DNA of 64,000 nt. Origin: a virus. Below, piece by piece: positions 1 to 64,000 of this stretch; position 1 is the first letter of the stretch; the number at the start of each line of letters is the position of its first letter. The notes under the pieces are model-generated. The model searched no databases. It saw only the letters and a program-made list of their open reading frames with translations, and was not told the origin of the DNA. A program made the position numbers and the translations under genes. Location of the stretch: positions 1 to 64,000 of IMG/VR virus record IMGVR_UViG_3300033153_007754, one strand, 5' to 3'.

Positions 1-1
1 A

Positions 2-502
2 GACGGAAAGGTTTATATTTCACCTAAAAAATTCAATTCTAATATAGATTCCACTGCTACAAGTGGAATTAAATCATTTTGGTTCAATGAGCCAATGTTA
101 TTATCACCTTTTAGTAAAATTTTAGTCTATGCTGATGTAGATAACCAAAAAATGGAAGAATCAAAAATGAGATTTACCTTCCAATTTTCATATGGTATTA
201 ATTCATTTCATGAATTACCTGAATATACAATAAATGAAATGGTAGAAATTAAAAAGATTTTTATTAATTATGAATTATATTCAGATTCATATGAAGTTGA
301 TTGTTTAACTGGTCAGGTTGTAATTGAAGATAAAATACAAGATTGGTGTGAAGAAATTGATGAATATTCTAAGTTTACTATTGCCGGAATTCAATATTTA
401 GAATCTTTGGGTGTTGAATTTGTTATTTGTGATTTAGAAGATATATTTGAAATAATAACAAACAAAGGATATCTTAAAACAGAATATGATTGTAATTATT
501 GA
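2..502 (+). CDS. Hypothetical protein, 5' end outside the window
   Basis: The reading frame is open from the first bases of the window (DGKVYISPKK...) through to the stop, so the gene begins upstream; the ATG at 95 is only an internal methionine. At least 166 residues are visible. The protein is acidic and soluble, has no membrane segment, and I recognise no family. It is followed by a promoter and so ends a transcription unit. The frame is certain; the function is unknown. Confidence 0.75.
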   Translation, partial: DGKVYISPKKFNSNIDSTATSGIKSFWFNEPMLLSPFSKILVYADVDNQKMEESKMRFTFQFSYGINSFHELPEYTINEMVEIKKIFINYELYSDSYEVDCLTGQVVIEDKIQDWCEEIDEYSKFTIAGIQYLESLGVEFVICDLEDIFEIITNKGYLKTEYDCNY

Positions 503-526
503 CAAATCCAAAAAAAACTGTATACT
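499..526 (+). promoter_or_regulatory. Sigma70-like promoter, early type
   Basis: TTGACA (499-504) and TATACT (521-526) are separated by 16 bases. The stretch TTGACAAATCC...TATACT is shared with promoters at 6045, 17770, 28784 and 29566, and on the minus strand at 4226 and 59433. The predicted RNA begins with AGATGG as in those promoters but then diverges. Confidence 0.8.
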
Positions 527-530
527 ATAA

Positions 531-650
531 ATAGATGGGAAGTTGTAACCGAATCAGGGTACAGCCTATGAAGGTTATATGACAGTATTAAGCCCACCTG
601 AAAAGGAAGGTTTTAAGAAATAATTACAAAAATATTTATAGGAGAATGAA
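531..650 (+). promoter_or_regulatory. Long, probably structured leader upstream of the zinc-finger gene
   Basis: This roughly 120-base untranslated leader is much longer than the other leaders here. It is locally richer in G and C and contains pairable segments: AGCC/GGTT around a TATGAA loop at about 565-580, GGG/CCC enclosing it, and ACCT/AGGT around GAAAAGGA at about 597-612. A ribosome binding site (TAGGAGA) follows. It could be a regulatory RNA or a remnant of a mobile-element RNA; I cannot assign it to a known class. Confidence 0.4.
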
Positions 651-1256
651 ATGAAACGTAAAATAGTAGAAGAAAGGTTGAATAAATTTGGTTTTACAAT
701 CAACCAACTAGGAAAAAAATTTTACACTAATGAAAAAATATCGGTTAAATGTAAAAATAACCATGAAATAAGCATGTTTTTAGGTAACATTGTTACGGGG
801 AATGGATGTAGTATTTGTTCATATGAAAAAAGAAAGCTAAAACAAATTACTAAAAAACAAGCTGAAAAAAAATATAATATCACTATTATCAATATCAACC
901 CATCAATCGGTGATAACTACCTTTTAAACACGATGACAACATATAAAATTACATGTAATAAGTGTGACAATGAAAGGGGTTTATTGATGTATACAGCAAT
1001 GAATGGTAAATATGTATGTAATGGGTGCGCAATAAAGAAAAAAGTTGTTGAAATGAAAGAAAACATAAAAAAAAGGGGTTACACAATTGTTGGTGGTGAA
1101 GCTAAAAACTTAACATCAAAAAACACCCTGATTATTAAATGTTCAAATGGTCATGAAATGCCTTACAATCATGGTAATTTTAGTCGTGGTCGTGATTGTG
1201 GTGTTTGTTACAAAGAAGGTTTAATATCCCATGCTAAAAAGGATAGAAATGCATAA
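651..1256 (+). CDS. Zinc-finger repeat protein, homing-endonuclease-associated type
   Basis: The 201 residues carry three Cys/His modules: CKNNHE with GCSIC near residues 33-57, TCNKC with CNGC in the middle, and CSNGHE with DCGVC near the C-terminus. Modules of the form C..GH...G.C..C are known as DNA-binding treble-clef fingers attached to phage homing endonucleases and Vsr-like nucleases. No catalytic domain (HNH, GIY-YIG, Vsr) is visible, so this may be a stand-alone DNA binder or a nuclease that has lost its catalytic part. It has a good ribosome binding site (AGGAG) and overlaps the next gene by 8 bases. Confidence 0.6.
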   Translation: MKRKIVEERLNKFGFTINQLGKKFYTNEKISVKCKNNHEISMFLGNIVTGNGCSICSYEKRKLKQITKKQAEKKYNITIININPSIGDNYLLNTMTTYKITCNKCDNERGLLMYTAMNGKYVCNGCAIKKKVVEMKENIKKRGYTIVGGEAKNLTSKNTLIIKCSNGHEMPYNHGNFSRGRDCGVCYKEGLISHAKKDRNA

Positions 1257-1824
1257 GAAGTCAGTTCAAGAAGTAATAGATGGTTGTAAGAATAGTAGCT
1301 TTAATAAATCAAATTATTCTGTTAATTTAGAATTAAAACGTTTCGTTCAGGGAATGTTGTTATATGTGGAATATGATTTATTTGAAGAACACATTGAAAT
1401 AAGTAGCAATGAATTTTTAAAATTAGCAGTTCCAGCATTTCAAAGAAAAAATGACAAATGGAATGAAAGTATGAAGCAAAAGTTTATTGAAAATTTATTA
1501 TCTGGTGTTTCAACTACTATTATGATGTTTAGAATGTTTGGTTCTGAAAATAATTCTCAAATTATTGATGGGTTACAAAGAACTACTGCAATCTTAGAAT
1601 TTTTAGATGGTAAAATCAAACCATTTGGTTATTCAATACATGAAATTGGAATTAAAAATATAAGGAAATTCAGGTTACACTTAATGGTTCAAATATATGA
1701 TTTTGAAAGTTGGGCTGAAGTTGGGAAATTTTATGTAGATATGAATGAAAACATAACACATTCTAAAACAGATATACAAAAAGCTAAAGATTGGTTTTTA
1801 GAAAATCATGGAGTTAAATTATGA
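1249..1824 (+). CDS. DUF262 (GmrSD N-terminal/ParB-like) domain protein
   Basis: The start at ATG 1249 gives 191 residues and an 8-base overlap with the previous gene. The motifs VPAFQRKNDKWN and IIDGLQRTTAILEFL are the two hallmark segments of DUF262, the ParB-like NTP-handling domain of GmrSD-type restriction enzymes. The HNH-like DUF1524 half of those enzymes is absent, and the protein ends soon after the domain. As a single domain it could be a regulatory or decoy version rather than a nuclease (inference). The next gene overlaps its stop by 4 bases, so the two are probably translated together. Confidence 0.7.
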   Translation: MHKKSVQEVIDGCKNSSFNKSNYSVNLELKRFVQGMLLYVEYDLFEEHIEISSNEFLKLAVPAFQRKNDKWNESMKQKFIENLLSGVSTTIMMFRMFGSENNSQIIDGLQRTTAILEFLDGKIKPFGYSIHEIGIKNIRKFRLHLMVQIYDFESWAEVGKFYVDMNENITHSKTDIQKAKDWFLENHGVKL

Positions 1825-2507
1825 TTGACATAAGTTCAACACAGGATATTAAATTATCAAACTTTGAGGAATACAATTTTACAATAGATGGTGTGATATG
1901 TAGCAGCATGGAAGGGTTCTTACAATCCTTAAAACTTCCTGATATAGCCAAGCAAAGGGAAATATGTGATTTGGTAGGCATAAAGGCAAAAAGCAAAGGC
2001 AGCAAGCGAAATAAGGCTTGGAAATCAAATCAAATTTTATATTGGAAAGGTAAGGAATATAAAAGGGATGGTTTAGAATATCAATATTTATTATACAGGG
2101 CATTTAATTCTTTATATAAATCAAATCCTGAATATTTAGAAACATTGGTTAAAACTGGTTATCAGGAATTAAAACATAGCATTGGGAAAAATGATATAAA
2201 AGATACTGTTTTAACAACACAAGAATTTTTACACCATTTAAATCGAATCCGTGCAATTGGTATCGAAATTGATTTCATGAAAAAAATGATTGATGGTGTT
2301 ATTGTTGGTGAAACTAAAAAATTTTATAGTGAAACAATTAGTTTAACCCTTTTGCATCATTATTTAATGGAATTGGGTTTTGAAGAAAATGATATAGAAG
2401 TTGATTGGATAGATTATACGACAACTTACCATCATGAAGATAAATTTAAAAATGATTTATATATAAGGGGAAATGCTTTTGATGGTTGGAAAATAATGAA
2501 ATATTAA
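1821..2507 (+). CDS. NADAR/YbiA-like domain protein
   Basis: The 228 residues include IDGVICSSMEGFLQSLKLPDIA near the N-terminus, followed by KQREICDLVG and a basic stretch ending KAWK. This matches the layout of NADAR/YbiA proteins (small strand, SxExxLQ.LK helix, then a W-rich segment), which process ADP-ribose-linked or related N-glycosidic compounds. The later segment LETLVKTGYQELKH also fits the family's L..TG...L motif. The C-terminal 70 residues are not recognised. It is coupled to the DUF262 gene by a 4-base overlap. The assignment is by motif only. Confidence 0.5.
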   Translation: MIDISSTQDIKLSNFEEYNFTIDGVICSSMEGFLQSLKLPDIAKQREICDLVGIKAKSKGSKRNKAWKSNQILYWKGKEYKRDGLEYQYLLYRAFNSLYKSNPEYLETLVKTGYQELKHSIGKNDIKDTVLTTQEFLHHLNRIRAIGIEIDFMKKMIDGVIVGETKKFYSETISLTLLHHYLMELGFEENDIEVDWIDYTTTYHHEDKFKNDLYIRGNAFDGWKIMKY

Positions 2508-2524
2508 AAAAAATGGAGGATAAA

Positions 2525-2767
2525 ATGAGTAAAATCACATTGATAGATGGTAAAAAATTCACTGGTGTTCTTGAAATAATTAGTGAATATAAAACCAGAA
2601 CTGAATGCAAAAATGGGTTAATACACGGTAAATATATAGAATGGTGGTATAATGGAAATGTGCGTTTAGAAAGACATTACAAAGATGGGGAAAAGCATGG
2701 TGATGAAACAAAATGGGATGAAGATGGTAACAAAATAAGTGAAACCTTTTATGTTGATGGTTGGTAA
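2525..2767 (+). CDS. YwqK-like MORN_2 repeat protein, shortest copy
   Basis: The ATG at 2525 follows GGAGG at the right distance and gives 80 residues. The head (DGKKFTGVLEI) is followed by two complete 24-residue units of the type KNGLIHGKYIEWWYNG and one partial unit. The ending FYVDGW shows it stops inside a third unit. It is the leftmost member of the array and directly follows the NADAR-like gene. YwqK-type proteins are annotated as antitoxins; its activity here is unknown. Confidence 0.85.
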   Translation: MSKITLIDGKKFTGVLEIISEYKTRTECKNGLIHGKYIEWWYNGNVRLERHYKDGEKHGDETKWDEDGNKISETFYVDGW

Positions 2768-2796
2768 CATAATAAAATAGCACACAAATCAATTCC

Positions 2797-2821
2797 TTAA
2801 ATAATCAATAAAACCTATAAT
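2797..2821 (+). promoter_or_regulatory. Candidate middle-type promoter for rnh
   Basis: TTAAATAAT (2797-2805) lies exactly 10 bases before TATAAT (2816-2821), and no TTGACA is present. The same box and spacing occur at 4716 and 19817. The position near -30 resembles the activator box of T4 middle promoters, but the sequence is not the T4 MotA box. Confidence 0.5.
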
Positions 2822-2823
2822 AA

Positions 2824-2844
2824 CCTATTAAATTTTTTAATAGG
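2824..2844 (+). promoter_or_regulatory. Leader hairpin touching the ribosome binding site
   Basis: CCTATTAAA (2824-2832) and TTTAATAGG (2836-2844) are perfect complements around a 3-base loop. The final AGG is part of the Shine-Dalgarno sequence of the nuclease gene, so folding could limit translation. It starts right after the predicted transcription start. Confidence 0.55.
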
Positions 2845-2852
2845 AAAATACT

Positions 2853-3698
2853 ATGGATAAAAAGAGTTATATTGTCCTGATAGATTTTAACAATTTTATG
2901 TTTAAATCTTTACATGGGGTTGCTAAGTACACACCACTAAAAAGTAAACAATTCAAAATTGAATTTGCTAAAAAAATGATAAGAGAAATGATGTATGTGA
3001 AAACGAGGTTTAATTACAAAATTAAAGATATTATAGTTTTATATGACTATAAGAATTGGCGTTTGGATGAACAAATTGACTATAAAGGTGACAGAAAGAA
3101 AAATAGAAATGATAGTAAAATAGATTTTGATTATTTTTTTAAATTTGTTGATACTTTTAGAAAAGAAATGGAAGAAGCTTTACCTTTTAATTTCTTAAAA
3201 AACTATAAATGTGAGGCTGATGATTTAATTGGTCACATTACAATCACAAATCCTGATGAAAACTTTATAATATACTCAAATGACAAGGATTTTAAGCAGC
3301 TACACACTCATAATAAGAATTTAATACAAATATCCCCAAGAAACTTTAAAGTCGTTCAGGATGACGATTATGACATCAGGATACACGCAATTGTTGGTGA
3401 TGCTGCTGATAGTGTACATAAATTAAAAAAGGGTGTTGGTGTACAAACAGCATTAAAAATATTAAAATCAAATAAATTAGAAAGTTGGCTTAAAAGTCAT
3501 AAATTAGAAGAACTTTTTGAACATAACTTAAGGATGGTTGATTTAACACGAATACCCGAACATTTAAAGAAGGAAATTGAAGTTTTATATGAAAATAGGG
3601 AACGAACTAAATTAAAAGCTTTGGTTTATTATAAATTTATTAATAAATATCTTATAGAAAACATGGAATATTCTTTTATAAGGAGTTTATATAAATGA
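2853..3698 (+). CDS. rnh: RNase H/5'-3' flap exonuclease, T4 Rnh-like
   Basis: The 281 residues are close to T4 RNase H in length (about 305). The N-terminal IVLIDFNNF, the central CEADDLIGHI and the following IYSNDKDFKQL are the acidic metal-binding motifs of the PIN-like 5'-3' exonuclease fold. IVGDAADSVHKLKKGVGVQTALKIL matches the helix-hairpin-helix DNA-binding segment. In T4 this enzyme removes RNA primers from Okazaki fragments. A candidate middle promoter precedes it. Its last 23 codons are duplicated at 4317-4386, on the other side of an inserted YwqK gene. Confidence 0.85.
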   Translation: MDKKSYIVLIDFNNFMFKSLHGVAKYTPLKSKQFKIEFAKKMIREMMYVKTRFNYKIKDIIVLYDYKNWRLDEQIDYKGDRKKNRNDSKIDFDYFFKFVDTFRKEMEEALPFNFLKNYKCEADDLIGHITITNPDENFIIYSNDKDFKQLHTHNKNLIQISPRNFKVVQDDDYDIRIHAIVGDAADSVHKLKKGVGVQTALKILKSNKLESWLKSHKLEELFEHNLRMVDLTRIPEHLKKEIEVLYENRERTKLKALVYYKFINKYLIENMEYSFIRSLYK

Positions 3699-3704
3699 AA
3701 GGTT
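3627..3704 (+). repeat. 78-bp direct repeat, left copy (3' end of rnh)
   Basis: This segment covers the last codons of rnh and the first bases of a would-be following gene (ATGAAAGGTT). It matches 4317-4394 with 6 mismatches in 78 positions. The two copies flank the minus-strand YwqK gene and its promoter. Confidence 0.9.
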
Positions 3705-4183
3705 TAAATAGTGGAAGAATATATTTGTTTCCCATTTTTATAATTTAATTCAGATTTTTTATTACCATTTTTATGCCACCAAATTTCTTTACCGTGTCTT
3801 TTACCATCTTTATAATTTATTTCAAATTCTTTATTTCCATTTTCATACCACTTAATACCAAGTGTGATTTTCCATTCGTTATATGAATGTATAGATTTTT
3901 TATTCCCATTTCTATACCATTCTGTATATTTACCATGTAATGCACCATTTTTATAATTCTTTTCTTCAAATTTAATACCATTTTCATACCATTCAATTTG
4001 TTTCCCATGTTGTTTTCCATTTTTATAATTTTCTTCAATTTTTTTATTTCCATTATCATAAAAGATAATAGATTTCCCATGTTTTTCACCATCTAAATAT
4101 TCACAATTATTATAAATTCCTGTGAATATTTCTTCTTTTAGCTCATGAACTAAGCCTGTTTCATTATTTCTTGCTACTACCAT
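3704..4183 (-). CDS. YwqK-like MORN_2 repeat protein, inserted on the opposite strand
   Basis: This is the only member of the family on the minus strand. The 159 residues start with a head (GLVHELKEEIFTG) and carry five 24-residue units such as NYKNGALHGKYTEWYRNG; the fourth has lost its HG signature (SYNEWKITLGIKWYENG), and a partial unit ends the protein. It has its own early-type promoter at 4226-4253 and a good ribosome binding site (AGGAGA). It sits between two 78-bp direct repeats, so it looks like a recently inserted cassette. Confidence 0.88.
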   Translation of the reverse strand: MVVARNNETGLVHELKEEIFTGIYNNCEYLDGEKHGKSIIFYDNGNKKIEENYKNGKQHGKQIEWYENGIKFEEKNYKNGALHGKYTEWYRNGNKKSIHSYNEWKITLGIKWYENGNKEFEINYKDGKRHGKEIWWHKNGNKKSELNYKNGKQIYSSTI

Positions 4184-4203
4184 ATCATTCTCCTATGAAT
4201 TAG

Positions 4204-4253
4204 GGCTTAATTGCCATCTATTTAGAGTATACTGATTTACTTGGATTTCTCAA
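4204..4253 (-). promoter_or_regulatory. Early-type promoter with leader hairpin for the minus-strand YwqK gene
   Basis: Read on the minus strand, TTGAGA (4248-4253) and TATACT (4226-4231) are 16 bases apart. The leader ATGGCAATTAAGCCC follows, in which GGC and GCC (4204-4215) can pair around AATTAA. The layout is the same as at 6045, 28784 and 29566. Confidence 0.75.
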
Positions 4254-4316
4254 GTGTTTTCTTGTTTTTTTGATATTTACCATGTTTTTTACAATTTTCA
4301 TATAAAACACATAGAG

Positions 4317-4394
4317 TATTACAAATTTATTAATAAATATATTATACAAAACATGGGATATTCTTTTATAAGGGGTTTGTATAAATGAAAGGTT
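4317..4394 (+). repeat. 78-bp direct repeat, right copy (duplicate end of rnh)
   Basis: The copy still encodes the C-terminal peptide of the nuclease in frame to a stop (YYKFINKY...GLYK), with four amino-acid differences from the genuine end. It then supplies the start of the 4385 gene. About 612 bases separate the two copies. Confidence 0.9.
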
Positions 4395-4723
4395 CAATTT
4401 TAAATAGTTTATTGTTAGATTTCTATAAGTTTTTATTTTCAAAATCTGATTTTTCAGAATTTAATGATATTGTAACTGGTCAATTTAGTTTTGAAAAGTT
4501 AATAAGTATATTTGGTAAAACGGTTAATTCTAAAATTGGTAAAAGAAATTTTTTAAAAATTCTGAAGCAATTATTAACAATTAAAGAAGATGTTGAAATA
4601 AATCAAAATATTTTAGTGGAAATGATGCAAGAAAACGATGGTTTTGATGATAATAAAGAATACAAAATAAGTGAAGTTAGGGCTTTTATGGAACATATAA
4701 CCAAAGAAATTTTTATTAAATAA
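4385..4723 (+). CDS. Hypothetical protein between rnh and the clamp-loader gene
   Basis: The 112-residue protein is helical, with a hydrophobic N-terminal half (ILNSLLLDFYKFLF) and a KIGKRNFLKILKQLL segment. No family is recognised. It lies just before the gp62-like and gp55-like genes, so a role in replication or late transcription is plausible from position only. Its start codon and first bases are duplicated at 3694 on the far side of the inserted cassette. Its upstream region (AAGGGGTTTG) provides the ribosome binding site. Confidence 0.7.
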   Translation: MKGSILNSLLLDFYKFLFSKSDFSEFNDIVTGQFSFEKLISIFGKTVNSKIGKRNFLKILKQLLTIKEDVEINQNILVEMMQENDGFDDNKEYKISEVRAFMEHITKEIFIK

Positions 4724-4740
4724 TTGGGATATATTATAAT
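4716..4740 (+). promoter_or_regulatory. Candidate middle-type promoter for the clamp-loader/sigma genes
   Basis: TTAAATAAT (4716-4724) is followed after exactly 10 bases by TATAAT (4735-4740), as at 2797 and 19817. It overlaps the stop codon of the preceding gene and lies about 30 bases before the next start. Confidence 0.5.
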
Positions 4741-4771
4741 CCATTAAACATATTATCACTAAGAGGTTATT

Positions 4772-5110
4772 TTGCTTGAATTAAAACCGCAAAGTATATA
4801 TTCTTATTTAGCATCAATTACGAATAAGAATAATAAGTTTATAGTAGAAAAAAAACTATACAGTCAATACAGGATTAATAGATATTTATCTTTACATAAA
4901 AAGGGTATTGCTTTAATCCAGGACTTAAACAAAACATTTTATAAATTAACAGATTTAGAACATTATAATTTACTTTTTGATTTTTATCCAAAAGTTGGTT
5001 TTATACAAACTAAAGGGGCTTTAATATCCAATAAAGAGTTTATTGATGCTAAAATTTATAATAAGTTACAACGTTCTGCAACAGACATTAAAAGGGTATT
5101 ACATGGATGA
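4772..5110 (+). CDS. Probable clamp-loader small subunit, gp62-like
   Basis: The gene starts at TTG 4772 after AAGAGG. The 112 residues contain YRINRYLSLHKKGIALIQDLNK and LEHYNLLFDFYPKVGF. These fit the pattern of phage clamp-loader A subunits (N-R-x-LS-H followed by a helical N/K segment and an aromatic-rich end). It overlaps the late sigma factor gene by 8 bases; in T4 the sliding clamp that this subunit helps load also activates gp55-dependent late transcription, so the pairing makes sense. The call rests on motif pattern and context; T4 gp62 is longer (about 187 residues). Confidence 0.5.
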   Translation: MLELKPQSIYSYLASITNKNNKFIVEKKLYSQYRINRYLSLHKKGIALIQDLNKTFYKLTDLEHYNLLFDFYPKVGFIQTKGALISNKEFIDAKIYNKLQRSATDIKRVLHG

Positions 5111-5639
5111 TTTAAAGATATTAAAACAAGAAGAACTTGAAGCAATCAATGTTCTTAAAAAGGGTAAAAAAGGTAAGTATCTTAGCAATAAAGAATTAAG
5201 AGAAGAATTAACAAAAAGCAATGAACTTGGTCGTGCTACCAAAAAACTACATTCATTATTTTTTCTGATGGCAATTAAAATAAGTAACAGAAGAAATTTT
5301 TATTCTTATAAATTCAAATATGGAATGATTAAAGATGCTTATATGCATTGCATTAATAAATACCACATGTTTGATTTAACTAAAACATCTGCGGATGGGA
5401 CATTGAAATCCCCATTTAGTTATTATACATCTGCAATAATTAATAAGTTTATAGAAATTATTAAAATCAGGAAGGAAGAAGCTATTTTACGTTATAGATT
5501 AAGACGTGATGATACTGGTGTTTATTACAGGATTAATGATTTAGATTTAAGAATGGAACAAAAAAATAAAGAAAATAATGCATTAAAGAAATTTAATAGT
5601 GACAATAAAAGTGTTAGTATTTCTTACATGATTGATTAA
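5103..5639 (+). CDS. 55: Late-transcription RNA polymerase sigma factor, gp55-like
   Basis: The start at ATG 5103 gives 178 residues, close to T4 gp55 (185). The segment LFFLMAIKISNRRNFYSYKFKYGMIKDAY corresponds to sigma region 2 of gp55, which binds the -10 element and RNA polymerase. SPFSYYTSAIINKFIEIIK matches the following conserved helix. It would direct host polymerase to the NATAAATA boxes seen in front of structural genes in this window. It overlaps the preceding gene by 8 bases, consistent with co-translation. Confidence 0.75.
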   Translation: MDDLKILKQEELEAINVLKKGKKGKYLSNKELREELTKSNELGRATKKLHSLFFLMAIKISNRRNFYSYKFKYGMIKDAYMHCINKYHMFDLTKTSADGTLKSPFSYYTSAIINKFIEIIKIRKEEAILRYRLRRDDTGVYYRINDLDLRMEQKNKENNALKKFNSDNKSVSISYMID

Positions 5640-5687
5640 TTTACCAAAAAAATGTTATAATTAATTTTTAAGTGGGGTTGTTATAAC

Positions 5688-6041
5688 ATGAGTACAAAGA
5701 AAATACCAAAAATCGTTCATCAAAAAGCAAAATATTTAATTGTTAAACTACAAAAACAAATAGGTGTGTTAAATAATAAATTATCATTTAAGATTGATAA
5801 AATATCTATTTTAGAAAAACATATTAAAAGTTTGGAGTTTGCTTTAAAATGTGCTGAAGATATAATACATCAAAACCCAGAATATACTAAAGAATATTAT
5901 AATTCATGGGGTGCTAAAGCTATGTATAGTGTACGACATATACATATACATAAACAAAGGCACAAAAGCATAAGTAAAGAAGACCAAATGAAGGCACTAA
6001 TAAAAGTATTGCCAGATTTTTTGAAGAAACTACCAAAATAA
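5688..6041 (+). CDS. Hypothetical coiled-coil protein
   Basis: The 117-residue basic protein has a likely coiled coil over residues 15-60 (LQKQIGVLNNKLSFKIDKISILEKHIKSLEFAL) and a histidine-rich stretch RHIHIHKQRHK near residue 85. No family is recognised. The ribosome binding site is weak (GGGG at -10) and the gene is followed immediately by an early-type promoter, so it probably ends the rnh-62-55 transcription unit. Confidence 0.7.
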   Translation: MSTKKIPKIVHQKAKYLIVKLQKQIGVLNNKLSFKIDKISILEKHIKSLEFALKCAEDIIHQNPEYTKEYYNSWGAKAMYSVRHIHIHKQRHKSISKEDQMKALIKVLPDFLKKLPK

Positions 6042-6044
6042 TAC

Positions 6045-6096
6045 TTGACAAATCCAAATAAATCAGTATACTCTAAACAGATGGTAATTAAGCCAT
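6045..6096 (+). promoter_or_regulatory. Early-type promoter with 5' hairpin
   Basis: TTGACA (6045-6050) and TATACT (6067-6072) are 16 bases apart. The predicted RNA starts near 6079 and begins with ATGG-TAATTAAG-CCAT (6081-6096), a 4-bp stem with an 8-base loop shared among these promoters. A strong ribosome binding site (TAGGAG) follows. Confidence 0.8.
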
Positions 6097-6115
6097 GATT
6101 TCGTAGGAGAATCAT

Positions 6116-6286
6116 ATGAGTACTCTAATTAAAATATTGATAACATCTTGGAACGTATGGAAAATAAGAATCAATTTAAATAAAAAACGAATTAGGAAAA
6201 TTCTTTTAATATTATTGATGTTGTGGTTTCTATTTGTTCTATTTGGGTGGACAGTCTTACTATTAGATAAAATGGTAAGACTGTGA
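6116..6286 (+). CDS. Small single-span membrane protein
   Basis: The start follows TAGGAGA and gives 56 residues. A basic N-terminal part (WKIRINLNKKRIRK) is followed by one hydrophobic helix (ILLILLMLWFLFVLFGW) and a short tail. Charge distribution suggests N-terminus inside. It has its own early-type promoter with leader hairpin. Small early membrane proteins are common in T4-like phages; no specific function is indicated. The last codons form half of a long hairpin. Confidence 0.75.
   Translation: MSTLIKILITSWNVWKIRINLNKKRIRKILLILLMLWFLFVLFGWTVLLLDKMVRL
6251..6284 (+). terminator. Strong hairpin at the end of the small membrane gene
   Basis: ACAGTCTTAC (6251-6260) and GTAAGACTGT (6275-6284) are perfect complements. 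Four further inner pairs, one of them G-U, extend the stem to 14 bp around an AGATAA loop. The bases after it are A-rich rather than T-rich, so it is not a canonical intrinsic terminator; it may instead protect the 3' end of the RNA. Confidence 0.45.
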
Positions 6287-6326
6287 ACTAAAAAAATCCC
6301 ATGAAATCTTAAAATCAAAAAAATTC

Positions 6327-6355
6327 TTGCATAAATAAATCAAATAATATATAAT
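6327..6355 (+). promoter_or_regulatory. Sigma70-like promoter
   Basis: TTGCAT (6327-6332) and TATAAT (6350-6355) are 17 bases apart. A 5' hairpin (TGGTG-GTTA-CACCA) lies shortly downstream, then AGGAGG. It should drive the YwqK and radical SAM genes that follow. Confidence 0.7.
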
Positions 6356-6406
6356 TAAATTGTCTTAATGGTGGTTACACCAATTACACTATTTTAGGAG
6401 GTTTAA

Positions 6407-7267
6407 ATGAAAACGGTTGTTGAAGATAATGGATTAACTTATGAAATCAATAAAGATGGTTTTAGTGGTTATGGTAAAAACATTAATGGAATGGAAGGTA
6501 ATTATATTAATGGAAAAAAAGAAGGAACACATAAAAGTTTTTACGAAGATGGTAAAAAACAAAGTGAAGAAAATTATAAAGATGGTAAAAGAGATGGCGA
6601 ATCTAAAACATGGTATGAAACAGGTGAGTTATATACAGAATGTTTTTCTGAAAATGGTGAAGTCAAAGAAATTTACTGGTACAGGAATGGCAATAAAGAA
6701 TGTGAATTTTATGGTAAAAATGGTTTTTTAGATGGTGAATATATTGATTGGTATATGAATGGTGATATATCTTCAGAAACACATTATATACAAGGAAAAA
6801 AACATGGACATAAAATATCATGGTTTAGAAATGGTAAAATTCGTAAAATAGAAGGCTTAAAAAATGGCGAAAAACATGGTGAATGTAAAGTGTGGTATAG
6901 GGATGGAACAAAGAAACTTAGTTGTACATATAAAAATGGAAAAAAACATGGTAAGTTTATTGAATGGAATGTGAATGGCATAAAAGAAAATGATATAGAT
7001 TTTATAGATGGTAAATGGCATGGGAAATATATTGTTTATTATTATAGTGGTGAAATAAAAGAAGAACTTCATTACAAAGATGGTTTAAAACATGGTAAAG
7101 AAAGTTGGTATTATAAAAACGGACAAATTGAATTGACATGTGAATATAAAGATAACATGAAAAGCGGTGAAGTTATATGTTATGACGAAGATGGTGAAAT
7201 TGAGACAAGAGCGGTATATATTATAGGTGTTCAAGAAAGTAGAAAAGTTTTAATTGAAAGACAATAA
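6407..7267 (+). CDS. YwqK-like MORN_2 repeat protein
   Basis: The 286 residues follow a near-consensus AGGAGG. The head (NGLTYEINKDGFSG) is followed by about ten 24-residue units, for example TYKNGKKHGKFIEWNVNG. The third unit has lost the usual HG signature (FSENGEVKEIYW) and the last is degenerate. No signal peptide or membrane helix is present, so it should act in the cytoplasm. It is the first gene of a unit with the RlmN/Cfr-like enzyme, 9 bases apart. Confidence 0.88.
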   Translation: MKTVVEDNGLTYEINKDGFSGYGKNINGMEGNYINGKKEGTHKSFYEDGKKQSEENYKDGKRDGESKTWYETGELYTECFSENGEVKEIYWYRNGNKECEFYGKNGFLDGEYIDWYMNGDISSETHYIQGKKHGHKISWFRNGKIRKIEGLKNGEKHGECKVWYRDGTKKLSCTYKNGKKHGKFIEWNVNGIKENDIDFIDGKWHGKYIVYYYSGEIKEELHYKDGLKHGKESWYYKNGQIELTCEYKDNMKSGEVICYDEDGEIETRAVYIIGVQESRKVLIERQ

Positions 7268-7276
7268 AGGGGTGGA

Positions 7277-8251
7277 ATGAATAAAATTAAAGTACCAACA
7301 GGTGTGATTTACACAATGGAAACAGCAGACAATAAACCTTTAGAGTTTACGTCTATTGGTGATTATGGAAGTAATGCCAATGTTAAGGCTGATTTTCTGG
7401 GTTTAACAAGGGAAATAGAAGAAGTTCCAGACGGTAATGTTTTACCATTGGGTGAAAAATGGGTTGTGACTATTTCAACCCAACACGGATGTCCGCATCA
7501 CTGCCAATTTTGTGATGTGCCTTTATTAAAATTTCAGGGTAACATTTCGCTTGATAACTTAAATAAACAGGTTGTGACAGCCATAAATGAGAGGAAGGAT
7601 GTTAAATATACTAAACGGTTAAACCTACATTTGACAAGAATGGGTGAACCAAGTTGGAATCCTGATGTGATTTGGTTTGCACATGGGTTAAAAAAATTAG
7701 TTGAAACAACTGGTTTAAAATGTGATACTATACACCCAGTTTTTACAACAATGCTTCCAAACACAAATAAATTACTTGAAAATGAAATACAAATGTGGTG
7801 TAACATGAAAAATAAACATTACGAAGGTGAAGCAGGGTTACAATTTTCTATAAATTCAACATCAGATTCACAAAGAAATACAATGTTTAACAATGAATCA
7901 TTACAACTCAAAGAGATATCAGAAATTGGTGAAAGATTAATGAAACCTGTTGGTAGAAAATATGCTTTAAATTTTGCATTGGCGGATGGATATGAAGTGG
8001 ATGCAAAGAAGTTAAGAAAACTTTTTAATCCAGAAAAATTCATGGTTAAAATCACACCTATACACCAAACACAGCAGTGTATTCTTAATGGTATTAAATC
8101 ATCAAAAAAGTATTTTACACCTTATACTAAAATTGAAAAAGATTTAATTAAAGAAGGGTTTGATGTTCTAATTTTTATCCCATCAAATGAAGAAGATGTT
8201 AGCAGAATTACATGTGGGAATGCTGTTTTAGCTGAAGACCTAAAGAAATAA
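7277..8251 (+). CDS. Radical SAM enzyme of the RlmN/Cfr type
   Basis: The 324 residues contain the [4Fe-4S] motif CPHHCQFC (C72, C76, C79), then LTRMGEPSWNPD, the family's GMGEP SAM-binding motif, and a late cysteine in TCGNAV (about C313). The late cysteine corresponds to the methyl-transfer-intermediate cysteine of RlmN/Cfr, which methylate adenosine of 23S rRNA (RlmN also some tRNAs) at C2 or C8. The N-terminal accessory domain is shorter than in bacterial RlmN (about 380 residues). Its substrate in the phage is unknown. It lies between two YwqK-family genes, apparently in one operon. Confidence 0.7.
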   Translation: MNKIKVPTGVIYTMETADNKPLEFTSIGDYGSNANVKADFLGLTREIEEVPDGNVLPLGEKWVVTISTQHGCPHHCQFCDVPLLKFQGNISLDNLNKQVVTAINERKDVKYTKRLNLHLTRMGEPSWNPDVIWFAHGLKKLVETTGLKCDTIHPVFTTMLPNTNKLLENEIQMWCNMKNKHYEGEAGLQFSINSTSDSQRNTMFNNESLQLKEISEIGERLMKPVGRKYALNFALADGYEVDAKKLRKLFNPEKFMVKITPIHQTQQCILNGIKSSKKYFTPYTKIEKDLIKEGFDVLIFIPSNEEDVSRITCGNAVLAEDLKK

Positions 8252-8276
8252 AATCATTAAAATTAGTGGGGCAAAC

Positions 8277-9071
8277 ATGATTGAAGAAAACATTTTTTTC
8301 GATGAATTATATCATGAAGATGGTGGTATAAGGATTATTAGGAATTTCAAAAATGGTGAAAGAAATTTAATTCAAAATTTTAAAAATAATAAATTACATG
8401 GACGGCAAGAGAAATATTGTAAAAATGGGCTATTAAAAACAGAGAAAATGTTCAAATATGGGAAATTACATGGTAAACAAATTGAATGGGATGACAATAA
8501 TGTAATGATTTCAAATATTGAATATAAAAACAATAAAAAAGATGGGGTGTCAATATTACGTTATGAAAATGATAAGTTAAAATCCATTCAGGAATTTAAA
8601 AATAATAAACCACATGGAAAATCTTTCTTTTGGTATGTGAGTGGACAAAAGAAATCAGATGTCAGATATGAAAATGGGAAAAGACATGGTGAATATAAAT
8701 CTTGGCATGAAAACGGAAGAATAGATGTTAAGACAACATATAAACAGGGGCTATTACATGGTGAATACAAAAAGCATGATAGATATAAGGAACTTGATAT
8801 TGAATGTTTTTATAATAATGGATTAATAGAGGGTCTCTATACCAAATGGGTTACTGGTGTTCACAGATTTAAGGTAGAAATTTACGATTTTATACCCGAT
8901 GATGGTATGTCATTATTTGAAAAATTGAAAACCACCTGTAATTACAAAAATGGAAAAAAACATGGTCTTCAAATTGCAAAATATACACATGAGCGTAAGG
9001 TTATAATAAATAAACATTTAAAAAAAGTTAATGTGGGAAGTGCTGAAATTGCTATGGAAATGGATATTTAA
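8277..9071 (+). CDS. YwqK-like MORN_2 repeat protein, divergent
   Basis: The 264 residues have an atypical head (IFFDELYHEDGG, related to those at 15876 and 17279) instead of the usual YE-K..FTG. About seven repeat units follow, several with lysine-asparagine-rich substitutions (EYKNNKKDG). The last 80 residues lose the repeat pattern apart from one NYKNGKKHG. It follows the radical SAM gene after 25 bases with a good GTGGGG site. It is among the most diverged copies. Confidence 0.82.
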   Translation: MIEENIFFDELYHEDGGIRIIRNFKNGERNLIQNFKNNKLHGRQEKYCKNGLLKTEKMFKYGKLHGKQIEWDDNNVMISNIEYKNNKKDGVSILRYENDKLKSIQEFKNNKPHGKSFFWYVSGQKKSDVRYENGKRHGEYKSWHENGRIDVKTTYKQGLLHGEYKKHDRYKELDIECFYNNGLIEGLYTKWVTGVHRFKVEIYDFIPDDGMSLFEKLKTTCNYKNGKKHGLQIAKYTHERKVIINKHLKKVNVGSAEIAMEMDI

Positions 9072-9109
9072 TATTTCTTTTCTCTTAATAAATGAAATCA
9101 TAAAAGTAA

Positions 9110-9138
9110 TTGACAAAATATGAAATAAAATATATAAT
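9110..9138 (+). promoter_or_regulatory. Sigma70-like promoter
   Basis: TTGACA (9110-9115) and TATAAT (9133-9138) are 17 bases apart. The leader contains GGTTG-TAATTATG-CAATT, a 5-pair stem (two G-U pairs) whose loop resembles the TAATTAAG loop of the early-type leaders. Confidence 0.75.
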
Positions 9139-9186
9139 AAATTGTGGTTGTAATTATGCAATTATTTATTTTCAAAGGAGAAATCT

Positions 9187-9963
9187 ATGTGTAAAAACAA
9201 TTTAATACCAGAAGGTGGTTATTTAGCCGAAAAAAAAAATGGTAAAGAGGTTTATTACAATAAGAATGGGAGAAAAGAATGGGAAATAAACTATAAAGAT
9301 GGAAAAAAAGATGGTAAAGAGTTTTTTTGGCATAAAAATGGTGATAAAGCATCAGAAGAAACTTATAAAGATGGGTTACTACATGGGGTTGAAATTGAAT
9401 GGAACGAATATGGTAGTAAACTATATGAATTAAATAACGAGAATGGGGAAAGCCATGGTATACAAACTTGGTGGTATCATAATGGCAATAAACAAACTGA
9501 AATATTTTATAAGCATGGTAAAAGACATGGTAAACACTCTGAATGGCATGAAAATGGTAAGAAAAGTTTTGAATCAATTTACGAAAACGCCAAGCCGATT
9601 GGGAAATCTTTTCTTTGGTATGAGAATGGAAATAAAGAAAATGAAATAAACTATGAAGCTGGTAAAAAAAATGGTAAAGAAATAAGATGGTATTATGATG
9701 GCAAGATAAAATGTGAATTGCAGTATGAAAATGGTAATAGGTATGGTGTTCATACTTATTGGTATAAGAATGGAAATAAACAATCTGAAACAAATTATGT
9801 GAATGATGTAGAAGATGGTATTCAAATTGCTTGGTATGAGAATGGAAATAAAAGATTTGAACGGAATTTTAAGAAGTGTATACTTCATGGTAAATATACA
9901 GAATGGCATGAAAATGGTGAAATAAAAAATATTAGTGAATATATTAAGGGTGAAAAAATATGA
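9187..9963 (+). CDS. YwqK-like MORN_2 repeat protein
   Basis: The 258 residues consist almost entirely of ten 24-residue units from residue 10 onward (for example FYKHGKRHGKHSEWHENG), with no separate FTG head. One unit (YENAKPIGKSFLW) has lost the conserved glycine and histidine. It has its own promoter and a strong AAAGGAG. Its stop overlaps the start of the next gene (ATGA), so a membrane protein is translated right behind it. Confidence 0.86.
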   Translation: MCKNNLIPEGGYLAEKKNGKEVYYNKNGRKEWEINYKDGKKDGKEFFWHKNGDKASEETYKDGLLHGVEIEWNEYGSKLYELNNENGESHGIQTWWYHNGNKQTEIFYKHGKRHGKHSEWHENGKKSFESIYENAKPIGKSFLWYENGNKENEINYEAGKKNGKEIRWYYDGKIKCELQYENGNRYGVHTYWYKNGNKQSETNYVNDVEDGIQIAWYENGNKRFERNFKKCILHGKYTEWHENGEIKNISEYIKGEKI

Positions 9964-10412
9964 CTCAATCTCAATTGGAAAGCCTTGTGGTTTGGGGTTT
10001 ATTATCATTACCATTAGCAGTTGTTTTTTATTCTATTCATAAATTAATTTTAGCAATGGAAGCGAATTTAAATTCTAGGGGTTGTCTTGCCAAACCACAA
10101 GAAACAATATTATATATAGACTCAATTTCTAATATAAAATTAAAAAATAAATTAGAACTTAAAATATCAGGGTATGAAACTGGTGAATTGTTTGGTGAGA
10201 TTGATGGTTATGATTTAGTAGTTTTTGGTCACAATGAGGTAGGGATTTTGGATGATTTTAAAACGTATTTGAATGATGCATATAACAATTATTTAGCTAA
10301 TAAAGAATTACTTAATGAAATGCGTTATAGAAATGGTATTTATAATTTGAGTGAATATTCTGAATTCCTAAAAGAAAATAATTTTTTTATATTAATATTA
10401 AAACAGGGGTAA
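9960..10412 (+). CDS. Hypothetical membrane-anchored protein
   Basis: The 150 residues begin with one hydrophobic span (LVVWGLLSLPLAVVFYSIHKLIL, about residues 9-31), followed by a soluble acidic domain with no recognised motif. It overlaps the upstream YwqK gene by 4 bases and ends 3 bases before the next one, so it is embedded in the repeat-protein operon. The tight coupling suggests a functional link to its YwqK neighbours, which is inference. Confidence 0.75.
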   Translation: MTQSQLESLVVWGLLSLPLAVVFYSIHKLILAMEANLNSRGCLAKPQETILYIDSISNIKLKNKLELKISGYETGELFGEIDGYDLVVFGHNEVGILDDFKTYLNDAYNNYLANKELLNEMRYRNGIYNLSEYSEFLKENNFFILILKQG

Positions 10413-10415
10413 AAT

Positions 10416-11285
10416 ATGGATGAAATGAAAGTGTGTTTTGTTGGTGGGGTTTATCGTCAAGTTATGATTAAACCCTATACAGGTGAAATTAAAAATAATA
10501 AAATTAAAGGTTTTATTAAGGATGGAAAGCTACATGGGAAAATTACCAATTATAATGATGAAGGTGAGATATACAATGTAGTTGATTACAAAGATGGGAA
10601 AGAACATGGTAAAGAAACATGGTGGAATGAAAATGGAAAGAAATGGATAGAAGTAAGTTATGAGAATGGTAAAAAAAATGGGTTATATACAATATGGTAT
10701 AGTAATGGTAAAAAAAGAAAGGAAACAAATTATCTAAATGATGTTATGGATGGATTAGAAACAATCTGGTATGAAAATGGCAATATCCAAAGTGAATATA
10801 ATTATAAAAAATGTCACATTCTGCATGGAAAACAAATTAAATATCATGAAAATGGAAATAAAGAAAGGGAATTAACTTATATAGATAATAAAATAAATGG
10901 TAAAGAAACTATCTGGTATGAAAATGGTATTAAATCAATGGAAATAAATGTTAAGGATGGTGTACAAGATGGTGTTTCTATGTCTTGGTATCAGGGTGGT
11001 GAGAAAAAAAGCTATAAGATGTATAAAAACGGTCAATTACATGGTACATTTACTAGGTTTTATCCTAATGGTAATAAGCAATTAGAATCAGAATATGAAG
11101 ATGGTGATATGCAGGGTTTCGGTTTTACTTGGCATCCTAATGGTAAAATCGAATCAAATACAAATCATAAAGATGGTAAAAAAAATGGTAAAGAAATTTG
11201 GTGGCATGATAGTGGAAAAAAAGCTTGTGAAGAAAATTATAAAGATGGTAAAAGAGATGGCGATATAAAGTGGTGGGTAAAATAA
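10416..11285 (+). CDS. YwqK-like MORN_2 repeat protein
   Basis: The 289 residues carry a short head and about ten units, with one extra residue in the fifth (NYKKCHILHGKQIKYHENG) that shifts the usual 24-residue spacing. It follows AGGGG and overlaps the next copy by one base (TAATG). Its unit containing CHILHGK resembles the CILHGK unit at the end of the 9187 gene, suggesting exchange between neighbours. Confidence 0.87.
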   Translation: MDEMKVCFVGGVYRQVMIKPYTGEIKNNKIKGFIKDGKLHGKITNYNDEGEIYNVVDYKDGKEHGKETWWNENGKKWIEVSYENGKKNGLYTIWYSNGKKRKETNYLNDVMDGLETIWYENGNIQSEYNYKKCHILHGKQIKYHENGNKERELTYIDNKINGKETIWYENGIKSMEINVKDGVQDGVSMSWYQGGEKKSYKMYKNGQLHGTFTRFYPNGNKQLESEYEDGDMQGFGFTWHPNGKIESNTNHKDGKKNGKEIWWHDSGKKACEENYKDGKRDGDIKWWVK

Positions 11286-12190
11286 TGATTAAATTAAATG
11301 GTGTTCCAGTAAATGGTGAATTAATAGAAACATATAAAAAAAATGGTAATGTAAAAAAACGAAGTAATTATAAAGATGGTGTGTTAGATGGGGTTGAAAT
11401 TGAATACCGTAAAGATGGTTCTATGAAATATAATACTAATTATAAAGATGGTGTTTTAAATGGCAAACACACAGAATGGCATAAAAATGGACAAAAGAAA
11501 ATTGAATTAAATTATACAAATGGTAAAGAAAATGGTAAACAAACTAAATGGTATGAAAATGGTAATAAACAATCTGAAAGTGATTTTGATAATGGTGTAT
11601 TAAATGGTAAACATATTTTATGGTGGAAAAATGGAAGTAAAAGCCATGATATAGATTATGTAGATGGGAAAGAACATGGTAAGAGCATTTCTTATTACCC
11701 AAGTGGTGGCGAAAGTACTGTAATAAACTATGAAAATGGTCAAATACATGGTATTATGATTGATGTTTCACCTGATGGTACACAACATATAACAACTAAT
11801 TATAAAAATGGTCAGAGACACGGGAAAAAGATTGTTTGGTTTTCGTATTCGCTTAAAAAGAAAATGAGTGAAGAGGTTTACGAAAATGGTAAATTAAACG
11901 GTAAAGAAAAGAGGTGGCATGAAAATGGTGTAAAACATTGGGAAAGAAATTTTGTTGATGGCAAATCAAATGGTTTAGAGAGTATTTGGGATGAAAACGG
12001 AAATAAAAAAAGTGAAGTAGATTATGTAGATGGAAATAAACATGGTAAACAAACAAAATGGTATGAAAATGGTGATAAAAAAAATGAACGATATTATGAA
12101 AAAGGTTTAGAAAACGGAGAATATACAATTTATAATCAAGATGGTTCTATTTGTGAGAAAGGAACATATGAATATGGCTATATAAAATAG
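11285..12190 (+). CDS. YwqK-like MORN_2 repeat protein
   Basis: The start is placed at ATG 11285, which overlaps the upstream stop as TAATG and gives 301 residues. About twelve units follow a very short head. Units 6-8 deviate (SYYPSGGESTVI, IDVSPDGTQHITT), losing the aromatic pair. The upstream coupling and the absence of any promoter place it in the operon starting at 9187. Confidence 0.87.
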   Translation: MIKLNGVPVNGELIETYKKNGNVKKRSNYKDGVLDGVEIEYRKDGSMKYNTNYKDGVLNGKHTEWHKNGQKKIELNYTNGKENGKQTKWYENGNKQSESDFDNGVLNGKHILWWKNGSKSHDIDYVDGKEHGKSISYYPSGGESTVINYENGQIHGIMIDVSPDGTQHITTNYKNGQRHGKKIVWFSYSLKKKMSEEVYENGKLNGKEKRWHENGVKHWERNFVDGKSNGLESIWDENGNKKSEVDYVDGNKHGKQTKWYENGDKKNERYYEKGLENGEYTIYNQDGSICEKGTYEYGYIK

Positions 12191-12200
12191 GGTAGAGACT

Positions 12201-13328
12201 ATGAAAATTACAAATAAAATTATAGAAATTAATGGTTTAACACATGCAATAACACCAACAAATGAATATAAAAAAAATGGATGCAATAATATTATACACA
12301 TTAACGAATATAAAACTAAAAAAAAACCAATTCAAATTGATGATATAATGTATAGTTTAGAACCCAAACCATTTACTGGTGTACTTATTGAATATCATGA
12401 ATATCCTGGTGATGTAATAAAAATGGAGGTATATTACAAGGATGGTTTGAAACATGGTAAATATACACAATATTATGGTCGTGGTCAAAAAATGGTTGAA
12501 CTTAATTTTAAGAATGGAATGAAACACGGTAAAGAAATTTATTGGTATGAAAATGGTAAAAAAAACGTAGAAAAAAATTATATTGATGGTGAATTAAATG
12601 GTAAAGAAACATGGTGGTATGAGAGTGGACACATAAAAAATGAACTTTACCATAAAGATGGTTTAATACATGGCTTAGAAATAAAATGGTATGATAGTGG
12701 TCGTAAAGAATATGAAATACATTATAAAAATGGTAAAGAAAATGGGAAATATATTGAATGGTGGGGAAATGGAAATAAAAGACGTGATGGGAATTATGTG
12801 AATGGAAAAGAACATGGTACAACAATAATTTGGTATAGTAATGGTAAAAAAGAGTTAGAATATAATTATAAAGATGGTGATAAGGATGGTAAACAAACAA
12901 AGTGGTATGATAATGGTGAAAAAGAATCTGAAGTAAATTATAATTTTGGTAAAAGATTTGGTTCTTTAAGTTGGTATTATTTAAATGGTAAAATTGAGTG
13001 TAAGGGTTTTCGTGGTCACGATGGATACGAAGGTAAATATACTGTGTGGCATAGAAATGGTAATAAAAAATATGAACGAAACTATGTGAAAGGTTGTTTG
13101 GATGGTAAATATACAGAATGGTATGAAAATGGTAATAAAGAATGTGAATTAAATTATAAAAATGGTGATAAACATGGTAAATTTGAAACTTGGTATGAAG
13201 ATGGTAAAAAAGAATCCGAAGTAGATTATGTGAATGATAGAAAAGATGGTATTCAAAGTACTTGGAGATATGGGGAAGTAGAATATAAAAAAGAATATAA
13301 AAATGGGGAAATAATTGGTGATGATTGA
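12201..13328 (+). CDS. YwqK-like MORN_2 repeat protein, long
   Basis: The 375 residues have a longer non-repeat N-terminus of about 50 residues (TNKIIEINGLTHAITPTNEY...) before a second head-like segment YSLEPKPFTGVLIEY and about thirteen units. The double head suggests fusion of two family members or head duplication. It overlaps the next, unrelated gene by 8 bases. Confidence 0.87.
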   Translation: MKITNKIIEINGLTHAITPTNEYKKNGCNNIIHINEYKTKKKPIQIDDIMYSLEPKPFTGVLIEYHEYPGDVIKMEVYYKDGLKHGKYTQYYGRGQKMVELNFKNGMKHGKEIYWYENGKKNVEKNYIDGELNGKETWWYESGHIKNELYHKDGLIHGLEIKWYDSGRKEYEIHYKNGKENGKYIEWWGNGNKRRDGNYVNGKEHGTTIIWYSNGKKELEYNYKDGDKDGKQTKWYDNGEKESEVNYNFGKRFGSLSWYYLNGKIECKGFRGHDGYEGKYTVWHRNGNKKYERNYVKGCLDGKYTEWYENGNKECELNYKNGDKHGKFETWYEDGKKESEVDYVNDRKDGIQSTWRYGEVEYKKEYKNGEIIGDD

Positions 13329-13686
13329 TTTTAATGAAATATTATTAAAAAAAATTGATGATTTAGAAAATTGGTTATCTGGTGGTAATTACCCACATGA
13401 AGAAATGGGTGAAAAACCATCTAAAGAAATTTTAGATGGTTTAAGAAAAATGATACCTGAATTTGTTTCTAATAAATTAATACCGTTTCGTGTTACTACT
13501 TCTGCTGATGAAGGGGTTTGTTTAGTCTTTCGCAATACATATAAAATTGTTTATTTAGAATATTATAATGATGGTAGCATTGGTCTTATTTCTGAAAACC
13601 CAAAGACAAAAACTATGGTTGATAACATTGATATAGTTAAAGAGTCTGTCATTAAAACATTAAAAAATGTTTTGTGTAAAAAATGA
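13321..13686 (+). CDS. Hypothetical protein at the end of a YwqK operon
   Basis: The ATG at 13321 lies inside the end of the previous gene and gives 121 residues. A helical N-terminal half is followed by a strand-rich half (DEGVCLVFRNTYKIVYLEYYNDGSIG). It is not a repeat protein. I recognise no family with confidence. Its place at the end of a YwqK operon makes it a candidate partner of those proteins (inference). Confidence 0.7.
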   Translation: MIDFNEILLKKIDDLENWLSGGNYPHEEMGEKPSKEILDGLRKMIPEFVSNKLIPFRVTTSADEGVCLVFRNTYKIVYLEYYNDGSIGLISENPKTKTMVDNIDIVKESVIKTLKNVLCKK

Positions 13687-13723
13687 ATATAAAAAGACAT
13701 CTTCAGTAAAATAATCTTTCAAA

Positions 13724-13752
13724 TTGACAAAATAATAAACAAATGATATAGT
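13724..13752 (+). promoter_or_regulatory. Sigma70-like promoter
   Basis: TTGACA (13724-13729) and TATAGT (13747-13752) are 17 bases apart. The leader has AACAA-TGATT-TTGTT, again a small hairpin near the predicted 5' end, then TAGGAG. Confidence 0.7.
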
Positions 13753-13791
13753 ATTATAACAATGATTTTGTTGTTTTTATAGGAGCATATT

Positions 13792-14157
13792 ATGACAACA
13801 ACTGATAAAATAGGCGAACACAACGGTTTAGCATATGAATTAAAACAAGAACCTTTTACTGGTAAATTCATTGATTTATATGATAAGGGTAATAAACATC
13901 ATGAAATAGAATACGAAAGTGGCATAAAACATGGTATTTGTATATTATGGGGTTATACTGGGAATAAACAAAAAAGTGTGGATTATAAAAATGGTGAAAA
14001 ACATGGGAAAGAAATATTGTATTATGATAATGGGTGTAAAGTATTTGAGAGATTTTATTTAAATGGTGAATTAAATGGTAAGGAAACTAAATGGTATAAA
14101 AATGGCAATAAAAAAAGTGAAATAGATTATAAAAATGGTTTTAAATGTGGTGGTTAG
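13792..14157 (+). CDS. YwqK-like MORN_2 repeat protein, short
   Basis: The 121 residues show a clear head (NGLAYELKQEPFTGKFIDLYDKG) and about four units, ending FKCGG inside a fifth. The head is nearly identical in pattern to that of the 15422 gene (GLMYELKENPFTGKFVDLYDDG), so the two are probably recent duplicates separated by the DUF262 and BspA-like genes. Confidence 0.86.
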   Translation: MTTTDKIGEHNGLAYELKQEPFTGKFIDLYDKGNKHHEIEYESGIKHGICILWGYTGNKQKSVDYKNGEKHGKEILYYDNGCKVFERFYLNGELNGKETKWYKNGNKKSEIDYKNGFKCGG

Positions 14158-14227
14158 ATAACGGTAAAATAAACACAAAAACCCAATGAATTAAAATAGT
14201 TGATTTCAATGTCATGAGGTAAAAAAA

Positions 14228-14875
14228 ATGAAAAATAAAAGTGTTAATATAGGTGATTTAATGAATGCTGATATTGGATATAGTGACTCAAAGACACCAA
14301 TTGATACAATCATAGACAGAATGTCTTCAGGTACATATTTTATACCAAAACATCAAAAAAAATATGTATGGGAAGAGAAAATTGTAATCTATTTGGTTGT
14401 ATCATTACTAAAAAATATACCAATCCCAAGCATTTATATGTATTATAATATAAATGATTATAGATATAATATTATTAATGGACAACAAAGGATTGTATAT
14501 TTATTCTTTTTTATGAAAGGTGTATTTCCTATATCAATACACAGAACATTTTATTATAAATTTGATGTAATTAGTGAATTAATTGATAAACATGGAAGCA
14601 GTAAATCACAAAAAGAAAAGAAAGAAATAGAGGTGAAATTAGAAAATTCTTTTGGTTTAGAGTTTAAAGAATTCTCTTATTTAGATTTAAATAATGATAA
14701 AAATGTAGTTATTAGCTACCAGGCTTTTGGTGATGACATAAAGAGATTATTTAATAATAGAACATTAAATCTTGTAGCAGTAGATGTTAAAAAAGATTCT
14801 AATGACATTCTTTCTATATATGATGATATATCTATATTATTAAATAGATTTTTGATTGATGATATAACTTTATGA
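14228..14875 (+). CDS. DUF262 (GmrSD N-terminal/ParB-like) domain protein
   Basis: The 215 residues contain FIPKHQKKYVW, VSLLKNIPIPSIYMY and YNIINGQQRIVYLFFF, the standard DUF262 order with the final DGQQR changed to NGQQR. No nuclease domain follows. It is the second stand-alone DUF262 protein in the window and is only distantly similar to that at 1249. It overlaps the BspA-like gene by 4 bases, indicating co-translation. The same AGGTAAAAAAAATG start context recurs at 15422. Confidence 0.7.
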   Translation: MKNKSVNIGDLMNADIGYSDSKTPIDTIIDRMSSGTYFIPKHQKKYVWEEKIVIYLVVSLLKNIPIPSIYMYYNINDYRYNIINGQQRIVYLFFFMKGVFPISIHRTFYYKFDVISELIDKHGSSKSQKEKKEIEVKLENSFGLEFKEFSYLDLNNDKNVVISYQAFGDDIKRLFNNRTLNLVAVDVKKDSNDILSIYDDISILLNRFLIDDITL

Positions 14876-15411
14876 TGAAATATCAAGTAGAATTTAGTAA
14901 CGGAAAATTAATAATTCGTGATTTTCTTAAATCTTTATTTGTTACCGATTATCGTACAGGTTTTTTAACAAAAAAAGTACAACGATATCAAAACAAAGGT
15001 GACACATTGGGTATTAATAATATTTTCAAGAAATACCCTAACATAAACATCAGTGATTGGGATGTATCAAAACTTCACAACATGAGTCATATGTTTATGG
15101 ATGCAAATACTTTTGATTGTGATATAAGTAATTGGGATGTAAGTGGTGCTACCAATATGAATAGTATGTTTTATGGTGCTACTTCTTTTAATGGTGATTT
15201 AAGTAAATGGGATGTGAGTAATGTTTATGATATGACTGCTATGTTTAAGGATACTGATTCTTTTAATAGTGATATTGGTGGTTGGAATGTTAGCAATGTA
15301 ATTTATATGGAATGGATGTTTTTAAATGCAAAATCCTTTAAACAAGATTTAAGTAACTGGGATGTAAAGAAACACATTAGGGTAAAAAAAATGTTAGGTA
15401 ATATATTATGA
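14872..15411 (+). CDS. BspA-like (DUF285) leucine-rich-type repeat protein
   Basis: The 179 residues contain four DUF285/BspA-type units of about 25 residues (DISNWDVSGATNMNSMFYGA, DLSKWDVSNVYDMTAMFKDT and so on). In bacteria and mycoplasmas such repeats form elongated, often surface-exposed proteins. There is no signal peptide here, so it is presumably cytoplasmic or virion-associated. It overlaps the DUF262 gene by 4 bases. A larger relative lies at 33801-34568 on the other strand. Confidence 0.82.
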   Translation: MMKYQVEFSNGKLIIRDFLKSLFVTDYRTGFLTKKVQRYQNKGDTLGINNIFKKYPNINISDWDVSKLHNMSHMFMDANTFDCDISNWDVSGATNMNSMFYGATSFNGDLSKWDVSNVYDMTAMFKDTDSFNSDIGGWNVSNVIYMEWMFLNAKSFKQDLSNWDVKKHIRVKKMLGNIL

Positions 15412-15421
15412 GGTAAAAAAA

Positions 15422-15883
15422 ATGGAAAATGTTGTCAATTATGAGAACACTGGGTTGAAGGGTGGTTTAATGTATGAATTAAAAGAAAACCCATTTACTG
15501 GTAAGTTTGTCGATTTATATGATGATGGTAATAAATTTTGTGAGATAGATTATGTAGATGGTAAAAAACATGGTAAAGAAATTCATTGGTATGAAAATGG
15601 TAAAAGATATAAAGAATGTAATTACGAAAATGGTAAACGAAATGGTGAACAAACTTATTGGCATAAAAATGGGGATATTCATATAAAAAGAAATTATCTT
15701 AATTATTTTAAAAATGGTTATGAATTTATTTGGTATGAAAATGGTGGTAAACATATAGAACGAAATTATGTATTTGGTTTAAAAGATGGGGAAGAAATAC
15801 ATTGGGATAAAAGTGGTAAGGAAGTAGTAAAATATTATTATAAAGATGGTGGTTTACTTAAAAAGGGGTGTGAAAATGGATAG
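15422..15883 (+). CDS. YwqK-like MORN_2 repeat protein (first gene of a duplicated pair)
   Basis: The 153 residues comprise a standard head (GLMYELKENPFTG) and five units; the fourth begins NYLNYFKNGYEFIW, lacking the HG motif. The ribosome binding site is GAGGT. Its last 8 bases overlap the start of the next copy exactly as in the pair 16702/17279. Confidence 0.86.
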   Translation: MENVVNYENTGLKGGLMYELKENPFTGKFVDLYDDGNKFCEIDYVDGKKHGKEIHWYENGKRYKECNYENGKRNGEQTYWHKNGDIHIKRNYLNYFKNGYEFIWYENGGKHIERNYVFGLKDGEEIHWDKSGKEVVKYYYKDGGLLKKGCENG

Positions 15884-16625
15884 AAAGATAGACAACACAA
15901 ATACACGTGAAATTATAAATTATTATGATGATTTTAACAAGAAATCGGAATGCACACTTGTTAATTATAAACGTGAAGGCAAATATACAAAATGGAAATA
16001 CAACAATGTTTTGTATTATGAAGAATATTATCAATATGGTAAATTAAATGGTAAACAAACCTATTGGTATAAAAATGGTAATAAAAGAAGTGTTTATAAT
16101 TTTGTGAATGGTAAAAAACGTGGTGAGTTTTGTGAATGGTGGGATAATGGTAACAAAAAAAGAATTGGTATTTCATGTGCTCTTTTAGATTTAAAAAGTT
16201 GGTATAGAAGTGGTAAAAGGAAATCTGAAGTTTTCTATAAAAATAAAAACAATAAGAGTGATTTTGAGTTAATAACATGGTATGAAAATGGTAACACTGA
16301 ATTTATAGAGTTTTATAAAAGGGGTTTAGCTGATGGTATTCAAAAAATGTTTTATAAAAATGGGAATAAAAAACACGAAGTAAACACAAAAAATGGTATA
16401 GTATATGGTATCACTTTAAGATGGCATAAAAATGGTGAGTTGGAATACAAAGGTTTTTTAAATGACGACAAACAAGAGGGTGTTATATTAGGGTGGTATG
16501 ATAATGGTAACAAACAATACGAATTAAATTATAAAGATGATAAAAAACATGGTGCATGTGTTTGGTTCTACAAAGATGGAAGTAAACAATATGAATATGA
16601 ATATTTAGATGATATCATAGTATAA
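15876..16625 (+). CDS. YwqK-like MORN_2 repeat protein, FFDE/YYDD-head subtype
   Basis: The ATG at 15876 lies within the end of the upstream gene and gives 249 residues. The head is of the second subtype (IINYYDDFNKKSECTLVNYKREGKYTKW), matching the head of the 17279 gene (TTFFDEEHENKKTDYTLLNWKLDGKYTTW). About eight units follow, one interrupted (ISCALLDLKSWYRSG). Confidence 0.85.
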   Translation: MDRKIDNTNTREIINYYDDFNKKSECTLVNYKREGKYTKWKYNNVLYYEEYYQYGKLNGKQTYWYKNGNKRSVYNFVNGKKRGEFCEWWDNGNKKRIGISCALLDLKSWYRSGKRKSEVFYKNKNNKSDFELITWYENGNTEFIEFYKRGLADGIQKMFYKNGNKKHEVNTKNGIVYGITLRWHKNGELEYKGFLNDDKQEGVILGWYDNGNKQYELNYKDDKKHGACVWFYKDGSKQYEYEYLDDIIV

Positions 16626-16629
16626 TTCC

Positions 16630-16684
16630 TTGACAAATTAATTTTTAAATATACAATGTATTATATAGGTGGTATTATACCACC
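16630..16684 (+). promoter_or_regulatory. Sigma70-like promoter with strong 5' hairpin
   Basis: TTGACA (16630-16635) and TACAAT (16652-16657) are 16 bases apart. GGTGGTA and TACCACC (16668-16684) form a 7-bp stem with a TTA loop at the predicted RNA 5' end, and AGGAGG follows. Confidence 0.72.
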
Positions 16685-16701
16685 ATTCACAGGAGGATAT
16701 T

Positions 16702-17286
16702 ATGTGTAGAATAGCAGTTGATGATGGAAAATTTTATGAATTAAAAGAAAAACCATTTACAGGTGAAGTTAATGAGAAATATACAACTGGTTACATTAAA
16801 AATGGTTTAAAACATGGCTTATGGATTGAATATTATTTTTCAATGGAAACCCAAAAAGAAAGTGAAGAAAATTATAAAGATGGTCTTAAACATGGGAAAG
16901 AAATTGTTTGGTTTAGTAATGGGGTAAAGAAACTGGAAAGGGATTATTTAAATGATGTTTTGGTAGGTAAACAAGCTGAATGGTTTAAAAATGGTAATAA
17001 CAAATCTGAAGAAAATTATAAAGATGGGAAACAAGATGGTTTACAAATTGATTGGTACAAAAATGGAAATAAATATATAGAAACAAATTACAAAGATGGG
17101 AAAGAACATGGTAAGAAAACATGGTGGTATGAGAATGGTAATAAAAAACTGGAAATAAATTATAAAGATGGTGAAGAAGATGGTTTACAAATTTGGTGGG
17201 ATGAAGATGGTAATAAAAAATTAGAAAAATACTACAAAGATGGTAAAGAAATTATATCATTTAATTTGGGGCTTAATTATGCGTAA
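16702..17286 (+). CDS. YwqK-like MORN_2 repeat protein (first gene of the second duplicated pair)
   Basis: Start chosen at ATG 16702 after AGGAGG, giving 194 residues. Head DGKFYELKEKPFTG, then about six very regular units (for example NYKDGKEHGKKTWWYENGNK), among the closest to consensus in the window. It ends 8 bases inside the next gene, as in the 15422/15876 pair. Confidence 0.87.
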   Translation: MCRIAVDDGKFYELKEKPFTGEVNEKYTTGYIKNGLKHGLWIEYYFSMETQKESEENYKDGLKHGKEIVWFSNGVKKLERDYLNDVLVGKQAEWFKNGNNKSEENYKDGKQDGLQIDWYKNGNKYIETNYKDGKEHGKKTWWYENGNKKLEINYKDGEEDGLQIWWDEDGNKKLEKYYKDGKEIISFNLGLNYA

Positions 17287-17761
17287 AGATAATCTTAACA
17301 AAGTTCACATCACTACTTTTTTTGATGAAGAACATGAGAATAAAAAAACTGATTACACACTTCTTAACTGGAAGTTGGATGGCAAATATACCACATGGTT
17401 AAATAACAATCTTTTGTTTTCAATACAGCAGTACAAGGATGGAAAATTAGAAGGGAAATATATTGAATATCACCTAAATGGTGCAATAAAAAGAATCGCT
17501 TATTACAAAGACGATTTATTAAATGGTCAATTAAAATCTTTTTATGAAAATGGTAATAAAAAAGTTGAGTGTACTCTTGTAAATGATGGTATAAATGGTA
17601 AGTATATAAGATGGCATGAAAATGGGAATAAAGAAACAGAATGTAATTACAAAGATGGTTTAAAAGATGGTGAATATATTAGATACCATGAAGATGGTAG
17701 TATCGAATTTAAAGAATTTTGGGAAAATGATGAAATATTAAAAGATAATAATAAAAAGTAA
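17279..17761 (+). CDS. YwqK-like MORN_2 repeat protein, FFDE/YYDD-head subtype
   Basis: The ATG at 17279 overlaps the upstream stop and gives 160 residues. It shares its distinct head with the 15876 gene but has only about five units, so the two second-position genes differ by loss or gain of several 72-bp units. Its weak start is probably served by translational coupling (GGGG at -11). Confidence 0.84.
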   Translation: MRKDNLNKVHITTFFDEEHENKKTDYTLLNWKLDGKYTTWLNNNLLFSIQQYKDGKLEGKYIEYHLNGAIKRIAYYKDDLLNGQLKSFYENGNKKVECTLVNDGINGKYIRWHENGNKETECNYKDGLKDGEYIRYHEDGSIEFKEFWENDEILKDNNKK

Positions 17762-17769
17762 AATAACCC

Positions 17770-17822
17770 TTGATAAATCCGAAAAAAATCCGTATATTAT
17801 AAGCAGATGGTAATTAAGCCAT
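17770..17822 (+). promoter_or_regulatory. Early-type promoter with 5' hairpin
   Basis: TTGATA (17770-17775) and TATATT (17793-17798) are 17 bases apart. The leader ATGG-TAATTAAG-CCAT (17807-17822) is identical to that at 6081-6096. GGGAGGA follows. Confidence 0.78.
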
Positions 17823-17840
17823 AATCCAAGGGAGGATAAT

Positions 17841-18404
17841 ATGAGTAATGAAAACAGTAAATCAAGCGAATTTAGCGACTTTGTTGTAAAAGGTGGTGTT
17901 ATATACGAAAGACAACAAAAAGGTTATACAGGGTCAATAATAAGGCGTTGGGATGATGAAGATGCTGCTGATGATGGTGAAATTAGAAGTATATATAACT
18001 TCAAGAATGGGTTGAAAGATGGTAAATGCATAAAATACCATTGTTATGAAAAAGGTGTGGTTTCAGAAGAAACTAATTATAAAGATGGTGAATATCATGG
18101 TAAATATACTGAATGGGAATGGGACGGAAGCTTAATAAGAGAATATAATTTTAAGAATGGAAAATCAGATGGTATTATGGTTAAATATTATAAAGATGGG
18201 GATAAAGGAAAAAAACATATTCTTACACATAAAAACGATTTACCTCATGGTTTAAGTCAAATGTTTTATGAAGATGGCACTAAAGCTTGTGAAACAACGT
18301 ATGTAAATGGAAAAAAGCATGGTAAAGAAATTTGGTGGGATGAAGATGGCAATAAAGAATCAGAAACACTATACGAAAATGGTGTTAAAATTAAAGAATC
18401 TTAA
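17841..18404 (+). CDS. YwqK-like MORN_2 repeat protein
   Basis: The 187 residues have a head of the VVKGGVIYERQQKGYTG type, shared with the next gene (VIKNGVLYEIKNSGYTG), then an acidic insertion (DDEDAADDGE) and about six units. Single gene between two early-type promoters. Confidence 0.85.
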   Translation: MSNENSKSSEFSDFVVKGGVIYERQQKGYTGSIIRRWDDEDAADDGEIRSIYNFKNGLKDGKCIKYHCYEKGVVSEETNYKDGEYHGKYTEWEWDGSLIREYNFKNGKSDGIMVKYYKDGDKGKKHILTHKNDLPHGLSQMFYEDGTKACETTYVNGKKHGKEIWWDEDGNKESETLYENGVKIKES

Positions 18405-18422
18405 ATAAATCTAAAAAAAAAC

Positions 18423-18475
18423 TTAACAATCCCAAAAAAATCTGTATAATATCAATAAGTGATAATCAAGTCACT
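18423..18475 (+). promoter_or_regulatory. Promoter with variant 5' hairpin
   Basis: TTAACA (18423-18428) and TATAAT (18445-18450) are 16 bases apart. The leader forms AGTGA-TAATCAAG-TCACT (18458-18475). Both stem arms differ from the ATGG/CCAT arms of the other leaders, yet pairing and the loop sequence are kept. Confidence 0.75.
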
Positions 18476-18491
18476 ATTTATAGGGGATATT

Positions 18492-19280
18492 ATGAATAAA
18501 ACTGATTTCGACAATTGTGTGATAAAAAACGGTGTATTATACGAAATAAAAAACAGTGGTTACACTGGGGTTGTCATTAGACAATATGATGATAAAATAA
18601 TTAGTGAAGGGGTTTATAAAAATGGTTTAATACATGGTAAAAACATTCATTATGATGAAAATGGTAAAAAAGAATATGAAATTAATTATAAGAATGGAAA
18701 ACAACATGGTGAATACACTAAATGGTTTGATAATGGTGGGAAACAAACGCAAATGTTTTATGCTGATGGTAAATTAGATGGCATACTTATTGAGTGGGAT
18801 GAAAATGGAAATAAAAGACGTGAAATAAATTATAATAATAAACACACACATTGGTATGAAAATGGTAATAAAAAATGTGAGTGTAACTTAAAAAACAATA
18901 ATAAATATGGTAAAGAAATTCGTTGGTATGAAGATGGAAACATCAAAAGTGAAAATAACCATGAAAATGGTTTATTGCATGGTGTTCAAAAAGAATGGTA
19001 TAAAGATGGTAAGAAAAAAAGTAAGGCGAATTATAGAAATGATAGATTAAATGGTAAAGAAATTATTTGGTTTAGTAATGGTAACAAAAAAAGTGAAACT
19101 AATTATAGAAATGATATGCCAATTGGGAAGGTTAATTTATATCATGAAAATGGGAATAGGAAAAAAGAAATGAATTACAAAAAGGGTGTATTAAATGGTG
19201 ATTATATGTCTTGGTATGAAGATGGGAAAACAAAAAGTCTTTTTTATTATGAAAATGGCAAGAAAAATTATAGTTTATAG
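18492..19280 (+). CDS. YwqK-like MORN_2 repeat protein with an internal unit deletion
   Basis: The ATG at 18492 after AGGGGA gives 262 residues with a GYTG-type head and about ten units. One unit is cut short (NYNNKHTHWYENG), lacking the DGK..HGK part, which looks like an in-frame deletion inside one 72-bp unit. It is followed 9 bases later by the nonsense copy with the same head type. Confidence 0.86.
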   Translation: MNKTDFDNCVIKNGVLYEIKNSGYTGVVIRQYDDKIISEGVYKNGLIHGKNIHYDENGKKEYEINYKNGKQHGEYTKWFDNGGKQTQMFYADGKLDGILIEWDENGNKRREINYNNKHTHWYENGNKKCECNLKNNNKYGKEIRWYEDGNIKSENNHENGLLHGVQKEWYKDGKKKSKANYRNDRLNGKEIIWFSNGNKKSETNYRNDMPIGKVNLYHENGNRKKEMNYKKGVLNGDYMSWYEDGKTKSLFYYENGKKNYSL

Positions 19281-19289
19281 GAGATTAAA

Positions 19290-19736
19290 ATGAATAAAAT
19301 TGATATTAATGATTGTATGGTAATTGATGGTGTATTATATCAAATTGTTGATAATGAATATACTGGTGTTGTTACTGAATAATGGGGTAATGGTGCAAAA
19401 TGTAGTGAGACAAACTATAACAATGGTTTAAAAGATGGTAAAGAAATTTATTGGTATGAAAATGGTAATAAAAAAACTGAATTAAATTATAAAAATGGTA
19501 AACGAAATGGTGAACACACAGAATGGCATGGAAATGGTAATGTATTCATAAAATGTTTTTTTAAAAATGATAAAATAGAGGGTGTTGTTAACGTATATTA
19601 TAATAATGGAAATAAAAAAAATGAATCTAATTATAAAGATGGTGTAAAACATGGAATATATACCGAATGGGATAACAAAGGTAATGAAGTAACTAAAGAA
19701 AAATATGAAAATGGTTTGTTGGTGGTTATACGATAA
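19290..19736 (+). pseudogene. YwqK-like gene interrupted by one in-frame TAA
   Basis: A good ribosome binding site (TAGGAG) and ATG at 19290 open a frame with the family head (CMVIDGVLYQIVDNEYTGVV). It meets TAA at 19380-19382 after 30 codons. The same frame then continues without any stop through about five normal repeat units to TAA at 19734-19736. The neighbouring copy has a glutamine at the equivalent place (IRQYDD versus TE*WGN), so a CAA-to-TAA change explains it. No frameshift is needed. Confidence 0.85.
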
Positions 19737-19816
19737 TGATTCAACAAGGGAAGATGGTGCAACTGGTTTCTGGTACGACTAAAGAATCAAAATAATTAAA
19801 AACAATACACATTTCA

Positions 19817-19841
19817 TTAAATAATCAAAACACATTATAAT
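19817..19841 (+). promoter_or_regulatory. Candidate middle-type promoter
   Basis: TTAAATAAT (19817-19825) and TATAAT (19836-19841) are exactly 10 bases apart, as at 2797 and 4716. It precedes the TTG-started YwqK gene. Confidence 0.48.
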
Positions 19842-19862
19842 ATTCCTTTTGGGGGTATCACT

Positions 19863-20687
19863 TTGAGTGTCAAAAACAATCTTAAAACAGATAATATTTT
19901 ATATAAAAAAGATGTATTTAAATTAGGTGGTATTTTATATACATTAAAAAAACGTGAAATATTTACAGGAAGTATTATTGAAAAATTCCCTTCTGGTGGG
20001 ATGAAATTTAATATAAAATATGAAAATGGTAAAAGACACGGTAAAGAAATTTGGTGGCATGAAAATGGCAACAGAAGTTATGAATGTGATTATGTAAATG
20101 GTAAAAGGGATGGTTATATTAATACATATCACAAAAGTGGTGCAATTCATGAAAAAATCCCATATTTAGATGATGATAAAAATGGAACACATGAAACTTG
20201 GTATGAAAATGGGAATAAATATATAGAACGAAATTATAAATCTGGCATACAAGAGGGTAAAGAAATTTGGTGGCATGAAAACGGTGAAATCAAGATGGTA
20301 TCATGTTATGTGAATGATAAACATATCGGTGAAAAAATAGTCTTTTATATGGATGGTAATAAAAAAGACTTATACTATACTGATGGTAATGGGGATTTCA
20401 GACACACAGAATGGTATAGAAATGGTGAGAAAGAATGTGAAACAAATTATGTAAATGATGAAAAACATGGTCTTCAAATTCAGTGGTATAATAATGGCTG
20501 CAAATACATAGAAACAAATTATAAAAATGGTTTAAAACATGGTAAAGAAACATGGTGGTATAGAAATGGTAAAATAGATGTAGAAGAAAACTATGTAAAT
20601 GGAAAAAAACATGGTATACAAACTTGGTGGTATAGAAATGGTAAGAAAGAATGTGAATATGAATATAAAAATGGTGAGGTGTTATAA
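19863..20687 (+). CDS. YwqK-like MORN_2 repeat protein
   Basis: Start at TTG 19863, 8 bases after GGGGG; no ATG is available nearby. The 274 residues comprise a head (LGGILYTLKKREIFTGSII) and about nine units. One unit carries a deviation (FYMDGNKKDLYYTDGNGDFRHTEW). The stop overlaps the next start (TAATG). Confidence 0.84.
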   Translation: MSVKNNLKTDNILYKKDVFKLGGILYTLKKREIFTGSIIEKFPSGGMKFNIKYENGKRHGKEIWWHENGNRSYECDYVNGKRDGYINTYHKSGAIHEKIPYLDDDKNGTHETWYENGNKYIERNYKSGIQEGKEIWWHENGEIKMVSCYVNDKHIGEKIVFYMDGNKKDLYYTDGNGDFRHTEWYRNGEKECETNYVNDEKHGLQIQWYNNGCKYIETNYKNGLKHGKETWWYRNGKIDVEENYVNGKKHGIQTWWYRNGKKECEYEYKNGEVL

Positions 20688-21454
20688 TGAAAATAGTTGC
20701 AGAATATAACGGTAAATTTTATGAACTAAAAGAAATTACATATACAGGTCAAGCAATTAATGTTGTGGGTGAAGATGGTAGTTATAAAAATGGTTTGAGA
20801 AATGGAAAATTTAAAAGTTTTTATGAGAATGGTAAAGTGAAATATGAGGTTATATTTAAAGATGGCGAATTTGATGGTAAATATACGAAATGGTATGATA
20901 ATGGAAATAAAGAATCTGAAACTAATTTTGATAATGGTGTAGTAAATGGTAAACATATTGTATGGTGGGAAAATGGAAATATAAAAATTGATTCATCATA
21001 TGTTAATGGTAAATTGGATGGTGTAGAACTTTGGTTTTATAAAAATGGTGGTAGCCACTGCAAATTTAATTATAAGGGTTGTTTGTCGCATGGGCTTCAA
21101 ACAAGATGGCATGAGAATGGAAACAAGGAATTAGAACGAAATTATAATGAGGGTAAACGACACGGTAAAGAAATAAAATGGTATTATTACGGGAATATAA
21201 AATGTGTTGCAAATTATAAGGATGATAAATTTCATGGTAACGATAGTGAATGGTATGAAAATGGTAAGAAAAGATATGAATGTAATTATAAAGATGGGGA
21301 TAAACACGGTAAAGAATTAGAATTTTTTGAGAATGGTAATATACGATATGAACGTAATCATAAAGATGGTTATTTCCATGGTGATAGCATTGAATATTAT
21401 AAAGATGGAAGAAAAAAAAATATGTGTGTTTATGTTGATGGATATATTAAATAA
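20687..21454 (+). CDS. YwqK-like MORN_2 repeat protein
   Basis: The 255 residues have the head NGKFYELKEITYTGQ and about nine units with good WYENG signatures. It is coupled to the upstream copy by a one-base TAATG overlap. The pair TNFDNGVVNGKHIVWWENG is almost the same as a unit of the 11285 gene (SDFDNGVLNGKHILWWKNG), suggesting exchange of units between distant copies. Confidence 0.86.
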   Translation: MKIVAEYNGKFYELKEITYTGQAINVVGEDGSYKNGLRNGKFKSFYENGKVKYEVIFKDGEFDGKYTKWYDNGNKESETNFDNGVVNGKHIVWWENGNIKIDSSYVNGKLDGVELWFYKNGGSHCKFNYKGCLSHGLQTRWHENGNKELERNYNEGKRHGKEIKWYYYGNIKCVANYKDDKFHGNDSEWYENGKKRYECNYKDGDKHGKELEFFENGNIRYERNHKDGYFHGDSIEYYKDGRKKNMCVYVDGYIK

Positions 21455-21477
21455 TAAAATATGATAAGGTGTAAAAC

Positions 21478-21936
21478 ATGTTTAAAATAAATGGTGAAAA
21501 CTTCACAGGTGTGGTTGAAAAAAGTGGTGAATATAAGATTGAATATAAAGATGGTTTAAAAGATGGTACAGAAATAATATTGTATAGTAATGGAAATATG
21601 AAGAATTTAATAAATTATAAAAATGGTTTATTGGATGGTAAATTTTGTGAATGGGTTTGGTTTGGAGAAAAAGATGTTGTTAAATTTTTTAAGGATGGTA
21701 AAAGGCATGGATTAGAAACTTCTTGGTATTACAATGGCAATAAGGAATCAGAAGTAAATTATAAAGATGGTAAAAAACATGGTAAGGCTACTTGGTGGTT
21801 CTATAATGGTAAAATAGAATATGAAGGTAATTATATCGATGGTGAAAAAGAAGGTAGGTTTACTAGTTGGCTTGAAGATGGTGAAATTGAATATTTTATT
21901 AATTTTGTTAATGGTGTTAAACAAGATAATGTATAG
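21478..21936 (+). CDS. YwqK-like MORN_2 repeat protein, short
   Basis: The 152 residues have a minimal head (INGENFTGVVEKSG), similar in form to the 2525 gene, and five units. Start after AAGGTG. It is followed by the next copy after 8 bases. Confidence 0.85.
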   Translation: MFKINGENFTGVVEKSGEYKIEYKDGLKDGTEIILYSNGNMKNLINYKNGLLDGKFCEWVWFGEKDVVKFFKDGKRHGLETSWYYNGNKESEVNYKDGKKHGKATWWFYNGKIEYEGNYIDGEKEGRFTSWLEDGEIEYFINFVNGVKQDNV

Positions 21937-21944
21937 GGGATATA

Positions 21945-22895
21945 ATGACTGAAAAGATTGTAAATAATGGTAAAAATGTGGTTATTAAAGATGGCTTATT
22001 ACATATATTAACGACAAAACCATATACAGGTGTAATTGTGTATAATTCTGTTAGTGGTGAAAAACGTGTTGAGACAAGTTACAAAGATGGGAAAGAACAT
22101 GGTAAAGAAATTTGGTATTATGACACTGGTGAAATAATATCCGAAAGGAATTACAAGTATAATAAAAAACATGGTAAATTTATCGATAGATATAGAAATG
22201 GAAATAAAAAATATGAACTCTTTTTTGTGGATGGGTTACAAGAAGGTAAGGAATTTTGGTGGTATGAAGATGGAACATGTATTACATATCGTGTTGGTGG
22301 TAAAAAAGAAGTTGAAATTAATTATAAGAATGGAAAAAAACATGGTAAAGAAATATGGTATTATAGAAAGATGAATAAAGAAATTGAGGTTGATTATAAA
22401 GATGGCTTGAAACATGGGAAATATATTGTTTGTGATGAATTTGGAAGTGTATTGAGATTAATAGACTATAAAAATGGTAAAAAAGATGGTAAAGAATTAG
22501 GATGGTATTGGAATGGTAATAAAGAATTTGATATAGACTATAAAAATGGTGAAAATCATGGTCAATATAAACAATGGTACCGTGATGGCAATAAACACAT
22601 TCTTTCAAATTACTTGGATGGGGAAAGACATGGCGAATGTTTTTGTTGGTATGAAAATGGAATAATATCTAGCAAAGAAAACTATAAATATGGTAAATTG
22701 GATGGTCTTTATTTAAGTTACTATCGAAATGGTAACCCTTGGCTTGAAATTAATTATAAAGATAATTTACAACATGGTAAAACAATGGTGTATTATGAAA
22801 ATGGTAATAAAGAATATGAAGATTATTATGAATTTGATGTAGAAAAAAAACGCAGGAAAAAATGGTTTTCTTTTGGTTTAAGAAAATTTTGGTAA
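21945..22895 (+). CDS. YwqK-like MORN_2 repeat protein, long
   Basis: The 316 residues carry the head KDGLLHILTTKPYTGVIVY and about eleven units. Two units are irregular (EDGTCITYRVGGKKEVEI and IWYYRKMNKEIEV). The C-terminus is basic (KKRRKKWFSFGLRKFW), unlike other copies, and might bind nucleic acid or a membrane. Confidence 0.86.
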   Translation: MTEKIVNNGKNVVIKDGLLHILTTKPYTGVIVYNSVSGEKRVETSYKDGKEHGKEIWYYDTGEIISERNYKYNKKHGKFIDRYRNGNKKYELFFVDGLQEGKEFWWYEDGTCITYRVGGKKEVEINYKNGKKHGKEIWYYRKMNKEIEVDYKDGLKHGKYIVCDEFGSVLRLIDYKNGKKDGKELGWYWNGNKEFDIDYKNGENHGQYKQWYRDGNKHILSNYLDGERHGECFCWYENGIISSKENYKYGKLDGLYLSYYRNGNPWLEINYKDNLQHGKTMVYYENGNKEYEDYYEFDVEKKRRKKWFSFGLRKFW

Positions 22896-22940
22896 ATATA
22901 AAAAATATAATATAATTAGATTTTACTTATAAGGAATAAA

Positions 22941-23618
22941 ATGAAAGAAGGAAATCCAAAATATTTAACAGAAATGAGTGACGGCTTATTACATGAAATA
23001 AACCAAAAGCCATACACAGGTGTTTTAAGAACTAGATTCGCTGATGGCAACATTAAATCTGAAGAATACTATAAAGATGGTTTGAAGGATGGAAAATATT
23101 CACAGTGGAATGATGGCGGGGTTTTATTATCAGAGAAAAATTACAGAAATGGGTTAAAACATGGTCGACAACATCGAATGTATGGGGAAGGTCTTGTCGA
23201 ATATATATATAATTATAAAGATGGCAAACCAATTAATGAGTTCACTGATTATTATGAAGATGGTAATATTGAACGAAAAATATTATTTAATGATGATGGA
23301 AAAAAACATGGGAAATGTTTTAATAATTTTGAGAATAATAAAAGACACATCGAAGAAGAATATGAAAATGGTAAATCAATCGGGCAATATAAACAATGGT
23401 ATGAAAATGGGAATGTGAATCTAATTGTAAACTATGAAAATGGTGTACAGGAAGGTGAAACAAGAAGGTATCATGAAAATGGTGAACTTCATATTAAATT
23501 GTTTTATAAAAATGGTCTTGAAGATGGTCTACAAAGTAATTATGATACTGATGGGAAATTAATCAAAACTTATCTGTATAGTCAAGGTGAATTAATTGAT
23601 GCTTCAGATGGTGAATAA
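22941..23618 (+). CDS. YwqK-like MORN_2 repeat protein
   Basis: The 225 residues have the head SDGLLHEINQKPYTGVLR, related to that of the preceding gene, and about eight units with frequent loss of the WY pair. Start after AAGGAA. It is followed by the first copy of a repeated 37-bp spacer. Confidence 0.85.
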   Translation: MKEGNPKYLTEMSDGLLHEINQKPYTGVLRTRFADGNIKSEEYYKDGLKDGKYSQWNDGGVLLSEKNYRNGLKHGRQHRMYGEGLVEYIYNYKDGKPINEFTDYYEDGNIERKILFNDDGKKHGKCFNNFENNKRHIEEEYENGKSIGQYKQWYENGNVNLIVNYENGVQEGETRRYHENGELHIKLFYKNGLEDGLQSNYDTDGKLIKTYLYSQGELIDASDGE

Positions 23619-23649
23619 CATATATAATAATTTTATTTAAGGGGTAAAA
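23613..23649 (+). repeat. 37-bp direct repeat spacer, first copy
   Basis: The end of the 22941 gene, the spacer and the ribosome binding site (TTTAAGGGG) are identical over 37 bases to 24267-24303. Confidence 0.9.
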
Positions 23650-23651
23650 AA

Positions 23652-24272
23652 ATGGAAATAGTAGTAGATGATAAGAATCTTGTGGTTGAAAATGGTGTGG
23701 TATATGAGTTGACACCACTTGTGTTTACTGGGAAGGGTATTTATACGGCTCAAAATGGACGAACACGTGAAACAATTTATGTGGATGGAAAGAGGCATGG
23801 CAAAGAAATTACTAGGTATGAAGATGGTGTTATACTATCTGAATGTAATTACGAAAATGGTGAATTGAATGGTAAAAAATATATATGGGATGAAGATGGA
23901 ACTAAAAGACTTGAATATAATTATAAAGATGGAAAAGAACATGGGTGTAGTTTAGAGTGGAATAAAAAAGGTGTTTTGAATATGGAAGAAAACTATGTAA
24001 ATGGAAAAAAACATGGTAAACATATTTTATGTTGGGAAAATGGTGATAAAATGTGTGAAGAAAATTATATTGATGGAAAAAAGGATGGAATTCAGAGCCA
24101 TTGGTACGAAAATGATAGTAAACATTTTTTGGAAACATATCAAAATGGTGAACTCAATGGAAAATATATTATTTGGGGTGAAGATGGCAATAAAGAAAGT
24201 GAAATGATTTACAAAGATGGTGTTAAGATGGTTTATTACACGGAAGTCAAAGATGGTACTAAGGGCGAATAA
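23652..24272 (+). CDS. YwqK-like MORN_2 repeat protein
   Basis: The 206 residues have the head ENGVVYELTPLVFTGKG and seven to eight units. Identical 37-bp spacers lie on both sides, so this gene plus one spacer looks like a duplicated module. RBS AAGGGG. Confidence 0.86.
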   Translation: MEIVVDDKNLVVENGVVYELTPLVFTGKGIYTAQNGRTRETIYVDGKRHGKEITRYEDGVILSECNYENGELNGKKYIWDEDGTKRLEYNYKDGKEHGCSLEWNKKGVLNMEENYVNGKKHGKHILCWENGDKMCEENYIDGKKDGIQSHWYENDSKHFLETYQNGELNGKYIIWGEDGNKESEMIYKDGVKMVYYTEVKDGTKGE

Positions 24273-24303
24273 CATATATAATAATTTTATTTAAGGGGTA
24301 AAA
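24267..24303 (+). repeat. 37-bp direct repeat spacer, second copy
   Basis: Perfect copy of 23613-23649, from GAATAACATAT to the start of the next gene. Perfect conservation of a non-coding spacer between paralogues implies recent duplication or gene conversion. Confidence 0.9.
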
Positions 24304-25637
24304 TGAAAAGAGTTGGTTTTAAGGATGTTGTTACAAAAAAAGATGGTCTGATATATGAAGTAAGACAAAATCCATTCACTGGTATAATTGAAAGTGATGA
24401 TGAGAGTGGTGTTTTTTTTAAAGATGTTATTAAAGATGGTTCACCACATGGTGTTTGTAAAGAATGGTATGAAGATGGAAATAAAAAAATGACCACAAGG
24501 TTTAAAAATGGGTTACTGGAAGGTGAAAGAATTAAATACCATCAGGGTGGTGGAGTATCTGAACGTGCTACATACAAAAATGATATTTTAGATGGTAAAA
24601 AACTAGTATTTAATGAACATGGTGTAAAACAAATGGATATTGATTACAAAGATGGTTTTTTCCATGGTAAAGAAATTTTATATTATTCAGATGGTTCAAA
24701 ACATACTGAAATAGACTACAAGAAAGGTTTAGTAGATGGTGAATTCAAATTCTGGTATAAAAATGGTTTATTAGGGTTTTGTAGGAAATTTGAAAATAAC
24801 ATTGAAGTTAATGGACAGGTTGATTATTTTTGGAGTGATGGAACTAAAAAAAAGACATATTATATTGTAAATGGTGTTAAAGATGGTGATGAAGTAATTT
24901 GGAATGAAGAAGGTAAAAAGGTATTTGAAACTACATGGAAGGAAGGAAAACAAGATGGTGAATCTACTACATGGCATTATATTAAAACAATAGCTAGAAT
25001 ATATGAAAAAGGTCTTTTAATATCAGAAAAGAATTATGAAAATGATATATTACATGGTGTTGTTCGTACATGGTGGAACACTGGCAACAAAAGAAGTTTC
25101 GTTGAATATATTGTTGGAAAAAAATATGGTAAAAGACTTCTTTGGTATAAAGATGGAAGTAAAGAAACAGAAGAAAATTATATGAATGATGTGTTAAATG
25201 GTAAATCTATTCACTATTATTATAGCATTGAAGATGATATTGCTGATGGCACTAAAATGTCTGAATATGAATTTAAGGATGGGAAATTAGATGGTAGACA
25301 ATTAAAGTATCATGAAAATGGTAAGAAGTCTTCACAAATAAATTATAATGATGGTAAAGAACATGGTGTGTTAACCACTTGGTATGAAGATGGCAATAAG
25401 AGAAGTGAAGTGAGTTATAAAGATGGTAAAAGACACGGTAAACACATTGAATGGCATGAAAATGGTAATAAAAAAACGGAATTAAATTATAAAAATGGCC
25501 TGTTACATGGAATGGGTTTTCATTGGGATGAAGAGGGTTCACTAATTTATGAAATAGATTATGACAATGAAACAGACGGTTGTTTAATATTCCCACCATT
25601 TCCGGTGGTTACTAAAGAATCCGAAGGGAATGAATAA
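24303..25637 (+). CDS. YwqK-like MORN_2 repeat protein, longest copy
   Basis: The 444 residues have the head KDGLIYEVRQNPFTGIIE and about fifteen units, including several divergent ones in the middle (YIKTIARIYEKG, SIEDDIADGTKMSEY). The last 20 residues leave the repeat pattern. It closes the array; the next gene is an unrelated SLOG-like protein. The number of units is roughly seven times that of the 2525 gene. Confidence 0.88.
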   Translation: MKRVGFKDVVTKKDGLIYEVRQNPFTGIIESDDESGVFFKDVIKDGSPHGVCKEWYEDGNKKMTTRFKNGLLEGERIKYHQGGGVSERATYKNDILDGKKLVFNEHGVKQMDIDYKDGFFHGKEILYYSDGSKHTEIDYKKGLVDGEFKFWYKNGLLGFCRKFENNIEVNGQVDYFWSDGTKKKTYYIVNGVKDGDEVIWNEEGKKVFETTWKEGKQDGESTTWHYIKTIARIYEKGLLISEKNYENDILHGVVRTWWNTGNKRSFVEYIVGKKYGKRLLWYKDGSKETEENYMNDVLNGKSIHYYYSIEDDIADGTKMSEYEFKDGKLDGRQLKYHENGKKSSQINYNDGKEHGVLTTWYEDGNKRSEVSYKDGKRHGKHIEWHENGNKKTELNYKNGLLHGMGFHWDEEGSLIYEIDYDNETDGCLIFPPFPVVTKESEGNE

Positions 25638-25653
25638 TAAATAAGGAGTTGAT

Positions 25654-26265
25654 ATGAGTAAAATGTTATTAAGTGGTTTAAATATTGGGATATCTGATAA
25701 TATTCCTGAAATAAATTCTAATAATAACTTAGGTTACGAAATTTTAGAGTTTTTACAGGTATTTAGTGGATTAGTCTTTAAATATGGTGCAAGAATAACA
25801 CATGATTCACACCCATATTTAACACCTATGTTAATAAAACAATCACAACGATTTAAAACAAATAACGTACAACCATTAACACTTATTATGTCTGAATTAG
25901 AATATAACAACCATCTTAATAAAAAATATTATAATGAGGGTTCTAATTTAATTATTGCTAAGGAAATTGATGTTAAAAAAGAATTCACATCTAAAATAAA
26001 TGTTTTAATAATAATTGATTATAGAAATGATGGTATTAATGGTTTAACACCAGGTACACAAGAGAGTTTTAATATTGCTTTAAAAAATGACATTCCAGTT
26101 ATATTTTTACCACTTTATAAATATAAATATGAGGAACTTAATAAAATTGAATTGGTGTTTAATATAGACAACATCAAAAAAGAAGAATTAAATTCAGCTA
26201 ATGAAACATATTCTTATAGTGGTTTTTTATTTAATAAATTAATTGAGTTTAATAAAAATAGGTAA
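25654..26265 (+). CDS. SLOG-like nucleotide-binding protein
   Basis: The 203 residues begin LSGLNIGISDNIPE, followed by LVFKYGARITHDSHPYLTPML, which fits the SLOG/LOG-like Rossmann pattern (GISxS, then xxxLVxxGxxxxxGGHPxLTP). SLOG proteins bind nucleotide ligands or process nucleotide derivatives and occur in conflict systems. The usual GGHP is changed to DSHP. It is 2 bases from the guanylate kinase gene, so the two are probably co-transcribed. Ribosome binding site AAGGAG. Confidence 0.5.
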   Translation: MSKMLLSGLNIGISDNIPEINSNNNLGYEILEFLQVFSGLVFKYGARITHDSHPYLTPMLIKQSQRFKTNNVQPLTLIMSELEYNNHLNKKYYNEGSNLIIAKEIDVKKEFTSKINVLIIIDYRNDGINGLTPGTQESFNIALKNDIPVIFLPLYKYKYEELNKIELVFNIDNIKKEELNSANETYSYSGFLFNKLIEFNKNR

Positions 26266-26267
26266 CG

Positions 26268-26840
26268 ATGAAAATATTTTGTATAATAGGTAAATCAGCA
26301 TCAGGAAAAGATAGTATATTAAAAGAAATTCTTAGTGATAAAAGAATTAAATTGACACATTTGTTAGAGTACACAACACGGGCTAAGCGACCAAGTGAAA
26401 TTGAAGGTGTGAATTATCGTTTTATATCAAAAAAGGATGTAGATAGTCTTACAAGCATAACAAAGCTATATTATAACGATAACTATTATATAATCCCATA
26501 TGACGAAATATTAAAAAATAAAGAAGACGATTATATATTAATAACTTCTATTCGTGGTGTCTTGGATTTAAAAACTTTTTTTGAAAAAGAGATTGATACA
26601 CAAATTATACCAATATATATAGATGTACCTGAAGATGATTTAATTGAACGTGCTATTAAACGTGAAAAATTAAAAGGTGAAGAGGGTAATTATAGTGAAG
26701 TTTGCAGACGTTTTTTAGCCGATAAAAAAGATTTTGATTGGGGGCTTAAAGCATTGGGTTCTTATGTTTCATTTTTGAATGATGATGTTGAAAAATGTGT
26801 CAATAAAGTTAAATGGCATTTAATTAGGATGATTTTATAA
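26268..26840 (+). CDS. gmk: Guanylate kinase-like nucleotide kinase
   Basis: The 190 residues show the P-loop GKSASGKD (residues 8-15), TTRAKRPSEIEGVNYRF matching the GMP-binding TTRxxRxxExxGxxYxF of guanylate kinases, and a later RRFLADKKDF helix. It would convert GMP/dGMP to GDP/dGDP and help feed nucleotide pools. It overlaps the end of the convergent 26835 gene by 6 bases. T4 uses the unrelated gp1 for dNMPs. Confidence 0.75.
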   Translation: MKIFCIIGKSASGKDSILKEILSDKRIKLTHLLEYTTRAKRPSEIEGVNYRFISKKDVDSLTSITKLYYNDNYYIIPYDEILKNKEDDYILITSIRGVLDLKTFFEKEIDTQIIPIYIDVPEDDLIERAIKREKLKGEEGNYSEVCRRFLADKKDFDWGLKALGSYVSFLNDDVEKCVNKVKWHLIRMIL

Positions 26841-27173
26841 CCCTAATAATTCTAGCAACCTTTTCAGTAAACTTTTTTTACTTTTAACAATAACTCTTTT
26901 AATTACTTTACCATCTTTTACAACTCTAAGAATTTCAGCACCTTTAATAAAATGAATTGCTTCAGCAACGTTTTTATCTTGTTGTGTTGTTGCTTGTACT
27001 AAAACACCTAATCCCTTTATTTCCATAGCTTTGGTTGATTTCATCCACTTTTCATTTTTTGAAGAAGCTTTTGATATTAATTCCATTAAATCTCCATCAC
27101 CCCAAAATACTACATCTTTTACATTTTTTTTAGTTCCATTTGCATCTGTGTTTCCTAATGTTTTTTCACCCAT
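26835..27173 (-). CDS. Hypothetical late protein
   Basis: The 112 residues contain VVFWGDGDLMELISKASSKNEKWMKSTKAMEI and a glutamine-rich LVQATTQQDKNVAEA. I do not recognise a family. It has a CATAAATA late-promoter box at 27198-27205, which suggests expression with structural genes. The C-terminus is basic (KRVIVKSKKSLLKRL). The ribosome binding site is AGG-rich. Confidence 0.65.
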   Translation of the reverse strand: MGEKTLGNTDANGTKKNVKDVVFWGDGDLMELISKASSKNEKWMKSTKAMEIKGLGVLVQATTQQDKNVAEAIHFIKGAEILRVVKDGKVIKRVIVKSKKSLLKRLLELLGL

Positions 27174-27197
27174 CCTTTTACCTCACTTAAAAGAATA

Positions 27198-27205
27198 TAT
27201 TTATG
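27198..27205 (-). promoter_or_regulatory. Late promoter box
   Basis: CATAAATA on the minus strand about 25 bases before the 27173 start; matches the T4 late consensus TATAAATA at 7 of 8 positions. Confidence 0.5.
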
Positions 27206-27226
27206 TGTTTTTATATTTCATGTTTT

Positions 27227-27589
27227 TTATACCTCTTCTTTATCCGTTACAAAAAAACCATCCCACTTAAAATTATCAGGAATAATGACATTATTGTTAG
27301 TTCCATAACCCCTATCAGTGGTTGATATCATAATTAAAGCAATACCCTGATTAAAACCACCAACATCTTTTACTATTGTTTTAATGCTTTCATATTTGAA
27401 TGTGCATTCATTTTTTACTAATATTGGTCTGATTATTTTTTTAAATTTCTTTTTATCATAAGCTATTCCATATATATAATTAATATCACCATCTTTTTTG
27501 AATTGAGTGATTATTATAGGTTCGCTTTCGTCAATCATACTTGCATCTATTTCTGTGTTTGTTTGTATTTTCATTCTATACATTTTCAT
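27227..27589 (-). CDS. Hypothetical protein
   Basis: The 120 residues are mixed alpha/beta (YRMKIQTNTEIDASMIDESEP...), with no recognised domain or membrane segment. It lies 2 bases downstream of the 27592-28227 gene and probably forms an operon with it. GGAGGT lies at -8. No function can be proposed. Confidence 0.65.
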   Translation of the reverse strand: MKMYRMKIQTNTEIDASMIDESEPIIITQFKKDGDINYIYGIAYDKKKFKKIIRPILVKNECTFKYESIKTIVKDVGGFNQGIALIMISTTDRGYGTNNNVIIPDNFKWDGFFVTDKEEV

Positions 27590-27591
27590 AA

Positions 27592-28227
27592 TTAAACCTC
27601 CATTGTTTTATTTTCTTTATTTATATATTCTTTTCCAATTTCTTCATGCATTTGTTCTTCACCAAAATAAATTGTTTCGGTGTGTGATGTTATCAGAATA
27701 GAATTAAATGGGTATTTTTGATGGAAATCAGTGATGAAATATAGGTTTTCAACTAAATACTCTCTGATTTCAGTATAATGTTCATCAGAATCAATAACAA
27801 CAGTAAATTCCAATTCATGGAAGTCTGAGTTCTGGTTCAATATTATTCGACTGGTTGGGTATTCTATAACCAATCTATCAATATACATTTTAATAAATCT
27901 TACTGCCTTATATCCATCAATAGCAGTTTTAGGAATTTTTATAATCTGATTGTTTTTGGTTATTTTATTCTGATATTTTTTATTGAAATTTGTGATATAT
28001 TCCATTATCATTAATTCATTCTTAATGATTTTAATAATTACCCACCAATCAGCGTCTATTACAAATAATGTGTTGTATTTTTGGTTAAATATTGTTTCGT
28101 TATTATTCATTGGGGTATTTATTAGAAAACTATCTTTATGTTTTCTAATAAATGATATAAAAACGCTTTGGTTCTTAATATCTTTAGGTTCAAGTTTTAA
28201 AATTTCTTCAAATTCAATTTCATTCAT
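27592..28227 (-). CDS. Hypothetical protein
   Basis: The 211 residues are rich in hydrophobic and charged alternation (LFVIDADWWVIIKIIKNE, HELEFTVVIDSDEHY). No family recognised. It is preceded by AAGAGGT and by the HAD-like gene on the same strand. Confidence 0.65.
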   Translation of the reverse strand: MNEIEFEEILKLEPKDIKNQSVFISFIRKHKDSFLINTPMNNNETIFNQKYNTLFVIDADWWVIIKIIKNELMIMEYITNFNKKYQNKITKNNQIIKIPKTAIDGYKAVRFIKMYIDRLVIEYPTSRIILNQNSDFHELEFTVVIDSDEHYTEIREYLVENLYFITDFHQKYPFNSILITSHTETIYFGEEQMHEEIGKEYINKENKTMEV

Positions 28228-28256
28228 TATTTTACCTCTTTTTTAAGAATTTCATT

Positions 28257-28715
28257 TTATAGTTTCCCATCTAAAAACCTACCAGCTCGATATAAAATAT
28301 TAGGTGTGATTCCTGTGTATGTATCACACCGAAAAAAATGTTTTGCTTGATATAATAGCATATCAGAATCATCATCAAAAATCACATAGTTTTTAATTAT
28401 ATCTATGTTTTCACTAATCCAGTTTTTAATTTCATATCCCCTAATTCTACATTTAGAACCACCTGTTATACCAAATATATCATGTTTAAAACCATATGAA
28501 TTTAATTTTTTTTGTAATTTATCAATACCATCAGCTCGGTGAGTTGAAGATATTACAACTTTACAATTATATTCGTCTATAAATTCATTTATTAGTTCAA
28601 AAGCATCTTTATCAAATTCAAGTTCTCTTTGATTTAATTCGTGTCTCTTTTTATAAAATAATTGACTGTTAACAACACCATCCAAATCTAAAAATATTAT
28701 ATTATGTTTTTCCAT
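28257..28715 (-). CDS. HAD-superfamily phosphatase-like protein
   Basis: The 152 residues contain IIFLDLDGVVNS (HAD motif I, DxDGxxN), KVVISSTHR (motif II) and NYVIFDDDSDM (motif IV). This set is typical of the small HAD domains found alone or in nucleic-acid-repair phosphatase/kinase proteins. The expected activity is removal of a phosphate, possibly from a nucleic-acid end or nucleotide; the substrate cannot be told. It starts after GGAGGG and reads away from the neighbouring early-type promoter. Confidence 0.75.
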   Translation of the reverse strand: MEKHNIIFLDLDGVVNSQLFYKKRHELNQRELEFDKDAFELINEFIDEYNCKVVISSTHRADGIDKLQKKLNSYGFKHDIFGITGGSKCRIRGYEIKNWISENIDIIKNYVIFDDDSDMLLYQAKHFFRCDTYTGITPNILYRAGRFLDGKL

Positions 28716-28783
28716 ATCCCTCCAAGTGAACCCAAAAAAATATTATAACATTTTAAAAATATTTAAAAAAAACCATAAAACAC

Positions 28784-28836
28784 TTGACAAACTCGAAAAA
28801 AATCCGTATATTATAAGCAGATGGAAATTAAACCAT
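28784..28836 (+). promoter_or_regulatory. Early-type promoter with 5' hairpin
   Basis: TTGACA (28784-28789) and TATATT (28807-28812) are 17 bases apart. Leader ATGG-AAATTAAA-CCAT (28821-28836) is a loop variant of the shared hairpin, followed by GGGAGGA. Confidence 0.8.
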
Positions 28837-28852
28837 AATCTGGGAGGATAAT

Positions 28853-29104
28853 ATGAATACTGTATTGAGAAAACTTAAAGAACTTGGTGAATATATATTA
28901 TTTACATCACCATTTTTAATATTAGATGTTTATAGCTCTATTAAGCTATATAACACACAACCTGATATGGTAATAAAGATGCATGTTATTGCAATTATTA
29001 TAATTTTACTGTTAGGTTTTTTCATAAAATTTAGTATTGAAAAAATGTTTGTTGATATAAAGGCAGACGTTAAAAAGATGTATCAAAAAAAGAATTTAAA
29101 TTAA
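28853..29104 (+). CDS. Small two-span membrane protein
   Basis: The 83 residues contain two hydrophobic stretches, YILFTSPFLILDVYSSI (about 14-30) and MHVIAIIIILLLGFFIKF (about 43-60), and a basic C-terminus. It is driven by an early-type promoter. No family recognised; small early membrane proteins may act on the host envelope. Confidence 0.72.
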   Translation: MNTVLRKLKELGEYILFTSPFLILDVYSSIKLYNTQPDMVIKMHVIAIIIILLLGFFIKFSIEKMFVDIKADVKKMYQKKNLN

Positions 29105-29157
29105 ATCTCCAAAATTATTTTGTGATGTAAATATATTATATTTATATAGGTGGTAAA

Positions 29158-29547
29158 ATGAGTGATTATGAAAATGTTATGAAAGAACTTAGCGAACTTA
29201 AAAAAGGAAAAACTGCTACATGGGGTAAAATCAATATCCCGCAATTACCTGAATTAGTGGGGACTTTAAAACAAATAAAGTGGGCTGACGATATACGGTC
29301 AAGTTTTACTAGTGGTTTTTTAAAAAAGAGTGAAAAAATTTTCACTACAATTAACGCACAAGGGGATTACGGAAGAGTGATTACCCAAAAAACAAAAGAT
29401 GACATCATGGTTTATTTATTGACTGACCTAAATGATGTTATCCAAAATGACAGTGCACAATATTTCATTAATAAAAGAGGCGAAATAAAAGACAGGAATA
29501 ATTTCAGTTCATTTTGGACTAAAATGAGAAAGACACTGAAATTCTAA
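29158..29547 (+). CDS. Hypothetical protein
   Basis: The 129 residues (MSDYENVMKELSELKKGKTATWG...) are soluble and charged, with no recognised domain. A -10-like TATATT precedes the GGTGG ribosome binding site. It sits between two early-type promoters. Confidence 0.65.
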   Translation: MSDYENVMKELSELKKGKTATWGKINIPQLPELVGTLKQIKWADDIRSSFTSGFLKKSEKIFTTINAQGDYGRVITQKTKDDIMVYLLTDLNDVIQNDSAQYFINKRGEIKDRNNFSSFWTKMRKTLKF

Positions 29548-29565
29548 AAAAAACTAAAATAATCC

Positions 29566-29615
29566 TTGACGAATCCAAAAAAAACCGTATATTATAAGCA
29601 GATGGCAATTAAGCC
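29566..29615 (+). promoter_or_regulatory. Early-type promoter with 5' hairpin
   Basis: TTGACG (29566-29571) and TATATT (29588-29593) are 16 bases apart. In the leader, GGC and GCC (29604-29615) can pair around AATTAA. Leader and ribosome binding site are nearly identical to those at 6045-6115. Confidence 0.8.
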
Positions 29616-29636
29616 TTGATTTCGTAGGAGAATCAT

Positions 29637-31262
29637 ATGAGTAATTCAACAAATAGTTTCATCAATAATCTAAAAAATGCTGGTCAAGATTTCGAGTGGT
29701 ATCCAACCACACAGGAAATAATTGATGTTATAAGTGAAGACATTGGTACTTTATATATAGACAATTACTTACATAAAACCGATATCACGATTGATAGAAG
29801 GTATTACGAAATAAATATTGGTAGTTTTCTTGATATTGGCGCTGGTGATGGAAGGATGTTTGAACTTCCAAATGTAGGAAGAAAAATAAAAATAGATGAG
29901 AAATTTGGTATTGAATTATCAACTATTCATGGCAATAATTTAATTAAAGATGGTGTTAAACTATTAGGTCGTGATTATTTTGAAACAACTTTAATAGAAC
30001 ATAAGTTTGATATTACTTTTTCAAACCCACCTTACAGTGTTTATAAGGAATGGACTAAAAAGATTTTACAAGAAATAAATTCATACATTATATATCTAGT
30101 GATACCAATCAGGTGGAAAAATGATAATATTTTAAAAACAATGATTGATGAAAAGGGTGATGTTGAAATTTTAGGAACATTTAATTTTTCTGGTGGTGAT
30201 AGACCAGCAAGGGCAAAAGTTGATGTTATTAAAATAACACGAAATAATAGTGAATCTGATACTTTTAATGAATGGATTGAAGATAATATTGGTTCTTTTG
30301 AAGTAAATGAAGAACCTGAATTTTTAAATGATGGAGAAAAAGAGAAAGAAAACAAATTAGAAAGTAGAAATAGTGATGATAATATTAAAATATTATTAGA
30401 AAATTATAAAGAAGAAATGAGTGAACTAATGAATACATATACTTCTTTAGCTAAAATAGATATGAAACTTTTGGAACACTTAGGTATGAATAAAAAAAGT
30501 GTAATTAAAACTATCAAGAAAGATATAAAAGAATTAAAGAATAAGTATTGGAAAAAAACGTTTAATACATTAAAGGCAATAAATAGGCGTTTAACATTCA
30601 AAAAAAGAAAAGAAATATTGGAAGAAATAACTTGGTTTCAAAAGTTAGATTTCAATGCAAACAACATTTATACTATTATAATATGGGTTGTTGAAAACTT
30701 TAATAAAATGAGAAAAGAACAGATGGTTCAAGTATTCAAAGATTTAACAAACCTAGAAAATGTTAAAGCATATAAATCTAACGAAAAATGGTTAGATGCT
30801 AATTGGAGATATACAAAACCAGTCCCAACTAAATACAGTTTAGATTATAGAATTATACAAAACTTAGGACATCAAATCCTTGATTTATGGAATGAAAAAA
30901 TTGATGAAAGTAAAATTGACAATAACACTATAATGGATTTAACTATAGTAGCGGAATCTTTGGGTTTTCTGAATAACGGAATTGATTCAATTGATTACGG
31001 CAAACATAATTGTTATGATGTTGACGGCAAGGTTTTATTTGAATATAAAATACATAAAAATAAAAATGTTCATTTCAAATTAAACCAAAGATTTTTAAAA
31101 ATATTGAATATTGAAGTTGGTAAACTGAATGGATGGTTAAAAAAACCAACCGATATTATGAGTGAATTTGATGTATCTGAAAAACAAGCTAAAAAGCTTT
31201 TTAACAATACATCACTTAATCTGATGACTGAAAATGATGAAATTTTGATGTTAACTGAATAG
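29637..31262 (+). CDS. Adenine-specific DNA methyltransferase with DUF4942-like C-terminal half
   Basis: The 541 residues contain the SAM-binding motif FLDIGAGDGRMFEL (about 65-77) and the catalytic SNPPYS (about 129-134), a layout typical of N6-adenine methyltransferases. The C-terminal half (KYWKKTFNTLKAINRRLTF..., FNKMRKEQMVQVF..., DYRIIQNL) resembles DUF4942, a domain found next to such methyltransferases in phages. No target-recognition domain is obvious. It likely modifies phage or host DNA early in infection. It ends overlapping the convergent 31251 gene by 12 bases. Confidence 0.75.
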   Translation: MSNSTNSFINNLKNAGQDFEWYPTTQEIIDVISEDIGTLYIDNYLHKTDITIDRRYYEINIGSFLDIGAGDGRMFELPNVGRKIKIDEKFGIELSTIHGNNLIKDGVKLLGRDYFETTLIEHKFDITFSNPPYSVYKEWTKKILQEINSYIIYLVIPIRWKNDNILKTMIDEKGDVEILGTFNFSGGDRPARAKVDVIKITRNNSESDTFNEWIEDNIGSFEVNEEPEFLNDGEKEKENKLESRNSDDNIKILLENYKEEMSELMNTYTSLAKIDMKLLEHLGMNKKSVIKTIKKDIKELKNKYWKKTFNTLKAINRRLTFKKRKEILEEITWFQKLDFNANNIYTIIIWVVENFNKMRKEQMVQVFKDLTNLENVKAYKSNEKWLDANWRYTKPVPTKYSLDYRIIQNLGHQILDLWNEKIDESKIDNNTIMDLTIVAESLGFLNNGIDSIDYGKHNCYDVDGKVLFEYKIHKNKNVHFKLNQRFLKILNIEVGKLNGWLKKPTDIMSEFDVSEKQAKKLFNNTSLNLMTENDEILMLTE

Positions 31263-31847
31263 TTTCATGTTTACTTTAGCATCCACATCAACATAATTTA
31301 AGAAAAATAAAGCATTCTTTTTAATCTCAACAAAATCAAAATCTTTAATTAAATTAGGGTTGAAACCTTGTGTTATTATGTGTTTGCCGTTTGGTGTTGA
31401 TTTAAAGTGTAATATATTAATATCATGTTCCTTGATTTTATCCCAAAGGAATTGAATTTTATTTTTATCTGTTGTGTCTACATCTAATAAAAAATTCCTA
31501 GTTAATCTATTCCCTTGTTGCATTAAAATAGATTTCCAAATAGCACTAATATTAAATTTTTCATTGTCTTCATGTATTTCATCAATCATTTTTTTAACCA
31601 AAGTTATTTTAGCTTTTTTAACATCTCTTGCATCAACAGATATGTATAACCTCCATTTAATTTTTTCATTTAGATATTTATAACTGATATGTAAAGCTTT
31701 TGATTTTAATATACTAACATCCATGTTATTATTATCTTCGTATGTTATATAATTGTGTCCTGTTATTTGTCTTAATACAATATCATTTTTTAAAAATGGG
31801 TTTTCTTTTTTCCTTGCCATTAAAAATAAAACATTAACTATTTCCAT
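31251..31847 (-). CDS. Hypothetical protein with primase-like motifs
   Basis: The 198 residues contain NFLLDVDTTDK and later FKSTPNGKHIITQGF. The pairing of an acidic DxD strand with a TPxGxHI segment is reminiscent of archaeo-eukaryotic-primase-type folds, but the match is weak. It belongs to an operon with the genes at 31852 and 32237. GAGGT lies at the right distance. Confidence 0.55.
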   Translation of the reverse strand: MEIVNVLFLMARKKENPFLKNDIVLRQITGHNYITYEDNNNMDVSILKSKALHISYKYLNEKIKWRLYISVDARDVKKAKITLVKKMIDEIHEDNEKFNISAIWKSILMQQGNRLTRNFLLDVDTTDKNKIQFLWDKIKEHDINILHFKSTPNGKHIITQGFNPNLIKDFDFVEIKKNALFFLNYVDVDAKVNMKLFS

Positions 31848-31851
31848 CTTC

Positions 31852-32223
31852 CTACCTCTTAAATAATTTTTTTAATTGTTTTTTGAGAACTTCACTTGTA
31901 AAAAAGAAACCTTTATCTTTTAATTTAAAAATGAAATAATTTTTATCATATTTATTTTTTATTGGGATTCTAATATCTATAAGAGTCTTAATATCTCTAT
32001 GTTTAAATAAATGTTTTAATAAACTATGTTTTTCTAAAATAAAACCTGTCTTATATGTATACATTTCAATACTAAATCCCTTAGGTATTACATCAATTGT
32101 AAAGCTAAATTGTGCCGATTCTTTTAAGTAAATTAGCGTTAAATAATTATTCTTTTTCGTGTCTGTTATTTGCACTTCTAATACATCATTATAACCACAT
32201 AAATCTATATCGTATCTTTTCAT
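31852..32223 (-). CDS. Hypothetical protein
   Basis: The start at ATG 32223 follows GGGG and gives 123 residues; upstream in-frame methionines would run into the previous gene. The sequence (MKRYDIDLCGYNDVLEVQI...) is strand-rich at first and basic at the end (VLKKQLKKLFKR). No family recognised. Confidence 0.62.
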   Translation of the reverse strand: MKRYDIDLCGYNDVLEVQITDTKKNNYLTLIYLKESAQFSFTIDVIPKGFSIEMYTYKTGFILEKHSLLKHLFKHRDIKTLIDIRIPIKNKYDKNYFIFKLKDKGFFFTSEVLKKQLKKLFKR

Positions 32224-32236
32224 ATATCCCCTTTTT

Positions 32237-32611
32237 TTAAACCCACATATCATGAAAATAAACTTGTAATAATCTAAAAGCTTCTTTAATGTCTTTATCC
32301 ACTTGTTCAATTGCTTTATTTTCTTTTTTTGTATCATTGTAATATTTATCATGTAAATCACTAATTATATCATCCCAATGAGCTAATTTATAGAAACCAC
32401 GCTCCATTTTTCTTAATTTCCTATTCCAACCTTTAGGTGTTAAATTAAAAGGGTATGAATGGGTTCTTTTTCTAAATTGTTTTATTCTTGTATAAAGGAA
32501 TTTAGCCATATATGTTCTTAAATCCCACATTTCTTCAGGCATTGTTCCAGTCGTAAATATATGTGTTACAGTATATTTAAATCTTTTAATTGTTCTTATT
32601 AATTTAAACAT
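32237..32611 (-). CDS. Hypothetical protein
   Basis: The 124 residues are helical and basic, with the motif MPEEMWDLRTYMAKFLYTRIKQF near residue 24 and LTPKGWNRKLRKMERGF later. The W-D-L...L...I motif recurs in uncharacterised T4-like phage proteins, from memory. It heads a three-gene minus-strand operon. Confidence 0.65.
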   Translation of the reverse strand: MFKLIRTIKRFKYTVTHIFTTGTMPEEMWDLRTYMAKFLYTRIKQFRKRTHSYPFNLTPKGWNRKLRKMERGFYKLAHWDDIISDLHDKYYNDTKKENKAIEQVDKDIKEAFRLLQVYFHDMWV

Positions 32612-32751
32612 TTTAACTCCTATTAAAACATCACATCTATTTAATATAATATATTTTTTTATGAATTTAATAAATTTATTAAAATATTTTATTAAATGAT
32701 ATGAATGTGATATATTTGTTACAACATAATAAATGTAAATTTTGGTTTATT

Positions 32752-32790
32752 ATTAAGGAGTGAAACAGGTCGAATTATTCACTCCTTAAT
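32752..32790. repeat. Perfect 13-bp inverted repeat (hairpin)
   Basis: ATTAAGGAGTGAA (32752-32764) and its exact complement TTCACTCCTTAAT (32778-32790) flank a 13-base loop. It lies just past the stop of the minus-strand radical SAM gene. No T-run follows on either strand, so it may stop transcription inefficiently or stabilise the 3' end of the RNA. Confidence 0.6.
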
Positions 32791-32800
32791 GTAAATCATA

Positions 32801-33820
32801 TCAAAAATCAAACTCTGTTATTAGATTTATTATGACATTTGTATAATTACGTTTTTTTAATATATATTTTAATTCTTTATTTTTATATCTCTTTTTTAAG
32901 AATGTAAAAAAATCTACATTACAAAAAAAACTTGGTTGATTAATCCATGCTGCAAAATCAATAAAAAAATATTTTAATTCAACATCCCAACAAACTTTAT
33001 CTCTCATAAAATAGGGTAATATTTTTTTATTCTTAAGATATTCTATCCTTAAAAAAAGTTTCTTGATATCCATATTAATAGGGTTATAATAAACAAAAAA
33101 CTTCAACATCCAATTAGTTTTTACATGTTTTTGTATAATCACCAATTTTGAATCAATTATTTTTTTAAAACTCCAATTATCAAACGCAAAAGTTAATTTC
33201 CCATTATAGCGAATATTATTTAAGAGTTTCATGTTTTTATTGTTTATTAGTCTTATATCCAGTCCTTGATTGAAATCACATTTTATTTTTTTATCTATTA
33301 TTTCCTGTAATATTTTTAGGTGTTCTGGGTATGATAATATATTATTATCCATAAATGATATTTTTTTAAAACCATATTTTGTGATGTCATCAATTTCCTG
33401 ATAAAAATGTAATTTACCTTCTGTTTTTGGAACAAAACAAAAAGAACATTTTCTGATACAACCTTTTGTTATAAATCCATATCCTGTTTTATTTTGTGGA
33501 TATAAACTATAATCTAAATCACAAGAATCAATTTCTTCAGGAAGTTGGTTTAATTGGTTAATACTACCTACACCACCAATAATAATATTATCAGAATTTA
33601 TTATTTTAAATTTATTTTGATTGATTGTGAAAATATTAGAAACATAAACGGCATTATAATTTTTAGCATCTATTTTTATAACACGTTTATTTGATGGGTA
33701 GCCGTTTAATTTCAATTGTAAGAAATCTACGTCATCACCATTTTTCTTGTAATATGTCGATAGTTTCATTATTGCGATATTTGGGGTTTTACTATCCACA
33801 TCAATTAATAATATTTTCAT
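32801..33820 (-). CDS. Radical SAM protein with B12-binding-like N-terminus
   Basis: The ATG at 33820 gives 339 residues. The N-terminal 100 residues (MKILLIDVDSK..., NIIIGGVGS) form the Rossmann-like pattern typical of B12-binding domains in such enzymes, though the cobalamin DxHxxG signature is not visible. CIRKCSFC (C121, C125, C128) is the radical SAM cluster motif and ISFMDNNIL the following conserved strand. The substrate is unknown. It overlaps the upstream BspA-like gene by 20 bases, so translation is coupled. Confidence 0.72.
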   Translation of the reverse strand: MKILLIDVDSKTPNIAIMKLSTYYKKNGDDVDFLQLKLNGYPSNKRVIKIDAKNYNAVYVSNIFTINQNKFKIINSDNIIIGGVGSINQLNQLPEEIDSCDLDYSLYPQNKTGYGFITKGCIRKCSFCFVPKTEGKLHFYQEIDDITKYGFKKISFMDNNILSYPEHLKILQEIIDKKIKCDFNQGLDIRLINNKNMKLLNNIRYNGKLTFAFDNWSFKKIIDSKLVIIQKHVKTNWMLKFFVYYNPINMDIKKLFLRIEYLKNKKILPYFMRDKVCWDVELKYFFIDFAAWINQPSFFCNVDFFTFLKKRYKNKELKYILKKRNYTNVIINLITEFDF

Positions 33821-34568
33821 TTTTAACCATATCAAATAATTCATTCATCATTTTTATATTTCCATCTATTTCAACTTTTGTTTTATAATATTTTTTAATG
33901 AATTTAATACTTTCTTCTTGTGTACCGGCAAAACCACCGATGTGTATTATTTTGGGGTTGATGTGATTTAAATATATTTTTATTTTATATTTACTAAATT
34001 TATTAATTTCATATTTATGTTCACATAAATCAAAGATTCCATATATTTCTTCAACTCTGTTTATATTCCACTTAGTTAAATCCTGCTTGAATGAATTAGC
34101 ATTATAAAACATATATTTCATATCAGTAACACTTGATATATCCCAGTTGCTTATATCAGCATTAAAAGAAGTAGCATCACTAAACATACTACTCATATTA
34201 GTAACATTTGAAACGTTCCAGTTACTTATATCTTGATTAAAGGATTTTGCATTATAAAACATCCAACTCATATTATGAAGATTTGAGACATCCCAATCAT
34301 TCATTTTTATTTTTGGATATTTCTTTAATATTTCTTCCCATGTAAAACCTATTTCTGGTGCATGTGACAATATGATTTCATTATTAACTTTTTTATCAAT
34401 ATATAGGTTGCTGGCATATGCTTTATATTTAGGTTTCTTTGGAAGTACAAAATTATTATTATCTTTATACTTATCAAATAATTCATAGATGGTTAAACCA
34501 TTCTTATCTATGTTAAAAAGAGTTACTTCTTTTTTAAGTTTTTTTACATTGAATTTTCTACTTGTCAT
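33801..34568 (-). CDS. BspA-like (DUF285) repeat protein
   Basis: The 255 residues have a non-repeat N-terminal part, then about three to four DUF285 units (DVSNLHNMSWMFYNA, NVSNVTNMSSMFSDA, DISSVTDMKYMFYNA) and a C-terminal extension of about 80 residues with IHIGGFAGTQEES. It has no signal peptide. It is paralogous to the 14872 gene and co-translated with the radical SAM gene, a combination I have not met before. A TATAAT-type -10 lies upstream. Confidence 0.8.
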   Translation of the reverse strand: MTSRKFNVKKLKKEVTLFNIDKNGLTIYELFDKYKDNNNFVLPKKPKYKAYASNLYIDKKVNNEIILSHAPEIGFTWEEILKKYPKIKMNDWDVSNLHNMSWMFYNAKSFNQDISNWNVSNVTNMSSMFSDATSFNADISNWDISSVTDMKYMFYNANSFKQDLTKWNINRVEEIYGIFDLCEHKYEINKFSKYKIKIYLNHINPKIIHIGGFAGTQEESIKFIKKYYKTKVEIDGNIKMMNELFDMVKNENIIN

Positions 34569-34618
34569 TTTAATAACCTCAAAAATATATTATACATTTT
34601 TTTCTTTATTAATTAAAA

Positions 34619-34626
34619 TATAAATA
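34619..34626 (+). promoter_or_regulatory. Late promoter box
   Basis: TATAAATA, the exact T4 late consensus, about 39 bases before the transglycosylase start. Confidence 0.6.
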
Positions 34627-34664
34627 TAACATATATATTTTAAATTTTTAAATAGGAAGTAAAT

Positions 34665-35135
34665 ATGCAAACAAAAATAATAACATTAATTCTATTACTG
34701 ATGTCAGTGACGTCGTTTCTAAGAGCCGAAAATAAAAAAGCCGACAAAGTCGTCGATGCTATAATAAAAGTAGAGTCAGGTGGGCTTTCTAGTGCTATAG
34801 GTGACAGTTTTAGTAAAGATAATTATTCTGTTGGGCTTGGTCAGATAAGACTTAAAACAGGTGAGTGGGTTATTTTTAATAAAAGAATAGTACAATCTAA
34901 ATATCAAAGATTTTTTTTACAGGCTTATTATAACTTTTTTGGGATAGAAAAATTATTGCTTAATCCAAATATTAACAAGTTTTTAGTAAAAAAATATATA
35001 TTATGGTTAAGAAAACAACATAAAGGTAATTGGAAGAATGCAATAATTAGTTATAACACTGGATTAAATGCAAAAAAACAAGTTAGATTGAAATGGGGAA
35101 TTATTTATTATAATAAAGTGAGTAAATATTTGTAA
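34665..35135 (+). CDS. Secreted lytic transglycosylase (SLT-like)
   Basis: The 156 residues begin with a signal peptide (IITLILLLMSVTSFLRA, cleavage around residue 21). KVESGG, with the catalytic-type glutamate, SVGLGQI and AIISYNTG are the standard motifs of SLT/goose-type lytic transglycosylases, which cut peptidoglycan glycan strands. A late promoter and an exported product suggest a role in lysis or late wall remodelling rather than in the virion, although a signal-peptide-dependent endolysin is also possible. Confidence 0.78.
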   Translation: MQTKIITLILLLMSVTSFLRAENKKADKVVDAIIKVESGGLSSAIGDSFSKDNYSVGLGQIRLKTGEWVIFNKRIVQSKYQRFFLQAYYNFFGIEKLLLNPNINKFLVKKYILWLRKQHKGNWKNAIISYNTGLNAKKQVRLKWGIIYYNKVSKYL

Positions 35136-35165
35136 ATACTTTTATATTTTTTTTTGGAGGTAAAG

Positions 35166-35741
35166 ATGTTTAATGGCATTACAGAACACTTAAATAATAT
35201 TATTAAAATATTAAATGAGGGTGTAGGTAAAACATAACAAGTTTGTGTTTTACATGTAAGAGAAGGTGGAAAAGAGATTTATAGAAATGTATTTGATTCA
35301 CATAAAGAAATTAAATACTTTTTAGATTATAATGGTGCAAATAAAAAAGGGAATAATCGTTTCCCTAAAAGTAATATTTTTAACCCAGTTGAAGGATTTA
35401 CCACTAAAGAGTTAAATCAATTAAAAAAAGGTAAAGAAATCAAACACCTCACATATTCTTTGTGGCTTGAACAAGTTGGTGTTAAAATTGATGAAAAATT
35501 AAGACCAAACGAAGATATATTTGTTTTTACTTCTAGTGCATATGAAGGTTATTTTGGTGGATGGATAAAGTTAATGGAATTCTTAAATATATCACCAACT
35601 GAAGAAGACAAACAAAGCAAAATGGTTGATGGTGTGTTAAAAGCTGAACGTAATCGTAATAATTATTATTATGGGGATAAAACAGTAATAATGAGGATTA
35701 AACTTAATACAACTATACCTCGTGAAGTATACCCTGTATAA
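35166..35741 (+). pseudogene. Hypothetical gene interrupted by one in-frame TAA
   Basis: TTGGAGG and ATG at 35166 open a frame that meets TAA at 35235-35237 after 23 codons. The same frame then stays open for 168 more codons to the stop ending at 35741 (...TIPREVYPV). The codon after the stop is CAA and the local sequence GVGKT*QVCV reads naturally with glutamine. A TTG at 35460 could start a 93-residue fragment. No family recognised for the reconstructed 191-residue product. Confidence 0.72.
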
Positions 35742-35768
35742 ATTACTTAATTCGATATTGTATATTTG

Positions 35769-35812
35769 GCACTGTTATTGTAGTACCAGTTCACCCCCTA
35801 TCAGTGCTTTTT
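35769..35812 (+). terminator. Possible intrinsic terminator
   Basis: GCACTG (35769-35774) and CAGTGC (35802-35807) pair around a long loop and are followed by TTTTT. It sits between the plus-strand broken gene and the end of the convergent fibre gene. The long loop makes it uncertain. Confidence 0.4.
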
Positions 35813-35815
35813 GGA

Positions 35816-38260
35816 TTATATTTCCATTTTAGCGGTTAATACAATATTATTTGCATCACCTGTTAAACTAGTATTCACCAGCATTAATTCGATATAATCA
35901 CCTGCATTAACAGTTTCATAAATCACTCCAATACTAAGGCTTTGGTCTTCACCACCATAATTACCAGGTGGTAGCTCGGTACCTGATATAATAGTAGTTC
36001 CATTTTTTCTTAAATATCCAGTGACATTATAGGTACTGCCACCAGTACTATTAATACCTAACCAATACGATAATGCAACTAACCCACCAGCTTTGAAATC
36101 TAACCTAGATATAGTTGTATCATTATGTTCAATTACGTTTGGGTCCCATTCTTTATCGGTTGTATTAAATGGTACGGGTGTAGCACTAGTGAACGAAGCA
36201 GAAGACCAAGCACCATTATATCTTAATTGTGCAATTACGGCTCTTGTTGCTGTTGTTGCTAAACCATCACCAACATTTGGGTATGCAGCACCAAAATTGA
36301 ATAATTCATTTTTATTCAACCTTATTGAACTTAAACCATTTTGAATAAATGATTGACCATCAGATGTTGTCATATTAACTTTACTATCATTACTTGATAA
36401 GTTAAAAATAAAAAATTCTCTAAAAATACCATCATTAGTAATTGTATCAGTGTTTGGTATTGTTATTGTTATATCTATTGTATTATTACACATTATAACA
36501 TTATCATTTTCAAAATCAAGAATGTGATTTGCGGTAATACCAATGGTGTTATATCGACTGGATAACATGTGTTTAATCGCACCACCAGAATTTTTAACCC
36601 AAGGTACCAAATTATCATCTATACCCATTTTAGATTCACCCGCTGGTGCAGTAACATCACCTGGTATTGAATCTTTTATTGCAATTGGTTTATCAAATGT
36701 TTTTTCACCTTCAATTGTTTGCGTTTGGTCATTAATATGACCCCAAGTTATACCAGGACCAGCTAATTGTAAATTGGACAAATTCAAATGTGAACTAGGA
36801 TTCGCTCCTTGCGCTATCTCTGAGGTTCGCCAATCAGTATAATCTTCACCTGCTGAATTTGTCCTTGTTTTTGCTTTAACGGTATTTGTATAACTATCGC
36901 TTGTTTGGTATATCACAGTACCAACTGGTACAACTTCGGCCGTAATTAATACATTTAACAAATTCGATATTTCAGTACCAGCCCCATCCCTTGCACTACT
37001 TAACGTATTGTACTGAGTTTGACCCATTGCAGCAACTATTTTAAAATTGTCTTCTGCTGAATTAACGGCAAAAATATGGTACAATACGAAATAATTATTA
37101 ATAACTTCTGTTAGTTGCCAATTACCACCAACATTTTCATTGAATGCTAATCTTCCAGTACCGGCGTTTAAAACTGGAAACCCACCGTTAAATTGATATC
37201 TTTTTAGTTCAGCGCCTTCAAGGTAATAAATTGGTATACCCGTTGTTGAACCGATTGAATTTACAGTTGTTACCAAATCTTCATCTATAATTGCACCAGC
37301 ACTAATACTAAATTGTGCATGTGAATCTACATCGCCGGATGCATCAATGACGAAATTATCTAATCCTAATCCATATAGAAATTGCGCCCCCCTGGTAGTA
37401 TGTAAATACGAATGAATTACTGGTGACATGCTGATACCATGCCGTTCGTCAGGGAAATATATTTTCTTTTTATTAGTGGCATCCCAATATATATTAGTAA
37501 CCAAACATTTACTTAGAATTATAATTCTGATTTGTTCACCAGTTGTAATAAATTCAGATGTAAGTACACCTTCGTGAAAGTAAATTGAATATAAACCTTC
37601 AACATCAGGCAGAATAATATCTTGTTGAGTTGTTTTTATATATTTAATCCCATTTTGATAAAAATGAAATATAGCACCTGTTGGTGCTATTGCAAACGTC
37701 CTTGTTGCATTCACAAACGCTATTGTTGTTGCTACTACTTGGTTTGCTGGAAACCCGTTTGTATCTGTTATTTCTGCTGTTAATTCGGATATTGTTTTAT
37801 CCATAATTATAACACCATTTGTATCATCAACAACATCTACGAAACCACATACAATGTTAAATTTATCACCAATTGGTCTGACTGATGTTAAATCACCATC
37901 AGTATCCAGATAAGCAGGTCCAACAGCCAATGTTGATGTATCTATGCCAGTTACTGGACCAAATAAAATAGCATCCCCTGTTTCACCATTTAGGATAGTA
38001 CTATTAATCATACCAATAAATCTGGACTTTATATAAGATGTTGCATCCGCGTATTCTATTTCAGCCAGACCACCAACACCACCAATTGGGTGGACTATTT
38101 TCCCTTTTAACAGGGTGTCACCTGTGTTATTTATTACCGCAACAACATTTTTTTTCCAAAAATTATCATCAGCATATTTTTTAACTATCACCTCATTATC
38201 AGAAGTTGGTGCAATATAATCATGCCCTATAAAAATGGGTTTATGGAATGTTTTTTTCAT
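35816..38260 (-). CDS. Tail-fibre/receptor-binding protein
   Basis: The 814 residues begin FHKPIFIGHDYIAPTSDNEVIVKKYAD, a phage fibre attachment-type start, followed by repetitive beta-rich sequence. A segment IEGEKTFDKPIAIK near residue 520 and SHLNLSNLQ just before it are typical of fibre shafts. The last 120 residues (SRLDFKAGGLVALSYWLGINSTGG..., GDYIELMLVNTS) resemble C1q/TNF-like jelly-roll tips. It is the last gene of a fibre operon read from 40970. Confidence 0.75.
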   Translation of the reverse strand: MKKTFHKPIFIGHDYIAPTSDNEVIVKKYADDNFWKKNVVAVINNTGDTLLKGKIVHPIGGVGGLAEIEYADATSYIKSRFIGMINSTILNGETGDAILFGPVTGIDTSTLAVGPAYLDTDGDLTSVRPIGDKFNIVCGFVDVVDDTNGVIIMDKTISELTAEITDTNGFPANQVVATTIAFVNATRTFAIAPTGAIFHFYQNGIKYIKTTQQDIILPDVEGLYSIYFHEGVLTSEFITTGEQIRIIILSKCLVTNIYWDATNKKKIYFPDERHGISMSPVIHSYLHTTRGAQFLYGLGLDNFVIDASGDVDSHAQFSISAGAIIDEDLVTTVNSIGSTTGIPIYYLEGAELKRYQFNGGFPVLNAGTGRLAFNENVGGNWQLTEVINNYFVLYHIFAVNSAEDNFKIVAAMGQTQYNTLSSARDGAGTEISNLLNVLITAEVVPVGTVIYQTSDSYTNTVKAKTRTNSAGEDYTDWRTSEIAQGANPSSHLNLSNLQLAGPGITWGHINDQTQTIEGEKTFDKPIAIKDSIPGDVTAPAGESKMGIDDNLVPWVKNSGGAIKHMLSSRYNTIGITANHILDFENDNVIMCNNTIDITITIPNTDTITNDGIFREFFIFNLSSNDSKVNMTTSDGQSFIQNGLSSIRLNKNELFNFGAAYPNVGDGLATTATRAVIAQLRYNGAWSSASFTSATPVPFNTTDKEWDPNVIEHNDTTISRLDFKAGGLVALSYWLGINSTGGSTYNVTGYLRKNGTTIISGTELPPGNYGGEDQSLSIGVIYETVNAGDYIELMLVNTSLTGDANNIVLTAKMEI

Positions 38261-38270
38261 TTTTTATCTC

Positions 38271-40676
38271 CTATTTGAAGGTTCTGTTAATTATATATTT
38301 AATATCAATATCTAATCCAGTATCATTATTAATGTTTAATATCAAGTTGTTCCCACTAACAGATGTTGTAAATATTATACCACCAGAACCGGATAATTGA
38401 GGTGTTAAATTTGAATCAGTTTCAACGGTTGTTAAATCAGTGTTATTTTGAAGTGATATCGTTGTATCATCAATGTTTATAATAATAAAATCACACACAC
38501 ATGCTTCAGTATTTCCAGTGTTTTCAGCGTTTAACCTAATAAATATACTTCTATTGTCCAAATTACCAATGACAACATCTGAATTATTACCATTTGTAAT
38601 AGATAAAATTTCTTCAGGTGAATTTTCTGGGTAAACATTTGGAACGATAAATGATATATGTCTTGGTAAGCTAGTGTATTTTGAATTTATACCACTTATT
38701 TTCGGCATTGGTATATTATGACTAACATTCCCATCCCCAGCATCATAATCAAAATCCCATGTTGCACTACCATCTGGTGTTACCCATTCTTTTGTTGGTA
38801 ATGTGCCATTTAGGTTAATTAAATCTGCTTTTATATGCATATTTGATGTTCCATATTTATGCCAAATAAAATAAGGTGTATTAACTAATATCATATCAGT
38901 TGCACCTTTAAATTCAATAGAGCATTGACCTCTTGTTTCGATAACACACCCACAATTTTCAACATGAAAATGTCTATTTACTTCAAACAGATTTTCAAGA
39001 TTATCAAAGTAACCGGCAGCTAGAACACTTTGGAAATATTGGAATGAATTTTGGTACCCAAACGTCATTTCATTCCTAACATCAAAAAATGAACCATCAA
39101 ACCATATCGGAATATTTTCTCCTAAATTCCTTGGCATTAACATGTGAAATGCATTACCATCTATAAATATATTCCTAACAAATTCATTTGCGTTGTATAT
39201 CCTACCTCTTAGTTCAAGATAATTGTTAGTTAAATCTATCCTACCATTTATTGTTATTGATTGGGTATCATCTGCATTAAGAATATAATTATTTGAAATT
39301 GAAATTTTACCTAAATCATCATTTGATTGAAGTAATAACGTGTCATTACCACTATCCAAATTCATGTAGTTAAAATATATTGATGTTTTAAATAAATCGC
39401 TTGAATTTGGTGCTTGAAACTCTAATTTATTGCCATCTGGTAATGTTAAAATAGTAGTTAATTCAACTATTTGGTTTGGTGTATATGCACCACCAACCGC
39501 ACCGTAACCAGATTTTAGTACGGTTGCGTTATTCCCAAAAATAGGTTTTAAAGTAGGAAATGAAGATGCATCATCAGATGTGGATAAAAAACGACCTTTA
39601 TGTTCATCATCAGTCCAAGTTTTTGTTGCATCTGTTTTATACCAGTTTGTAGTGTTTGTTAAACTAGTCGTTTCGATTTGGTTTAAACTACCAGCAATCC
39701 AAAAATATTGGGTGAAAGTGGTGTCAATTGTGAATCTACTAAAATCAAAATCATCCTTGCCAATGGTATGGTTGCCAGCTACATATATAAAATTAATATC
39801 AGTTTTAATTATAGGTTTTAAACTATTTTTAGCTGGATTTATTGTAAGATATGGGTTACCAATACTACCATCCCCAGTACTATCATTTCCAGTTGGTGAA
39901 ATATAAAATGTTTTACTTGATGTTTCAGTCATATTTTCAAACTCGGTTGAATCATTAGTACTGAAATCAAAAAATATAACCCCATTAGCGCTTAAACTAG
40001 CAACACGACCAATAGAAAGATTTCCTGAAGATAAAGTTAAATCACCATTATCGTCAACATACACTTTATCACCAATATTGGCACTAGCTGTATTAAAACC
40101 ATTTACCTGTAAAAGCCCATATGTTACAATTTTAGATGTTGTATCCGTTAAAACATCTGTTGCTAATATACCAATCGGTTTATCATTTGCAATGTTTTCC
40201 AAATAAACAATATTAGGTATTTCGGTATTATATATAGTATCGGTTTTAACAATTTTGTATTGGTTTAATGTACCCACTGTTGAATTTCTAACCACACTTT
40301 TCATTTGTGTTGTTTCAAGAATGTTTGAAAATTCAATCGCATTTTCAGCACTATTAACCTTTAGTAGCTTTCCGGACATATTTGACATATTTGCTGGTGT
40401 ATCTATTAAATCAACAAAAGTAGTACTACCGCCTGGTAAATCTAAACCACCTGAAAAATAAGCATATATTTCTTCTATTAAATCTAAATAATAAATTAAT
40501 TCTACATCATAATCAGAACCATCATAAAAATTAGGATATTCATCAAGTTTATTGCTTATTTTACCAATATGATAACTAACTTTTTCTAAAGTTCTTAATT
40601 TAACATGTATATTTGCTTCTGCGTCTAAAGTTGCTTTAAATATGTTAAACCGTGTTGTTACGCTTGCTTTACTCAT
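38271..40676 (-). CDS. Tail-fibre/tailspike-like protein with beta-helix region
   Basis: The 801 residues start with an alpha-helical N-terminal domain (MSKASVTTRFNIFKATLDAE..., residues 1-75) shared with the small 40689 protein. Then comes FVDLIDTPANMSNMSGKLLKVN, a motif common at the base of phage fibres. TFYISPTGNDSTGDGSIGNPYLTI introduces a right-handed beta-helix of the kind seen in tailspikes. No catalytic residues can be assigned. It belongs to a late operon with the 35816 gene, 10 bases apart. Confidence 0.78.
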   Translation of the reverse strand: MSKASVTTRFNIFKATLDAEANIHVKLRTLEKVSYHIGKISNKLDEYPNFYDGSDYDVELIYYLDLIEEIYAYFSGGLDLPGGSTTFVDLIDTPANMSNMSGKLLKVNSAENAIEFSNILETTQMKSVVRNSTVGTLNQYKIVKTDTIYNTEIPNIVYLENIANDKPIGILATDVLTDTTSKIVTYGLLQVNGFNTASANIGDKVYVDDNGDLTLSSGNLSIGRVASLSANGVIFFDFSTNDSTEFENMTETSSKTFYISPTGNDSTGDGSIGNPYLTINPAKNSLKPIIKTDINFIYVAGNHTIGKDDFDFSRFTIDTTFTQYFWIAGSLNQIETTSLTNTTNWYKTDATKTWTDDEHKGRFLSTSDDASSFPTLKPIFGNNATVLKSGYGAVGGAYTPNQIVELTTILTLPDGNKLEFQAPNSSDLFKTSIYFNYMNLDSGNDTLLLQSNDDLGKISISNNYILNADDTQSITINGRIDLTNNYLELRGRIYNANEFVRNIFIDGNAFHMLMPRNLGENIPIWFDGSFFDVRNEMTFGYQNSFQYFQSVLAAGYFDNLENLFEVNRHFHVENCGCVIETRGQCSIEFKGATDMILVNTPYFIWHKYGTSNMHIKADLINLNGTLPTKEWVTPDGSATWDFDYDAGDGNVSHNIPMPKISGINSKYTSLPRHISFIVPNVYPENSPEEILSITNGNNSDVVIGNLDNRSIFIRLNAENTGNTEACVCDFIIINIDDTTISLQNNTDLTTVETDSNLTPQLSGSGGIIFTTSVSGNNLILNINNDTGLDIDIKYIINRTFK

Positions 40677-40688
40677 GTTTTTTAACTC

Positions 40689-40946
40689 CTATTTCCAGTA
40701 TTCCAAATGGTTTATTGTAAGACCTGTAAAAGTTGTTAAAATGCTTTCACAATAATCTAAATATGTAGAATATTTTACATCTAAATCACTACCAGTTTTA
40801 TAATTTTCTTCTTCAGCTTTTATGATATTAATATATTCACTTGTTTTTTCTACAACACGCACATATTTAATTTTACTTGTCGCCTTTAATGTACCCAAGT
40901 CCGTCAAAAAAGTGTTTAATCTTGTATTTATACTTGTTTTACTCAT
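40689..40946 (-). CDS. Small paralogue of the fibre N-terminal domain
   Basis: The ATG at 40946 follows GGGGTG and gives 85 residues. The sequence MSKTSINTRLNTFLTDLG...VVEKTSEYI...GSDLDVKYSTYLDYCESI..FTGL aligns along nearly its whole length with the first 75 residues of the 38271 protein. It could be a free adaptor or a competing form of the fibre attachment domain. It is the first gene after a palindromic late promoter. Confidence 0.75.
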   Translation of the reverse strand: MSKTSINTRLNTFLTDLGTLKATSKIKYVRVVEKTSEYINIIKAEEENYKTGSDLDVKYSTYLDYCESILTTFTGLTINHLEYWK

Positions 40947-40961
40947 ATTCACCCCAGAGTT

Positions 40962-40977
40962 TATAAATATATTTATA
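40962..40977. promoter_or_regulatory. Divergent palindromic late promoter
   Basis: TATAAATATATTTATA is a perfect 16-bp palindrome made of two abutting TATAAATA boxes: plus strand 40962-40969 towards gp21, minus strand 40977-40970 towards the fibre operon. Confidence 0.65.
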
Positions 40978-40999
40978 TTATTTTTTAAAAGAGGTGAGA

Positions 41000-41692
41000 A
41001 TGAATCATAGTTTAATAATGGATGTAACAGACGACATAAAAATGAAACCATTGTATGAAAACACTAAAAATAAAATAACGGAACAAACAGAAAAAAGGTT
41101 ATACATTGAAGGTGTTATGTTGAAGCAAAATCTAATCAACGGAAACCATCGAATATATCCTGACACTGTTTTAGAACCAGCCGTTCAAACTTATCAAAAA
41201 CTAATAAAAGATGATAGGGCTACAGGTGAAATTATGCACCCAGATTATTTATCCTTGGACTTAAAAAATGCTGCTATCAAAATAGTTGAATTACGAAAAG
41301 AATCTCCAGGTTCAAATTTTTATTTTGGAAAAGCTTTGGTTTTAGAATCAAAACAAGGTTTATTATTAAAATCTTTACTGAAAGATGTTAACATGGGTGT
41401 TTCAAGTCGAGGTGAAGGCTCTGTAACTGAATCCAGTAACGCTTATATGGTTGATGAATATGTTTTAAGAGCTATAGACGTAGTATCCGACCCAAGTGTT
41501 GTTGAAGCAATGATGACAAGCATAAATGAGAGCTTATATAGTAAGTGTGGAATACTATCTTTACATGAAGAAAAGAAATTGCAGTTACAACAAAATGAAA
41601 TTATTAAAAGTACATTTGATGTTCAGCTTAGAGAGAGTGAATTTATAGAACTAATCAATAAAGTAATCGAATTCACAAAAAAACATTCTTAA
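41000..41692 (+). CDS. 21: Prohead core protease, T4 gp21-like
   Basis: Start at ATG 41000 after AGAGG gives 230 residues. RLYIEGVMLKQNLINGNHRIYP, TGEIMHPDY (catalytic-type histidine, about H80) and MGVSSRGEGSVT (catalytic serine) match the T4 gp21 assembly protease in order and spacing. This enzyme digests the scaffold core during capsid maturation. The other head genes are not in the window. A late promoter lies immediately upstream. Confidence 0.85.
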   Translation: MNHSLIMDVTDDIKMKPLYENTKNKITEQTEKRLYIEGVMLKQNLINGNHRIYPDTVLEPAVQTYQKLIKDDRATGEIMHPDYLSLDLKNAAIKIVELRKESPGSNFYFGKALVLESKQGLLLKSLLKDVNMGVSSRGEGSVTESSNAYMVDEYVLRAIDVVSDPSVVEAMMTSINESLYSKCGILSLHEEKKLQLQQNEIIKSTFDVQLRESEFIELINKVIEFTKKHS

Positions 41693-41745
41693 TATTCCTT
41701 AAATATCAATTTCATGTTACACTTTATTTTTTAATAGAGGTTAAC

Positions 41746-41943
41746 ATGAGAGAAAGTAAAAGTAGAACAAAAAAGAAGTCACAAAAAAACTTAAAATTGT
41801 ATGCTGGGTTTAAAAAAGCAAGAGACAAAAAAATACTTGATAAAAAGATTAAAAAATATGTATTAGCATTAGCAAGAAATAAAAAGATACAAAATAGCAT
41901 TAAGGTTAAAAATGAAGAATCAAAACAAGAAAATACGAAATAA
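41746..41943 (+). CDS. Small basic protein
   Basis: The 65 residues are about 40 percent lysine and arginine, with no hydrophobic core (RTKKKSQKNLKLYAGFKKARDKK). A weak box like those at 2797 (TTAAATAT, then TACACT) lies upstream near 41698-41721. It may bind nucleic acid or be a packaged internal protein. It overlaps the next gene by 32 bases. Confidence 0.6.
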   Translation: MRESKSRTKKKSQKNLKLYAGFKKARDKKILDKKIKKYVLALARNKKIQNSIKVKNEESKQENTK

Positions 41944-42208
41944 AAATAATGGTATTATGGATGCTATTAAAGCATCACTTGAAGGTGTACAAGGTATTGA
42001 TAGTGTTAATGGTATAATTGATGCTGAAAAAGAAGATGACGATAATTTTATGTCTATCATTGATTTTCTTGAAATTAAAAGGGGATATACACATGCTGAA
42101 GAAATGATTGAGGTTCGTTGTATAAAAATGAATGGTAAAATTTTAACAGAAGAAGATATGGAATTTTTGATTGACATTAGAGATAAAAATGAAGTGGAGG
42201 TTTATTAA
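41912..42208 (+). CDS. Hypothetical acidic protein
   Basis: The 98 residues are basic at the start and acidic afterwards (DAEKEDDDNFMSIIDFLEI). No family recognised. It overlaps the preceding gene by 32 bases and its stop lies 4 bases before the methyltransferase start, indicating one transcript. Confidence 0.65.
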   Translation: MKNQNKKIRNKNNGIMDAIKASLEGVQGIDSVNGIIDAEKEDDDNFMSIIDFLEIKRGYTHAEEMIEVRCIKMNGKILTEEDMEFLIDIRDKNEVEVY

Positions 42209-42212
42209 TAAT

Positions 42213-43007
42213 ATGGATAAATATTGTACCAAAGACAATATAAATGTATTTAATGGTGAAGCGTTAAATGTTATGGATTATTTGATAGAAGAAGGTGTTA
42301 AAGTTGATGCAATAATAACAGACCCTCCGTATGGAGCAACTGCTGCTCATTGGGATAAAGTATTACCATTTAATAAATTATGGGTTCGCTTAAATAAATT
42401 AATTAAAAAAAATGGTGCAATAATTTTATTTGGTATTGAACCTTTTAGTAGTTATTTAAGAATGAGTAATATAAAAAATTATAAATATGATTGGATATGG
42501 CAAAAAGGTCGAGCAACAGGTTTTTTAAATGCTAATAAACAACCATTAAGAAGTTTTGAATTGATTAGTGTGTTTTATGGTAGTCAATCAATCTATAATC
42601 CTCAAATGCGAACTGGTTTTAAAGCATATAAAACAACATCAAAAAATTCAACATCTTTATATGGTGATTATAAACCCCATTCAACACAATCTAAAAATGG
42701 TGAAAGATTTCCATTAAATATTATTAAGTTTAAATATGATAAAGAAAGATATCACCCAACACAAAAACCGGTTAAGTTGATGGAATATTTAATTAAAACA
42801 TATACAAATAAAGGCGAAATAATATTAGACTTTACCGCTGGAAGTTTTTCTACTGGTGTAGCTGCTGTTAATATTGAAAGAAAATTTATAGGTATTGAAA
42901 TAGATAAAGAATATTTTGATATAGGTGTAAAAAGAATGAGTGAAGCCAGTAAAACATTAATTAAAGTAAATAAAGTAAGAAGTAATAATATCAGCAGTTT
43001 TTTATAA
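42213..43007 (+). CDS. DNA methyltransferase, DPPY type
   Basis: The ATG at 42213 gives 264 residues. ITDPPYGAT (residues 35-43) is the catalytic motif, and LDFTAGSFSTGVAAV near the C-terminus is the SAM-binding motif in circularly permuted (beta-class) order. The usual DxxxGSGTT is altered to DFTAGSFST. HPTQKPVKLMEYLI, typical of phage Dam-like enzymes, is present. It would methylate N6-adenine (or N4-cytosine) in DNA. It belongs to the gp21 transcription unit. Confidence 0.78.
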   Translation: MDKYCTKDNINVFNGEALNVMDYLIEEGVKVDAIITDPPYGATAAHWDKVLPFNKLWVRLNKLIKKNGAIILFGIEPFSSYLRMSNIKNYKYDWIWQKGRATGFLNANKQPLRSFELISVFYGSQSIYNPQMRTGFKAYKTTSKNSTSLYGDYKPHSTQSKNGERFPLNIIKFKYDKERYHPTQKPVKLMEYLIKTYTNKGEIILDFTAGSFSTGVAAVNIERKFIGIEIDKEYFDIGVKRMSEASKTLIKVNKVRSNNISSFL

Positions 43008-43025
43008 AAAAAACATAGGAGGTTT

Positions 43026-43502
43026 ATGTTTATCATAACACAATTTTACCCACTATTTTTAATAGCTATTGCATTAGTTGTTTTAGGGATTGTTTTAATA
43101 AAAATATTAAGAAATCAAAATATTATTAAAATGAAATTAGAAAATAATATTTTAATAGGTAACAAAAGTGTTTCGCTAAAAAATGTGGGAAATGAGAATA
43201 AAAGAAGTTATTCAGATGTAAATTTTAATTCAAAATCTAAAATGAGTGACGAAATAAGTGCTATTATAGATGAGAGTTTAGATGCTGCTTTTGATAAAGT
43301 TTTTGAGTCAAAAGAACCTTACAGCTATAACACTGATGATTTAAGCGAGCTTTTAAAAAAAGCCAACGTTGATTTAAAAACAAATTTCACAAAGGAAGAA
43401 ATAAATGATGCTTGGAAAAAAGCCGTTGTAAAAAGTGATGATGATATTGATGATAAAATAGCTAAAATGCAAGCAAAATTATCAAAAAAAGGGATTGAAT
43501 AA
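43026..43502 (+). CDS. Membrane-anchored hypothetical protein
   Basis: The 158 residues start with a hydrophobic span (FIITQFYPLFLIAIALVVLGIVLI), followed by a long charged, probably helical cytoplasmic part ending KIAKMQAKLSKKG. No family recognised. GGAGG lies at -8. Its stop is 2 bases before the next start. Confidence 0.7.
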   Translation: MFIITQFYPLFLIAIALVVLGIVLIKILRNQNIIKMKLENNILIGNKSVSLKNVGNENKRSYSDVNFNSKSKMSDEISAIIDESLDAAFDKVFESKEPYSYNTDDLSELLKKANVDLKTNFTKEEINDAWKKAVVKSDDDIDDKIAKMQAKLSKKGIE

Positions 43503-43503
43503 T

Positions 43504-43737
43504 ATGAAAAAAAGAGTTGCAAAAAAAATAATAAAAAGAGAAATTGAGATATTAAATAATACTGAAAATAAAAAAGAATCTGATATTGTATATATTAATA
43601 ATCTTGCATCACAAAAGAATTTTTTAATTATTAATAATTGGAATGTTATTAAAACAAAAACATTTAGGGATGAAACTTTATATAATATTAGGTATACTAT
43701 TCTTGAAAAAATTGGAAGTGAAACTTTACATGTGTGA
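43504..43737 (+). CDS. Hypothetical small protein
   Basis: The ATG at 43504 gives 77 residues (MKKRVAKKIIKREIEILNN...), basic at the start and strand-rich at the end. No family recognised. It ends 2 bases before a 15-bp inverted repeat. Confidence 0.6.
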   Translation: MKKRVAKKIIKREIEILNNTENKKESDIVYINNLASQKNFLIINNWNVIKTKTFRDETLYNIRYTILEKIGSETLHV

Positions 43738-43739
43738 TG

Positions 43740-43754
43740 ACTTATCTTAATTTA
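43740..43754. repeat. 15-bp inverted repeat, left arm
   Basis: ACTTATCTTAATTTA is the exact reverse complement of 44076-44090. The arms enclose exactly one gene. Confidence 0.85.
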
Positions 43755-44059
43755 TAATATGTTTTGGGGAATAACCCCGACATATCTACATGAGGTGAAT
43801 ACCCACCACGGTGTAGTGAATACCCTGACGGAATATTTTCATTTCCACTTCTTTCAAAAATGAAATTAATAACATCTTTGAAATAAATCTCTGATTTAAC
43901 CAATTCAGTATCTTTATCAATTTTTTTTATGTCTTTATTTTTGACATTTTTATATTTCCCATTAACAATTTTTATTAATGTTCTGGTTCCCCTATTCTCT
44001 ATGAAAATAGCAAGTTTATTTTTGTATGATATTTTATCATTTTTTTTGAATTTTGACAT
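43742..44059 (-). CDS. Hypothetical protein enclosed by inverted repeats
   Basis: The 105 residues begin with a small beta-rich domain of the KOW/SH3-like kind (FKKNDKISYKNKLAIFIENRGTRTLIKIVNGKYKNV), a weak resemblance, followed by a segment with GGYSPHVDMSG. GGGGGG precedes the start. The stop codon lies inside the left inverted repeat and the right repeat lies upstream of the ribosome binding site, so the gene and repeats form one 351-bp block. Confidence 0.65.
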   Translation of the reverse strand: MSKFKKNDKISYKNKLAIFIENRGTRTLIKIVNGKYKNVKNKDIKKIDKDTELVKSEIYFKDVINFIFERSGNENIPSGYSLHRGGYSPHVDMSGLFPKTYYKLR

Positions 44060-44075
44060 TTTAACCCCCCTTGGG

Positions 44076-44090
44076 TAAATTAAGATAAGT
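44076..44090. repeat. 15-bp inverted repeat, right arm
   Basis: TAAATTAAGATAAGT, exact complement of the left arm at 43740-43754. Confidence 0.85.
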
Positions 44091-44101
44091 ATAATTGTAT
44101 T

Positions 44102-44956
44102 TCATGTTCTTTTAAGTGTTTCACCACATTGTATCTTTTCAGCTATTTCAGTAAGTCTTTTAGCAGATTTCATTGACCACCTATTTTCTATTAAAAATGT
44201 TTTAATTAAATTAGTGTTTAAATAAAATTCTTTATTTTTTAATTCCTTTAAAACATCCACTGCTTTGTTATAATCCAATGGGTGTGATAATGGTGCTGAA
44301 AGATTTATAGTACGACTTAATCTTAATAATTCTTTTTTTATATCATTACTTAATACCCCATATTTTTCAATAATTCCAGGTAAATTATTAAGAAATAAAC
44401 CAATAGCTTTACCCCTATGCGATACTAACGATTTTTCTTCATTTGTTAATTGTGCTGCTGATTTCTGTAATTCAACATCAAAAAATATTGAGTCATAACC
44501 AAAGCCATTTCCGCCAATTGCACTTTTTAAAATTTCTCCATTCCATTCACCATTAAAATCACATAAAAATCCATCTTTCCCATATAACACAAGGCATGTT
44601 TTAAAACGAGCGGTTCTTTGATTTGCATTTGTGGCATCTTCCATATTCTTCAATAAAAAATCAATCCTGTCTTTATCTGATTTCCCAGTTCCCCCATATC
44701 TTGCAGAATAAACACCAGGTTCACCATTTAAGAAATCAACTTCTAAACCAGAATCATCAGCCAATGTTAATAAAGAGGTAGTTTCAAAACCAGCCTTTGC
44801 CTTTATTAATGCATTTTCATAAATAGTTACACCAGTTTCTTCTATGTCATCAAGATTTGTATCATATAGCGTTTTTATTTTAATACCAAAAGGTTTAAGC
44901 ATTCTTTCAAATTCACGTATTTTTCCTTTATTTTTTGTTGCAATAAATAATTCCAT
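44102..44956 (-). CDS. rdgB: RdgB/Ham1-like non-canonical purine NTP pyrophosphatase with C-terminal extension
   Basis: The first 200 of 284 residues match RdgB/Ham1: ATKNKGKIREF (6-16), ADDSGLEVDFLNGEPGVYSARY (SxLxVxxLxGxPGVxSARY) and GFGYDSIFF, then SHRGKA. The family hydrolyses (d)ITP and (d)XTP to monophosphates and is normally about 200 residues. The extra 85 residues (GVLSNDIKKELLRLSRTINL...NRWSMKSAKRLTEIAEKI) are helical and unrecognised. In a phage it could clean the nucleotide pool or handle modified dNTPs. Confidence 0.8.
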   Translation of the reverse strand: MELFIATKNKGKIREFERMLKPFGIKIKTLYDTNLDDIEETGVTIYENALIKAKAGFETTSLLTLADDSGLEVDFLNGEPGVYSARYGGTGKSDKDRIDFLLKNMEDATNANQRTARFKTCLVLYGKDGFLCDFNGEWNGEILKSAIGGNGFGYDSIFFDVELQKSAAQLTNEEKSLVSHRGKAIGLFLNNLPGIIEKYGVLSNDIKKELLRLSRTINLSAPLSHPLDYNKAVDVLKELKNKEFYLNTNLIKTFLIENRWSMKSAKRLTEIAEKIQCGETLKRT

Positions 44957-44973
44957 TTTATTTCCCTCTATTA

Positions 44974-45336
44974 TTAATATGCGTTAGTATTTAATTTTTT
45001 AAGAATTTCACTATTAATGGTTTCCTTTTGTTTTTTATTTATTTTTTCCGTCCAATACTCTTCCCCAAAACAAAAAGACCAGTCAAAATCATATTCATCA
45101 TCATCATTTTCTAGTGATTTTAAAATAACTTCTGCTACATTAGAAGTTATTTCCACCTCAACAGCACTACCTCTATAATCTTGAAAATTAGCAGGTCCAC
45201 CAATATATGATTCCTCCATGTAATATTTCCCATCATTAAGCACAATGGTTCTATATATAGAACCATTTAAGGCCATGTGTGAAAATGTTATTTTCTTGCA
45301 ATTATCTTTTATTGCAAATAATTCTTTAATCTTCAT
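44974..45336 (-). CDS. Hypothetical protein
   Basis: Start set at ATG 45336 after GGAGG (an in-frame ATG four codons upstream overlaps that site), giving 120 residues. The sequence is strand-rich with an acidic stretch SLENDDDEYDFDWSFCFG. No family recognised. Confidence 0.65.
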   Translation of the reverse strand: MKIKELFAIKDNCKKITFSHMALNGSIYRTIVLNDGKYYMEESYIGGPANFQDYRGSAVEVEITSNVAEVILKSLENDDDEYDFDWSFCFGEEYWTEKINKKQKETINSEILKKLNTNAY

Positions 45337-45362
45337 TTTACCCTCCATTTATTTTTTTTTAG

Positions 45363-45384
45363 AAAAGCCCCATTTAAGGGGCTT
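45363..45384 (-). terminator. Intrinsic terminator
   Basis: On the minus strand AAGCCCC and GGGGCTT (45365-45384) pair around a 6-base loop and are followed by TTTTCT. It lies just past the stop of the 45394-45915 gene. Confidence 0.7.
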
Positions 45385-45393
45385 GAATTTGAT

Positions 45394-45915
45394 TTAGTAA
45401 TTAATAACAGTTTTTAGTAAACCATGTTTTTTCATATTTAATAATTTTGAGTAGTGTGATTTTAAATCAGTTTTTTTAGTATCAATATACAATTTTTTCT
45501 CATTATCCCATACACAAAGAGTTGTATTTGTATAAAAACCTAAGTTTTCATGTTGTTTTTTTGTAAGAACTGATTCAATCTTCAACCCTATTTTTGCCAT
45601 TTCTACAATTTCTTTCATGTTTTCATGTTCTAAGTCCATTTTGTCACTTTCATAGTACTTTTTGATTTGATTCTTTGTTTCAACCAATGTTATTTCCATT
45701 TCATATTGATAATGGTTGCTCCACTGATTTTCAATTTTATAATTTTTAATCCCATCTGTTACTATTTCATCACCTTTGTAATTAAAACCAACTGTTTTAA
45801 AGCCTGTTAGGTGTAAAGCCATAACAGCATTATTTGATGTGTCACCATTAAAGTAACCTTTTACAGTAATGGTGATTTCTTTCTTTTCTTGTGTGATTGT
45901 TAATGTAGTACTCAT
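45394..45915 (-). CDS. Hypothetical protein with its own strong promoter
   Basis: The 173 residues start with alternating strands (TLTITQEKKEITITVKGYF) and contain MALHLTGFKTVGFNYKGDEIVTDG, ending in a helical basic part. No family recognised. It stands as a single-gene unit: promoter at 45987-46015, structured leader, GGGAGG and an intrinsic terminator. Confidence 0.68.
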   Translation of the reverse strand: MSTTLTITQEKKEITITVKGYFNGDTSNNAVMALHLTGFKTVGFNYKGDEIVTDGIKNYKIENQWSNHYQYEMEITLVETKNQIKKYYESDKMDLEHENMKEIVEMAKIGLKIESVLTKKQHENLGFYTNTTLCVWDNEKKLYIDTKKTDLKSHYSKLLNMKKHGLLKTVINY

Positions 45916-45986
45916 AAGACCTCCCAGTCATATACCCTTAAGTGAAAGCTGGCAGCGGTCAGGGTATCCCGTGCTTGCTATGTTTT

Positions 45987-46015
45987 AATATACATTACTT
46001 TTCTTGATTTGTCAA
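45987..46015 (-). promoter_or_regulatory. Sigma70-like promoter with structured leader
   Basis: TTGACA (46010-46015) and TATATT (45987-45992) are 17 bases apart on the minus strand. The leader down to 45916 is relatively GC-rich and can fold: ATACCCT and AGGGTAT pair over an inner GCTG/CAGC hairpin. Confidence 0.75.
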
Positions 46016-46087
46016 GACTTATTTTAAAAAATATCCACTTTTCACAATTATTTCACATTTGGGGGTAATATTTATATAATTAAATTA

Positions 46088-46095
46088 TATAAATA
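46088..46095 (+). promoter_or_regulatory. Late promoter box
   Basis: TATAAATA on the plus strand, 34 bases before the zinc-ribbon gene. An oppositely oriented TATAAATA lies at 46069-46076. Confidence 0.5.
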
Positions 46096-46128
46096 TTATT
46101 ATATATATTTTTTAATTGGAGTGATAAA

Positions 46129-46248
46129 ATGAATGAGAAAAAAAGTAAATGTAATAAATGTGGTAAAACAATGTTTTTAAACGAAAACAAAACTGTTTAT
46201 GAATGTGGGTGTGGAAACAAAGAAAATGTTAAAATACTTTTAGGTTAA
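46129..46248 (+). CDS. Tiny zinc-ribbon protein
   Basis: GGAGTG precedes ATG 46129 and gives 39 residues. CNKC (residues 8-11) and CGC (about 27-29) form a zinc-ribbon-like set with only three to four cysteines in a very small protein. It resembles the zinc-binding half of transcription- or replication-associated ribbons but cannot be assigned. It ends 14 bases before the convergent end of tnpB. Confidence 0.6.
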   Translation: MNEKKSKCNKCGKTMFLNENKTVYECGCGNKENVKILLG

Positions 46249-46262
46249 ACTTCAGAGTCATA

Positions 46263-47882
46263 CTAAACTTGTAAGAACCTGGAAGGTTCCCAAGTCTTCC
46301 TTATTATATGACCCTCTTTTCCACTTTCAAAAAAATCTGTTATAATTTTCTTTACTGCAGAATGTTTTAAATTCTTTTTACAATTCCATTCATATCCATT
46401 AAATTCAAGAAGTTTTTTATTTAGAACATCTAAAGTTATTCTTTCTTTAATATTAATGGATGAATTATAATCAGCATTTAAAGTTTTATTACATTTTGTA
46501 CATTTGAAAACTTCTTGCTCTTTTCTATTATTAGAATCTATATTTCCACAAGAATTACATCCCTGAGATGTATATTCCGGATGAATATAAGAAACATTTA
46601 CATTATGTTTGTGAGCTATTTTTCTTATTTTTGTTTTTAAAGAACTTAAATTTAGTAATCTTATCAGTCTGCCATTATTAATATTAAATTCTTTATTATT
46701 ACTTCTTAATTTTGATATTAAATCTAAATCTTCAAGAACTAAATGATTAAAGCCTTTGGACTTAGCTTTTTTGATTAATTCTACTGATTTTTCAATAATC
46801 ATATTTTGAATAACAAGTAACCATCTATCATATTTCTTTCTTCGTTTTACTGACAATGCCTTAGATTTTCTATTATCTATTTTTTTTAAGAATTCAGTAT
46901 ATCTACTCATCAAGTCTCTATCATAATCTATTGTGAAACCACCTGATGTAGAAAATAAATTATGTTTAATATTAACATCTATTCCTAGAAAATTAAAATT
47001 ATTAGTAGGAATTTCTTCAATTCCTTTCTTTGAAAGGATAATTCTTTCTATTTTTTTACCATTAAAATGAATAGTATAAATTTTAGAAAATTCTTTTTTA
47101 TTTCCATGATATTTATTAGATATTTTTACTGGAACATGTAAACCTTTTTTATAATTATCATATCCACCAACAGATATAAATCCATTTACTTTAGATTTAT
47201 TATTTTTATTATCATTGATAATATTTATTTTTATCCTACTTTGAGATTTAAAAGATAATGATTTGAAATTGTGTACTATTATTGTTTTCAATAATCTATT
47301 TCTTTTAGATAAAGCTAGTTTTAATAATCTATTTAAGCTAAACTTATTAATAGTATCAAGTACTTGAATGTAAAATATTTTTATACTTTCATTCTTGAAA
47401 TCATCTTCTTTTATTTTATTATTTAAATATCTTTCTATCTCTTCATATCCATATTTAGATAGAAAAGACAAGGTTTTTGTTAATCTTGTTGTTTTATATT
47501 TCAGTTCAAAAGATTTTAAATCATTTTTCTTATGAAATGAAGTATTTTTTTTATAATATTTAATATTTATTGACTTTTGTATTTTAAAGCTTAAGTTAGT
47601 TTTTACGCTTTTAAAACTATTTTGATAAGTTGTCATAACTTCAGTAACTGCCCACTCTTTGTCTTTTCCTGTAAGATTATTGATTTTTCCTTTTGTGTAT
47701 TTTTTAATAAAATCGAATTTACTCATATTACTATGTATAATAATATCTTCTTGAATTAATTTAGAAATTTTATTTTTAAACAAGTTTATATCTTTTGCTT
47801 TTTGATAAATCTCTTGATATTTTTTATCATTTAGATTATCAATATATAAAAATTTAGATAATACCTGTTTATTTTTAATCAT
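46263..47882 (-). CDS. tnpB: TnpB-like RNA-guided nuclease (IS607/IS605 OrfB type)
   Basis: The 539 residues contain the three RuvC acidic residues in context: GIDVN (D302), LVLEDLD (E384) and LNADYNSS (D471). The zinc ribbon CNSC...CTKC (C442, C445, C461, C464) lies between the second and third. TnpB proteins use a guide RNA from the transposon end to cut DNA. This one is longer than typical TnpB (about 400) because of a 290-residue N-terminal part. All catalytic residues are present, so it is probably active rather than a dead repressor type. It is preceded by a MerR-type HTH peptide as in IS607. Confidence 0.85.
   Translation of the reverse strand: MIKNKQVLSKFLYIDNLNDKKYQEIYQKAKDINLFKNKISKLIQEDIIIHSNMSKFDFIKKYTKGKINNLTGKDKEWAVTEVMTTYQNSFKSVKTNLSFKIQKSINIKYYKKNTSFHKKNDLKSFELKYKTTRLTKTLSFLSKYGYEEIERYLNNKIKEDDFKNESIKIFYIQVLDTINKFSLNRLLKLALSKRNRLLKTIIVHNFKSLSFKSQSRIKINIINDNKNNKSKVNGFISVGGYDNYKKGLHVPVKISNKYHGNKKEFSKIYTIHFNGKKIERIILSKKGIEEIPTNNFNFLGIDVNIKHNLFSTSGGFTIDYDRDLMSRYTEFLKKIDNRKSKALSVKRRKKYDRWLLVIQNMIIEKSVELIKKAKSKGFNHLVLEDLDLISKLRSNNKEFNINNGRLIRLLNLSSLKTKIRKIAHKHNVNVSYIHPEYTSQGCNSCGNIDSNNRKEQEVFKCTKCNKTLNADYNSSINIKERITLDVLNKKLLEFNGYEWNCKKNLKHSAVKKIITDFFESGKEGHIIRKTWEPSRFLQV
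46267..46295 (-). ncRNA. Hairpin at the 3' end of tnpB, candidate end of the guide RNA scaffold
   Basis: ACTTG...CAAGT (outer) and GAACCT-TCC-AGGTTC (inner) form a two-part hairpin covering the last ten codons of tnpB and ending just before its TAG. In characterised TnpB systems the guide RNA overlaps the 3' end of the gene and finishes with such a stem next to the guide. The downstream guide would begin near the TAG/TATGACTC region. The 5' extent of the RNA cannot be set. Confidence 0.5.
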
Positions 47883-47901
47883 TTTTCGGATAACACCTTA
47901 A

Positions 47902-48006
47902 TTAATTCTTCTGTTTTTCGATTTTTCCTTCTCTCTTCCAAACCCAAAGAGTTTGCTTAGTTATTCCTAAGTCTTTAGCTAATTTTGATATTCTTATTTG
48001 CTGCAT
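47902..48006 (-). CDS. MerR-type helix-turn-helix peptide, IS607 TnpA remnant
   Basis: GGAGG at the right distance and ATG 48006 encode 34 residues: ISKLAKDLGITKQTLWVWKR is the excisionase/MerR-like HTH that begins IS607 TnpA. The serine recombinase domain is missing. In the -1 frame after codon 31 (GAAAAAC) coding-like sequence continues (TEELIKVLSEK) to a TGA that overlaps the tnpB start as ATGA, so a 42-residue form may be the ancestral or a frameshifted product. A strong sigma70-like promoter precedes it. Confidence 0.72.
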   Translation of the reverse strand: MQQIRISKLAKDLGITKQTLWVWKREGKIEKQKN

Positions 48007-48024
48007 AAAACCTCCAATATTATA

Positions 48025-48052
48025 ATTATAATATGTTTTCAGGATTTGTCAA
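48025..48052 (-). promoter_or_regulatory. Sigma70-like promoter for the HTH peptide and tnpB
   Basis: TTGACA (48047-48052) and TATAAT (48025-48030) are 16 bases apart. The -35 context TTGACAAATCC is the same as in the phage early-type promoters. A TATAAATA box (48097-48104, minus strand) further upstream could add late expression. Confidence 0.72.
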
Positions 48053-48091
48053 GTTAATATTGTAGTAATCATATGAATACTTACAGGTAAG

Positions 48092-48832
48092 CTAAGTATT
48101 TATAATAGACCAATAAACTAAAAACATCATATAAAACTTAATATAATCAACATCATTTTCAAGGTTAATGTCTGATTGTAGGCTGAAACTGGGTGTTACC
48201 TGTATGTTTGCATTACTTTCGTGGTTAAGTGTGCCTGAATCGAATAATACAAGGTTTTGTGGTATATTATATGTGTTTAATATATAATAAATTAACTTTC
48301 TATAATTATCTAATCCATTTACACCATCTTCAATATCAGTATCTATATCAACTTCAGACTTATATGGTAAATTAGATATTAAAAAATCATTTAAATGTTC
48401 CACTGCTGTAAAAGCTGTTTTAATATAATCCTCTGTATAAGCATCTGTAAAAGATACTTCAGAATCATTTTGTAACTGATATAAGTAATTAAGTAATAAT
48501 CTATTTTTTTTAACTACAAAATCTCTAATAAATCTAACAGGATTATATATAAGAGTTTTAACTAAAGATTTATATTTATCAGAGTTGGAAAGATTTAAAA
48601 TTAAAGGGTTATCTATAGTATCATTATTCAACAATAAAACTAACCAGTATAATAATTCATCATCAAAATTTTGGCTGGATATATTGTCTATCCTTTCCCT
48701 TGAATTAATATTTATAAATTTCTCAATTATTTGGTTATTTTCTATATATAGTCTTTTGTTTTTAAAAACATCAGGTAGATTATAACCATCTATAGTAACA
48801 ACATCTAAAAAATCATAATAATTTAAACTCAT
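48092..48832 (-). CDS. Baseplate wedge protein, gp53-like
   Basis: The 246 residues begin YYDFLDVVTIDGYNLPDVFKNKRLY, and the segment RERIDNISSQNFDDELLYWLVLLLNN matches the LysM-like first part of T4 gp53 (P-E-x-IA-x-x-xY-x-x-x-x-x-W-x-ILxxN). The C-terminal part is unrecognised; T4 gp53 is 196 residues. It is 1 base from the hub gene and in the same late operon. Assignment is by motif pattern and position. Confidence 0.5.
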   Translation of the reverse strand: MSLNYYDFLDVVTIDGYNLPDVFKNKRLYIENNQIIEKFININSRERIDNISSQNFDDELLYWLVLLLNNDTIDNPLILNLSNSDKYKSLVKTLIYNPVRFIRDFVVKKNRLLLNYLYQLQNDSEVSFTDAYTEDYIKTAFTAVEHLNDFLISNLPYKSEVDIDTDIEDGVNGLDNYRKLIYYILNTYNIPQNLVLFDSGTLNHESNANIQVTPSFSLQSDINLENDVDYIKFYMMFLVYWSIINT

Positions 48833-48833
48833 T

Positions 48834-49844
48834 TTATCCCCTTAAATCTTTTGTTATATTGTCAAGATTACTTAATATAATTGTTTGCATCCAATTACCT
48901 TTATTATCTAATAAATGCTCAATTTTAAATATTAGATATTTACCATCATACAGGGATTCATTATTATTTACTACTTTAACTATTTCCCCAACTTTATAAT
49001 CTACATTTGCTGGTAAATTTATTTTAATTGCATTAGTATTTAAAAAAGCAAATCTTTGTATTTTTTGTTTATATAAAGGCGGTGTTTTTACTTCAATTTC
49101 ATCAATTGTTTCAATTAAATCATATGTAGTTTCAGAATTTTTAATATTATAGTTTGTAGTAATATAACCAAAAGTTCCATTTTGATATAATTCATAAAAA
49201 TCATAATTGGCAATATTAACAACATTATATTTATCTTTCTGTATATTTATAATTTCAATTTCTTTTTTTGTGAATAAATTTGATAAATCATCAATAAGAA
49301 TTTTATTTCCTGAAAGTGTTTGATATACTAATAGTGAAACTTCTTTATTAATTAAAAAATTGATGGTTAAAGAATGTGGTTTTAATGGTGTTAAAAATTC
49401 ATATGGTGTTACTTTATTTTTAATATTTCCTGTTGTGAACTTCTTAATCCTATTTTCTATTAATAAATTAGTTATGTGATTATGAGTGTAATTTGATGGC
49501 AAAAAAACACACTTGGAACGATAAGTTAAACTAAATACATCAGCATCAATTAAATGTATAATATATACTTGTCGATATATATCATTTTGCTGTGTTGCTT
49601 CTCTTATCTCTGTTTTAGTAACAACAAAATTTCTTACAACAATTGTATCATCATCAGCCTTAAAATTTATTGTTAAAATATCTCTTATATCAAGTTGCAT
49701 TTTGTGGAATTCTTTCTGTTTTGATATAATTAAATTACCACTTAACAAGTAAGAACTTAAAGATTCATGAAAGTTTCCTGAAATTAGATAAGGTGTTAAG
49801 TTAAACTTATCGTAATATATTGTTGTTATCTTTTTAGTTTTCAT
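48834..49844 (-). CDS. Baseplate hub protein, gp27/gpD-like
   Basis: The 336 residues have the mixed strand pattern of hub proteins: LDIRDILTINFKADDDTIVVRNFVVTK and HLIDADVFSLTYRSK early, then YKVGEIVKVVNNNESLYDGKYLIFKIEHLL near the end, which is the conserved OB-like closing segment of gp27/VgrG-type hubs. T4 gp27 has 391 residues. It would form the central ring between tail tube and wedges. Late promoter at 49870-49877. Confidence 0.6.
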   Translation of the reverse strand: MKTKKITTIYYDKFNLTPYLISGNFHESLSSYLLSGNLIISKQKEFHKMQLDIRDILTINFKADDDTIVVRNFVVTKTEIREATQQNDIYRQVYIIHLIDADVFSLTYRSKCVFLPSNYTHNHITNLLIENRIKKFTTGNIKNKVTPYEFLTPLKPHSLTINFLINKEVSLLVYQTLSGNKILIDDLSNLFTKKEIEIINIQKDKYNVVNIANYDFYELYQNGTFGYITTNYNIKNSETTYDLIETIDEIEVKTPPLYKQKIQRFAFLNTNAIKINLPANVDYKVGEIVKVVNNNESLYDGKYLIFKIEHLLDNKGNWMQTIILSNLDNITKDLRG

Positions 49845-49861
49845 TAAAAACCTTATTTATT

Positions 49862-49877
49862 AATAAATATATTTATA
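49862..49877. promoter_or_regulatory. Divergent late promoter
   Basis: AATAAATATATTTATA: TATAAATA on the minus strand (49877-49870) for the hub gene abuts AATAAATA on the plus strand (49862-49869) for the tube gene. It differs from the 40962 palindrome by one base. Confidence 0.6.
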
Positions 49878-49894
49878 ATTATTTTGGTATTGAA

Positions 49895-50434
49895 ATGAAA
49901 CATAGCTACACAGTAAATGATTTTTATATAAATTTTAACTGGGAATTCTACCTTGAAGCACCATCTTTTATAACAGATAAATATTCTAATATTTTACCAC
50001 AATTAAATGACAACAGTATATATTTTAAAAATACATCATTGCCTTCTGTTTCTTCAGAATTTGTGGATTTTACATATACAGGTGATGCACAATATATTGT
50101 TAAATCTGGAATGGATGTTGATAACTTTACAATCAATGTTTTGTGTGATAGTGAGTTATTAATATTTAAAATGTTTAAAGATTGGCACAAGTTAAGATAT
50201 GCTGTTAAACCCTCAAAAACTGTTGTTGGTCTACTAAATCTACCAAGCACATATCAGGGTGTCATTATTAATTATTTAAAGGCAAATAATGAAGATAGGG
50301 ATGTTTTATTTGAGACTGAATTTATAGGAATATATCCTAGTAGTATTGGTGATTTGGTTCTTGGTACTGAAGAAGGTGAAATAGGTTCTTTTGATGTTAC
50401 TTTTAAATTTACAGATGTGAATGAATATTACTAA
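49895..50434 (+). CDS. Tail-tube-like protein (gp19/gp54 family)
   Basis: The 179 residues contain TSLPSVSSEFVDFTYTGDAQYIVKSGMDVDNFTI, then LIFKMFKDWHKLRY and ETEFIGIYPSSIGDLVLG, ending GSFDVTFKFTDV. This order (early loop LPxxxxE, central W, P-S-x-IGDL, final strand) is that of T4 tail-tube-type proteins. It could be the tube protein itself or a tube initiator. It is the only structural gene here on the plus strand and overlaps the end of the gp15-like gene by 4 bases. Confidence 0.6.
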   Translation: MKHSYTVNDFYINFNWEFYLEAPSFITDKYSNILPQLNDNSIYFKNTSLPSVSSEFVDFTYTGDAQYIVKSGMDVDNFTINVLCDSELLIFKMFKDWHKLRYAVKPSKTVVGLLNLPSTYQGVIINYLKANNEDRDVLFETEFIGIYPSSIGDLVLGTEEGEIGSFDVTFKFTDVNEYY

Positions 50435-51027
50435 TTTAAATATCTAACTGTGATATCGATTTGTTTATAATCTGCTTTGTGTTTATATACAAAGATTGGT
50501 GATATAGTTAATTCAAATTCAATTTTGTGATATACAATATCATCTTCACTCATTTCTTCCTTAAGTTGCAAAGTTTTTGTTGGCATTCCTATATGTGTTT
50601 GTACTGTTTCATTTTCATAATTAACATTAACATTATAATCAATATCGAAAGTTGTAATTAATTGCTGATATATATTCAATATAGTTCTAAAGCTTTCCGA
50701 CCAATAAGTTCCATTAAACCTTAATTTTGTTATAATAGGTGTATATTGTCTATTAACTTTCAAGTTTTTTTGGAATTTAAACTCTGGTATTGGTGATATT
50801 TCAGTTAATTTCAAACTACAAATAGGTAATATGCTGGATAATTCAAAGTTACCTTTTTTAGTTCTATTAAGGTTATATAAAATATCATTAACTGTTTTAC
50901 TTTGATTATCTAAAACAACTTCAACATTTTTATAAATACCATCTGTTTCATATTCAACTAAATTTTTCAAAATAGATTTCACAACATGCATTGCTATTTC
51001 AAAATCAGAGCTATAAGGTATCTTCAT
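50431..51027 (-). CDS. Tail sheath stabiliser/completion protein, gp15-like
   Basis: The 198 residues have SSILPICSLKLTEISPIPEFKF, VNRQYTPIITKLRFNGTYWSESFRTILNIYQQLITTFDIDYNV and a closing strand HKIEFELTISPIF, the same succession as T4 gp15 (ILP..., P.P..m.y.l.i.t....d...i.eqIlp.F.p, then final strands). In T4 it caps the tail before head joining; T4 gp15 has 272 residues. One-base overlap with the amidase gene. Confidence 0.55.
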   Translation of the reverse strand: MKIPYSSDFEIAMHVVKSILKNLVEYETDGIYKNVEVVLDNQSKTVNDILYNLNRTKKGNFELSSILPICSLKLTEISPIPEFKFQKNLKVNRQYTPIITKLRFNGTYWSESFRTILNIYQQLITTFDIDYNVNVNYENETVQTHIGMPTKTLQLKEEMSEDDIVYHKIEFELTISPIFVYKHKADYKQIDITVRYLN

Positions 51028-51641
51028 TATTTAGTTCCAACACTATTATATTCATATTCATAATATTCACCATCAGCAGGGTTTCCGGTTAAAAATTCAC
51101 CTGTCATAAATTTTCTAACAGAGAAAGTAGGACACGTTTTTTTCATCTTTTCTTTACCCAACATTTTATAAGAATCATGGTGCGCTCTTACATCATTTAT
51201 TGATAACCCGTGTTCTGCTATTAACTTTTTAATTAACTGTTTTAATGCTGTAACTTGTTGTGTAGTTGCAACATCATGTACACCATTTGGTGCATCCCAA
51301 AAATCTTTACGGTTATTTTTTAATTTCCCTTTGCCATTTCCAGAAATAGCAATACCCAATGAATATTGATTAAATCCAGATGTTTGTTGACCAGCATCCG
51401 TATCAGGTCGACCTTTTTCGATTGTACCATCTTTATGAATTAAATAATGATATCCAAAATACATCTTTTTACCATCTACACAAACGGGTCTAAATTTAAA
51501 GTCTTCACTTCTATGTAATTTATCCCAATGTGATACATCAGCATCAAAATTACTTGCATTTGGATTCATACTTTCAGCAGTACAATGAATGAAAAGATAT
51601 TTTATTTTTTTTATTAAAAATGGTGCTACATCATTAGCCAT
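51027..51641 (-). CDS. N-acetylmuramoyl-L-alanine amidase (amidase_2/T7 lysozyme fold)
   Basis: The 204 residues contain KYLFIHCTAES with zinc-ligand H19, FGYHYLIHKDGTIEKGRP, SLGIAISG, and RAHHDSYK with KKTCPTF near the end; the histidine and cysteine positions correspond to the zinc ligands of T7-lysozyme-type amidases. It cleaves the glycan-peptide bond of peptidoglycan. Being inside the baseplate operon it may be tail-associated, but it could also be the endolysin. Confidence 0.8.
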   Translation of the reverse strand: MANDVAPFLIKKIKYLFIHCTAESMNPNASNFDADVSHWDKLHRSEDFKFRPVCVDGKKMYFGYHYLIHKDGTIEKGRPDTDAGQQTSGFNQYSLGIAISGNGKGKLKNNRKDFWDAPNGVHDVATTQQVTALKQLIKKLIAEHGLSINDVRAHHDSYKMLGKEKMKKTCPTFSVRKFMTGEFLTGNPADGEYYEYEYNSVGTK

Positions 51642-51661
51642 ATTATTACCTCATTTAAAAA

Positions 51662-52048
51662 TTATTTGAAATAAACTGAATAATCATATTCTAAGTTTTT
51701 ATACTTATAAAACACTGTTATAAAATATAAATAATCTGATTTATGATATTCTACTTTTACATTTATTACTTCAACTCTATTTTCATTATTTTTAATTTGT
51801 TCTATTATATTATCTTTTAAAAATTTTACCATCCCTTTACTGTGATTATCACCAATTAGGTTACCTAAATCACTACCAAAATTTGGGTTAAATGGTGTTT
51901 CATCCCAGTTTGAAAATATAATATTATTAAGGGAATTATTTATTGAATCTATACCAGTTATTAATGAAATATCTTTTTTATCGTTGATAGTAAAATCAAT
52001 ATCAAAATCCACATATAAATTGTTAACTGCTTCATTTACTGTTGTCAT
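51662..52048 (-). CDS. 25: Baseplate wedge protein, gp25 family
   Basis: The 128 residues match the GPW/gp25 family: DISLITGIDSINNSLNNIIFSNWDETPFNPNFGSDLGNLIGD, then EQIKNNENRVEVINVKVEY. T4 gp25 has 132 residues. The protein joins wedge to sheath in contractile tails. A late promoter box (52073-52080) precedes it and the amidase follows 20 bases after its stop. Confidence 0.8.
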   Translation of the reverse strand: MTTVNEAVNNLYVDFDIDFTINDKKDISLITGIDSINNSLNNIIFSNWDETPFNPNFGSDLGNLIGDNHSKGMVKFLKDNIIEQIKNNENRVEVINVKVEYHKSDYLYFITVFYKYKNLEYDYSVYFK

Positions 52049-52072
52049 TTAAAACCCCTAGTATCTATAAAC

Positions 52073-52080
52073 TATTTATT
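52073..52080 (-). promoter_or_regulatory. Late promoter box
   Basis: AATAAATA on the minus strand, 25 bases before the gp25 start; overlaps the stop codon of the upstream gene. Confidence 0.5.
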
Positions 52081-53659
52081 AAAATGATTCACCCTTTGAA
52101 CCAGTTATATTATCTTGTGATGCAACAATAAAAGTTGGGTTTGATTTATTAACAACAGTTTGGTTACTTGATACTACATTATTTTGCTGTATTTCTTCAA
52201 CTTTTTTTGTTCCCTTTGATGTATCATTTTGTTTTTCAATTACTTTCTTATTATTATTCATTTTATTCATTAATGAATTTTCTTGTGTTTTAGTTTTAAA
52301 TACATCACCAAAATCTGTTTTCCCACGAACTGATATTTGTTCATCAACTTGTGTTCTATCTCTATATACATCTATAGCTTCTTCTCTTGTGTAACCTTCT
52401 TCTTCTAACTCTCTTATACCCTTTCTTTCTTTCGATTGTTCTTGTGTTATTTTAGTTAATTCTTTTAACTTTTCTTCTTCTTGTTCTGATAATTTTTTCT
52501 CAAAACCTTTTGAATAAAATGCACGCCTCATTGTTTCTTCTTTTGTTTGTTGTTTTTGTTCTGTTTTTATTTCTTTTAATTCGTTCAGATATTCATTAAA
52601 AAGTTGTTCAGTCTTTTTTCTATCATCAATATCATATATCTTTTCAGCTCTTTTATATGCTTTATCTATAAATTCTTGATATGCATAATCATTATCTTTA
52701 AACTGTTCAAAGTTTTGTGCTATATTTTTAAATTCTTTTTGGAAAACACTACCAAGTTGGATGTCTTGTTTTATCATATTTTCATCAGTAAATCTCTTAC
52801 TTATTCCAAGTTTTCCAGCAACACCAGAAGCTTCTAATTCAAATTGTGATTTCTTAGCTTTTTCTAATAATTCTTTTTGTTGTGAATCATCAAGTTCACT
52901 TTCCATTGTTAAAAACTTTTTAGCATATCTATCTTGTGTATCAATAAAATTATCATAGTTTTGGTTAATAACTTTACTTGCATTATCATAAATTTCTTTT
53001 TGTTGTGTTAAACCTAACATATTTTTTATCGATTCTGAAAGACCTGTTGTAAACATTTTTAAATACTTAATACCTTCTTTAATTTGTGGTAAAAACATCA
53101 ATGTCATTCCAACCAAAGCATCAAAAAAACCAGAATCATCAACATCTTTTTTTTCAGTTTTTTCAGGTTTACTTTCGTCCATCCGTGCATTTAAATTATC
53201 AATAAACTCTTCAGGATTAAAACTTCCCTGTTTTGCTATCATATCAGTAAAATCATCTTTCATGAAACGAGTGAAATCTTCAAACTTATCATTAGTTGTT
53301 TCTTGTTGTGCAATTAGTTTTTCTTGTGTTTCAATATCAAGCTGCCTGAAATCTGATGTATCACTTTGTAATTTAGCTCTTTCAATCAATTGTTCCTGTA
53401 ATAGTTTACCTTTTTTTAATTCTTCAAATTCTTTGTCCAACATAGTTAAACGGTTATCAATTCCCTTGCTTGTTTCCCTACCTTTTTTTGTTGCATATTT
53501 TTTAAAAAAACCTATTGCATCAGAATCTTTTTCTAGCTGTGATTTCATTTCTGTTATCACATCTAATTTTGCACCAATTTTTAAACCACCCTGTGTGTAT
53601 TCTAGTACCATGTTATTTAATTGTTTTTGTATTTCAAATAAAATATTATCTTCATTCAT
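52079..53659 (-). CDS. Long coiled-coil protein, possible tape measure
   Basis: The 526 residues are mostly charged helix with one hydrophobic segment (FFDALVGMTLMFLPQIKEGIKYL, about 187-210). Glutamine- and lysine-rich coiled coils surround it. Length and position (next to hub-assembly and gp25 genes) suit a gp29-like tail-length protein (T4: 590 residues), but no motif proves it; a tail-tube-injected protein is the alternative. Driven by a late box at 53688-53695. Confidence 0.45.
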   Translation of the reverse strand: MNEDNILFEIQKQLNNMVLEYTQGGLKIGAKLDVITEMKSQLEKDSDAIGFFKKYATKKGRETSKGIDNRLTMLDKEFEELKKGKLLQEQLIERAKLQSDTSDFRQLDIETQEKLIAQQETTNDKFEDFTRFMKDDFTDMIAKQGSFNPEEFIDNLNARMDESKPEKTEKKDVDDSGFFDALVGMTLMFLPQIKEGIKYLKMFTTGLSESIKNMLGLTQQKEIYDNASKVINQNYDNFIDTQDRYAKKFLTMESELDDSQQKELLEKAKKSQFELEASGVAGKLGISKRFTDENMIKQDIQLGSVFQKEFKNIAQNFEQFKDNDYAYQEFIDKAYKRAEKIYDIDDRKKTEQLFNEYLNELKEIKTEQKQQTKEETMRRAFYSKGFEKKLSEQEEEKLKELTKITQEQSKERKGIRELEEEGYTREEAIDVYRDRTQVDEQISVRGKTDFGDVFKTKTQENSLMNKMNNNKKVIEKQNDTSKGTKKVEEIQQNNVVSSNQTVVNKSNPTFIVASQDNITGSKGESF

Positions 53660-53687
53660 ATTTTTAAAATCCTAAAGTTCTATAATA

Positions 53688-53695
53688 TATTTATT
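53688..53695 (-). promoter_or_regulatory. Late promoter box
   Basis: AATAAATA on the minus strand 29 bases before the coiled-coil gene. Confidence 0.5.
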
Positions 53696-53707
53696 TGAGG
53701 TTTTTTA

Positions 53708-54637
53708 TTAAAATAATGGCTTAAGAGTGTTTTTTGTTCTTTTTTTTATTAGTTCTACATATTCTGAATTTAATTCAATTAATATGGCATTTTTATTTTG
53801 TTGTAATGCAGCAACACCAGTTGTACCACTTCCAGCGAATGGGTCAAGAACTACACCATTTGGTGGACAACTAGCTTGTATTATAGGGTTAATTAACTCT
53901 AATGGATAAACAGCAAAATGAGCATCTTTATATCCTTTAGTGTTTATTTTCCATACATCTCTTTTATTTCTACCTTTAGGGTTTGGTCTAAGATTTCTTT
54001 TTCTACCAAGTGATTGTCCAACACCATCATCCCATTTAGATTCAACGCCATCCATATCATTACCACCCCACCTATTTAATGGTGCGGTATATTGTTCAAG
54101 TTGTTGTTTGAAAAAATATTTTTGTTGTTTTGTAAAAAAGAATATCTTCTCAAAACTACTTGTGTATCTATCTTTCACAGGGGAAGGCATGGCGTTCGGT
54201 TTTTCCCATATAATAGTATTTCTACAAATCCAGCCAGAATCAATCATTGCTATCATAAAACGTTCAGGTATCCCAATAAGAGACTTTCTTTGAACACCCT
54301 TTACTTTGTTGTTTTTAGCAATTTCTTGACCGGTCCGCCCCTTCTTGTTTTTAGGGTCTTTATGGTTTTTTTTATTCCCAGTTCCAGCATATGTATCACC
54401 CAAATTAACATACAAAGAACCTTCAGATTTTAAAACTCTTTTTGTTTCATCAAATATTATAATCAAATTCTTTAGGTAATCTCTAAAATCAGATTCTTGA
54501 CCTATTTGTCCATTAACACCATAATCTCTTAATCCCCAATATGGTGGTGAAGTAACACAAATGTCAACCGAGTTTGTTTTCAATTCCTTCAGTTTTTGTA
54601 GTGCATCCCCATTCATTATTTCACATTTCACTTTCAT
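53708..54637 (-). CDS. DNA methyltransferase, SPPYWGLRDY type
   Basis: The ATG at 54637 is preceded by AAGGA and gives 309 residues. TSPPYWGLRDYG (about 29-40) and VLDPFAGSGTTGVAA near the C-terminus are the catalytic and SAM motifs of beta-class site-specific methyltransferases (N4-cytosine or N6-adenine). A central region (KKGRTGQEIAKNNK..., RWGGNDMDG) holds the target-recognition part. It interrupts the tail operon, perhaps as a later insertion. Confidence 0.82.
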   Translation of the reverse strand: MKVKCEIMNGDALQKLKELKTNSVDICVTSPPYWGLRDYGVNGQIGQESDFRDYLKNLIIIFDETKRVLKSEGSLYVNLGDTYAGTGNKKNHKDPKNKKGRTGQEIAKNNKVKGVQRKSLIGIPERFMIAMIDSGWICRNTIIWEKPNAMPSPVKDRYTSSFEKIFFFTKQQKYFFKQQLEQYTAPLNRWGGNDMDGVESKWDDGVGQSLGRKRNLRPNPKGRNKRDVWKINTKGYKDAHFAVYPLELINPIIQASCPPNGVVLDPFAGSGTTGVAALQQNKNAILIELNSEYVELIKKRTKNTLKPLF

Positions 54638-54700
54638 AATCAATCCTTCAACGATTACCCAATAATAACATACTTTTAGAGATATGCCAACAATAAATAA

Positions 54701-55066
54701 TTATATGTTTTTTAAACGTGTGATAACATCTTGTGGTGTATGACCATCGAACGGATATTTAGCAGTTTCAAAAACAGGTATATTAAATAAATCCCAATCT
54801 TTTAATTCGTAATGATTGGTAATTTGTCCACTTGGTAATATAGCAACAACAATAAACCACCCACCATCAAAACAATCATTTCCATCAAAGTGTTTTTTAC
54901 TTTTGTGAACATCATATTTTCCTAATTTTCCCCATTCATTAAACAATGCTGCATTATATACTTTTCTAAATTCATATAGTTCATTAAAAGTATGATACCC
55001 ATCAGATAGGTTTCCAGCTTCAATTCTTTTATCATTTATTGCTTCTTGCACACATTTTATATTCAT
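54701..55066 (-). CDS. WDGH-domain-like protein
   Basis: The 121 residues contain DGYHTFNELYEFRKVYNAAL, KSKKHFDGNDCFDGGWFIVVAILPSGQITNHYEL and a closing PFDGHTPQDVITRL. This is the layout of the WDGH family of phage proteins of unknown function. It overlaps the upstream hub-assembly gene by 4 bases, so it is co-translated with tail genes. Confidence 0.65.
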   Translation of the reverse strand: MNIKCVQEAINDKRIEAGNLSDGYHTFNELYEFRKVYNAALFNEWGKLGKYDVHKSKKHFDGNDCFDGGWFIVVAILPSGQITNHYELKDWDLFNIPVFETAKYPFDGHTPQDVITRLKNI

Positions 55067-55779
55067 TTTGCTTGTCTCTCCATATTTAAGATTTCACTTG
55101 TTTTAATTATATCAACTTCAAACAAATACATATCATTTATTTCTAACATAGAATAATTAAATTTCTTTAGAATCTGTATGTTTTGATAGTACCATTTTAA
55201 GGAAAAGTAGTGATTTATTAACAGATACAAATCCTTAAATGTCATTAATTCTAAATCTAGTTTTATTTCTTTTTTGCAATAATTACAATTTATTTTTTTA
55301 TCAAATTTCACAAACACATGGTTTTTGATTTCATTTATTTTATTGTCTATTTTATTTTGTATTTTTTTAGCATCCCCTAAACGCATATTGCTTAACACCA
55401 ACCCTTGAATATCACCATTTATATTTTTTATCTTATAATCATCAAAACCAATATCTGTATTTATTTCTGTTACATCTACATCCAAATCAAAATTATTAAT
55501 AGTCTTACATCTTTGGTTGTGACACTCTAAATTAAACTCAATATAATTTTCCATTGCATAAAAAATCAAACTATACATATAATATAATTTATCAATATCA
55601 TTTATTGCATTATTTAATAAGTCTACATCACAAAAATTGTTCGCTACAACCTGAAAATCATTAAAGGTGTTGTTTGTGTCAGGTATATACAAGAAAGCCT
55701 TGAAATCCTTAAAATTAAGCCTTTTAAAGGTGATATCCTTTTGTGATAATGGTAATTTAATTCTTTTAGTGTAAATCAT
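55063..55779 (-). CDS. Baseplate hub assembly-type protein (gp26/gp51-like)
   Basis: The start is uncertain: ATG 55779 (238 residues) or TTG 55794; a GGAG lies very close to the former. The body has paired cysteines (CHNQRC and CNYC) and an ending FSLKWYYQNIQILKKFNYSMLEINDMYLFEVD...MERQ, which resembles T4-type hub assembly proteins that finish with a W-Y...LE-N-M...E...ME.Q pattern. It is the probable sister of the next gene upstream, since both share cysteine pairs and the IKLP start. Confidence 0.5.
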   Translation of the reverse strand: MIYTKRIKLPLSQKDITFKRLNFKDFKAFLYIPDTNNTFNDFQVVANNFCDVDLLNNAINDIDKLYYMYSLIFYAMENYIEFNLECHNQRCKTINNFDLDVDVTEINTDIGFDDYKIKNINGDIQGLVLSNMRLGDAKKIQNKIDNKINEIKNHVFVKFDKKINCNYCKKEIKLDLELMTFKDLYLLINHYFSLKWYYQNIQILKKFNYSMLEINDMYLFEVDIIKTSEILNMERQAK

Positions 55780-56462
55780 ATCTCCAAATAACAATTAAAA
55801 ATTAAACGATAACTAACTTTTGTGTTTTTTATTTCTTTTTTACAATTCATACAAGATTTATTTTTACTAAAATTAAAACCACCTATATCCATACATTTTT
55901 TTAATTTATCTCTAAGAATGTTTACAATCTGATTTCCATTACTTAATTTAATTCCTGTATTAATATATTCTTTAATGGTTTCTAATTCTTCAATTTTAGT
56001 ATTAGTATTTAAATTTTCGATGCTTGAAATCCAATTATATATATTACCAATTTTATCACCTTCAGGGGTTCTTATTTTAATAATGTCATCACCAACAACA
56101 AATGTATAAAAACTATTTTTCTTAAGCTCTGATGGTATATCATAATTAGTTAAAAAATGTGTAGAATAAACCTTATCACCACAATGTGGACATCTTTCAA
56201 AACCAAATAAATTAACACCATCATTACTGAATTTATATAAGTGAAATAATAAGTAATTCCTATCAATAAAATTCCAGTCAAATTCTTCAGGAATATTTAT
56301 TACATGTTTTTTTAAAAAATCATTTATTATTTCACTTTGTTCAATTTCATTTTTTTTAACATCATACATTTTTCTTAATTTTTTATGGTTTTCTAAAGTA
56401 ATATATTTAAGTGTTATTTCAATATTTGTAATTGGTAGTTTTATTTTTTTTAAGTTATTCAT
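55776..56462 (-). CDS. Baseplate hub assembly-type protein (gp26-like)
   Basis: The 228 residues begin KKIKLPITNIEITLKYITLENHK and contain RCPHCGDKVYST and a late CMNCKK, giving a two-part zinc-binding arrangement. The helical layout suits T4 gp26-type hub proteins (208 residues). It is the first gene of the tail operon after a late promoter. The call relies on pattern and neighbours. Confidence 0.5.
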   Translation of the reverse strand: MNNLKKIKLPITNIEITLKYITLENHKKLRKMYDVKKNEIEQSEIINDFLKKHVINIPEEFDWNFIDRNYLLFHLYKFSNDGVNLFGFERCPHCGDKVYSTHFLTNYDIPSELKKNSFYTFVVGDDIIKIRTPEGDKIGNIYNWISSIENLNTNTKIEELETIKEYINTGIKLSNGNQIVNILRDKLKKCMDIGGFNFSKNKSCMNCKKEIKNTKVSYRLIFNCYLEI

Positions 56463-56476
56463 AATTTCCTTTATGT

Positions 56477-56492
56477 AATAAATATATTTATA
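56477..56492. promoter_or_regulatory. Divergent late promoter
   Basis: AATAAATATATTTATA, the same 16 bases as at 49862-49877. The minus box (56492-56485) drives the hub genes. The plus box (56477-56484) points to a 15-codon frame at 56510. Confidence 0.6.
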
Positions 56493-56509
56493 TTTATTTT
56501 TGAGGGTTT

Positions 56510-56557
56510 ATGAGTGAAATTACAGATACCTTAAACAGGATTCAAGGAATAGTATGA
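56510..56557 (+). other. 15-codon reading frame behind a late promoter and ribosome binding site
   Basis: GAGGG precedes ATG 56510 and encodes MSEITDTLNRIQGIV, then TGA. Late box, Shine-Dalgarno and start are all present, but the frame is tiny and converges on the gp4 gene. It may be a leftover 5' end of a structural gene lost by rearrangement. Confidence 0.4.
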
Positions 56558-56561
56558 AAAA

Positions 56562-57002
56562 TTAAGGGCTTATTATTCTGAATTTACCTTTAATTATTGA
56601 AACAAACTTATAACTAATATCTATCCCTTGAATCCTTAAAGCTTTACAATAATTCATTGCTGCAACCTTTTTTTCCATTATATTAATATGTTCAATTAAT
56701 TGGTTTGTTTTATTATTTGGTGGTTTTATTAGTTTATTTGCTGGTTTTATTTCCCATAGATATTTTTTACCATTTGTAAATTCCACATAAACATCAACCA
56801 AATATTTACGATTCTTTACTTTAGTACTATCAAAATATGGCAAAATAACACATTCAGAATTCCATTCAACAACAGAATCACTATTATCTAAAAATATAAA
56901 AACATCCCTTTCCCATCCTGAACGATACACAACTTTATGAGGATTTCCTTTATATTTTTTAGGATTTTGTACCTCATACCTACCTTGTTTAAATCTTCCC
57001 AT
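56562..57002 (-). CDS. 4: Head completion nuclease, T4 gp4-like
   Basis: The 146 residues match T4 gp4 (150): GRYEVQNPKKYKGNPHKVVYRSGWERDVFIFLD, then VVEWNSECVILPYFDSTKVKNRKYLVDVYVEF and LWEIKPANK. The D...ExK core is that of TnsA/PD-(D/E)xK-type endonucleases. gp4 acts in head completion before tail joining. It has a CATAAATA box at 57024-57031. Confidence 0.82.
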   Translation of the reverse strand: MGRFKQGRYEVQNPKKYKGNPHKVVYRSGWERDVFIFLDNSDSVVEWNSECVILPYFDSTKVKNRKYLVDVYVEFTNGKKYLWEIKPANKLIKPPNNKTNQLIEHINIMEKKVAAMNYCKALRIQGIDISYKFVSIIKGKFRIISP

Positions 57003-57023
57003 TTTATATCCCTAATTTTAATA

Positions 57024-57031
57024 TATTTATG
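57024..57031 (-). promoter_or_regulatory. Late promoter box
   Basis: CATAAATA on the minus strand, 22 bases before the gp4-like start. Confidence 0.5.
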
Positions 57032-57048
57032 TTTTTTTACTATTATCC

Positions 57049-57077
57049 TTGACAAATTCAATTTATTTTATCATTAT
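57049..57077 (+). promoter_or_regulatory. Sigma70-like promoter
   Basis: TTGACA (57049-57054) and CATTAT (57072-57077) are 17 bases apart, with several alternative TATATA hexamers next to the latter. It precedes the 27-residue membrane peptide gene. Confidence 0.55.
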
Positions 57078-57111
57078 ATATATAACTTGGTTATTTTTTT
57101 TAGGGGGCTAC

Positions 57112-57195
57112 ATGGATATATTAAAATCTTTAATGTTTGTTGGTACGATGTTCATATTAAAATTTTTAATAATCTATATAGTTGTTTTCGGATAA
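57112..57195 (+). CDS. 27-residue membrane peptide
   Basis: AGGGGG at the right distance precedes ATG 57112. The product (MDILKSLMFVGTMFILKFLI...) is almost entirely one hydrophobic helix. Promoter, ribosome binding site and composition support a real small gene, upstream of thyX. Confidence 0.55.
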   Translation: MDILKSLMFVGTMFILKFLIIYIVVFG

Positions 57196-57214
57196 CATCT
57201 AAAAAAATAAACCC

Positions 57215-57243
57215 TTTACAAAATAAAAATATATATATATAAT
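57215..57243 (+). promoter_or_regulatory. Sigma70-like promoter for thyX
   Basis: TTTACA (57215-57220) and TATAAT (57238-57243) are 17 bases apart; thyX starts about 40 bases later after AAAGGA. Confidence 0.65.
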
Positions 57244-57284
57244 TAATCACGTAATAATGTTGTTGCGTAATTTAAAAAAGGATT

Positions 57285-57929
57285 ATGATGAAAGTAGAAT
57301 TATTAGAATACACACCGCTTTTATTGATAGCCAATGCTATAAGGTATTCAAGAAAAACACATTCCAGAAGTGACACAAAAAATAAAACCTATATCGGAAA
57401 AAAAGACTTAGAATTAATTAGAAAAGTTGCTTTTGGTAGAAACCATAGTAGTGTTCTTGAACACTCTTTATTGACATTTGATGTAGAATGTTCCGCAAAA
57501 TGTTTATTAGAGCTGTCAAGGCATAGAATAGGTGTTTCAATGACGGTTCAATCAAGTAGGTATACACTTAGAAAAGATTTAATTGAGTTTGAAAAGACTG
57601 GTGTCCATGAAATTGATGAAACAATGAGTAATTATATTAATAAAATACTTGAATTATTAGAAGATAAAAAAAATACAATGGATGACATATCTATGATGTT
57701 ACCAGCTTCTTATATTTATAAAATGCAACTTACTTTTAACCTTAGGAGTTTAGTTAATTTTTTAATATTAAGATTGGATAAATCAGCACATAAAAACATT
57801 AGGGATTTAAGTTTTGAGCTGATGGAACAATTGCCAGAAGATTATAAGAATTTATTAAAGAATCATAAAAAAATAAATGAACTTTATGGTTTTAACGAGG
57901 TTTATGGAGTTAAACATGAAAAAAATTAA
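57285..57929 (+). CDS. thyX: Flavin-dependent thymidylate synthase ThyX
   Basis: The 214 residues contain the ThyX signature RHRIGVSMTVQSSRY (residues 79-93), preceded by GRNHSSVLEHSLLTFDVE with the conserved H-x-S-x-x-EH. The enzyme makes dTMP from dUMP using FAD, NADPH and methylenetetrahydrofolate. Many T4-like phages carry the unrelated ThyA (td); an AT-rich phage has obvious need for dTMP. The start could also be the second ATG. It overlaps the next gene by 14 bases. Confidence 0.88.
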   Translation: MMKVELLEYTPLLLIANAIRYSRKTHSRSDTKNKTYIGKKDLELIRKVAFGRNHSSVLEHSLLTFDVECSAKCLLELSRHRIGVSMTVQSSRYTLRKDLIEFEKTGVHEIDETMSNYINKILELLEDKKNTMDDISMMLPASYIYKMQLTFNLRSLVNFLILRLDKSAHKNIRDLSFELMEQLPEDYKNLLKNHKKINELYGFNEVYGVKHEKN

Positions 57930-58305
57930 AAAAAGTATGATAATCATACTAATCACTTCTCTTGTTGTGGCTTTTAGTATAAGCTTGCATAATAGCATCA
58001 ATCTTCTTTCAAAGAATGTGGTGATGGTTGAGTATAAAAAATGTAAAAGTACATTAAAACTCACAAGTGATAGTATAATACATAAAAATGGTTACTATAT
58101 TGATACACCTTTGATTGGTGGTGACCCATTTAAGAAAAAAACTTGTCAATATAAGGTGGTAGACATAAAGGATGCTTATTTAAAATACACCAAAAATTGT
58201 TATAGTGGCAAAAAGAATTTGAATGAAGACTTTATTACTAAGATTGGTAGTGAAAAAATCAATAATTTTAAATCAAAAAAACTTAGATGTTTTACATGGG
58301 AATAG
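57916..58305 (+). CDS. Hypothetical membrane-anchored or exported protein
   Basis: The ATG at 57916 follows GGAG and gives 129 residues. A lysine-rich start and one hydrophobic span (MIIILITSLVVAFSISL) form a signal-anchor; no lipoprotein cysteine follows. The rest contains four cysteines and is probably outside the cytoplasm. It is translated from within the end of thyX. Confidence 0.68.
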   Translation: MKKIKKSMIIILITSLVVAFSISLHNSINLLSKNVVMVEYKKCKSTLKLTSDSIIHKNGYYIDTPLIGGDPFKKKTCQYKVVDIKDAYLKYTKNCYSGKKNLNEDFITKIGSEKINNFKSKKLRCFTWE

Positions 58306-58314
58306 GAGTAAATA

Positions 58315-58695
58315 ATGAAATATAATTTACAAAACAATACATTTATAATAATAATAATGCAGGTTATTCTTTACTTTGGTTTTATAAAAGGTGTTTTATT
58401 ATTCCAAACAGTTTTTGTCGGGTTTTATTTAATTGGTGCAATCTCATTTATTTTATTGAAAATATTGAAAGGTGAGGGTTACAAGAATCTTGAAGATGAT
58501 ATTAGTCATTATCTTAAGTTGCCAAAATATCAACAATACATTATTAATATTTCAGAAACATTATCACGATTATTGGTGATTTATGTTTTAATAACACAAC
58601 AACAATACCTAGTTCTTGCATTATATATTGTTAGTGATTTTGGTTCTATATTACTTAAACATAAAATATTATCAAAAATAAGGAGTGAAAAATGA
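58315..58695 (+). CDS. Membrane protein, paralogue of the next gene
   Basis: The 126 residues have about four hydrophobic spans (TFIIIIMQVILYFGFIKGVLLF, TVFVGFYLIGAISFILL, LLVIYVLI, LVLALYIVSDF). The first half aligns with the 58692 protein (YN...FYxGFxxGxxLFxxVFxGxF). Starts after TAGGAG and overlaps the next gene by 4 bases. Confidence 0.72.
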   Translation: MKYNLQNNTFIIIIMQVILYFGFIKGVLLFQTVFVGFYLIGAISFILLKILKGEGYKNLEDDISHYLKLPKYQQYIINISETLSRLLVIYVLITQQQYLVLALYIVSDFGSILLKHKILSKIRSEK

Positions 58696-59087
58696 CATAT
58701 AATGTATTATATAATTTAACAATGCTTTTAGTCTTTTATATTGGGTTTGTGGCTGGTAGTGTATTATTTGAAATAGTATTCACAGGTTATTTTATTTTTT
58801 TATTTATTACAATACTAGCTGCAATGTTATTTGGAACTGATAAGGATTATAAAAGTATTTACCGTGATGTTAAGAAAAGAACTCAATTACCATTATATAA
58901 GAAATTGATTATAAATATTGTGTTTATTAGTGTAAATATTTACATGTTTGGTGTTCTATTTTTTAATGGGTATTACTTTCCACTTTTGATTATGATTCTA
59001 ACTTACTTATTGGTTCTTAAGTTACATGAGATAGGTAAAAGGCTTTGTCTTTGTGGTGGTGATGGTGGTGATGATTGTGGTGATTGA
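58692..59087 (+). CDS. Membrane protein, paralogue of the preceding gene
   Basis: The 131 residues have the same topology as the 58315 protein, with YIGFVAGSVLFEIVFTGYF aligning to its YFGFIKGVLLFQTVFVGFY. The C-terminus differs: CLCGGDGGDDCGD, a glycine/cysteine/aspartate-rich tail. Tandem duplication followed by divergence is likely. It is translated by ATGA-type coupling to its neighbour. Confidence 0.72.
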   Translation: MTYNVLYNLTMLLVFYIGFVAGSVLFEIVFTGYFIFLFITILAAMLFGTDKDYKSIYRDVKKRTQLPLYKKLIINIVFISVNIYMFGVLFFNGYYFPLLIMILTYLLVLKLHEIGKRLCLCGGDGGDDCGD

Positions 59088-59089
59088 TT

Positions 59090-59392
59090 TTATTTTTTTA
59101 GCAAGGTTTTCATGAAAAGTTTCACCTCCTCCCCATCTGTTGGGTATTTATCTAGTGATTTTTCTACAATAATACGTACAGCATTATAAAATTTTTCATT
59201 ATCAATTCCTTCAATTCCGTATATCTCTTTTCCAGAAAAAGTAAGAATCCTAACACTGCCTTCTGTTATTTGTAAAAAGCAATCTTTACCACTTGGAAGC
59301 GGCAAAGGTTTATAAACAAAGACACTCGATTTAGTGTCTAATCTTTCATTCAACCTTTCAATTATATCTTTTTTTAATAGTGGTTTACTCAT
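59090..59392 (-). CDS. Hypothetical early protein
   Basis: The 100 residues (KPLLKKDIIERLNERLDTKSSVFVYKPLPLP...) are soluble, with an alternating central sheet and a helical end. No family recognised. It has a complete early-type promoter with leader hairpin (59409-59460) and GGGAGG, so it is an independent early gene. Confidence 0.7.
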   Translation of the reverse strand: MSKPLLKKDIIERLNERLDTKSSVFVYKPLPLPSGKDCFLQITEGSVRILTFSGKEIYGIEGIDNEKFYNAVRIIVEKSLDKYPTDGEEVKLFMKTLLKK

Positions 59393-59408
59393 CTTATCCT
59401 CCCAGACT

Positions 59409-59460
59409 ATGGCTTAATTACCATCTATTTAGAGTATACTTATTTTTCTGGATTTGTCAA
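59409..59460 (-). promoter_or_regulatory. Early-type promoter with 5' hairpin
   Basis: On the minus strand TTGACA (59455-59460) and TATACT (59433-59438) are 16 bases apart. ATGG-TAATTAAG-CCAT occupies 59424-59409, identical to 6081-6096. Confidence 0.8.
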
Positions 59461-59510
59461 GTGTTTCATTGTTTTTTTTTTAATATTATTTTGATATGTT
59501 TTTATGGGGA

Positions 59511-61817
59511 TTAAGTAATTAATTCCAAGTTCATTGTAATGTTTTTACTAGAATTGTTTTTTATCTTAACGTTTGTGTCATTAACATATATATCAATATT
59601 ATCATTTTTATCTATTAATTTATCATAAGCAATTTCACTAACTATTAATTTTAGTTCTTTGAATACTGGTGTTATATCGACATCAGATGTTTGTAATTGG
59701 ATTTGATAACTAAATCCTTTAATACCTGCTTGTGATTTAACCACATTTAACAAAGATTCTTTTGCTCCTGAAAATGGTGTCTGTGTTCCGGTACCAGTTC
59801 CACCATTAACGATGTTTGTAGTATTTAAATCAGCTGCTATCCCCGCATAATTTGGTACTGTTATTGTTATTTCTGAAACCCCGTTTGTTATTTCAGCATA
59901 GACTTGATTGTTATAGTCTGATGTTTTAGAATTTGCATTAATATTGGCAACTATTTTTTGGGCTGTTAGATTTAAATCTGTATCAAATGTTATATCACCA
60001 CTCATAATTGAATCGCCATCAATTTCTAAATTCCATGTACCTGAACCACCTGTTAATTCATACTTTCCAACAGCATCAATTCCTTTTATATTATCATATA
60101 AAGTTGAATCACAAGCTAATATACCGTCATACGGGGATGGTAAATCAGAAGCCCCATCATTTGCTAAAAATTTAATATCCAATGTTTCACCTGAATCACT
60201 TGCGACCGTTTGTACATCAGTGATTTCATCCCAAGAATCAACTTTTACTAATATGTTTTTTGTTCCAGTACCAGCAGATGTAGAAAATGTTGGTGACAAA
60301 CTTGCTATAATACAGGGAATATCTACTTCTAAAGCAGTACCTGAATCGGCTGTGAAAATATTCTTTACGCCAACACCACTTGCACTTATTCCAGTTGCAT
60401 CAATAACTACTCTCTGTGTCTTATCCACTGTTGCACCATTTGTGCCACCAAAATAAAATAATTCAATATATAATTCACCTGTATTTTCACCCCATGTTTG
60501 TAAAACTGATATATAATGTTGCCGAACTTGTAATTGTTCAGAGTGTAATAAATTATATGTGCTATCATTAACAATATGGTATAAATAATACCAACCATCC
60601 TGGAAGGTTATACTCATATACTTCCGACCATTCCAATCAATTGCAATAGCTTTTGCGCCCATTGTTCCAACTCCACTTGAAACTAAATGCACATCACCGG
60701 CAACATCCATATATCTTATATTTTGGTCTATACTTATTAAATATGAACCATCATCAAATCCGTAAATCCTAGTTAACATATTATAAGTACCAGCCCCCAT
60801 AAAACCGGTAATGAATACCAATTCTTTATTTGGTTTATATTCATAAATAGAATAGTCGGCGTCCTTTAATGTTATAAATATTCTATCATTTATATAGTTT
60901 ATGCTTGTAATTATTCGATTACTCACAAGGGGATTATTGATATATTCAATTAATTTCCCAGTATAAAAATTAAATTCAGCAAATACTGTTCCAAGCGAAT
61001 CATTTCTAGCAATTAGACCAATTCCGGTGTCTTCGTCATAGTCACCGATAATGGTTAGTCGACCCCTAACACTTGCGCTGGTTGCACCTTGTATATAGTA
61101 GCAAATAACACCTCTATCCCCAAATATTTCACCCAAATTATATTGATATAATACACTCCTATTTGTTATGTCGAATAACATTAATTCAGGGAAAGCATTT
61201 GTGATATTTTGTCCTGATACTATCGCAAAACTCGATATCATCATTATTTGTTTTTCGGGTAATTCATAAGCTCCACGATATTGTGCATCGGCCGGCATAT
61301 TATAAGTATTTAGTGGGTTTGTGACTTTAGTCGAATCACTTTCACTCAAAACAGGGTTACTAAAATAAGTTGTGCTACTTGAATTGGGTGTAGCCATAAA
61401 AACTGGTTTGACATTTACAGTATTACACAAGTCATATGTTAAATTCTTTATTGCATTACTTTCAGTTTTTTCTGATGTGAGTTTTTTATTTGCATATGTG
61501 GAATTTGAGAGTGACATATTTGATGCATCTAAAGATATTTCACTCAATGCACTGGTTTTATATGCACTAACTTGTTTTGGTTTTACACCAAGAACATGAG
61601 GGAATTCAATAGCTTGATTTGGTTGAATTGTTAAGTTAGTTAATGTTTCTTGTGTTACCCCTGAAACCCCTGAGACCAAAGAAGTTGGGTTTCCACCTAA
61701 TGTAATTCCATCCCCAATAAAAAGCCTCTTGGTGTCTGTTGTCCAGAATGGACGACCATCTTCTAATAATAGTGTCTGTCTCACTACATCAGTTCCTTTT
61801 TTTAAAATTAAACTCAT
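59511..61817 (-). CDS. Tail-fibre/baseplate fibre-like protein
   Basis: The 768 residues begin LILKKGTDVVRQTLLLEDGRPFWTTDTKRLFIGDGITLGG, the common N-terminal fibre motif (RxGTxxxRxxxxLxxGExxWxTDTxxLYIGDGxTxGG). The middle (180-500) is strand-rich with propeller-like YIMM/WYYLY segments, the part from 520 on has GTGTKNILVKVDSWDEITD, and two more fibre-type sheets follow. Receptor binding or a structural fibre role is likely. It lies in the late operon starting beyond 63114. Confidence 0.75.
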   Translation of the reverse strand: MSLILKKGTDVVRQTLLLEDGRPFWTTDTKRLFIGDGITLGGNPTSLVSGVSGVTQETLTNLTIQPNQAIEFPHVLGVKPKQVSAYKTSALSEISLDASNMSLSNSTYANKKLTSEKTESNAIKNLTYDLCNTVNVKPVFMATPNSSSTTYFSNPVLSESDSTKVTNPLNTYNMPADAQYRGAYELPEKQIMMISSFAIVSGQNITNAFPELMLFDITNRSVLYQYNLGEIFGDRGVICYYIQGATSASVRGRLTIIGDYDEDTGIGLIARNDSLGTVFAEFNFYTGKLIEYINNPLVSNRIITSINYINDRIFITLKDADYSIYEYKPNKELVFITGFMGAGTYNMLTRIYGFDDGSYLISIDQNIRYMDVAGDVHLVSSGVGTMGAKAIAIDWNGRKYMSITFQDGWYYLYHIVNDSTYNLLHSEQLQVRQHYISVLQTWGENTGELYIELFYFGGTNGATVDKTQRVVIDATGISASGVGVKNIFTADSGTALEVDIPCIIASLSPTFSTSAGTGTKNILVKVDSWDEITDVQTVASDSGETLDIKFLANDGASDLPSPYDGILACDSTLYDNIKGIDAVGKYELTGGSGTWNLEIDGDSIMSGDITFDTDLNLTAQKIVANINANSKTSDYNNQVYAEITNGVSEITITVPNYAGIAADLNTTNIVNGGTGTGTQTPFSGAKESLLNVVKSQAGIKGFSYQIQLQTSDVDITPVFKELKLIVSEIAYDKLIDKNDNIDIYVNDTNVKIKNNSSKNITMNLELIT

Positions 61818-61828
61818 TTTTATTACCC

Positions 61829-62071
61829 CTATTTGTTTTTTAATCTATCAACTAATTCAAAAAAACTTGCATTATTAATATCATTTTCTTCTTTAGTTGT
61901 TAACACTGTTTTATATGTTTTCGTTTTTCTAATAATAGTTTTTGTCTTTTTTAATTTTGTTTTAAGTATATCACCTTTTTTTATAGTACTTTGTTTTACA
62001 AATAATTTCAAAATAAATTCCAAAATGAATAATAGACTAACAACACTTAAAATCTTATATAGTTTTTTCAT
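61829..62071 (-). CDS. Small membrane protein
   Basis: The 80 residues have one N-terminal span (LYKILSVVSLLFILEFILKLFV) and a lysine/threonine-rich tail ending NNASFFELVDRLKNK. The layout is like that of small inner-membrane spanin-type proteins, but there is no specific match. It lies between fibre and baseplate genes in the late operon. Confidence 0.62.
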   Translation of the reverse strand: MKKLYKILSVVSLLFILEFILKLFVKQSTIKKGDILKTKLKKTKTIIRKTKTYKTVLTTKEENDINNASFFELVDRLKNK

Positions 62072-62080
62072 TTTAACCCC

Positions 62081-63073
62081 TTAAAAATCATTAAAATCAA
62101 TATTCTCACCACCATCAATATTATCATCAATTTGGTTAGATTCAGATTCGTATTCGATAACATTAAAATCGAAAATAACCATATTATCATTAAACGCAAA
62201 TGGTGTTGATGGTGGTGATGCAATATATTGTAATACCCCATCATACCCATATTCTAAATATGCGATATATAAATCTTCATCTTCAATCTTACTTAATTGA
62301 ACATGTTTTAATTCATCCAAATAATAATCCATTAATGTATAATGATTCTCTTCTAGTGTTACATTTTCATAATCTGGGTATATTTGTAGATTACTATCCA
62401 GTTGTGTATGTATCACACTTTGTGGTGTTATGTTAATAGAAAGACTATCAATTAATATGAATTTTAACATTAAAAAAATTACACCTAATGGTTTCAAATA
62501 ATTTAATAAACTAATTAAATCTTTTAATGTGTAATCACTATTAATATCTAGGTTTTCTATTAGAAAGATATTAGGTATTTTATTGTAAATAGCCTTGTCA
62601 TAGACTAAAAAACCATCTTGTGAATAAACACTCGACTCAAAACCCAAAGTAGTTAATAAGGCGACATCTTCGATGTTATCATAATACAATTCTTTAATGT
62701 TTATATTACTTACAAGAGTTGTCCAAAAATTAATTCCATATGTACTCCCTTTTGTGTTGAAAATTCTTTTACTAAACAGTACAAATTTCTGCCAAGTCAT
62801 ATTTTTATCTACTATACTTTTTAGTTCAACAGGTATTAAATTTTCATATAAGTTTTTATCTGGATTTTTATCAATATCTATAAATTTTTTAATGTTTTCT
62901 ATGAAATAAATTGGGTTTATTTTATCATTCAGATAATTTTCATCCTGCATACTATCAAGATAAAATGTAAAAAAATCTAATAAGTTTTTTCCATTATTAT
63001 TTATATTATTATTAAAGAAATTTTCTATCTGAGTGGATACCCACTTCTTGTTTTCACCACTATCATATAACAT
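62081..63073 (-). CDS. Baseplate protein, tail protein I/wedge-like
   Basis: The 330 residues include VLFSKRIFNTKGSTYGINFWTTLVS followed by IKELYYDN and GFLVYDKAIYNKIPNIFLIENLD. The K-G-S-x-x-GI-x-F pattern with nearby YYD is characteristic of tail protein I/wedge proteins that attach fibres. The acidic C-terminus (NQIDDNIDGGENIDFNDF) is unusual. A late box at 63114-63121 precedes it. Confidence 0.5.
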   Translation of the reverse strand: MLYDSGENKKWVSTQIENFFNNNINNNGKNLLDFFTFYLDSMQDENYLNDKINPIYFIENIKKFIDIDKNPDKNLYENLIPVELKSIVDKNMTWQKFVLFSKRIFNTKGSTYGINFWTTLVSNINIKELYYDNIEDVALLTTLGFESSVYSQDGFLVYDKAIYNKIPNIFLIENLDINSDYTLKDLISLLNYLKPLGVIFLMLKFILIDSLSINITPQSVIHTQLDSNLQIYPDYENVTLEENHYTLMDYYLDELKHVQLSKIEDEDLYIAYLEYGYDGVLQYIASPPSTPFAFNDNMVIFDFNVIEYESESNQIDDNIDGGENIDFNDF

Positions 63074-63113
63074 ACACTTCCTTTAATTATCCATTATCAT
63101 AACACATATAAGA

Positions 63114-63121
63114 TATTTATC
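63114..63121 (-). promoter_or_regulatory. Late promoter box
   Basis: GATAAATA on the minus strand, overlapping the stop of the 63120 gene and 41 bases before the 63073 start. Confidence 0.42.
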
Positions 63122-64000
63122 AAATTTCAATTAAAGTGATGTTAGAATCGATATTATTTACATTCAATATGGGTTTTGGTTCAAAACCTTGGAAAGTTGG
63201 ATTACTATCAGTTACATCTATAGATATATTAAAACTATCTCTTGTAACTACACTGATATCATTAAAGTTTATGTGATATGTTGTTTTACCATATGTACTA
63301 CCAACAACTTCAGTAAAAGTTATTAAATTGGTGTATTGTGGGATTAACCCATCTATTATAACAGTATTTCTAATATAAAAAGATGAACCAAAAGTCGTTA
63401 CTTCTAAATTGCTATTATTAATGGTTGTTGTTATACCATTGTATGTAATATTTACATCATAATTATCTAATAAATTTAATGCATCACTACCAATATAGTT
63501 AACAAAACTTTTTGTGTCATCATAATCACTATCTATTGTTAAACCAAAACCAACAGAATCAATTTTGAAATCAACCATTCCATTTATGTTTTCTTGCACA
63601 ATATACATTTGTAAAATACTTTTATTAATATACGAAATATTATTATTATTTATGTTGCTTAGTAAAATATTATTGATGTTATTTTTTAATGGTGTAGGGT
63701 AATTACCAACAACATTTTTATTCAGGTAAGAGCTATATTTAATTAATAAATTATTATATTGTATATCATTAAAAACTATGTTAATACCAAATCTTGCTTT
63801 TTTATTAATTATATCAATTTCATTTACATAATTATCATAATTCATTCGTTCTACTACACCCGAATCAGATACTTTATACAAAGATACATAAACCATCCCT
63901 GCATTAGCGTTTGCAATGGGTAAATCATTAGAATCTAATACATTATATTGCCAATTTGGAAATAAATATTCAATAAAAGTATTTAAATCCGATTTTGTTA
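63120..64000 (-). CDS. Probable baseplate protein, 5' end outside the window
   Basis: The frame is open to the right edge: upstream of the methionine at 63896 it reads ...FIEYLFPNWQYNVLDSNDLPI without a stop. At least 293 residues are visible. The sequence is strand-rich and asparagine-rich (NINNILLSNINNNNISYINKS) and ends in an immunoglobulin-like sheet. It lies at the start of the fibre/baseplate operon. The exact T4 counterpart cannot be named. Confidence 0.6.
   Translation of the reverse strand, partial: TKSDLNTFIEYLFPNWQYNVLDSNDLPIANANAGMVYVSLYKVSDSGVVERMNYDNYVNEIDIINKKARFGINIVFNDIQYNNLLIKYSSYLNKNVVGNYPTPLKNNINNILLSNINNNNISYINKSILQMYIVQENINGMVDFKIDSVGFGLTIDSDYDDTKSFVNYIGSDALNLLDNYDVNITYNGITTTINNSNLEVTTFGSSFYIRNTVIIDGLIPQYTNLITFTEVVGSTYGKTTYHINFNDISVVTRDSFNISIDVTDSNPTFQGFEPKPILNVNNIDSNITLIEI

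What the first reader, a model, noticed from the sequence alone, without database searches (positions are those of the whole stretch)
2525..25637. A 23-member array of YwqK/MORN_2 repeat proteins in a phage genome
Seen: 22 intact genes and one nonsense copy, from 80 to 444 residues, all built from a 24-residue (72-bp) unit of the form NYKDGKxHGKxxxWYENGNKxxE, fill about 16 kb of 23 kb. None has a signal peptide. Known: YwqK-type MORN_2 proteins are annotated as antitoxins paired with deaminase-type toxins, and arrays of paralogous immunity proteins occur in toxin systems. Inference: the phage may keep a variable bank of immunity or anti-defence proteins, with repeats allowing unit number and surface to change by recombination. 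No toxin gene accompanies them, which fits immunity rather than a toxin-antitoxin pair.
Basis: partly seen in the sequence, partly recalled or inferred. Interest (0 to 1): 0.88.

Follow-up and report, generated by a model that had tools for sequence, protein, structure and literature searches.

The report
Phage bank of 23 MORN_2-repeat genes
A T4-like virus of an unknown bacterium devotes a tenth of its genome to 23 neighbouring genes, all built from one 24-residue repeat, that look like early-made, target-binding proteins against the host cell; the family's 'antitoxin' name is thin evidence, but the array is real and much denser than in the bacteria sampled.

Summary
The window is part of a 153.5-kb T4-like myovirus record. 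Between 2525 and 25637 lie 22 intact MORN_2 genes (80-444 aa) and one copy with an in-frame TAA; together they fill 16.1 of 23.1 kb. Two more intact copies and one broken copy lie elsewhere in the genome. No signal peptide or toxin was found.

New evidence: (1) the genes look early. Operon heads carry near-consensus host-type promoters, and two genes sit behind a promoter-leader cassette repeated 14 times in the genome; only 1 of 20 shows the ATAAATA late-type motif, against 12 of 25 mostly virion genes. A virion role is therefore unlikely. (2) AlphaFold2 gives a confident MORN ribbon (pLDDT 91). (3) Four alternating residues per unit are most variable, with dN/dS about 1.6 there and about 0.6 elsewhere; this was not reproduced in a second phage. 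(4) Exact segments are shared between genes beyond chance. (5) A second phage contig has its own array of 12 MORN_2 genes.

The immunity reading is possible but not shown. YwqK itself is a tested immunity protein, yet none of eight bacterial 'YwqK'-type loci inspected had an annotated toxin gene beside it. Copy-number turnover could not be tested; the only relative found is the same phage.

The parts
2525..2767 (+). MORN_2 gene 1 (80 aa; alternative TTG start 2486)
   Evidence: Pfam PF07661 4e-8
3704..4183 (-). MORN_2 gene 2 (159 aa), the only one on the minus strand; behind a copy of the early cassette
4175..4260 (-). Early promoter and 5'-leader cassette (TTGAGA..TATACT..AGATGGCAATTAAGCCCT..AGGAG) of gene 2
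6407..7267 (+). MORN_2 gene 3 (286 aa)
8277..9071 (+). MORN_2 gene 4 (264 aa)
9110..9138 (+). Perfect sigma-70-type promoter (TTGACA-17-TATAAT) 48 nt before gene 5
9187..9963 (+). MORN_2 gene 5 (258 aa); A-run near its start is one base longer in the second assembly (frameshift)
10416..11285 (+). MORN_2 gene 6 (289 aa)
11285..12190 (+). MORN_2 gene 7 (301 aa; GTG start 11270 gives 306)
12201..13328 (+). MORN_2 gene 8 (375 aa)
13724..13752 (+). Sigma-70-type promoter (11 of 12) before gene 9
13792..14157 (+). MORN_2 gene 9 (121 aa)
15422..15883 (+). MORN_2 gene 10 (153 aa)
15876..16625 (+). MORN_2 gene 11 (249 aa from ATG 15876; longer ORF from 15846)
16630..16657 (+). Sigma-70-type promoter (11 of 12) before gene 12, followed by a strong 5'-UTR hairpin
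16702..17286 (+). MORN_2 gene 12 (194 aa from ATG 16702; GTG start 16669 gives 205)
17279..17761 (+). MORN_2 gene 13 (160 aa)
17764..17850 (+). Early promoter and leader cassette of gene 14 (exact core GATGGTAATTAAGCCAT)
17841..18404 (+). MORN_2 gene 14 (187 aa)
18423..18450 (+). Sigma-70-type promoter (11 of 12) before gene 15
18492..19280 (+). MORN_2 gene 15 (262 aa from ATG 18492; GTG start 18459 gives 273)
19290..19736 (+). Broken MORN_2 copy; TAA at 19380, frame otherwise open to TAA 19734; same in the second assembly
19863..20687 (+). MORN_2 gene 16 (274 aa, TTG start)
20687..21454 (+). MORN_2 gene 17 (255 aa); structure predicted: continuous MORN beta ribbon, pLDDT 91.3, pTM 0.79
21478..21936 (+). 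MORN_2 gene 18 (152 aa)
21945..22895 (+). MORN_2 gene 19 (316 aa)
22941..23618 (+). MORN_2 gene 20 (225 aa)
23652..24272 (+). MORN_2 gene 21 (206 aa); shares an exact 37-bp upstream stretch with gene 22
24303..25637 (+). MORN_2 gene 22 (444 aa)

Best explanation
The locus is a bank of early-expressed, cytoplasmic MORN_2 repeat proteins made by a T4-like phage. Each protein is a long beta ribbon that presents variable residues at fixed alternating positions of every unit and works by binding a partner protein stoichiometrically. The most likely partners are host (or competitor-delivered) toxic and defence proteins, so the bank works like a bacterial 'polyimmunity locus' carried by a phage. Shown here: the array, the MORN fold by prediction, early-type promoters, absence of the late-type motif from all but one of the genes tested, no signal peptides, constraint on most of the repeat, and exchange of segments between genes. 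Inferred: that the proteins bind protein targets, that the targets are toxins or defence proteins, and that variety of copies serves variety of targets.
For: Array and family. Early class: perfect or near-perfect sigma-70 promoters with start codons 39-48 nt downstream at 9110, 13724, 16630 and 18423, a weaker promoter-like sequence before gene 3, and a repeated early cassette before genes 2 and 14; ATAAATA late-type motif upstream of 12 of 25 mostly virion genes and 1 of 20 MORN genes. Fold: MORN ribbon, nearest solved structures are MORN1 proteins (E 1.6e-10), nearest viral models are giant-virus MORN proteins and a pithovirus 'antitoxin' (TM 0.86). MORN1 structures are reported to be protein-protein interaction modules (PMC7725318) and a junctophilin MORN domain is solved with a bound peptide (7rxq). 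Variable positions 3, 5, 14 and 16 have dN/dS 1.64 (bootstrap 1.24-2.19), other strand positions 0.54. Between-gene segment sharing beyond null. One family member, YwqK: fitness loss of mutants lacking the toxin-antitoxin operons was rescued by ectopic antitoxin expression, with a ywqK strain in the set (PMC8321402). A YwqK-like gene is in the most induced host operon of C. jejuni under T4-like phage attack (PMC6024767). Tandem, same-orientation, toxin-free organisation matches the description of polyimmunity loci (PMC3482391).
Against: No target is known and the host is unknown. MORN does not appear in the held text of the immunity-family survey. Eight bacterial loci with related MORN_2 genes, most of them labelled 'YwqK family antitoxin', have no annotated toxin gene beside them. 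The array proteins reach no NCBIfam cut-off and match nothing in PADLOC. The dN/dS excess was measured at positions picked for being variable and was not reproduced in the second phage array (0.74, 0.43-1.23); the same positions vary in unrelated phage MORN_2 proteins. No copy-number turnover was seen.
Confidence: 0.4

Rival explanations
1. Host-takeover scaffold: the MORN proteins are early adaptors that bind each other, host proteins or phospholipids to reorganise the infected cell (replication compartment, membrane contacts), not immunity proteins.
For: MORN1 proteins are reported to dimerise and oligomerise and to bind single phospholipids (PMC7725318). In L051 and L052 the MORN genes sit among replication genes (DnaB-like helicase, DNA polymerase, clamp loader). 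Giant viruses carry large MORN families with no known toxin link: 55 sequences in Orpheovirus (PMC5786535) and among the most abundant families in marseilleviruses (PMC8208085).
Against: A scaffold would hardly need 22 diverged versions with predicted pI from 5.1 to 9.3 and the most variation at fixed alternating positions.
Confidence: 0.33
2. Non-adaptive expansion: a recombinogenic repeat gene has multiplied in a genome with room to spare, with little function for most copies.
For: At least two broken copies (19290-19736 and about 87.4-87.9 kb); shared exact segments show that repeats recombine.
Against: 22 of 23 copies in the array are intact; other strand positions and loops evolve under constraint (dN/dS about 0.5-0.7); operon heads keep good promoters and ribosome-binding sites; a second phage contig has its own array.
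Confidence: 0.14
3. Surface or envelope proteins for superinfection exclusion or adhesion, like exported bacterial MORN_2 proteins.
For: Relatives with a similar 'Y...P[FY]TG' cap carry signal peptides (L060, L065); the nearest NCBIfam model is the LIC20035 adhesin, far below cut-off.
Against: None of the 22 has a signal peptide or hydrophobic helix.
Confidence: 0.07
4. Virion components (head decoration, tail or fibre parts).
For: Repeat proteins are common in tail fibres (general knowledge).
Against: Opposite strand and separate block from most virion genes; early promoters; ATAAATA late-type motif on only 1 of 20.
Confidence: 0.04

Closest known systems
Polyimmunity loci (Zhang et al. 2012, PMC3482391)
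   Same: Tandem same-strand paralogues of one family, short gaps, no toxin genes between them, usually cytoplasmic binding proteins.
   Different: On a phage, not a bacterial chromosome; MORN was not found among the families in the held text; target toxins unknown; strain variation not testable.
YwqK, immunity partner of the B. subtilis LXG toxin YwqJ (PMC8321402)
   Same: MORN_2-type repeat protein by family name, acts in trans, intracellular.
   Different: YwqK sits next to its toxin; the phage genes have none, and are many. Similarity is at the level of the unit; no orthology shown.
MORN families of giant viruses (marseilleviruses, Orpheovirus, Pithovirus LCPAC302)
   Same: Large paralogous MORN families; predicted fold superposes with TM 0.86 on a pithovirus protein.
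   Different: Viruses of eukaryotes; function unknown there as well.
12-gene MORN_2 array in phage contig IMGVR_UViG_3300002026_001699 (L050)
   Same: Tandem, mostly overlapping MORN_2 genes in an AT-rich phage contig with phage ribonucleotide reductase and helicase genes.
   Different: Short (101-174 aa) proteins with a different N-terminal cap; independent expansion.
MORN_2 gene cluster near the integrase of a Helicobacter equorum prophage (BK070118)
   Same: Three adjacent MORN_2 genes in a phage accessory position.
   Different: Temperate phage, 3 genes, no shared cap.

Membership tests
MORN_2 repeat proteins (PF07661) | Match above the Pfam gathering score | tested here: met
   33-95 bits against a cut-off of 29.6 for the seven proteins scanned
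MORN_2 repeat proteins (PF07661) | MORN beta-ribbon fold | tested here: met
   pLDDT 91.3; PDB MORN1 at E 1.6e-10
Polyimmunity locus | Tandem paralogues, same orientation, small gaps | tested here: met
   21 of 22 intact genes on +, gaps of -8 to 119 bp within runs, some runs broken by other genes
Polyimmunity locus | No toxin gene among the immunity genes | tested here: met
   Pfam, PADLOC and PHROGs scans of interspersed ORFs gave no toxin domain
Polyimmunity locus | Members are immunity proteins of polymorphic toxins | not testable with these tools
   Only YwqK is tested in the literature found (PMC8321402)
Polyimmunity locus | Gene content varies between close strains | tested here: inconclusive
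   Only a 99.97-100% identical copy of the same phage was found
YwqJK-type toxin-antitoxin pair | Adjacent deaminase-type toxin | tested here: not met
   No such domain found next to any copy in the array
YwqK antitoxin family | NCBIfam family model above cut-off | tested here: not met
   Only the LIC20035 adhesin model at 28-77 bits for the array proteins, cut-off 250
Virion structural protein | Late promoter and late gene block | tested here: not met
   1 of 20 with ATAAATA against 12 of 25; sigma-70 promoters instead

The most novel reading that the evidence does not exclude
A phage-borne polyimmunity bank: a combinatorial set of early MORN_2 ribbons whose variable surfaces are reshuffled between copies so that the phage can neutralise many different host or competitor toxins, a counter-defence kind not described before and recurring in other phages.
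Probability: 0.25. Interest if true: 0.9.

Novelty: new variant of a known kind. Interest (0 to 1): 0.64.

Why it matters
About a tenth of a T4-like genome is spent on one repeat family. If the proteins are immunity or counter-defence proteins, this would be a new way for a phage to cover many host toxins at once, and it would give a testable function to MORN families that are just as large and just as unexplained in giant viruses. Such arrays are probably under-counted: MORN repeats were 37 times more frequent in long-read viromes than in assemblies (PMC9238414).

Tried and rejected
Copy-number comparison with related phages: radical-SAM, RNase H, terminase, capsid and DNA polymerase queries returned the same phage (IMG assemblies 3300033141 and 3300033148) or, for terminase, relatives at 22-25% identity. 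Gene conversion as source of the SNPs between the two assemblies: variant alleles do not match paralogues convincingly; six of the eight small differences fall in MORN genes, which may equally be assembly error in repeats. DNA mimicry by acidic proteins: net charges run from -11 to +14, so rejected. T4 consensus TATAAATA over the whole window: not enriched, though the shorter ATAAATA is found before virion genes. Host from gene content: the radical-SAM gene is 54% identical to one in Bacteroides phage Versailles, but strong AGGAG ribosome-binding sites do not suit Bacteroidota (general knowledge); left open.
Full report
WHAT IS THERE. The window is the first 64 kb of a 153.5-kb virus record. 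It is a T4-like myovirus: its large terminase is about 34% identical to those of Rhizobium and Sinorhizobium T4-like phages, its DNA polymerase matches gp43, and it carries a late sigma factor and an RNase H-like exonuclease. Twenty-two intact MORN_2 genes and one copy with a TAA at 19380 lie between 2525 and 25637 and cover 16.1 kb. The seven MORN proteins scanned against Pfam reach E 4e-8 to 3e-28. The unit is 24 residues; a strict pattern finds 132 units and a sensitive profile 192. Two intact copies and one frame-broken copy lie elsewhere in the genome. Many of the proteins share a short N-terminal cap, 'G-x-x-Y-E-L-K...PFTG', and relatives with a similar cap elsewhere have a signal peptide in front of it; the phage copies lack the signal peptide. 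For scale, 61 genomes of one bacterial phylum had 0 to 14 significant units each, the phage has 80 (E-value limits depend on genome size, so the comparison is approximate).

HOW IT HAS EVOLVED. Units do not group by gene: the nearest unit is in the same gene for 9 of 131, with 6.3 expected. Genes share 25 exact 24-mers within units where column-shuffled controls have 1.6 on average and at most 13, and the stretches before genes 21 and 22 are identical over 37 bp. So segments have moved between genes. No recent unit gain or loss was seen. The only relative, a 74-kb contig of another assembly, is the same phage at 99.97-100% with the same array; over the 74 kb it differs by 7 SNPs, one 1-base indel in an A10 run of gene 5, and one 45-bp gap near 33.6 kb. 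That is too close to test turnover.

WHEN IT IS EXPRESSED. Scans for host-type promoters put a 12-of-12 match before gene 5 and 11-of-12 matches before genes 9, 12 and 15, each 39-48 nt from the start codon; a weaker promoter-like sequence lies before gene 3. Genes 2 and 14 lie behind a cassette found 14 times in the genome, in which the -35, spacer, -10 and a 5'-leader stem-loop around an AATTAA loop are all conserved. Among 25 late-block (mostly virion) genes 12 have ATAAATA within 100 bp upstream, a T4 late-type motif; 1 of 20 MORN genes has it. Together these place the array in the early class. This is inference from sequence; no expression data exist.

WHAT THE PROTEINS LOOK LIKE. Gene 17 is predicted as one continuous beta ribbon (pLDDT 91.3, pTM 0.79). 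The best solved matches are MORN1 proteins of Toxoplasma, Plasmodium and Trypanosoma; the best viral models are giant-virus MORN proteins. The authors of those MORN1 structures conclude that MORN repeats are protein-protein interaction modules (PMC7725318). The four most variable positions of the unit are 3, 5, 14 and 16, alternating along the two strands. dN/dS between nearest units is 1.64 there (1.24-2.19) and 0.54-0.61 elsewhere. Caution: these positions were chosen because they vary, pairs of units are diverged, the second phage array gives 0.74 (0.43-1.23), and the same positions vary in unrelated phage MORN_2 proteins.

OTHER PHAGES. A search of IMG/VR found MORN_2 genes in 17 other contigs. 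One 72-kb contig with phage ribonucleotide reductase and helicase genes has 12 tandem, mostly overlapping MORN_2 genes with a different cap: an independent array. Others carry two long MORN_2 genes among replication genes. In annotated phages only a Helicobacter equorum prophage, with three MORN_2 genes near the integrase, and a 1.5-kb stray contig matched. I found no paper that describes such an array in a phage.

WHAT IT MOST LIKELY DOES. Early, cytoplasmic, target-binding proteins with many variants and constrained cores fit a bank of host-directed inhibitors. Among these, immunity or counter-defence is my first choice (0.4) because one family member, YwqK, acts as an immunity protein in trans (PMC8321402), because the layout matches polyimmunity loci (PMC3482391), and because a YwqK-like gene is in the most phage-induced operon of C. 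jejuni (PMC6024767). Against it: the 'antitoxin' name spread by annotation is not supported by context; in eight bacterial loci no annotated toxin gene lies beside the MORN_2 gene, and the array proteins reach no NCBIfam or PADLOC model. A host-takeover scaffold is nearly as likely (0.33). Virion parts (0.04) and exported proteins (0.07) are disfavoured by promoters and N-termini.

VERDICT. Observation confirmed and extended; interpretation partly supported. It is a new variant of known kinds (polyimmunity-like layout, giant-virus-like MORN expansion) in a T4-like phage.

Noticed in passing
window 6038-6125(+), 17764-17850(+), 28778-28862(+), 29559-29648(+), 59382-59467(-), 4175-4260(-); further copies in L020, L021, L022, L023, L024: A genome-wide early promoter and leader cassette, 14 near-identical copies: CTTGACAAATCC..GTATAyT..AGATGGyAATTAAGCCAT..AGGAG..ATG. 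The spacer is conserved too; the AATTAA loop is invariant and the stem shows a compensatory change (GGTGG..CCAC in L022:4899-4984). A second hairpin seems to hold the ribosome-binding site, hinting at translational control.
   Followed up: partly
window 1231-1824(+) and 14228-14875(+): Two stand-alone GmrSD_N/DUF262 domain proteins, similar to N-terminal parts of defence proteins NsnA and PD-T4-2_A; truncated forms could act as decoys.
   Followed up: no
window 14872-15411(+) and 33801-34568(-): DUF285 (BspA-like) repeat proteins; the first lies inside the MORN array and matches PF03382, the second looks alike by eye.
   Followed up: no
window 7277-8251(+): Radical-SAM protein, weakly RlmN/Cfr-like, 54% identical to one in Bacteroides phage Versailles although the rest of the phage is T4-like.
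   Followed up: partly
window 9220-9235: A10 run near the start of MORN gene 5, A11 in the second assembly: slippage (on/off switching) or sequencing error.
   Followed up: partly
window 33570-33614: 45-bp stretch missing in the second assembly of the same phage.
   Followed up: no
L050:9552-14644: Independent array of 12 tandem MORN_2 genes, each starting with a cap like 'HEQIxxLFTSPxxTM..GLWFSG', in a 27% GC phage contig.
   Followed up: partly

What the first reader, a model, noticed from the sequence alone, without database searches (positions are those of the whole stretch)
46263..48052. Intact TnpB preceded by a stand-alone MerR-type HTH peptide inside the tail-gene region
A 34-codon HTH peptide resembling the first 30 residues of IS607 TnpA replaces the full serine recombinase. 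The element cannot move itself, yet tnpB keeps D302, E384, D471 and both CxxC pairs. It has a phage-style promoter (TTGACAAATCC) and possibly a late box. This suggests a domesticated RNA-guided nuclease with its own small regulator, perhaps acting like a homing endonuclease or against competing phages.
Basis: partly seen in the sequence, partly recalled or inferred. Interest (0 to 1): 0.78.

Follow-up and report, generated by a model that had tools for sequence, protein, structure and literature searches.

The report
Phage-borne IS607 relic with intact TnpB
A large phage carries a jumping gene from bacteria that lost its transposase in one deletion but kept its RNA-guided DNA cutter, now under a phage-type promoter; the supposed separate regulator peptide is the leftover front end of the broken transposase.

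Summary
In detail: at 46263-47882 (-) there is an intact 539-aa TnpB (D302, E384, D471, C442/C445/C461/C464), preceded by a 34-aa MerR-type HTH ORF (47902-48006), with no serine recombinase. The interpretation needs correcting. The closest relatives (52-60% identity in the C-terminal part) are copies of a multi-copy IS607-family element in Campylobacteraceae MAGs. One has a full 202-aa TnpA just before tnpB. In the window, the HTH breaks off after GKIE, and the tail of that same TnpA (KTEELIK...) continues in another frame to a TGA overlapping the tnpB start. So the 'stand-alone HTH' is the scar of a frame-shifting internal deletion in tnpA, not a purpose-built regulator. The right end shares the host element's terminal omegaRNA helix and GACTCT end, so the guide should read the right flank. 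The promoter in front belongs to a promoter class of this phage and is absent from host left ends. Thermus phage YS40_Isch shows an independent tnpA deletion of the same type. Most likely it is an immobile (or trans-mobilised) IS607 derivative whose TnpB may still protect or drive it by cutting uninserted alleles. Domestication for phage defence is not shown. No related phage with an empty site was found.

The parts
46254..48108 (-). IS607-family element derivative (limits inferred): LE core CT at 48107-48108, RE core CT at 46254-46255
   Evidence: RE ends ACTCT like the distinct host REs; LE limit inferred from GTCT at 48107-48110, the motif seen in about 25 of 30 host left flanks. LE sequence similarity itself is not significant.
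47902..48006 (-). 34-aa MerR/IS607-TnpA HTH ORF: 5' remnant of tnpA
   Evidence: 17 of 27 residues identical to host TnpA residues 2-28
47879..47932 (-). out-of-frame remnant of the TnpA C-terminus (RRKNRKTEELIKVLSEK*), its TGA overlapping the tnpB ATG
   Evidence: aligns to TnpA RRTKRKTEELIKELKRK, score 55; 0 of 5000 shuffles reach it (maximum 48)
46263..47882 (-). intact tnpB, 539 aa, RuvC D302/E384/D471 and two CxxC pairs, long REC region
46254..46315 (-). 3' end of the predicted omegaRNA/reRNA scaffold; terminal helix AGGGUCAU (46308-46315) / AUGACUCU (46254-46261)
   Evidence: same terminal helix as host AGGGUUGCC/GGUGACUCU, kept through changed pairs; window fold z -2.4, host fold z -3.3
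46234..46253 (-). predicted guide GAAGUUUAACCUAAAAGUAU... (right flank)
   Evidence: first base after the RE core by comparison with host REs; no second copy in the 153.5-kb record
48025..48052 (-). promoter TTGACA-N16-TATAAT of a phage promoter class
   Evidence: 21.5 bits with a matrix built without it; about 18 such sites in 153 kb, none in shuffles; 24 host LEs score at most 7.1
48092..48832 (-). flanking tail/baseplate-like gene; its last codons (..YWS|IINT*) appear to be supplied by the LE, and the joined flanks would read ..YWSEV*
   Evidence: (weak baseplate wedge match)
46129..46248 (+). 39-aa zinc-ribbon-like ORF convergent to the insert; the guide is complementary to its 3' end

Best explanation
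This is an IS607-family insertion sequence of a type that is multi-copy in Campylobacteraceae, inserted at the 3' end of a phage tail gene. It has lost most of tnpA by one internal deletion that fused the HTH codons out of frame to the last codons of tnpA. tnpB and the right-end guide-RNA scaffold remain intact and are read from a phage-class promoter. Shown: the tnpA scar, intact TnpB motifs, shared right end and helix, and promoter class. Inferred: the transcript is processed to a guide RNA reading 5'-GAAGUUUAACCUAAAAG..., TnpB cuts copies of the phage that lack the insert (target next to GTCT), and repair from an inserted copy keeps or spreads the element, a homing-like drive without transposition. 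It may still move if a host TnpA acts in trans.
For: Closest relatives are Campylobacteraceae copies. Full TnpA + tnpB in G002:C22. Out-of-frame TnpA tail with ATGA overlap in the window, 0 of 5000 shuffles. RE and terminal helix shared. Core/TAM rule GTCT|...|CT; joined flanks give a clean tail-gene stop. Phage-class promoter absent from host LEs. The same deletion junction at several host loci indicates that tnpA-deleted copies spread in trans. Independent parallel in YS40_Isch versus TMA. In IS607 TnpBs the right-flanking nucleotide is part of the scaffold (PMC10711439). TnpB works as a gene drive on plasmids (PMC11870625).
Against: No uninserted relative was found, so neither the insertion site nor drive is proven. 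The window LE is not significantly similar to host LEs, so the left limit is inferred. No RNA or activity data. Selection on tnpB after the tnpA loss could not be measured: the branch is long and third codon positions are near saturation.
Confidence: 0.75

Rival explanations
1. Domesticated system: the HTH peptide is a selected small repressor that binds the promoter and controls an RNA-guided nuclease used for homing or against competing phages.
For: Open HTH ORF with its own ribosome site and a strong phage-class promoter. A similar HTH-only + tnpB arrangement in Thermus phage YS40_Isch, where the HTH shows mostly third-position differences from TMA TnpA, codon positions 4/2/13.
Against: The peptide ends in a frame-shift scar with the TnpA tail still visible after it. 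Decayed host copies carry the same kind of remnant. None of 120 other TnpB loci with upstream sequence has an HTH-only ORF at the sensitivity used.
Confidence: 0.12
2. Inert passenger: a recent tnpA-deleted copy moved into the phage in trans by a host TnpA. TnpB is intact only because the event is recent, with no function for the phage.
For: tnpA-deleted copies with one junction occur at several host loci. The out-of-frame TnpA tail is still recognisable. Only one phage population is known to carry it.
Against: A phage-class promoter lies where host elements have none. tnpB is fully open although about 6% of single substitutions in it would make a stop. No closer element copy (above 60%) was found in the host genomes held.
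Confidence: 0.3
3. A phage type V CRISPR effector (Cas12f-like) rather than TnpB.
For: Length and N-terminal region resemble Cas12f2/Cas12u profiles and structures.
Against: No CRISPR array in the record. The 3' end carries an IS607 right end/omegaRNA helix, and relatives are IS copies.
Confidence: 0.03

Closest known systems
IS607-family elements of Campylobacteraceae MAGs (JALTGP01, JAMOOP01)
   Same: TnpB 52-60% identical over its C-terminal part, HTH, TnpA C-terminal tail, ATG/stop overlap, RE ending GACTCT, terminal omegaRNA helix
   Different: They occur in many copies, at least one with full TnpA; the window copy lacks the recombinase domain, has an unlike LE and a phage-class promoter, and its tnpB runs up to the right end
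Thermus phage YS40_Isch tnpB locus (MK257744) versus the IS607 of phage TMA
   Same: Phage-borne IS607 HTH remnant directly followed by an intact tnpB after an internal tnpA deletion
   Different: In-frame deletion, unrelated element and phage; both Thermus TnpBs read NAQVN in the third RuvC motif instead of NAD.N
TnpB gene drive of IS200/IS605 elements in plasmids (PMC11870625)
   Same: Proposed action: guide taken from the flank, cleavage of uninserted alleles
   Different: IS200/IS605 with HUH TnpA, on plasmids, shown experimentally; here only inferred
TldR, phage-encoded TnpB-derived repressors (PMC13418256 abstract)
   Same: Phage-encoded, TnpB-derived, no transposase
   Different: From my own knowledge TldRs have lost RuvC catalytic residues; here all are kept

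Membership tests
IS607 family | serine recombinase TnpA with N-terminal MerR-type HTH | tested here: not met
   only the HTH and an out-of-frame C-terminal tail remain; full TnpA exists in relatives. It is filed as a derivative, not an autonomous member
IS607 family | element ends joined by a matching dinucleotide core | tested here: inconclusive
   CT core at both ends in host copies; RE met in the window, LE inferred; no empty site
TnpB (OMEGA) nucleases | RuvC D/E/D and CxxC...CxxC zinc finger | tested here: met
TnpB (OMEGA) nucleases | structured guide RNA overlapping the 3' end of tnpB and ending at the right end | tested here: met
   predicted terminal helix shared with relatives; the RNA itself was not observed
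TnpB (OMEGA) nucleases | RNA-guided DNA cleavage next to a TAM | not testable with these tools
   needs experiment; candidate TAM GTCT from host left flanks
Cas12f / type V CRISPR | associated CRISPR array | tested here: not met
   no 20-mer repeated three times with array spacing in 153.5 kb
TldR (nuclease-dead TnpB) | loss of RuvC catalytic residues | tested here: not met
   D302/E384/D471 present
homing-type element | cleaves the uninserted allele of the same site | not testable with these tools
   guide matches the flank by position; no uninserted relative found

The most novel reading that the evidence does not exclude
Phages repeatedly convert IS607 elements into immobile, RNA-guided homing cassettes: tnpA is trimmed to its HTH, tnpB and its guide are kept and put under a phage promoter, and the leftover HTH still acts as a small autoregulator. 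The window and YS40_Isch would be two independent cases.
Probability: 0.15. Interest if true: 0.65.

Novelty: new member of a known kind. Interest (0 to 1): 0.35.

Why it matters
It gives a clear case, with the deletion scar still readable, of an IS607 element in a phage that lost its transposase but kept an apparently intact RNA-guided nuclease under a phage-type promoter. Together with YS40_Isch it makes a simple question testable: do phages keep TnpB because it drives its own site through mixed infections? It also warns that short 'stand-alone HTH' ORFs beside tnpB can be tnpA remnants rather than regulators.

Tried and rejected
Search for close TnpB relatives in viral contigs: only the same virus, identical over 13.6 kb. 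Search for phages with the neighbouring tail genes or the joined empty site: none. LE similarity to host LEs: not significant. Late box: at chance. CRISPR array: none. HTH-only ORFs before 120 other TnpBs: none. Codon-position test of selection on tnpB: positions differ 0.37/0.27/0.47, too saturated to separate the phage branch. CRISPR spacers of host G002 against the phage: no 14-base match in the few spacers available, so the host is not proven. An earlier idea that the insert truncates the zinc-ribbon ORF was dropped once host REs fixed the right limit. A Ham1-like NTPase search in the host family was uninformative about the host. One search was a mistaken placeholder query. The AlphaFold model has low overall confidence (pLDDT 59.6; RuvC about 80-90) and its best matches are Cas12f/TnpB folds.

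Full report
What is there. The window is the first 64 kb of a 153.5-kb virus record with 26.8% GC. On the minus strand, 46263-47882 encodes a 539-aa TnpB without internal stops. Nineteen bases before it lies a 34-aa ORF with a MerR-type HTH. No recombinase gene is present. It is the only TnpB in the record.

Where it comes from. Phages in public records have only distant TnpBs (under 30% identity over longer matches). The closest relatives in 84,980 genomes are in two Campylobacteraceae MAGs (58-60%). In these MAGs and three more genomes of the family related ends or genes are found, and right ends occur 22 times in one genome and 18 in another, so the element is multi-copy. In G002:C22 the element has a complete 202-aa IS607 TnpA that overlaps tnpB.

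What the HTH peptide is. Residues IRISKLAKDLGITKQTLWVWKREGKIE match host TnpA residues 2-28 (17 of 27 identical). Directly after that, in a shifted frame, the DNA reads RRKNRKTEELIKVLSEK and a TGA that overlaps the tnpB start (ATGA), much as host tnpA and tnpB overlap. Host TnpA has RRTKRKTEELIKELKRK near its C-terminus. 0 of 5000 shuffles of the same DNA score as well, observed 55 against a maximum of 48 (single-base shuffles). One internal deletion with a frame shift explains the whole 'stand-alone HTH'.

This kind of deletion recurs. In G002 at least two, probably three, loci (C94, C130, C25) share one and the same tnpA deletion junction while their left flanks differ, so tnpA-less copies have multiplied, most simply by TnpA acting in trans. 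In phages, YS40_Isch has a 44-aa HTH followed by tnpB, where the related phage TMA has a full TnpA; the deletion there is in frame and independent.

Ends and guide. Host right ends finish ...GGTGACTC (or ...GGTAACTC), then T, then unique sequence. About 25 of 30 host left ends begin G-TCT. This gives a CT core with a GT before it, a candidate TAM. The window right end finishes ...TATGACTC, then T (46254). The scaffold's last helix in the window, AGGGUCAU/AUGACUCU, has the same place and start as host AGGGUUGCC/GGUGACUCU, with changed but still paired positions. That the fixed right-flank nucleotide belongs to the scaffold agrees with published work on IS607 TnpB (PMC10711439). The left end is less sure: its sequence is not significantly like host left ends. 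The only GTCT within 200 nt upstream of the HTH lies in the last codons of the tail gene (48107-48110). Joining the flanks there gives ...VYWSEV* for the tail gene. By my rough estimate from base composition such a combination would arise by chance in several per cent of cases, so this is an inference.

Promoter. The box CTTGACAAATCC in front of the HTH belongs to a promoter class of this phage with about 18 sites in 153 kb, most of them just upstream of phage genes. A matrix built without it gives 21.5 bits, and shuffles give none. The 24 host left ends scanned reach at most 7.1 bits. So expression in the phage seems to be under phage control, whatever the origin of that sequence. The 'late box' is at chance.

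How it most likely works. Shown: remnant tnpA, intact tnpB, right-end scaffold, phage-type promoter. Inferred: tnpB mRNA yields a guide RNA reading the right flank. The guide has no second match in the record, so its natural target is the uninserted allele in related phages. Cutting that allele favours the inserted one in mixed infections, as shown for IS200/IS605 TnpB on plasmids (PMC11870625). Whether this confers anything on the phage beyond keeping the element is open. The inert-passenger reading remains a serious rival, and the dedicated-regulator reading is unlikely.

Limits. One virus population only (identical contigs). No empty site. Phage host unproven: the Campylobacteraceae link rests on the element alone. 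No RNA or activity data.

Noticed in passing
G000:C1:128090-131966 (L009:7090-10966), outside the window, same phage: Apparently complete type IV CRISPR-Cas locus: Cas6, Csf1, a 400-aa Csf2/Cas7 ORF with a Cas11-type match in its residues 49-158, a CysH-like PAPS reductase, Csf3; no CRISPR array found.
   Followed up: partly
L012 and L018 (Thermus phages YS40_Isch and TMA): Both IS607 TnpBs read NAQVN at the third RuvC motif, where NAD.N is usual, so the third catalytic Asp seems replaced although the proteins are otherwise intact.
   Followed up: no
window 6000-26000: Many paralogous genes built of 72-nt repeats (MORN-like..NGK..YKDGK..), and genes with 75-nt PARCEL-type repeats near 15.1 kb and 34.1 kb.
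   Followed up: no
window 499, 6045, 17770, 28784, 29566, 59460 and further sites to G000 position 152840: Extended phage promoter class CTTGACAAATCCnnAAAAA..TATAcT..TAAATAGATGG, followed by a repeated GATGGNAATTAAGCCAT leader element in the 5' regions.
   Followed up: partly
window 44102-44956 (-): Ham1-type nucleotide pyrophosphatase gene (Pfam 1.4e-56) with a C-terminal extension, in the tail-gene region.
   Followed up: no
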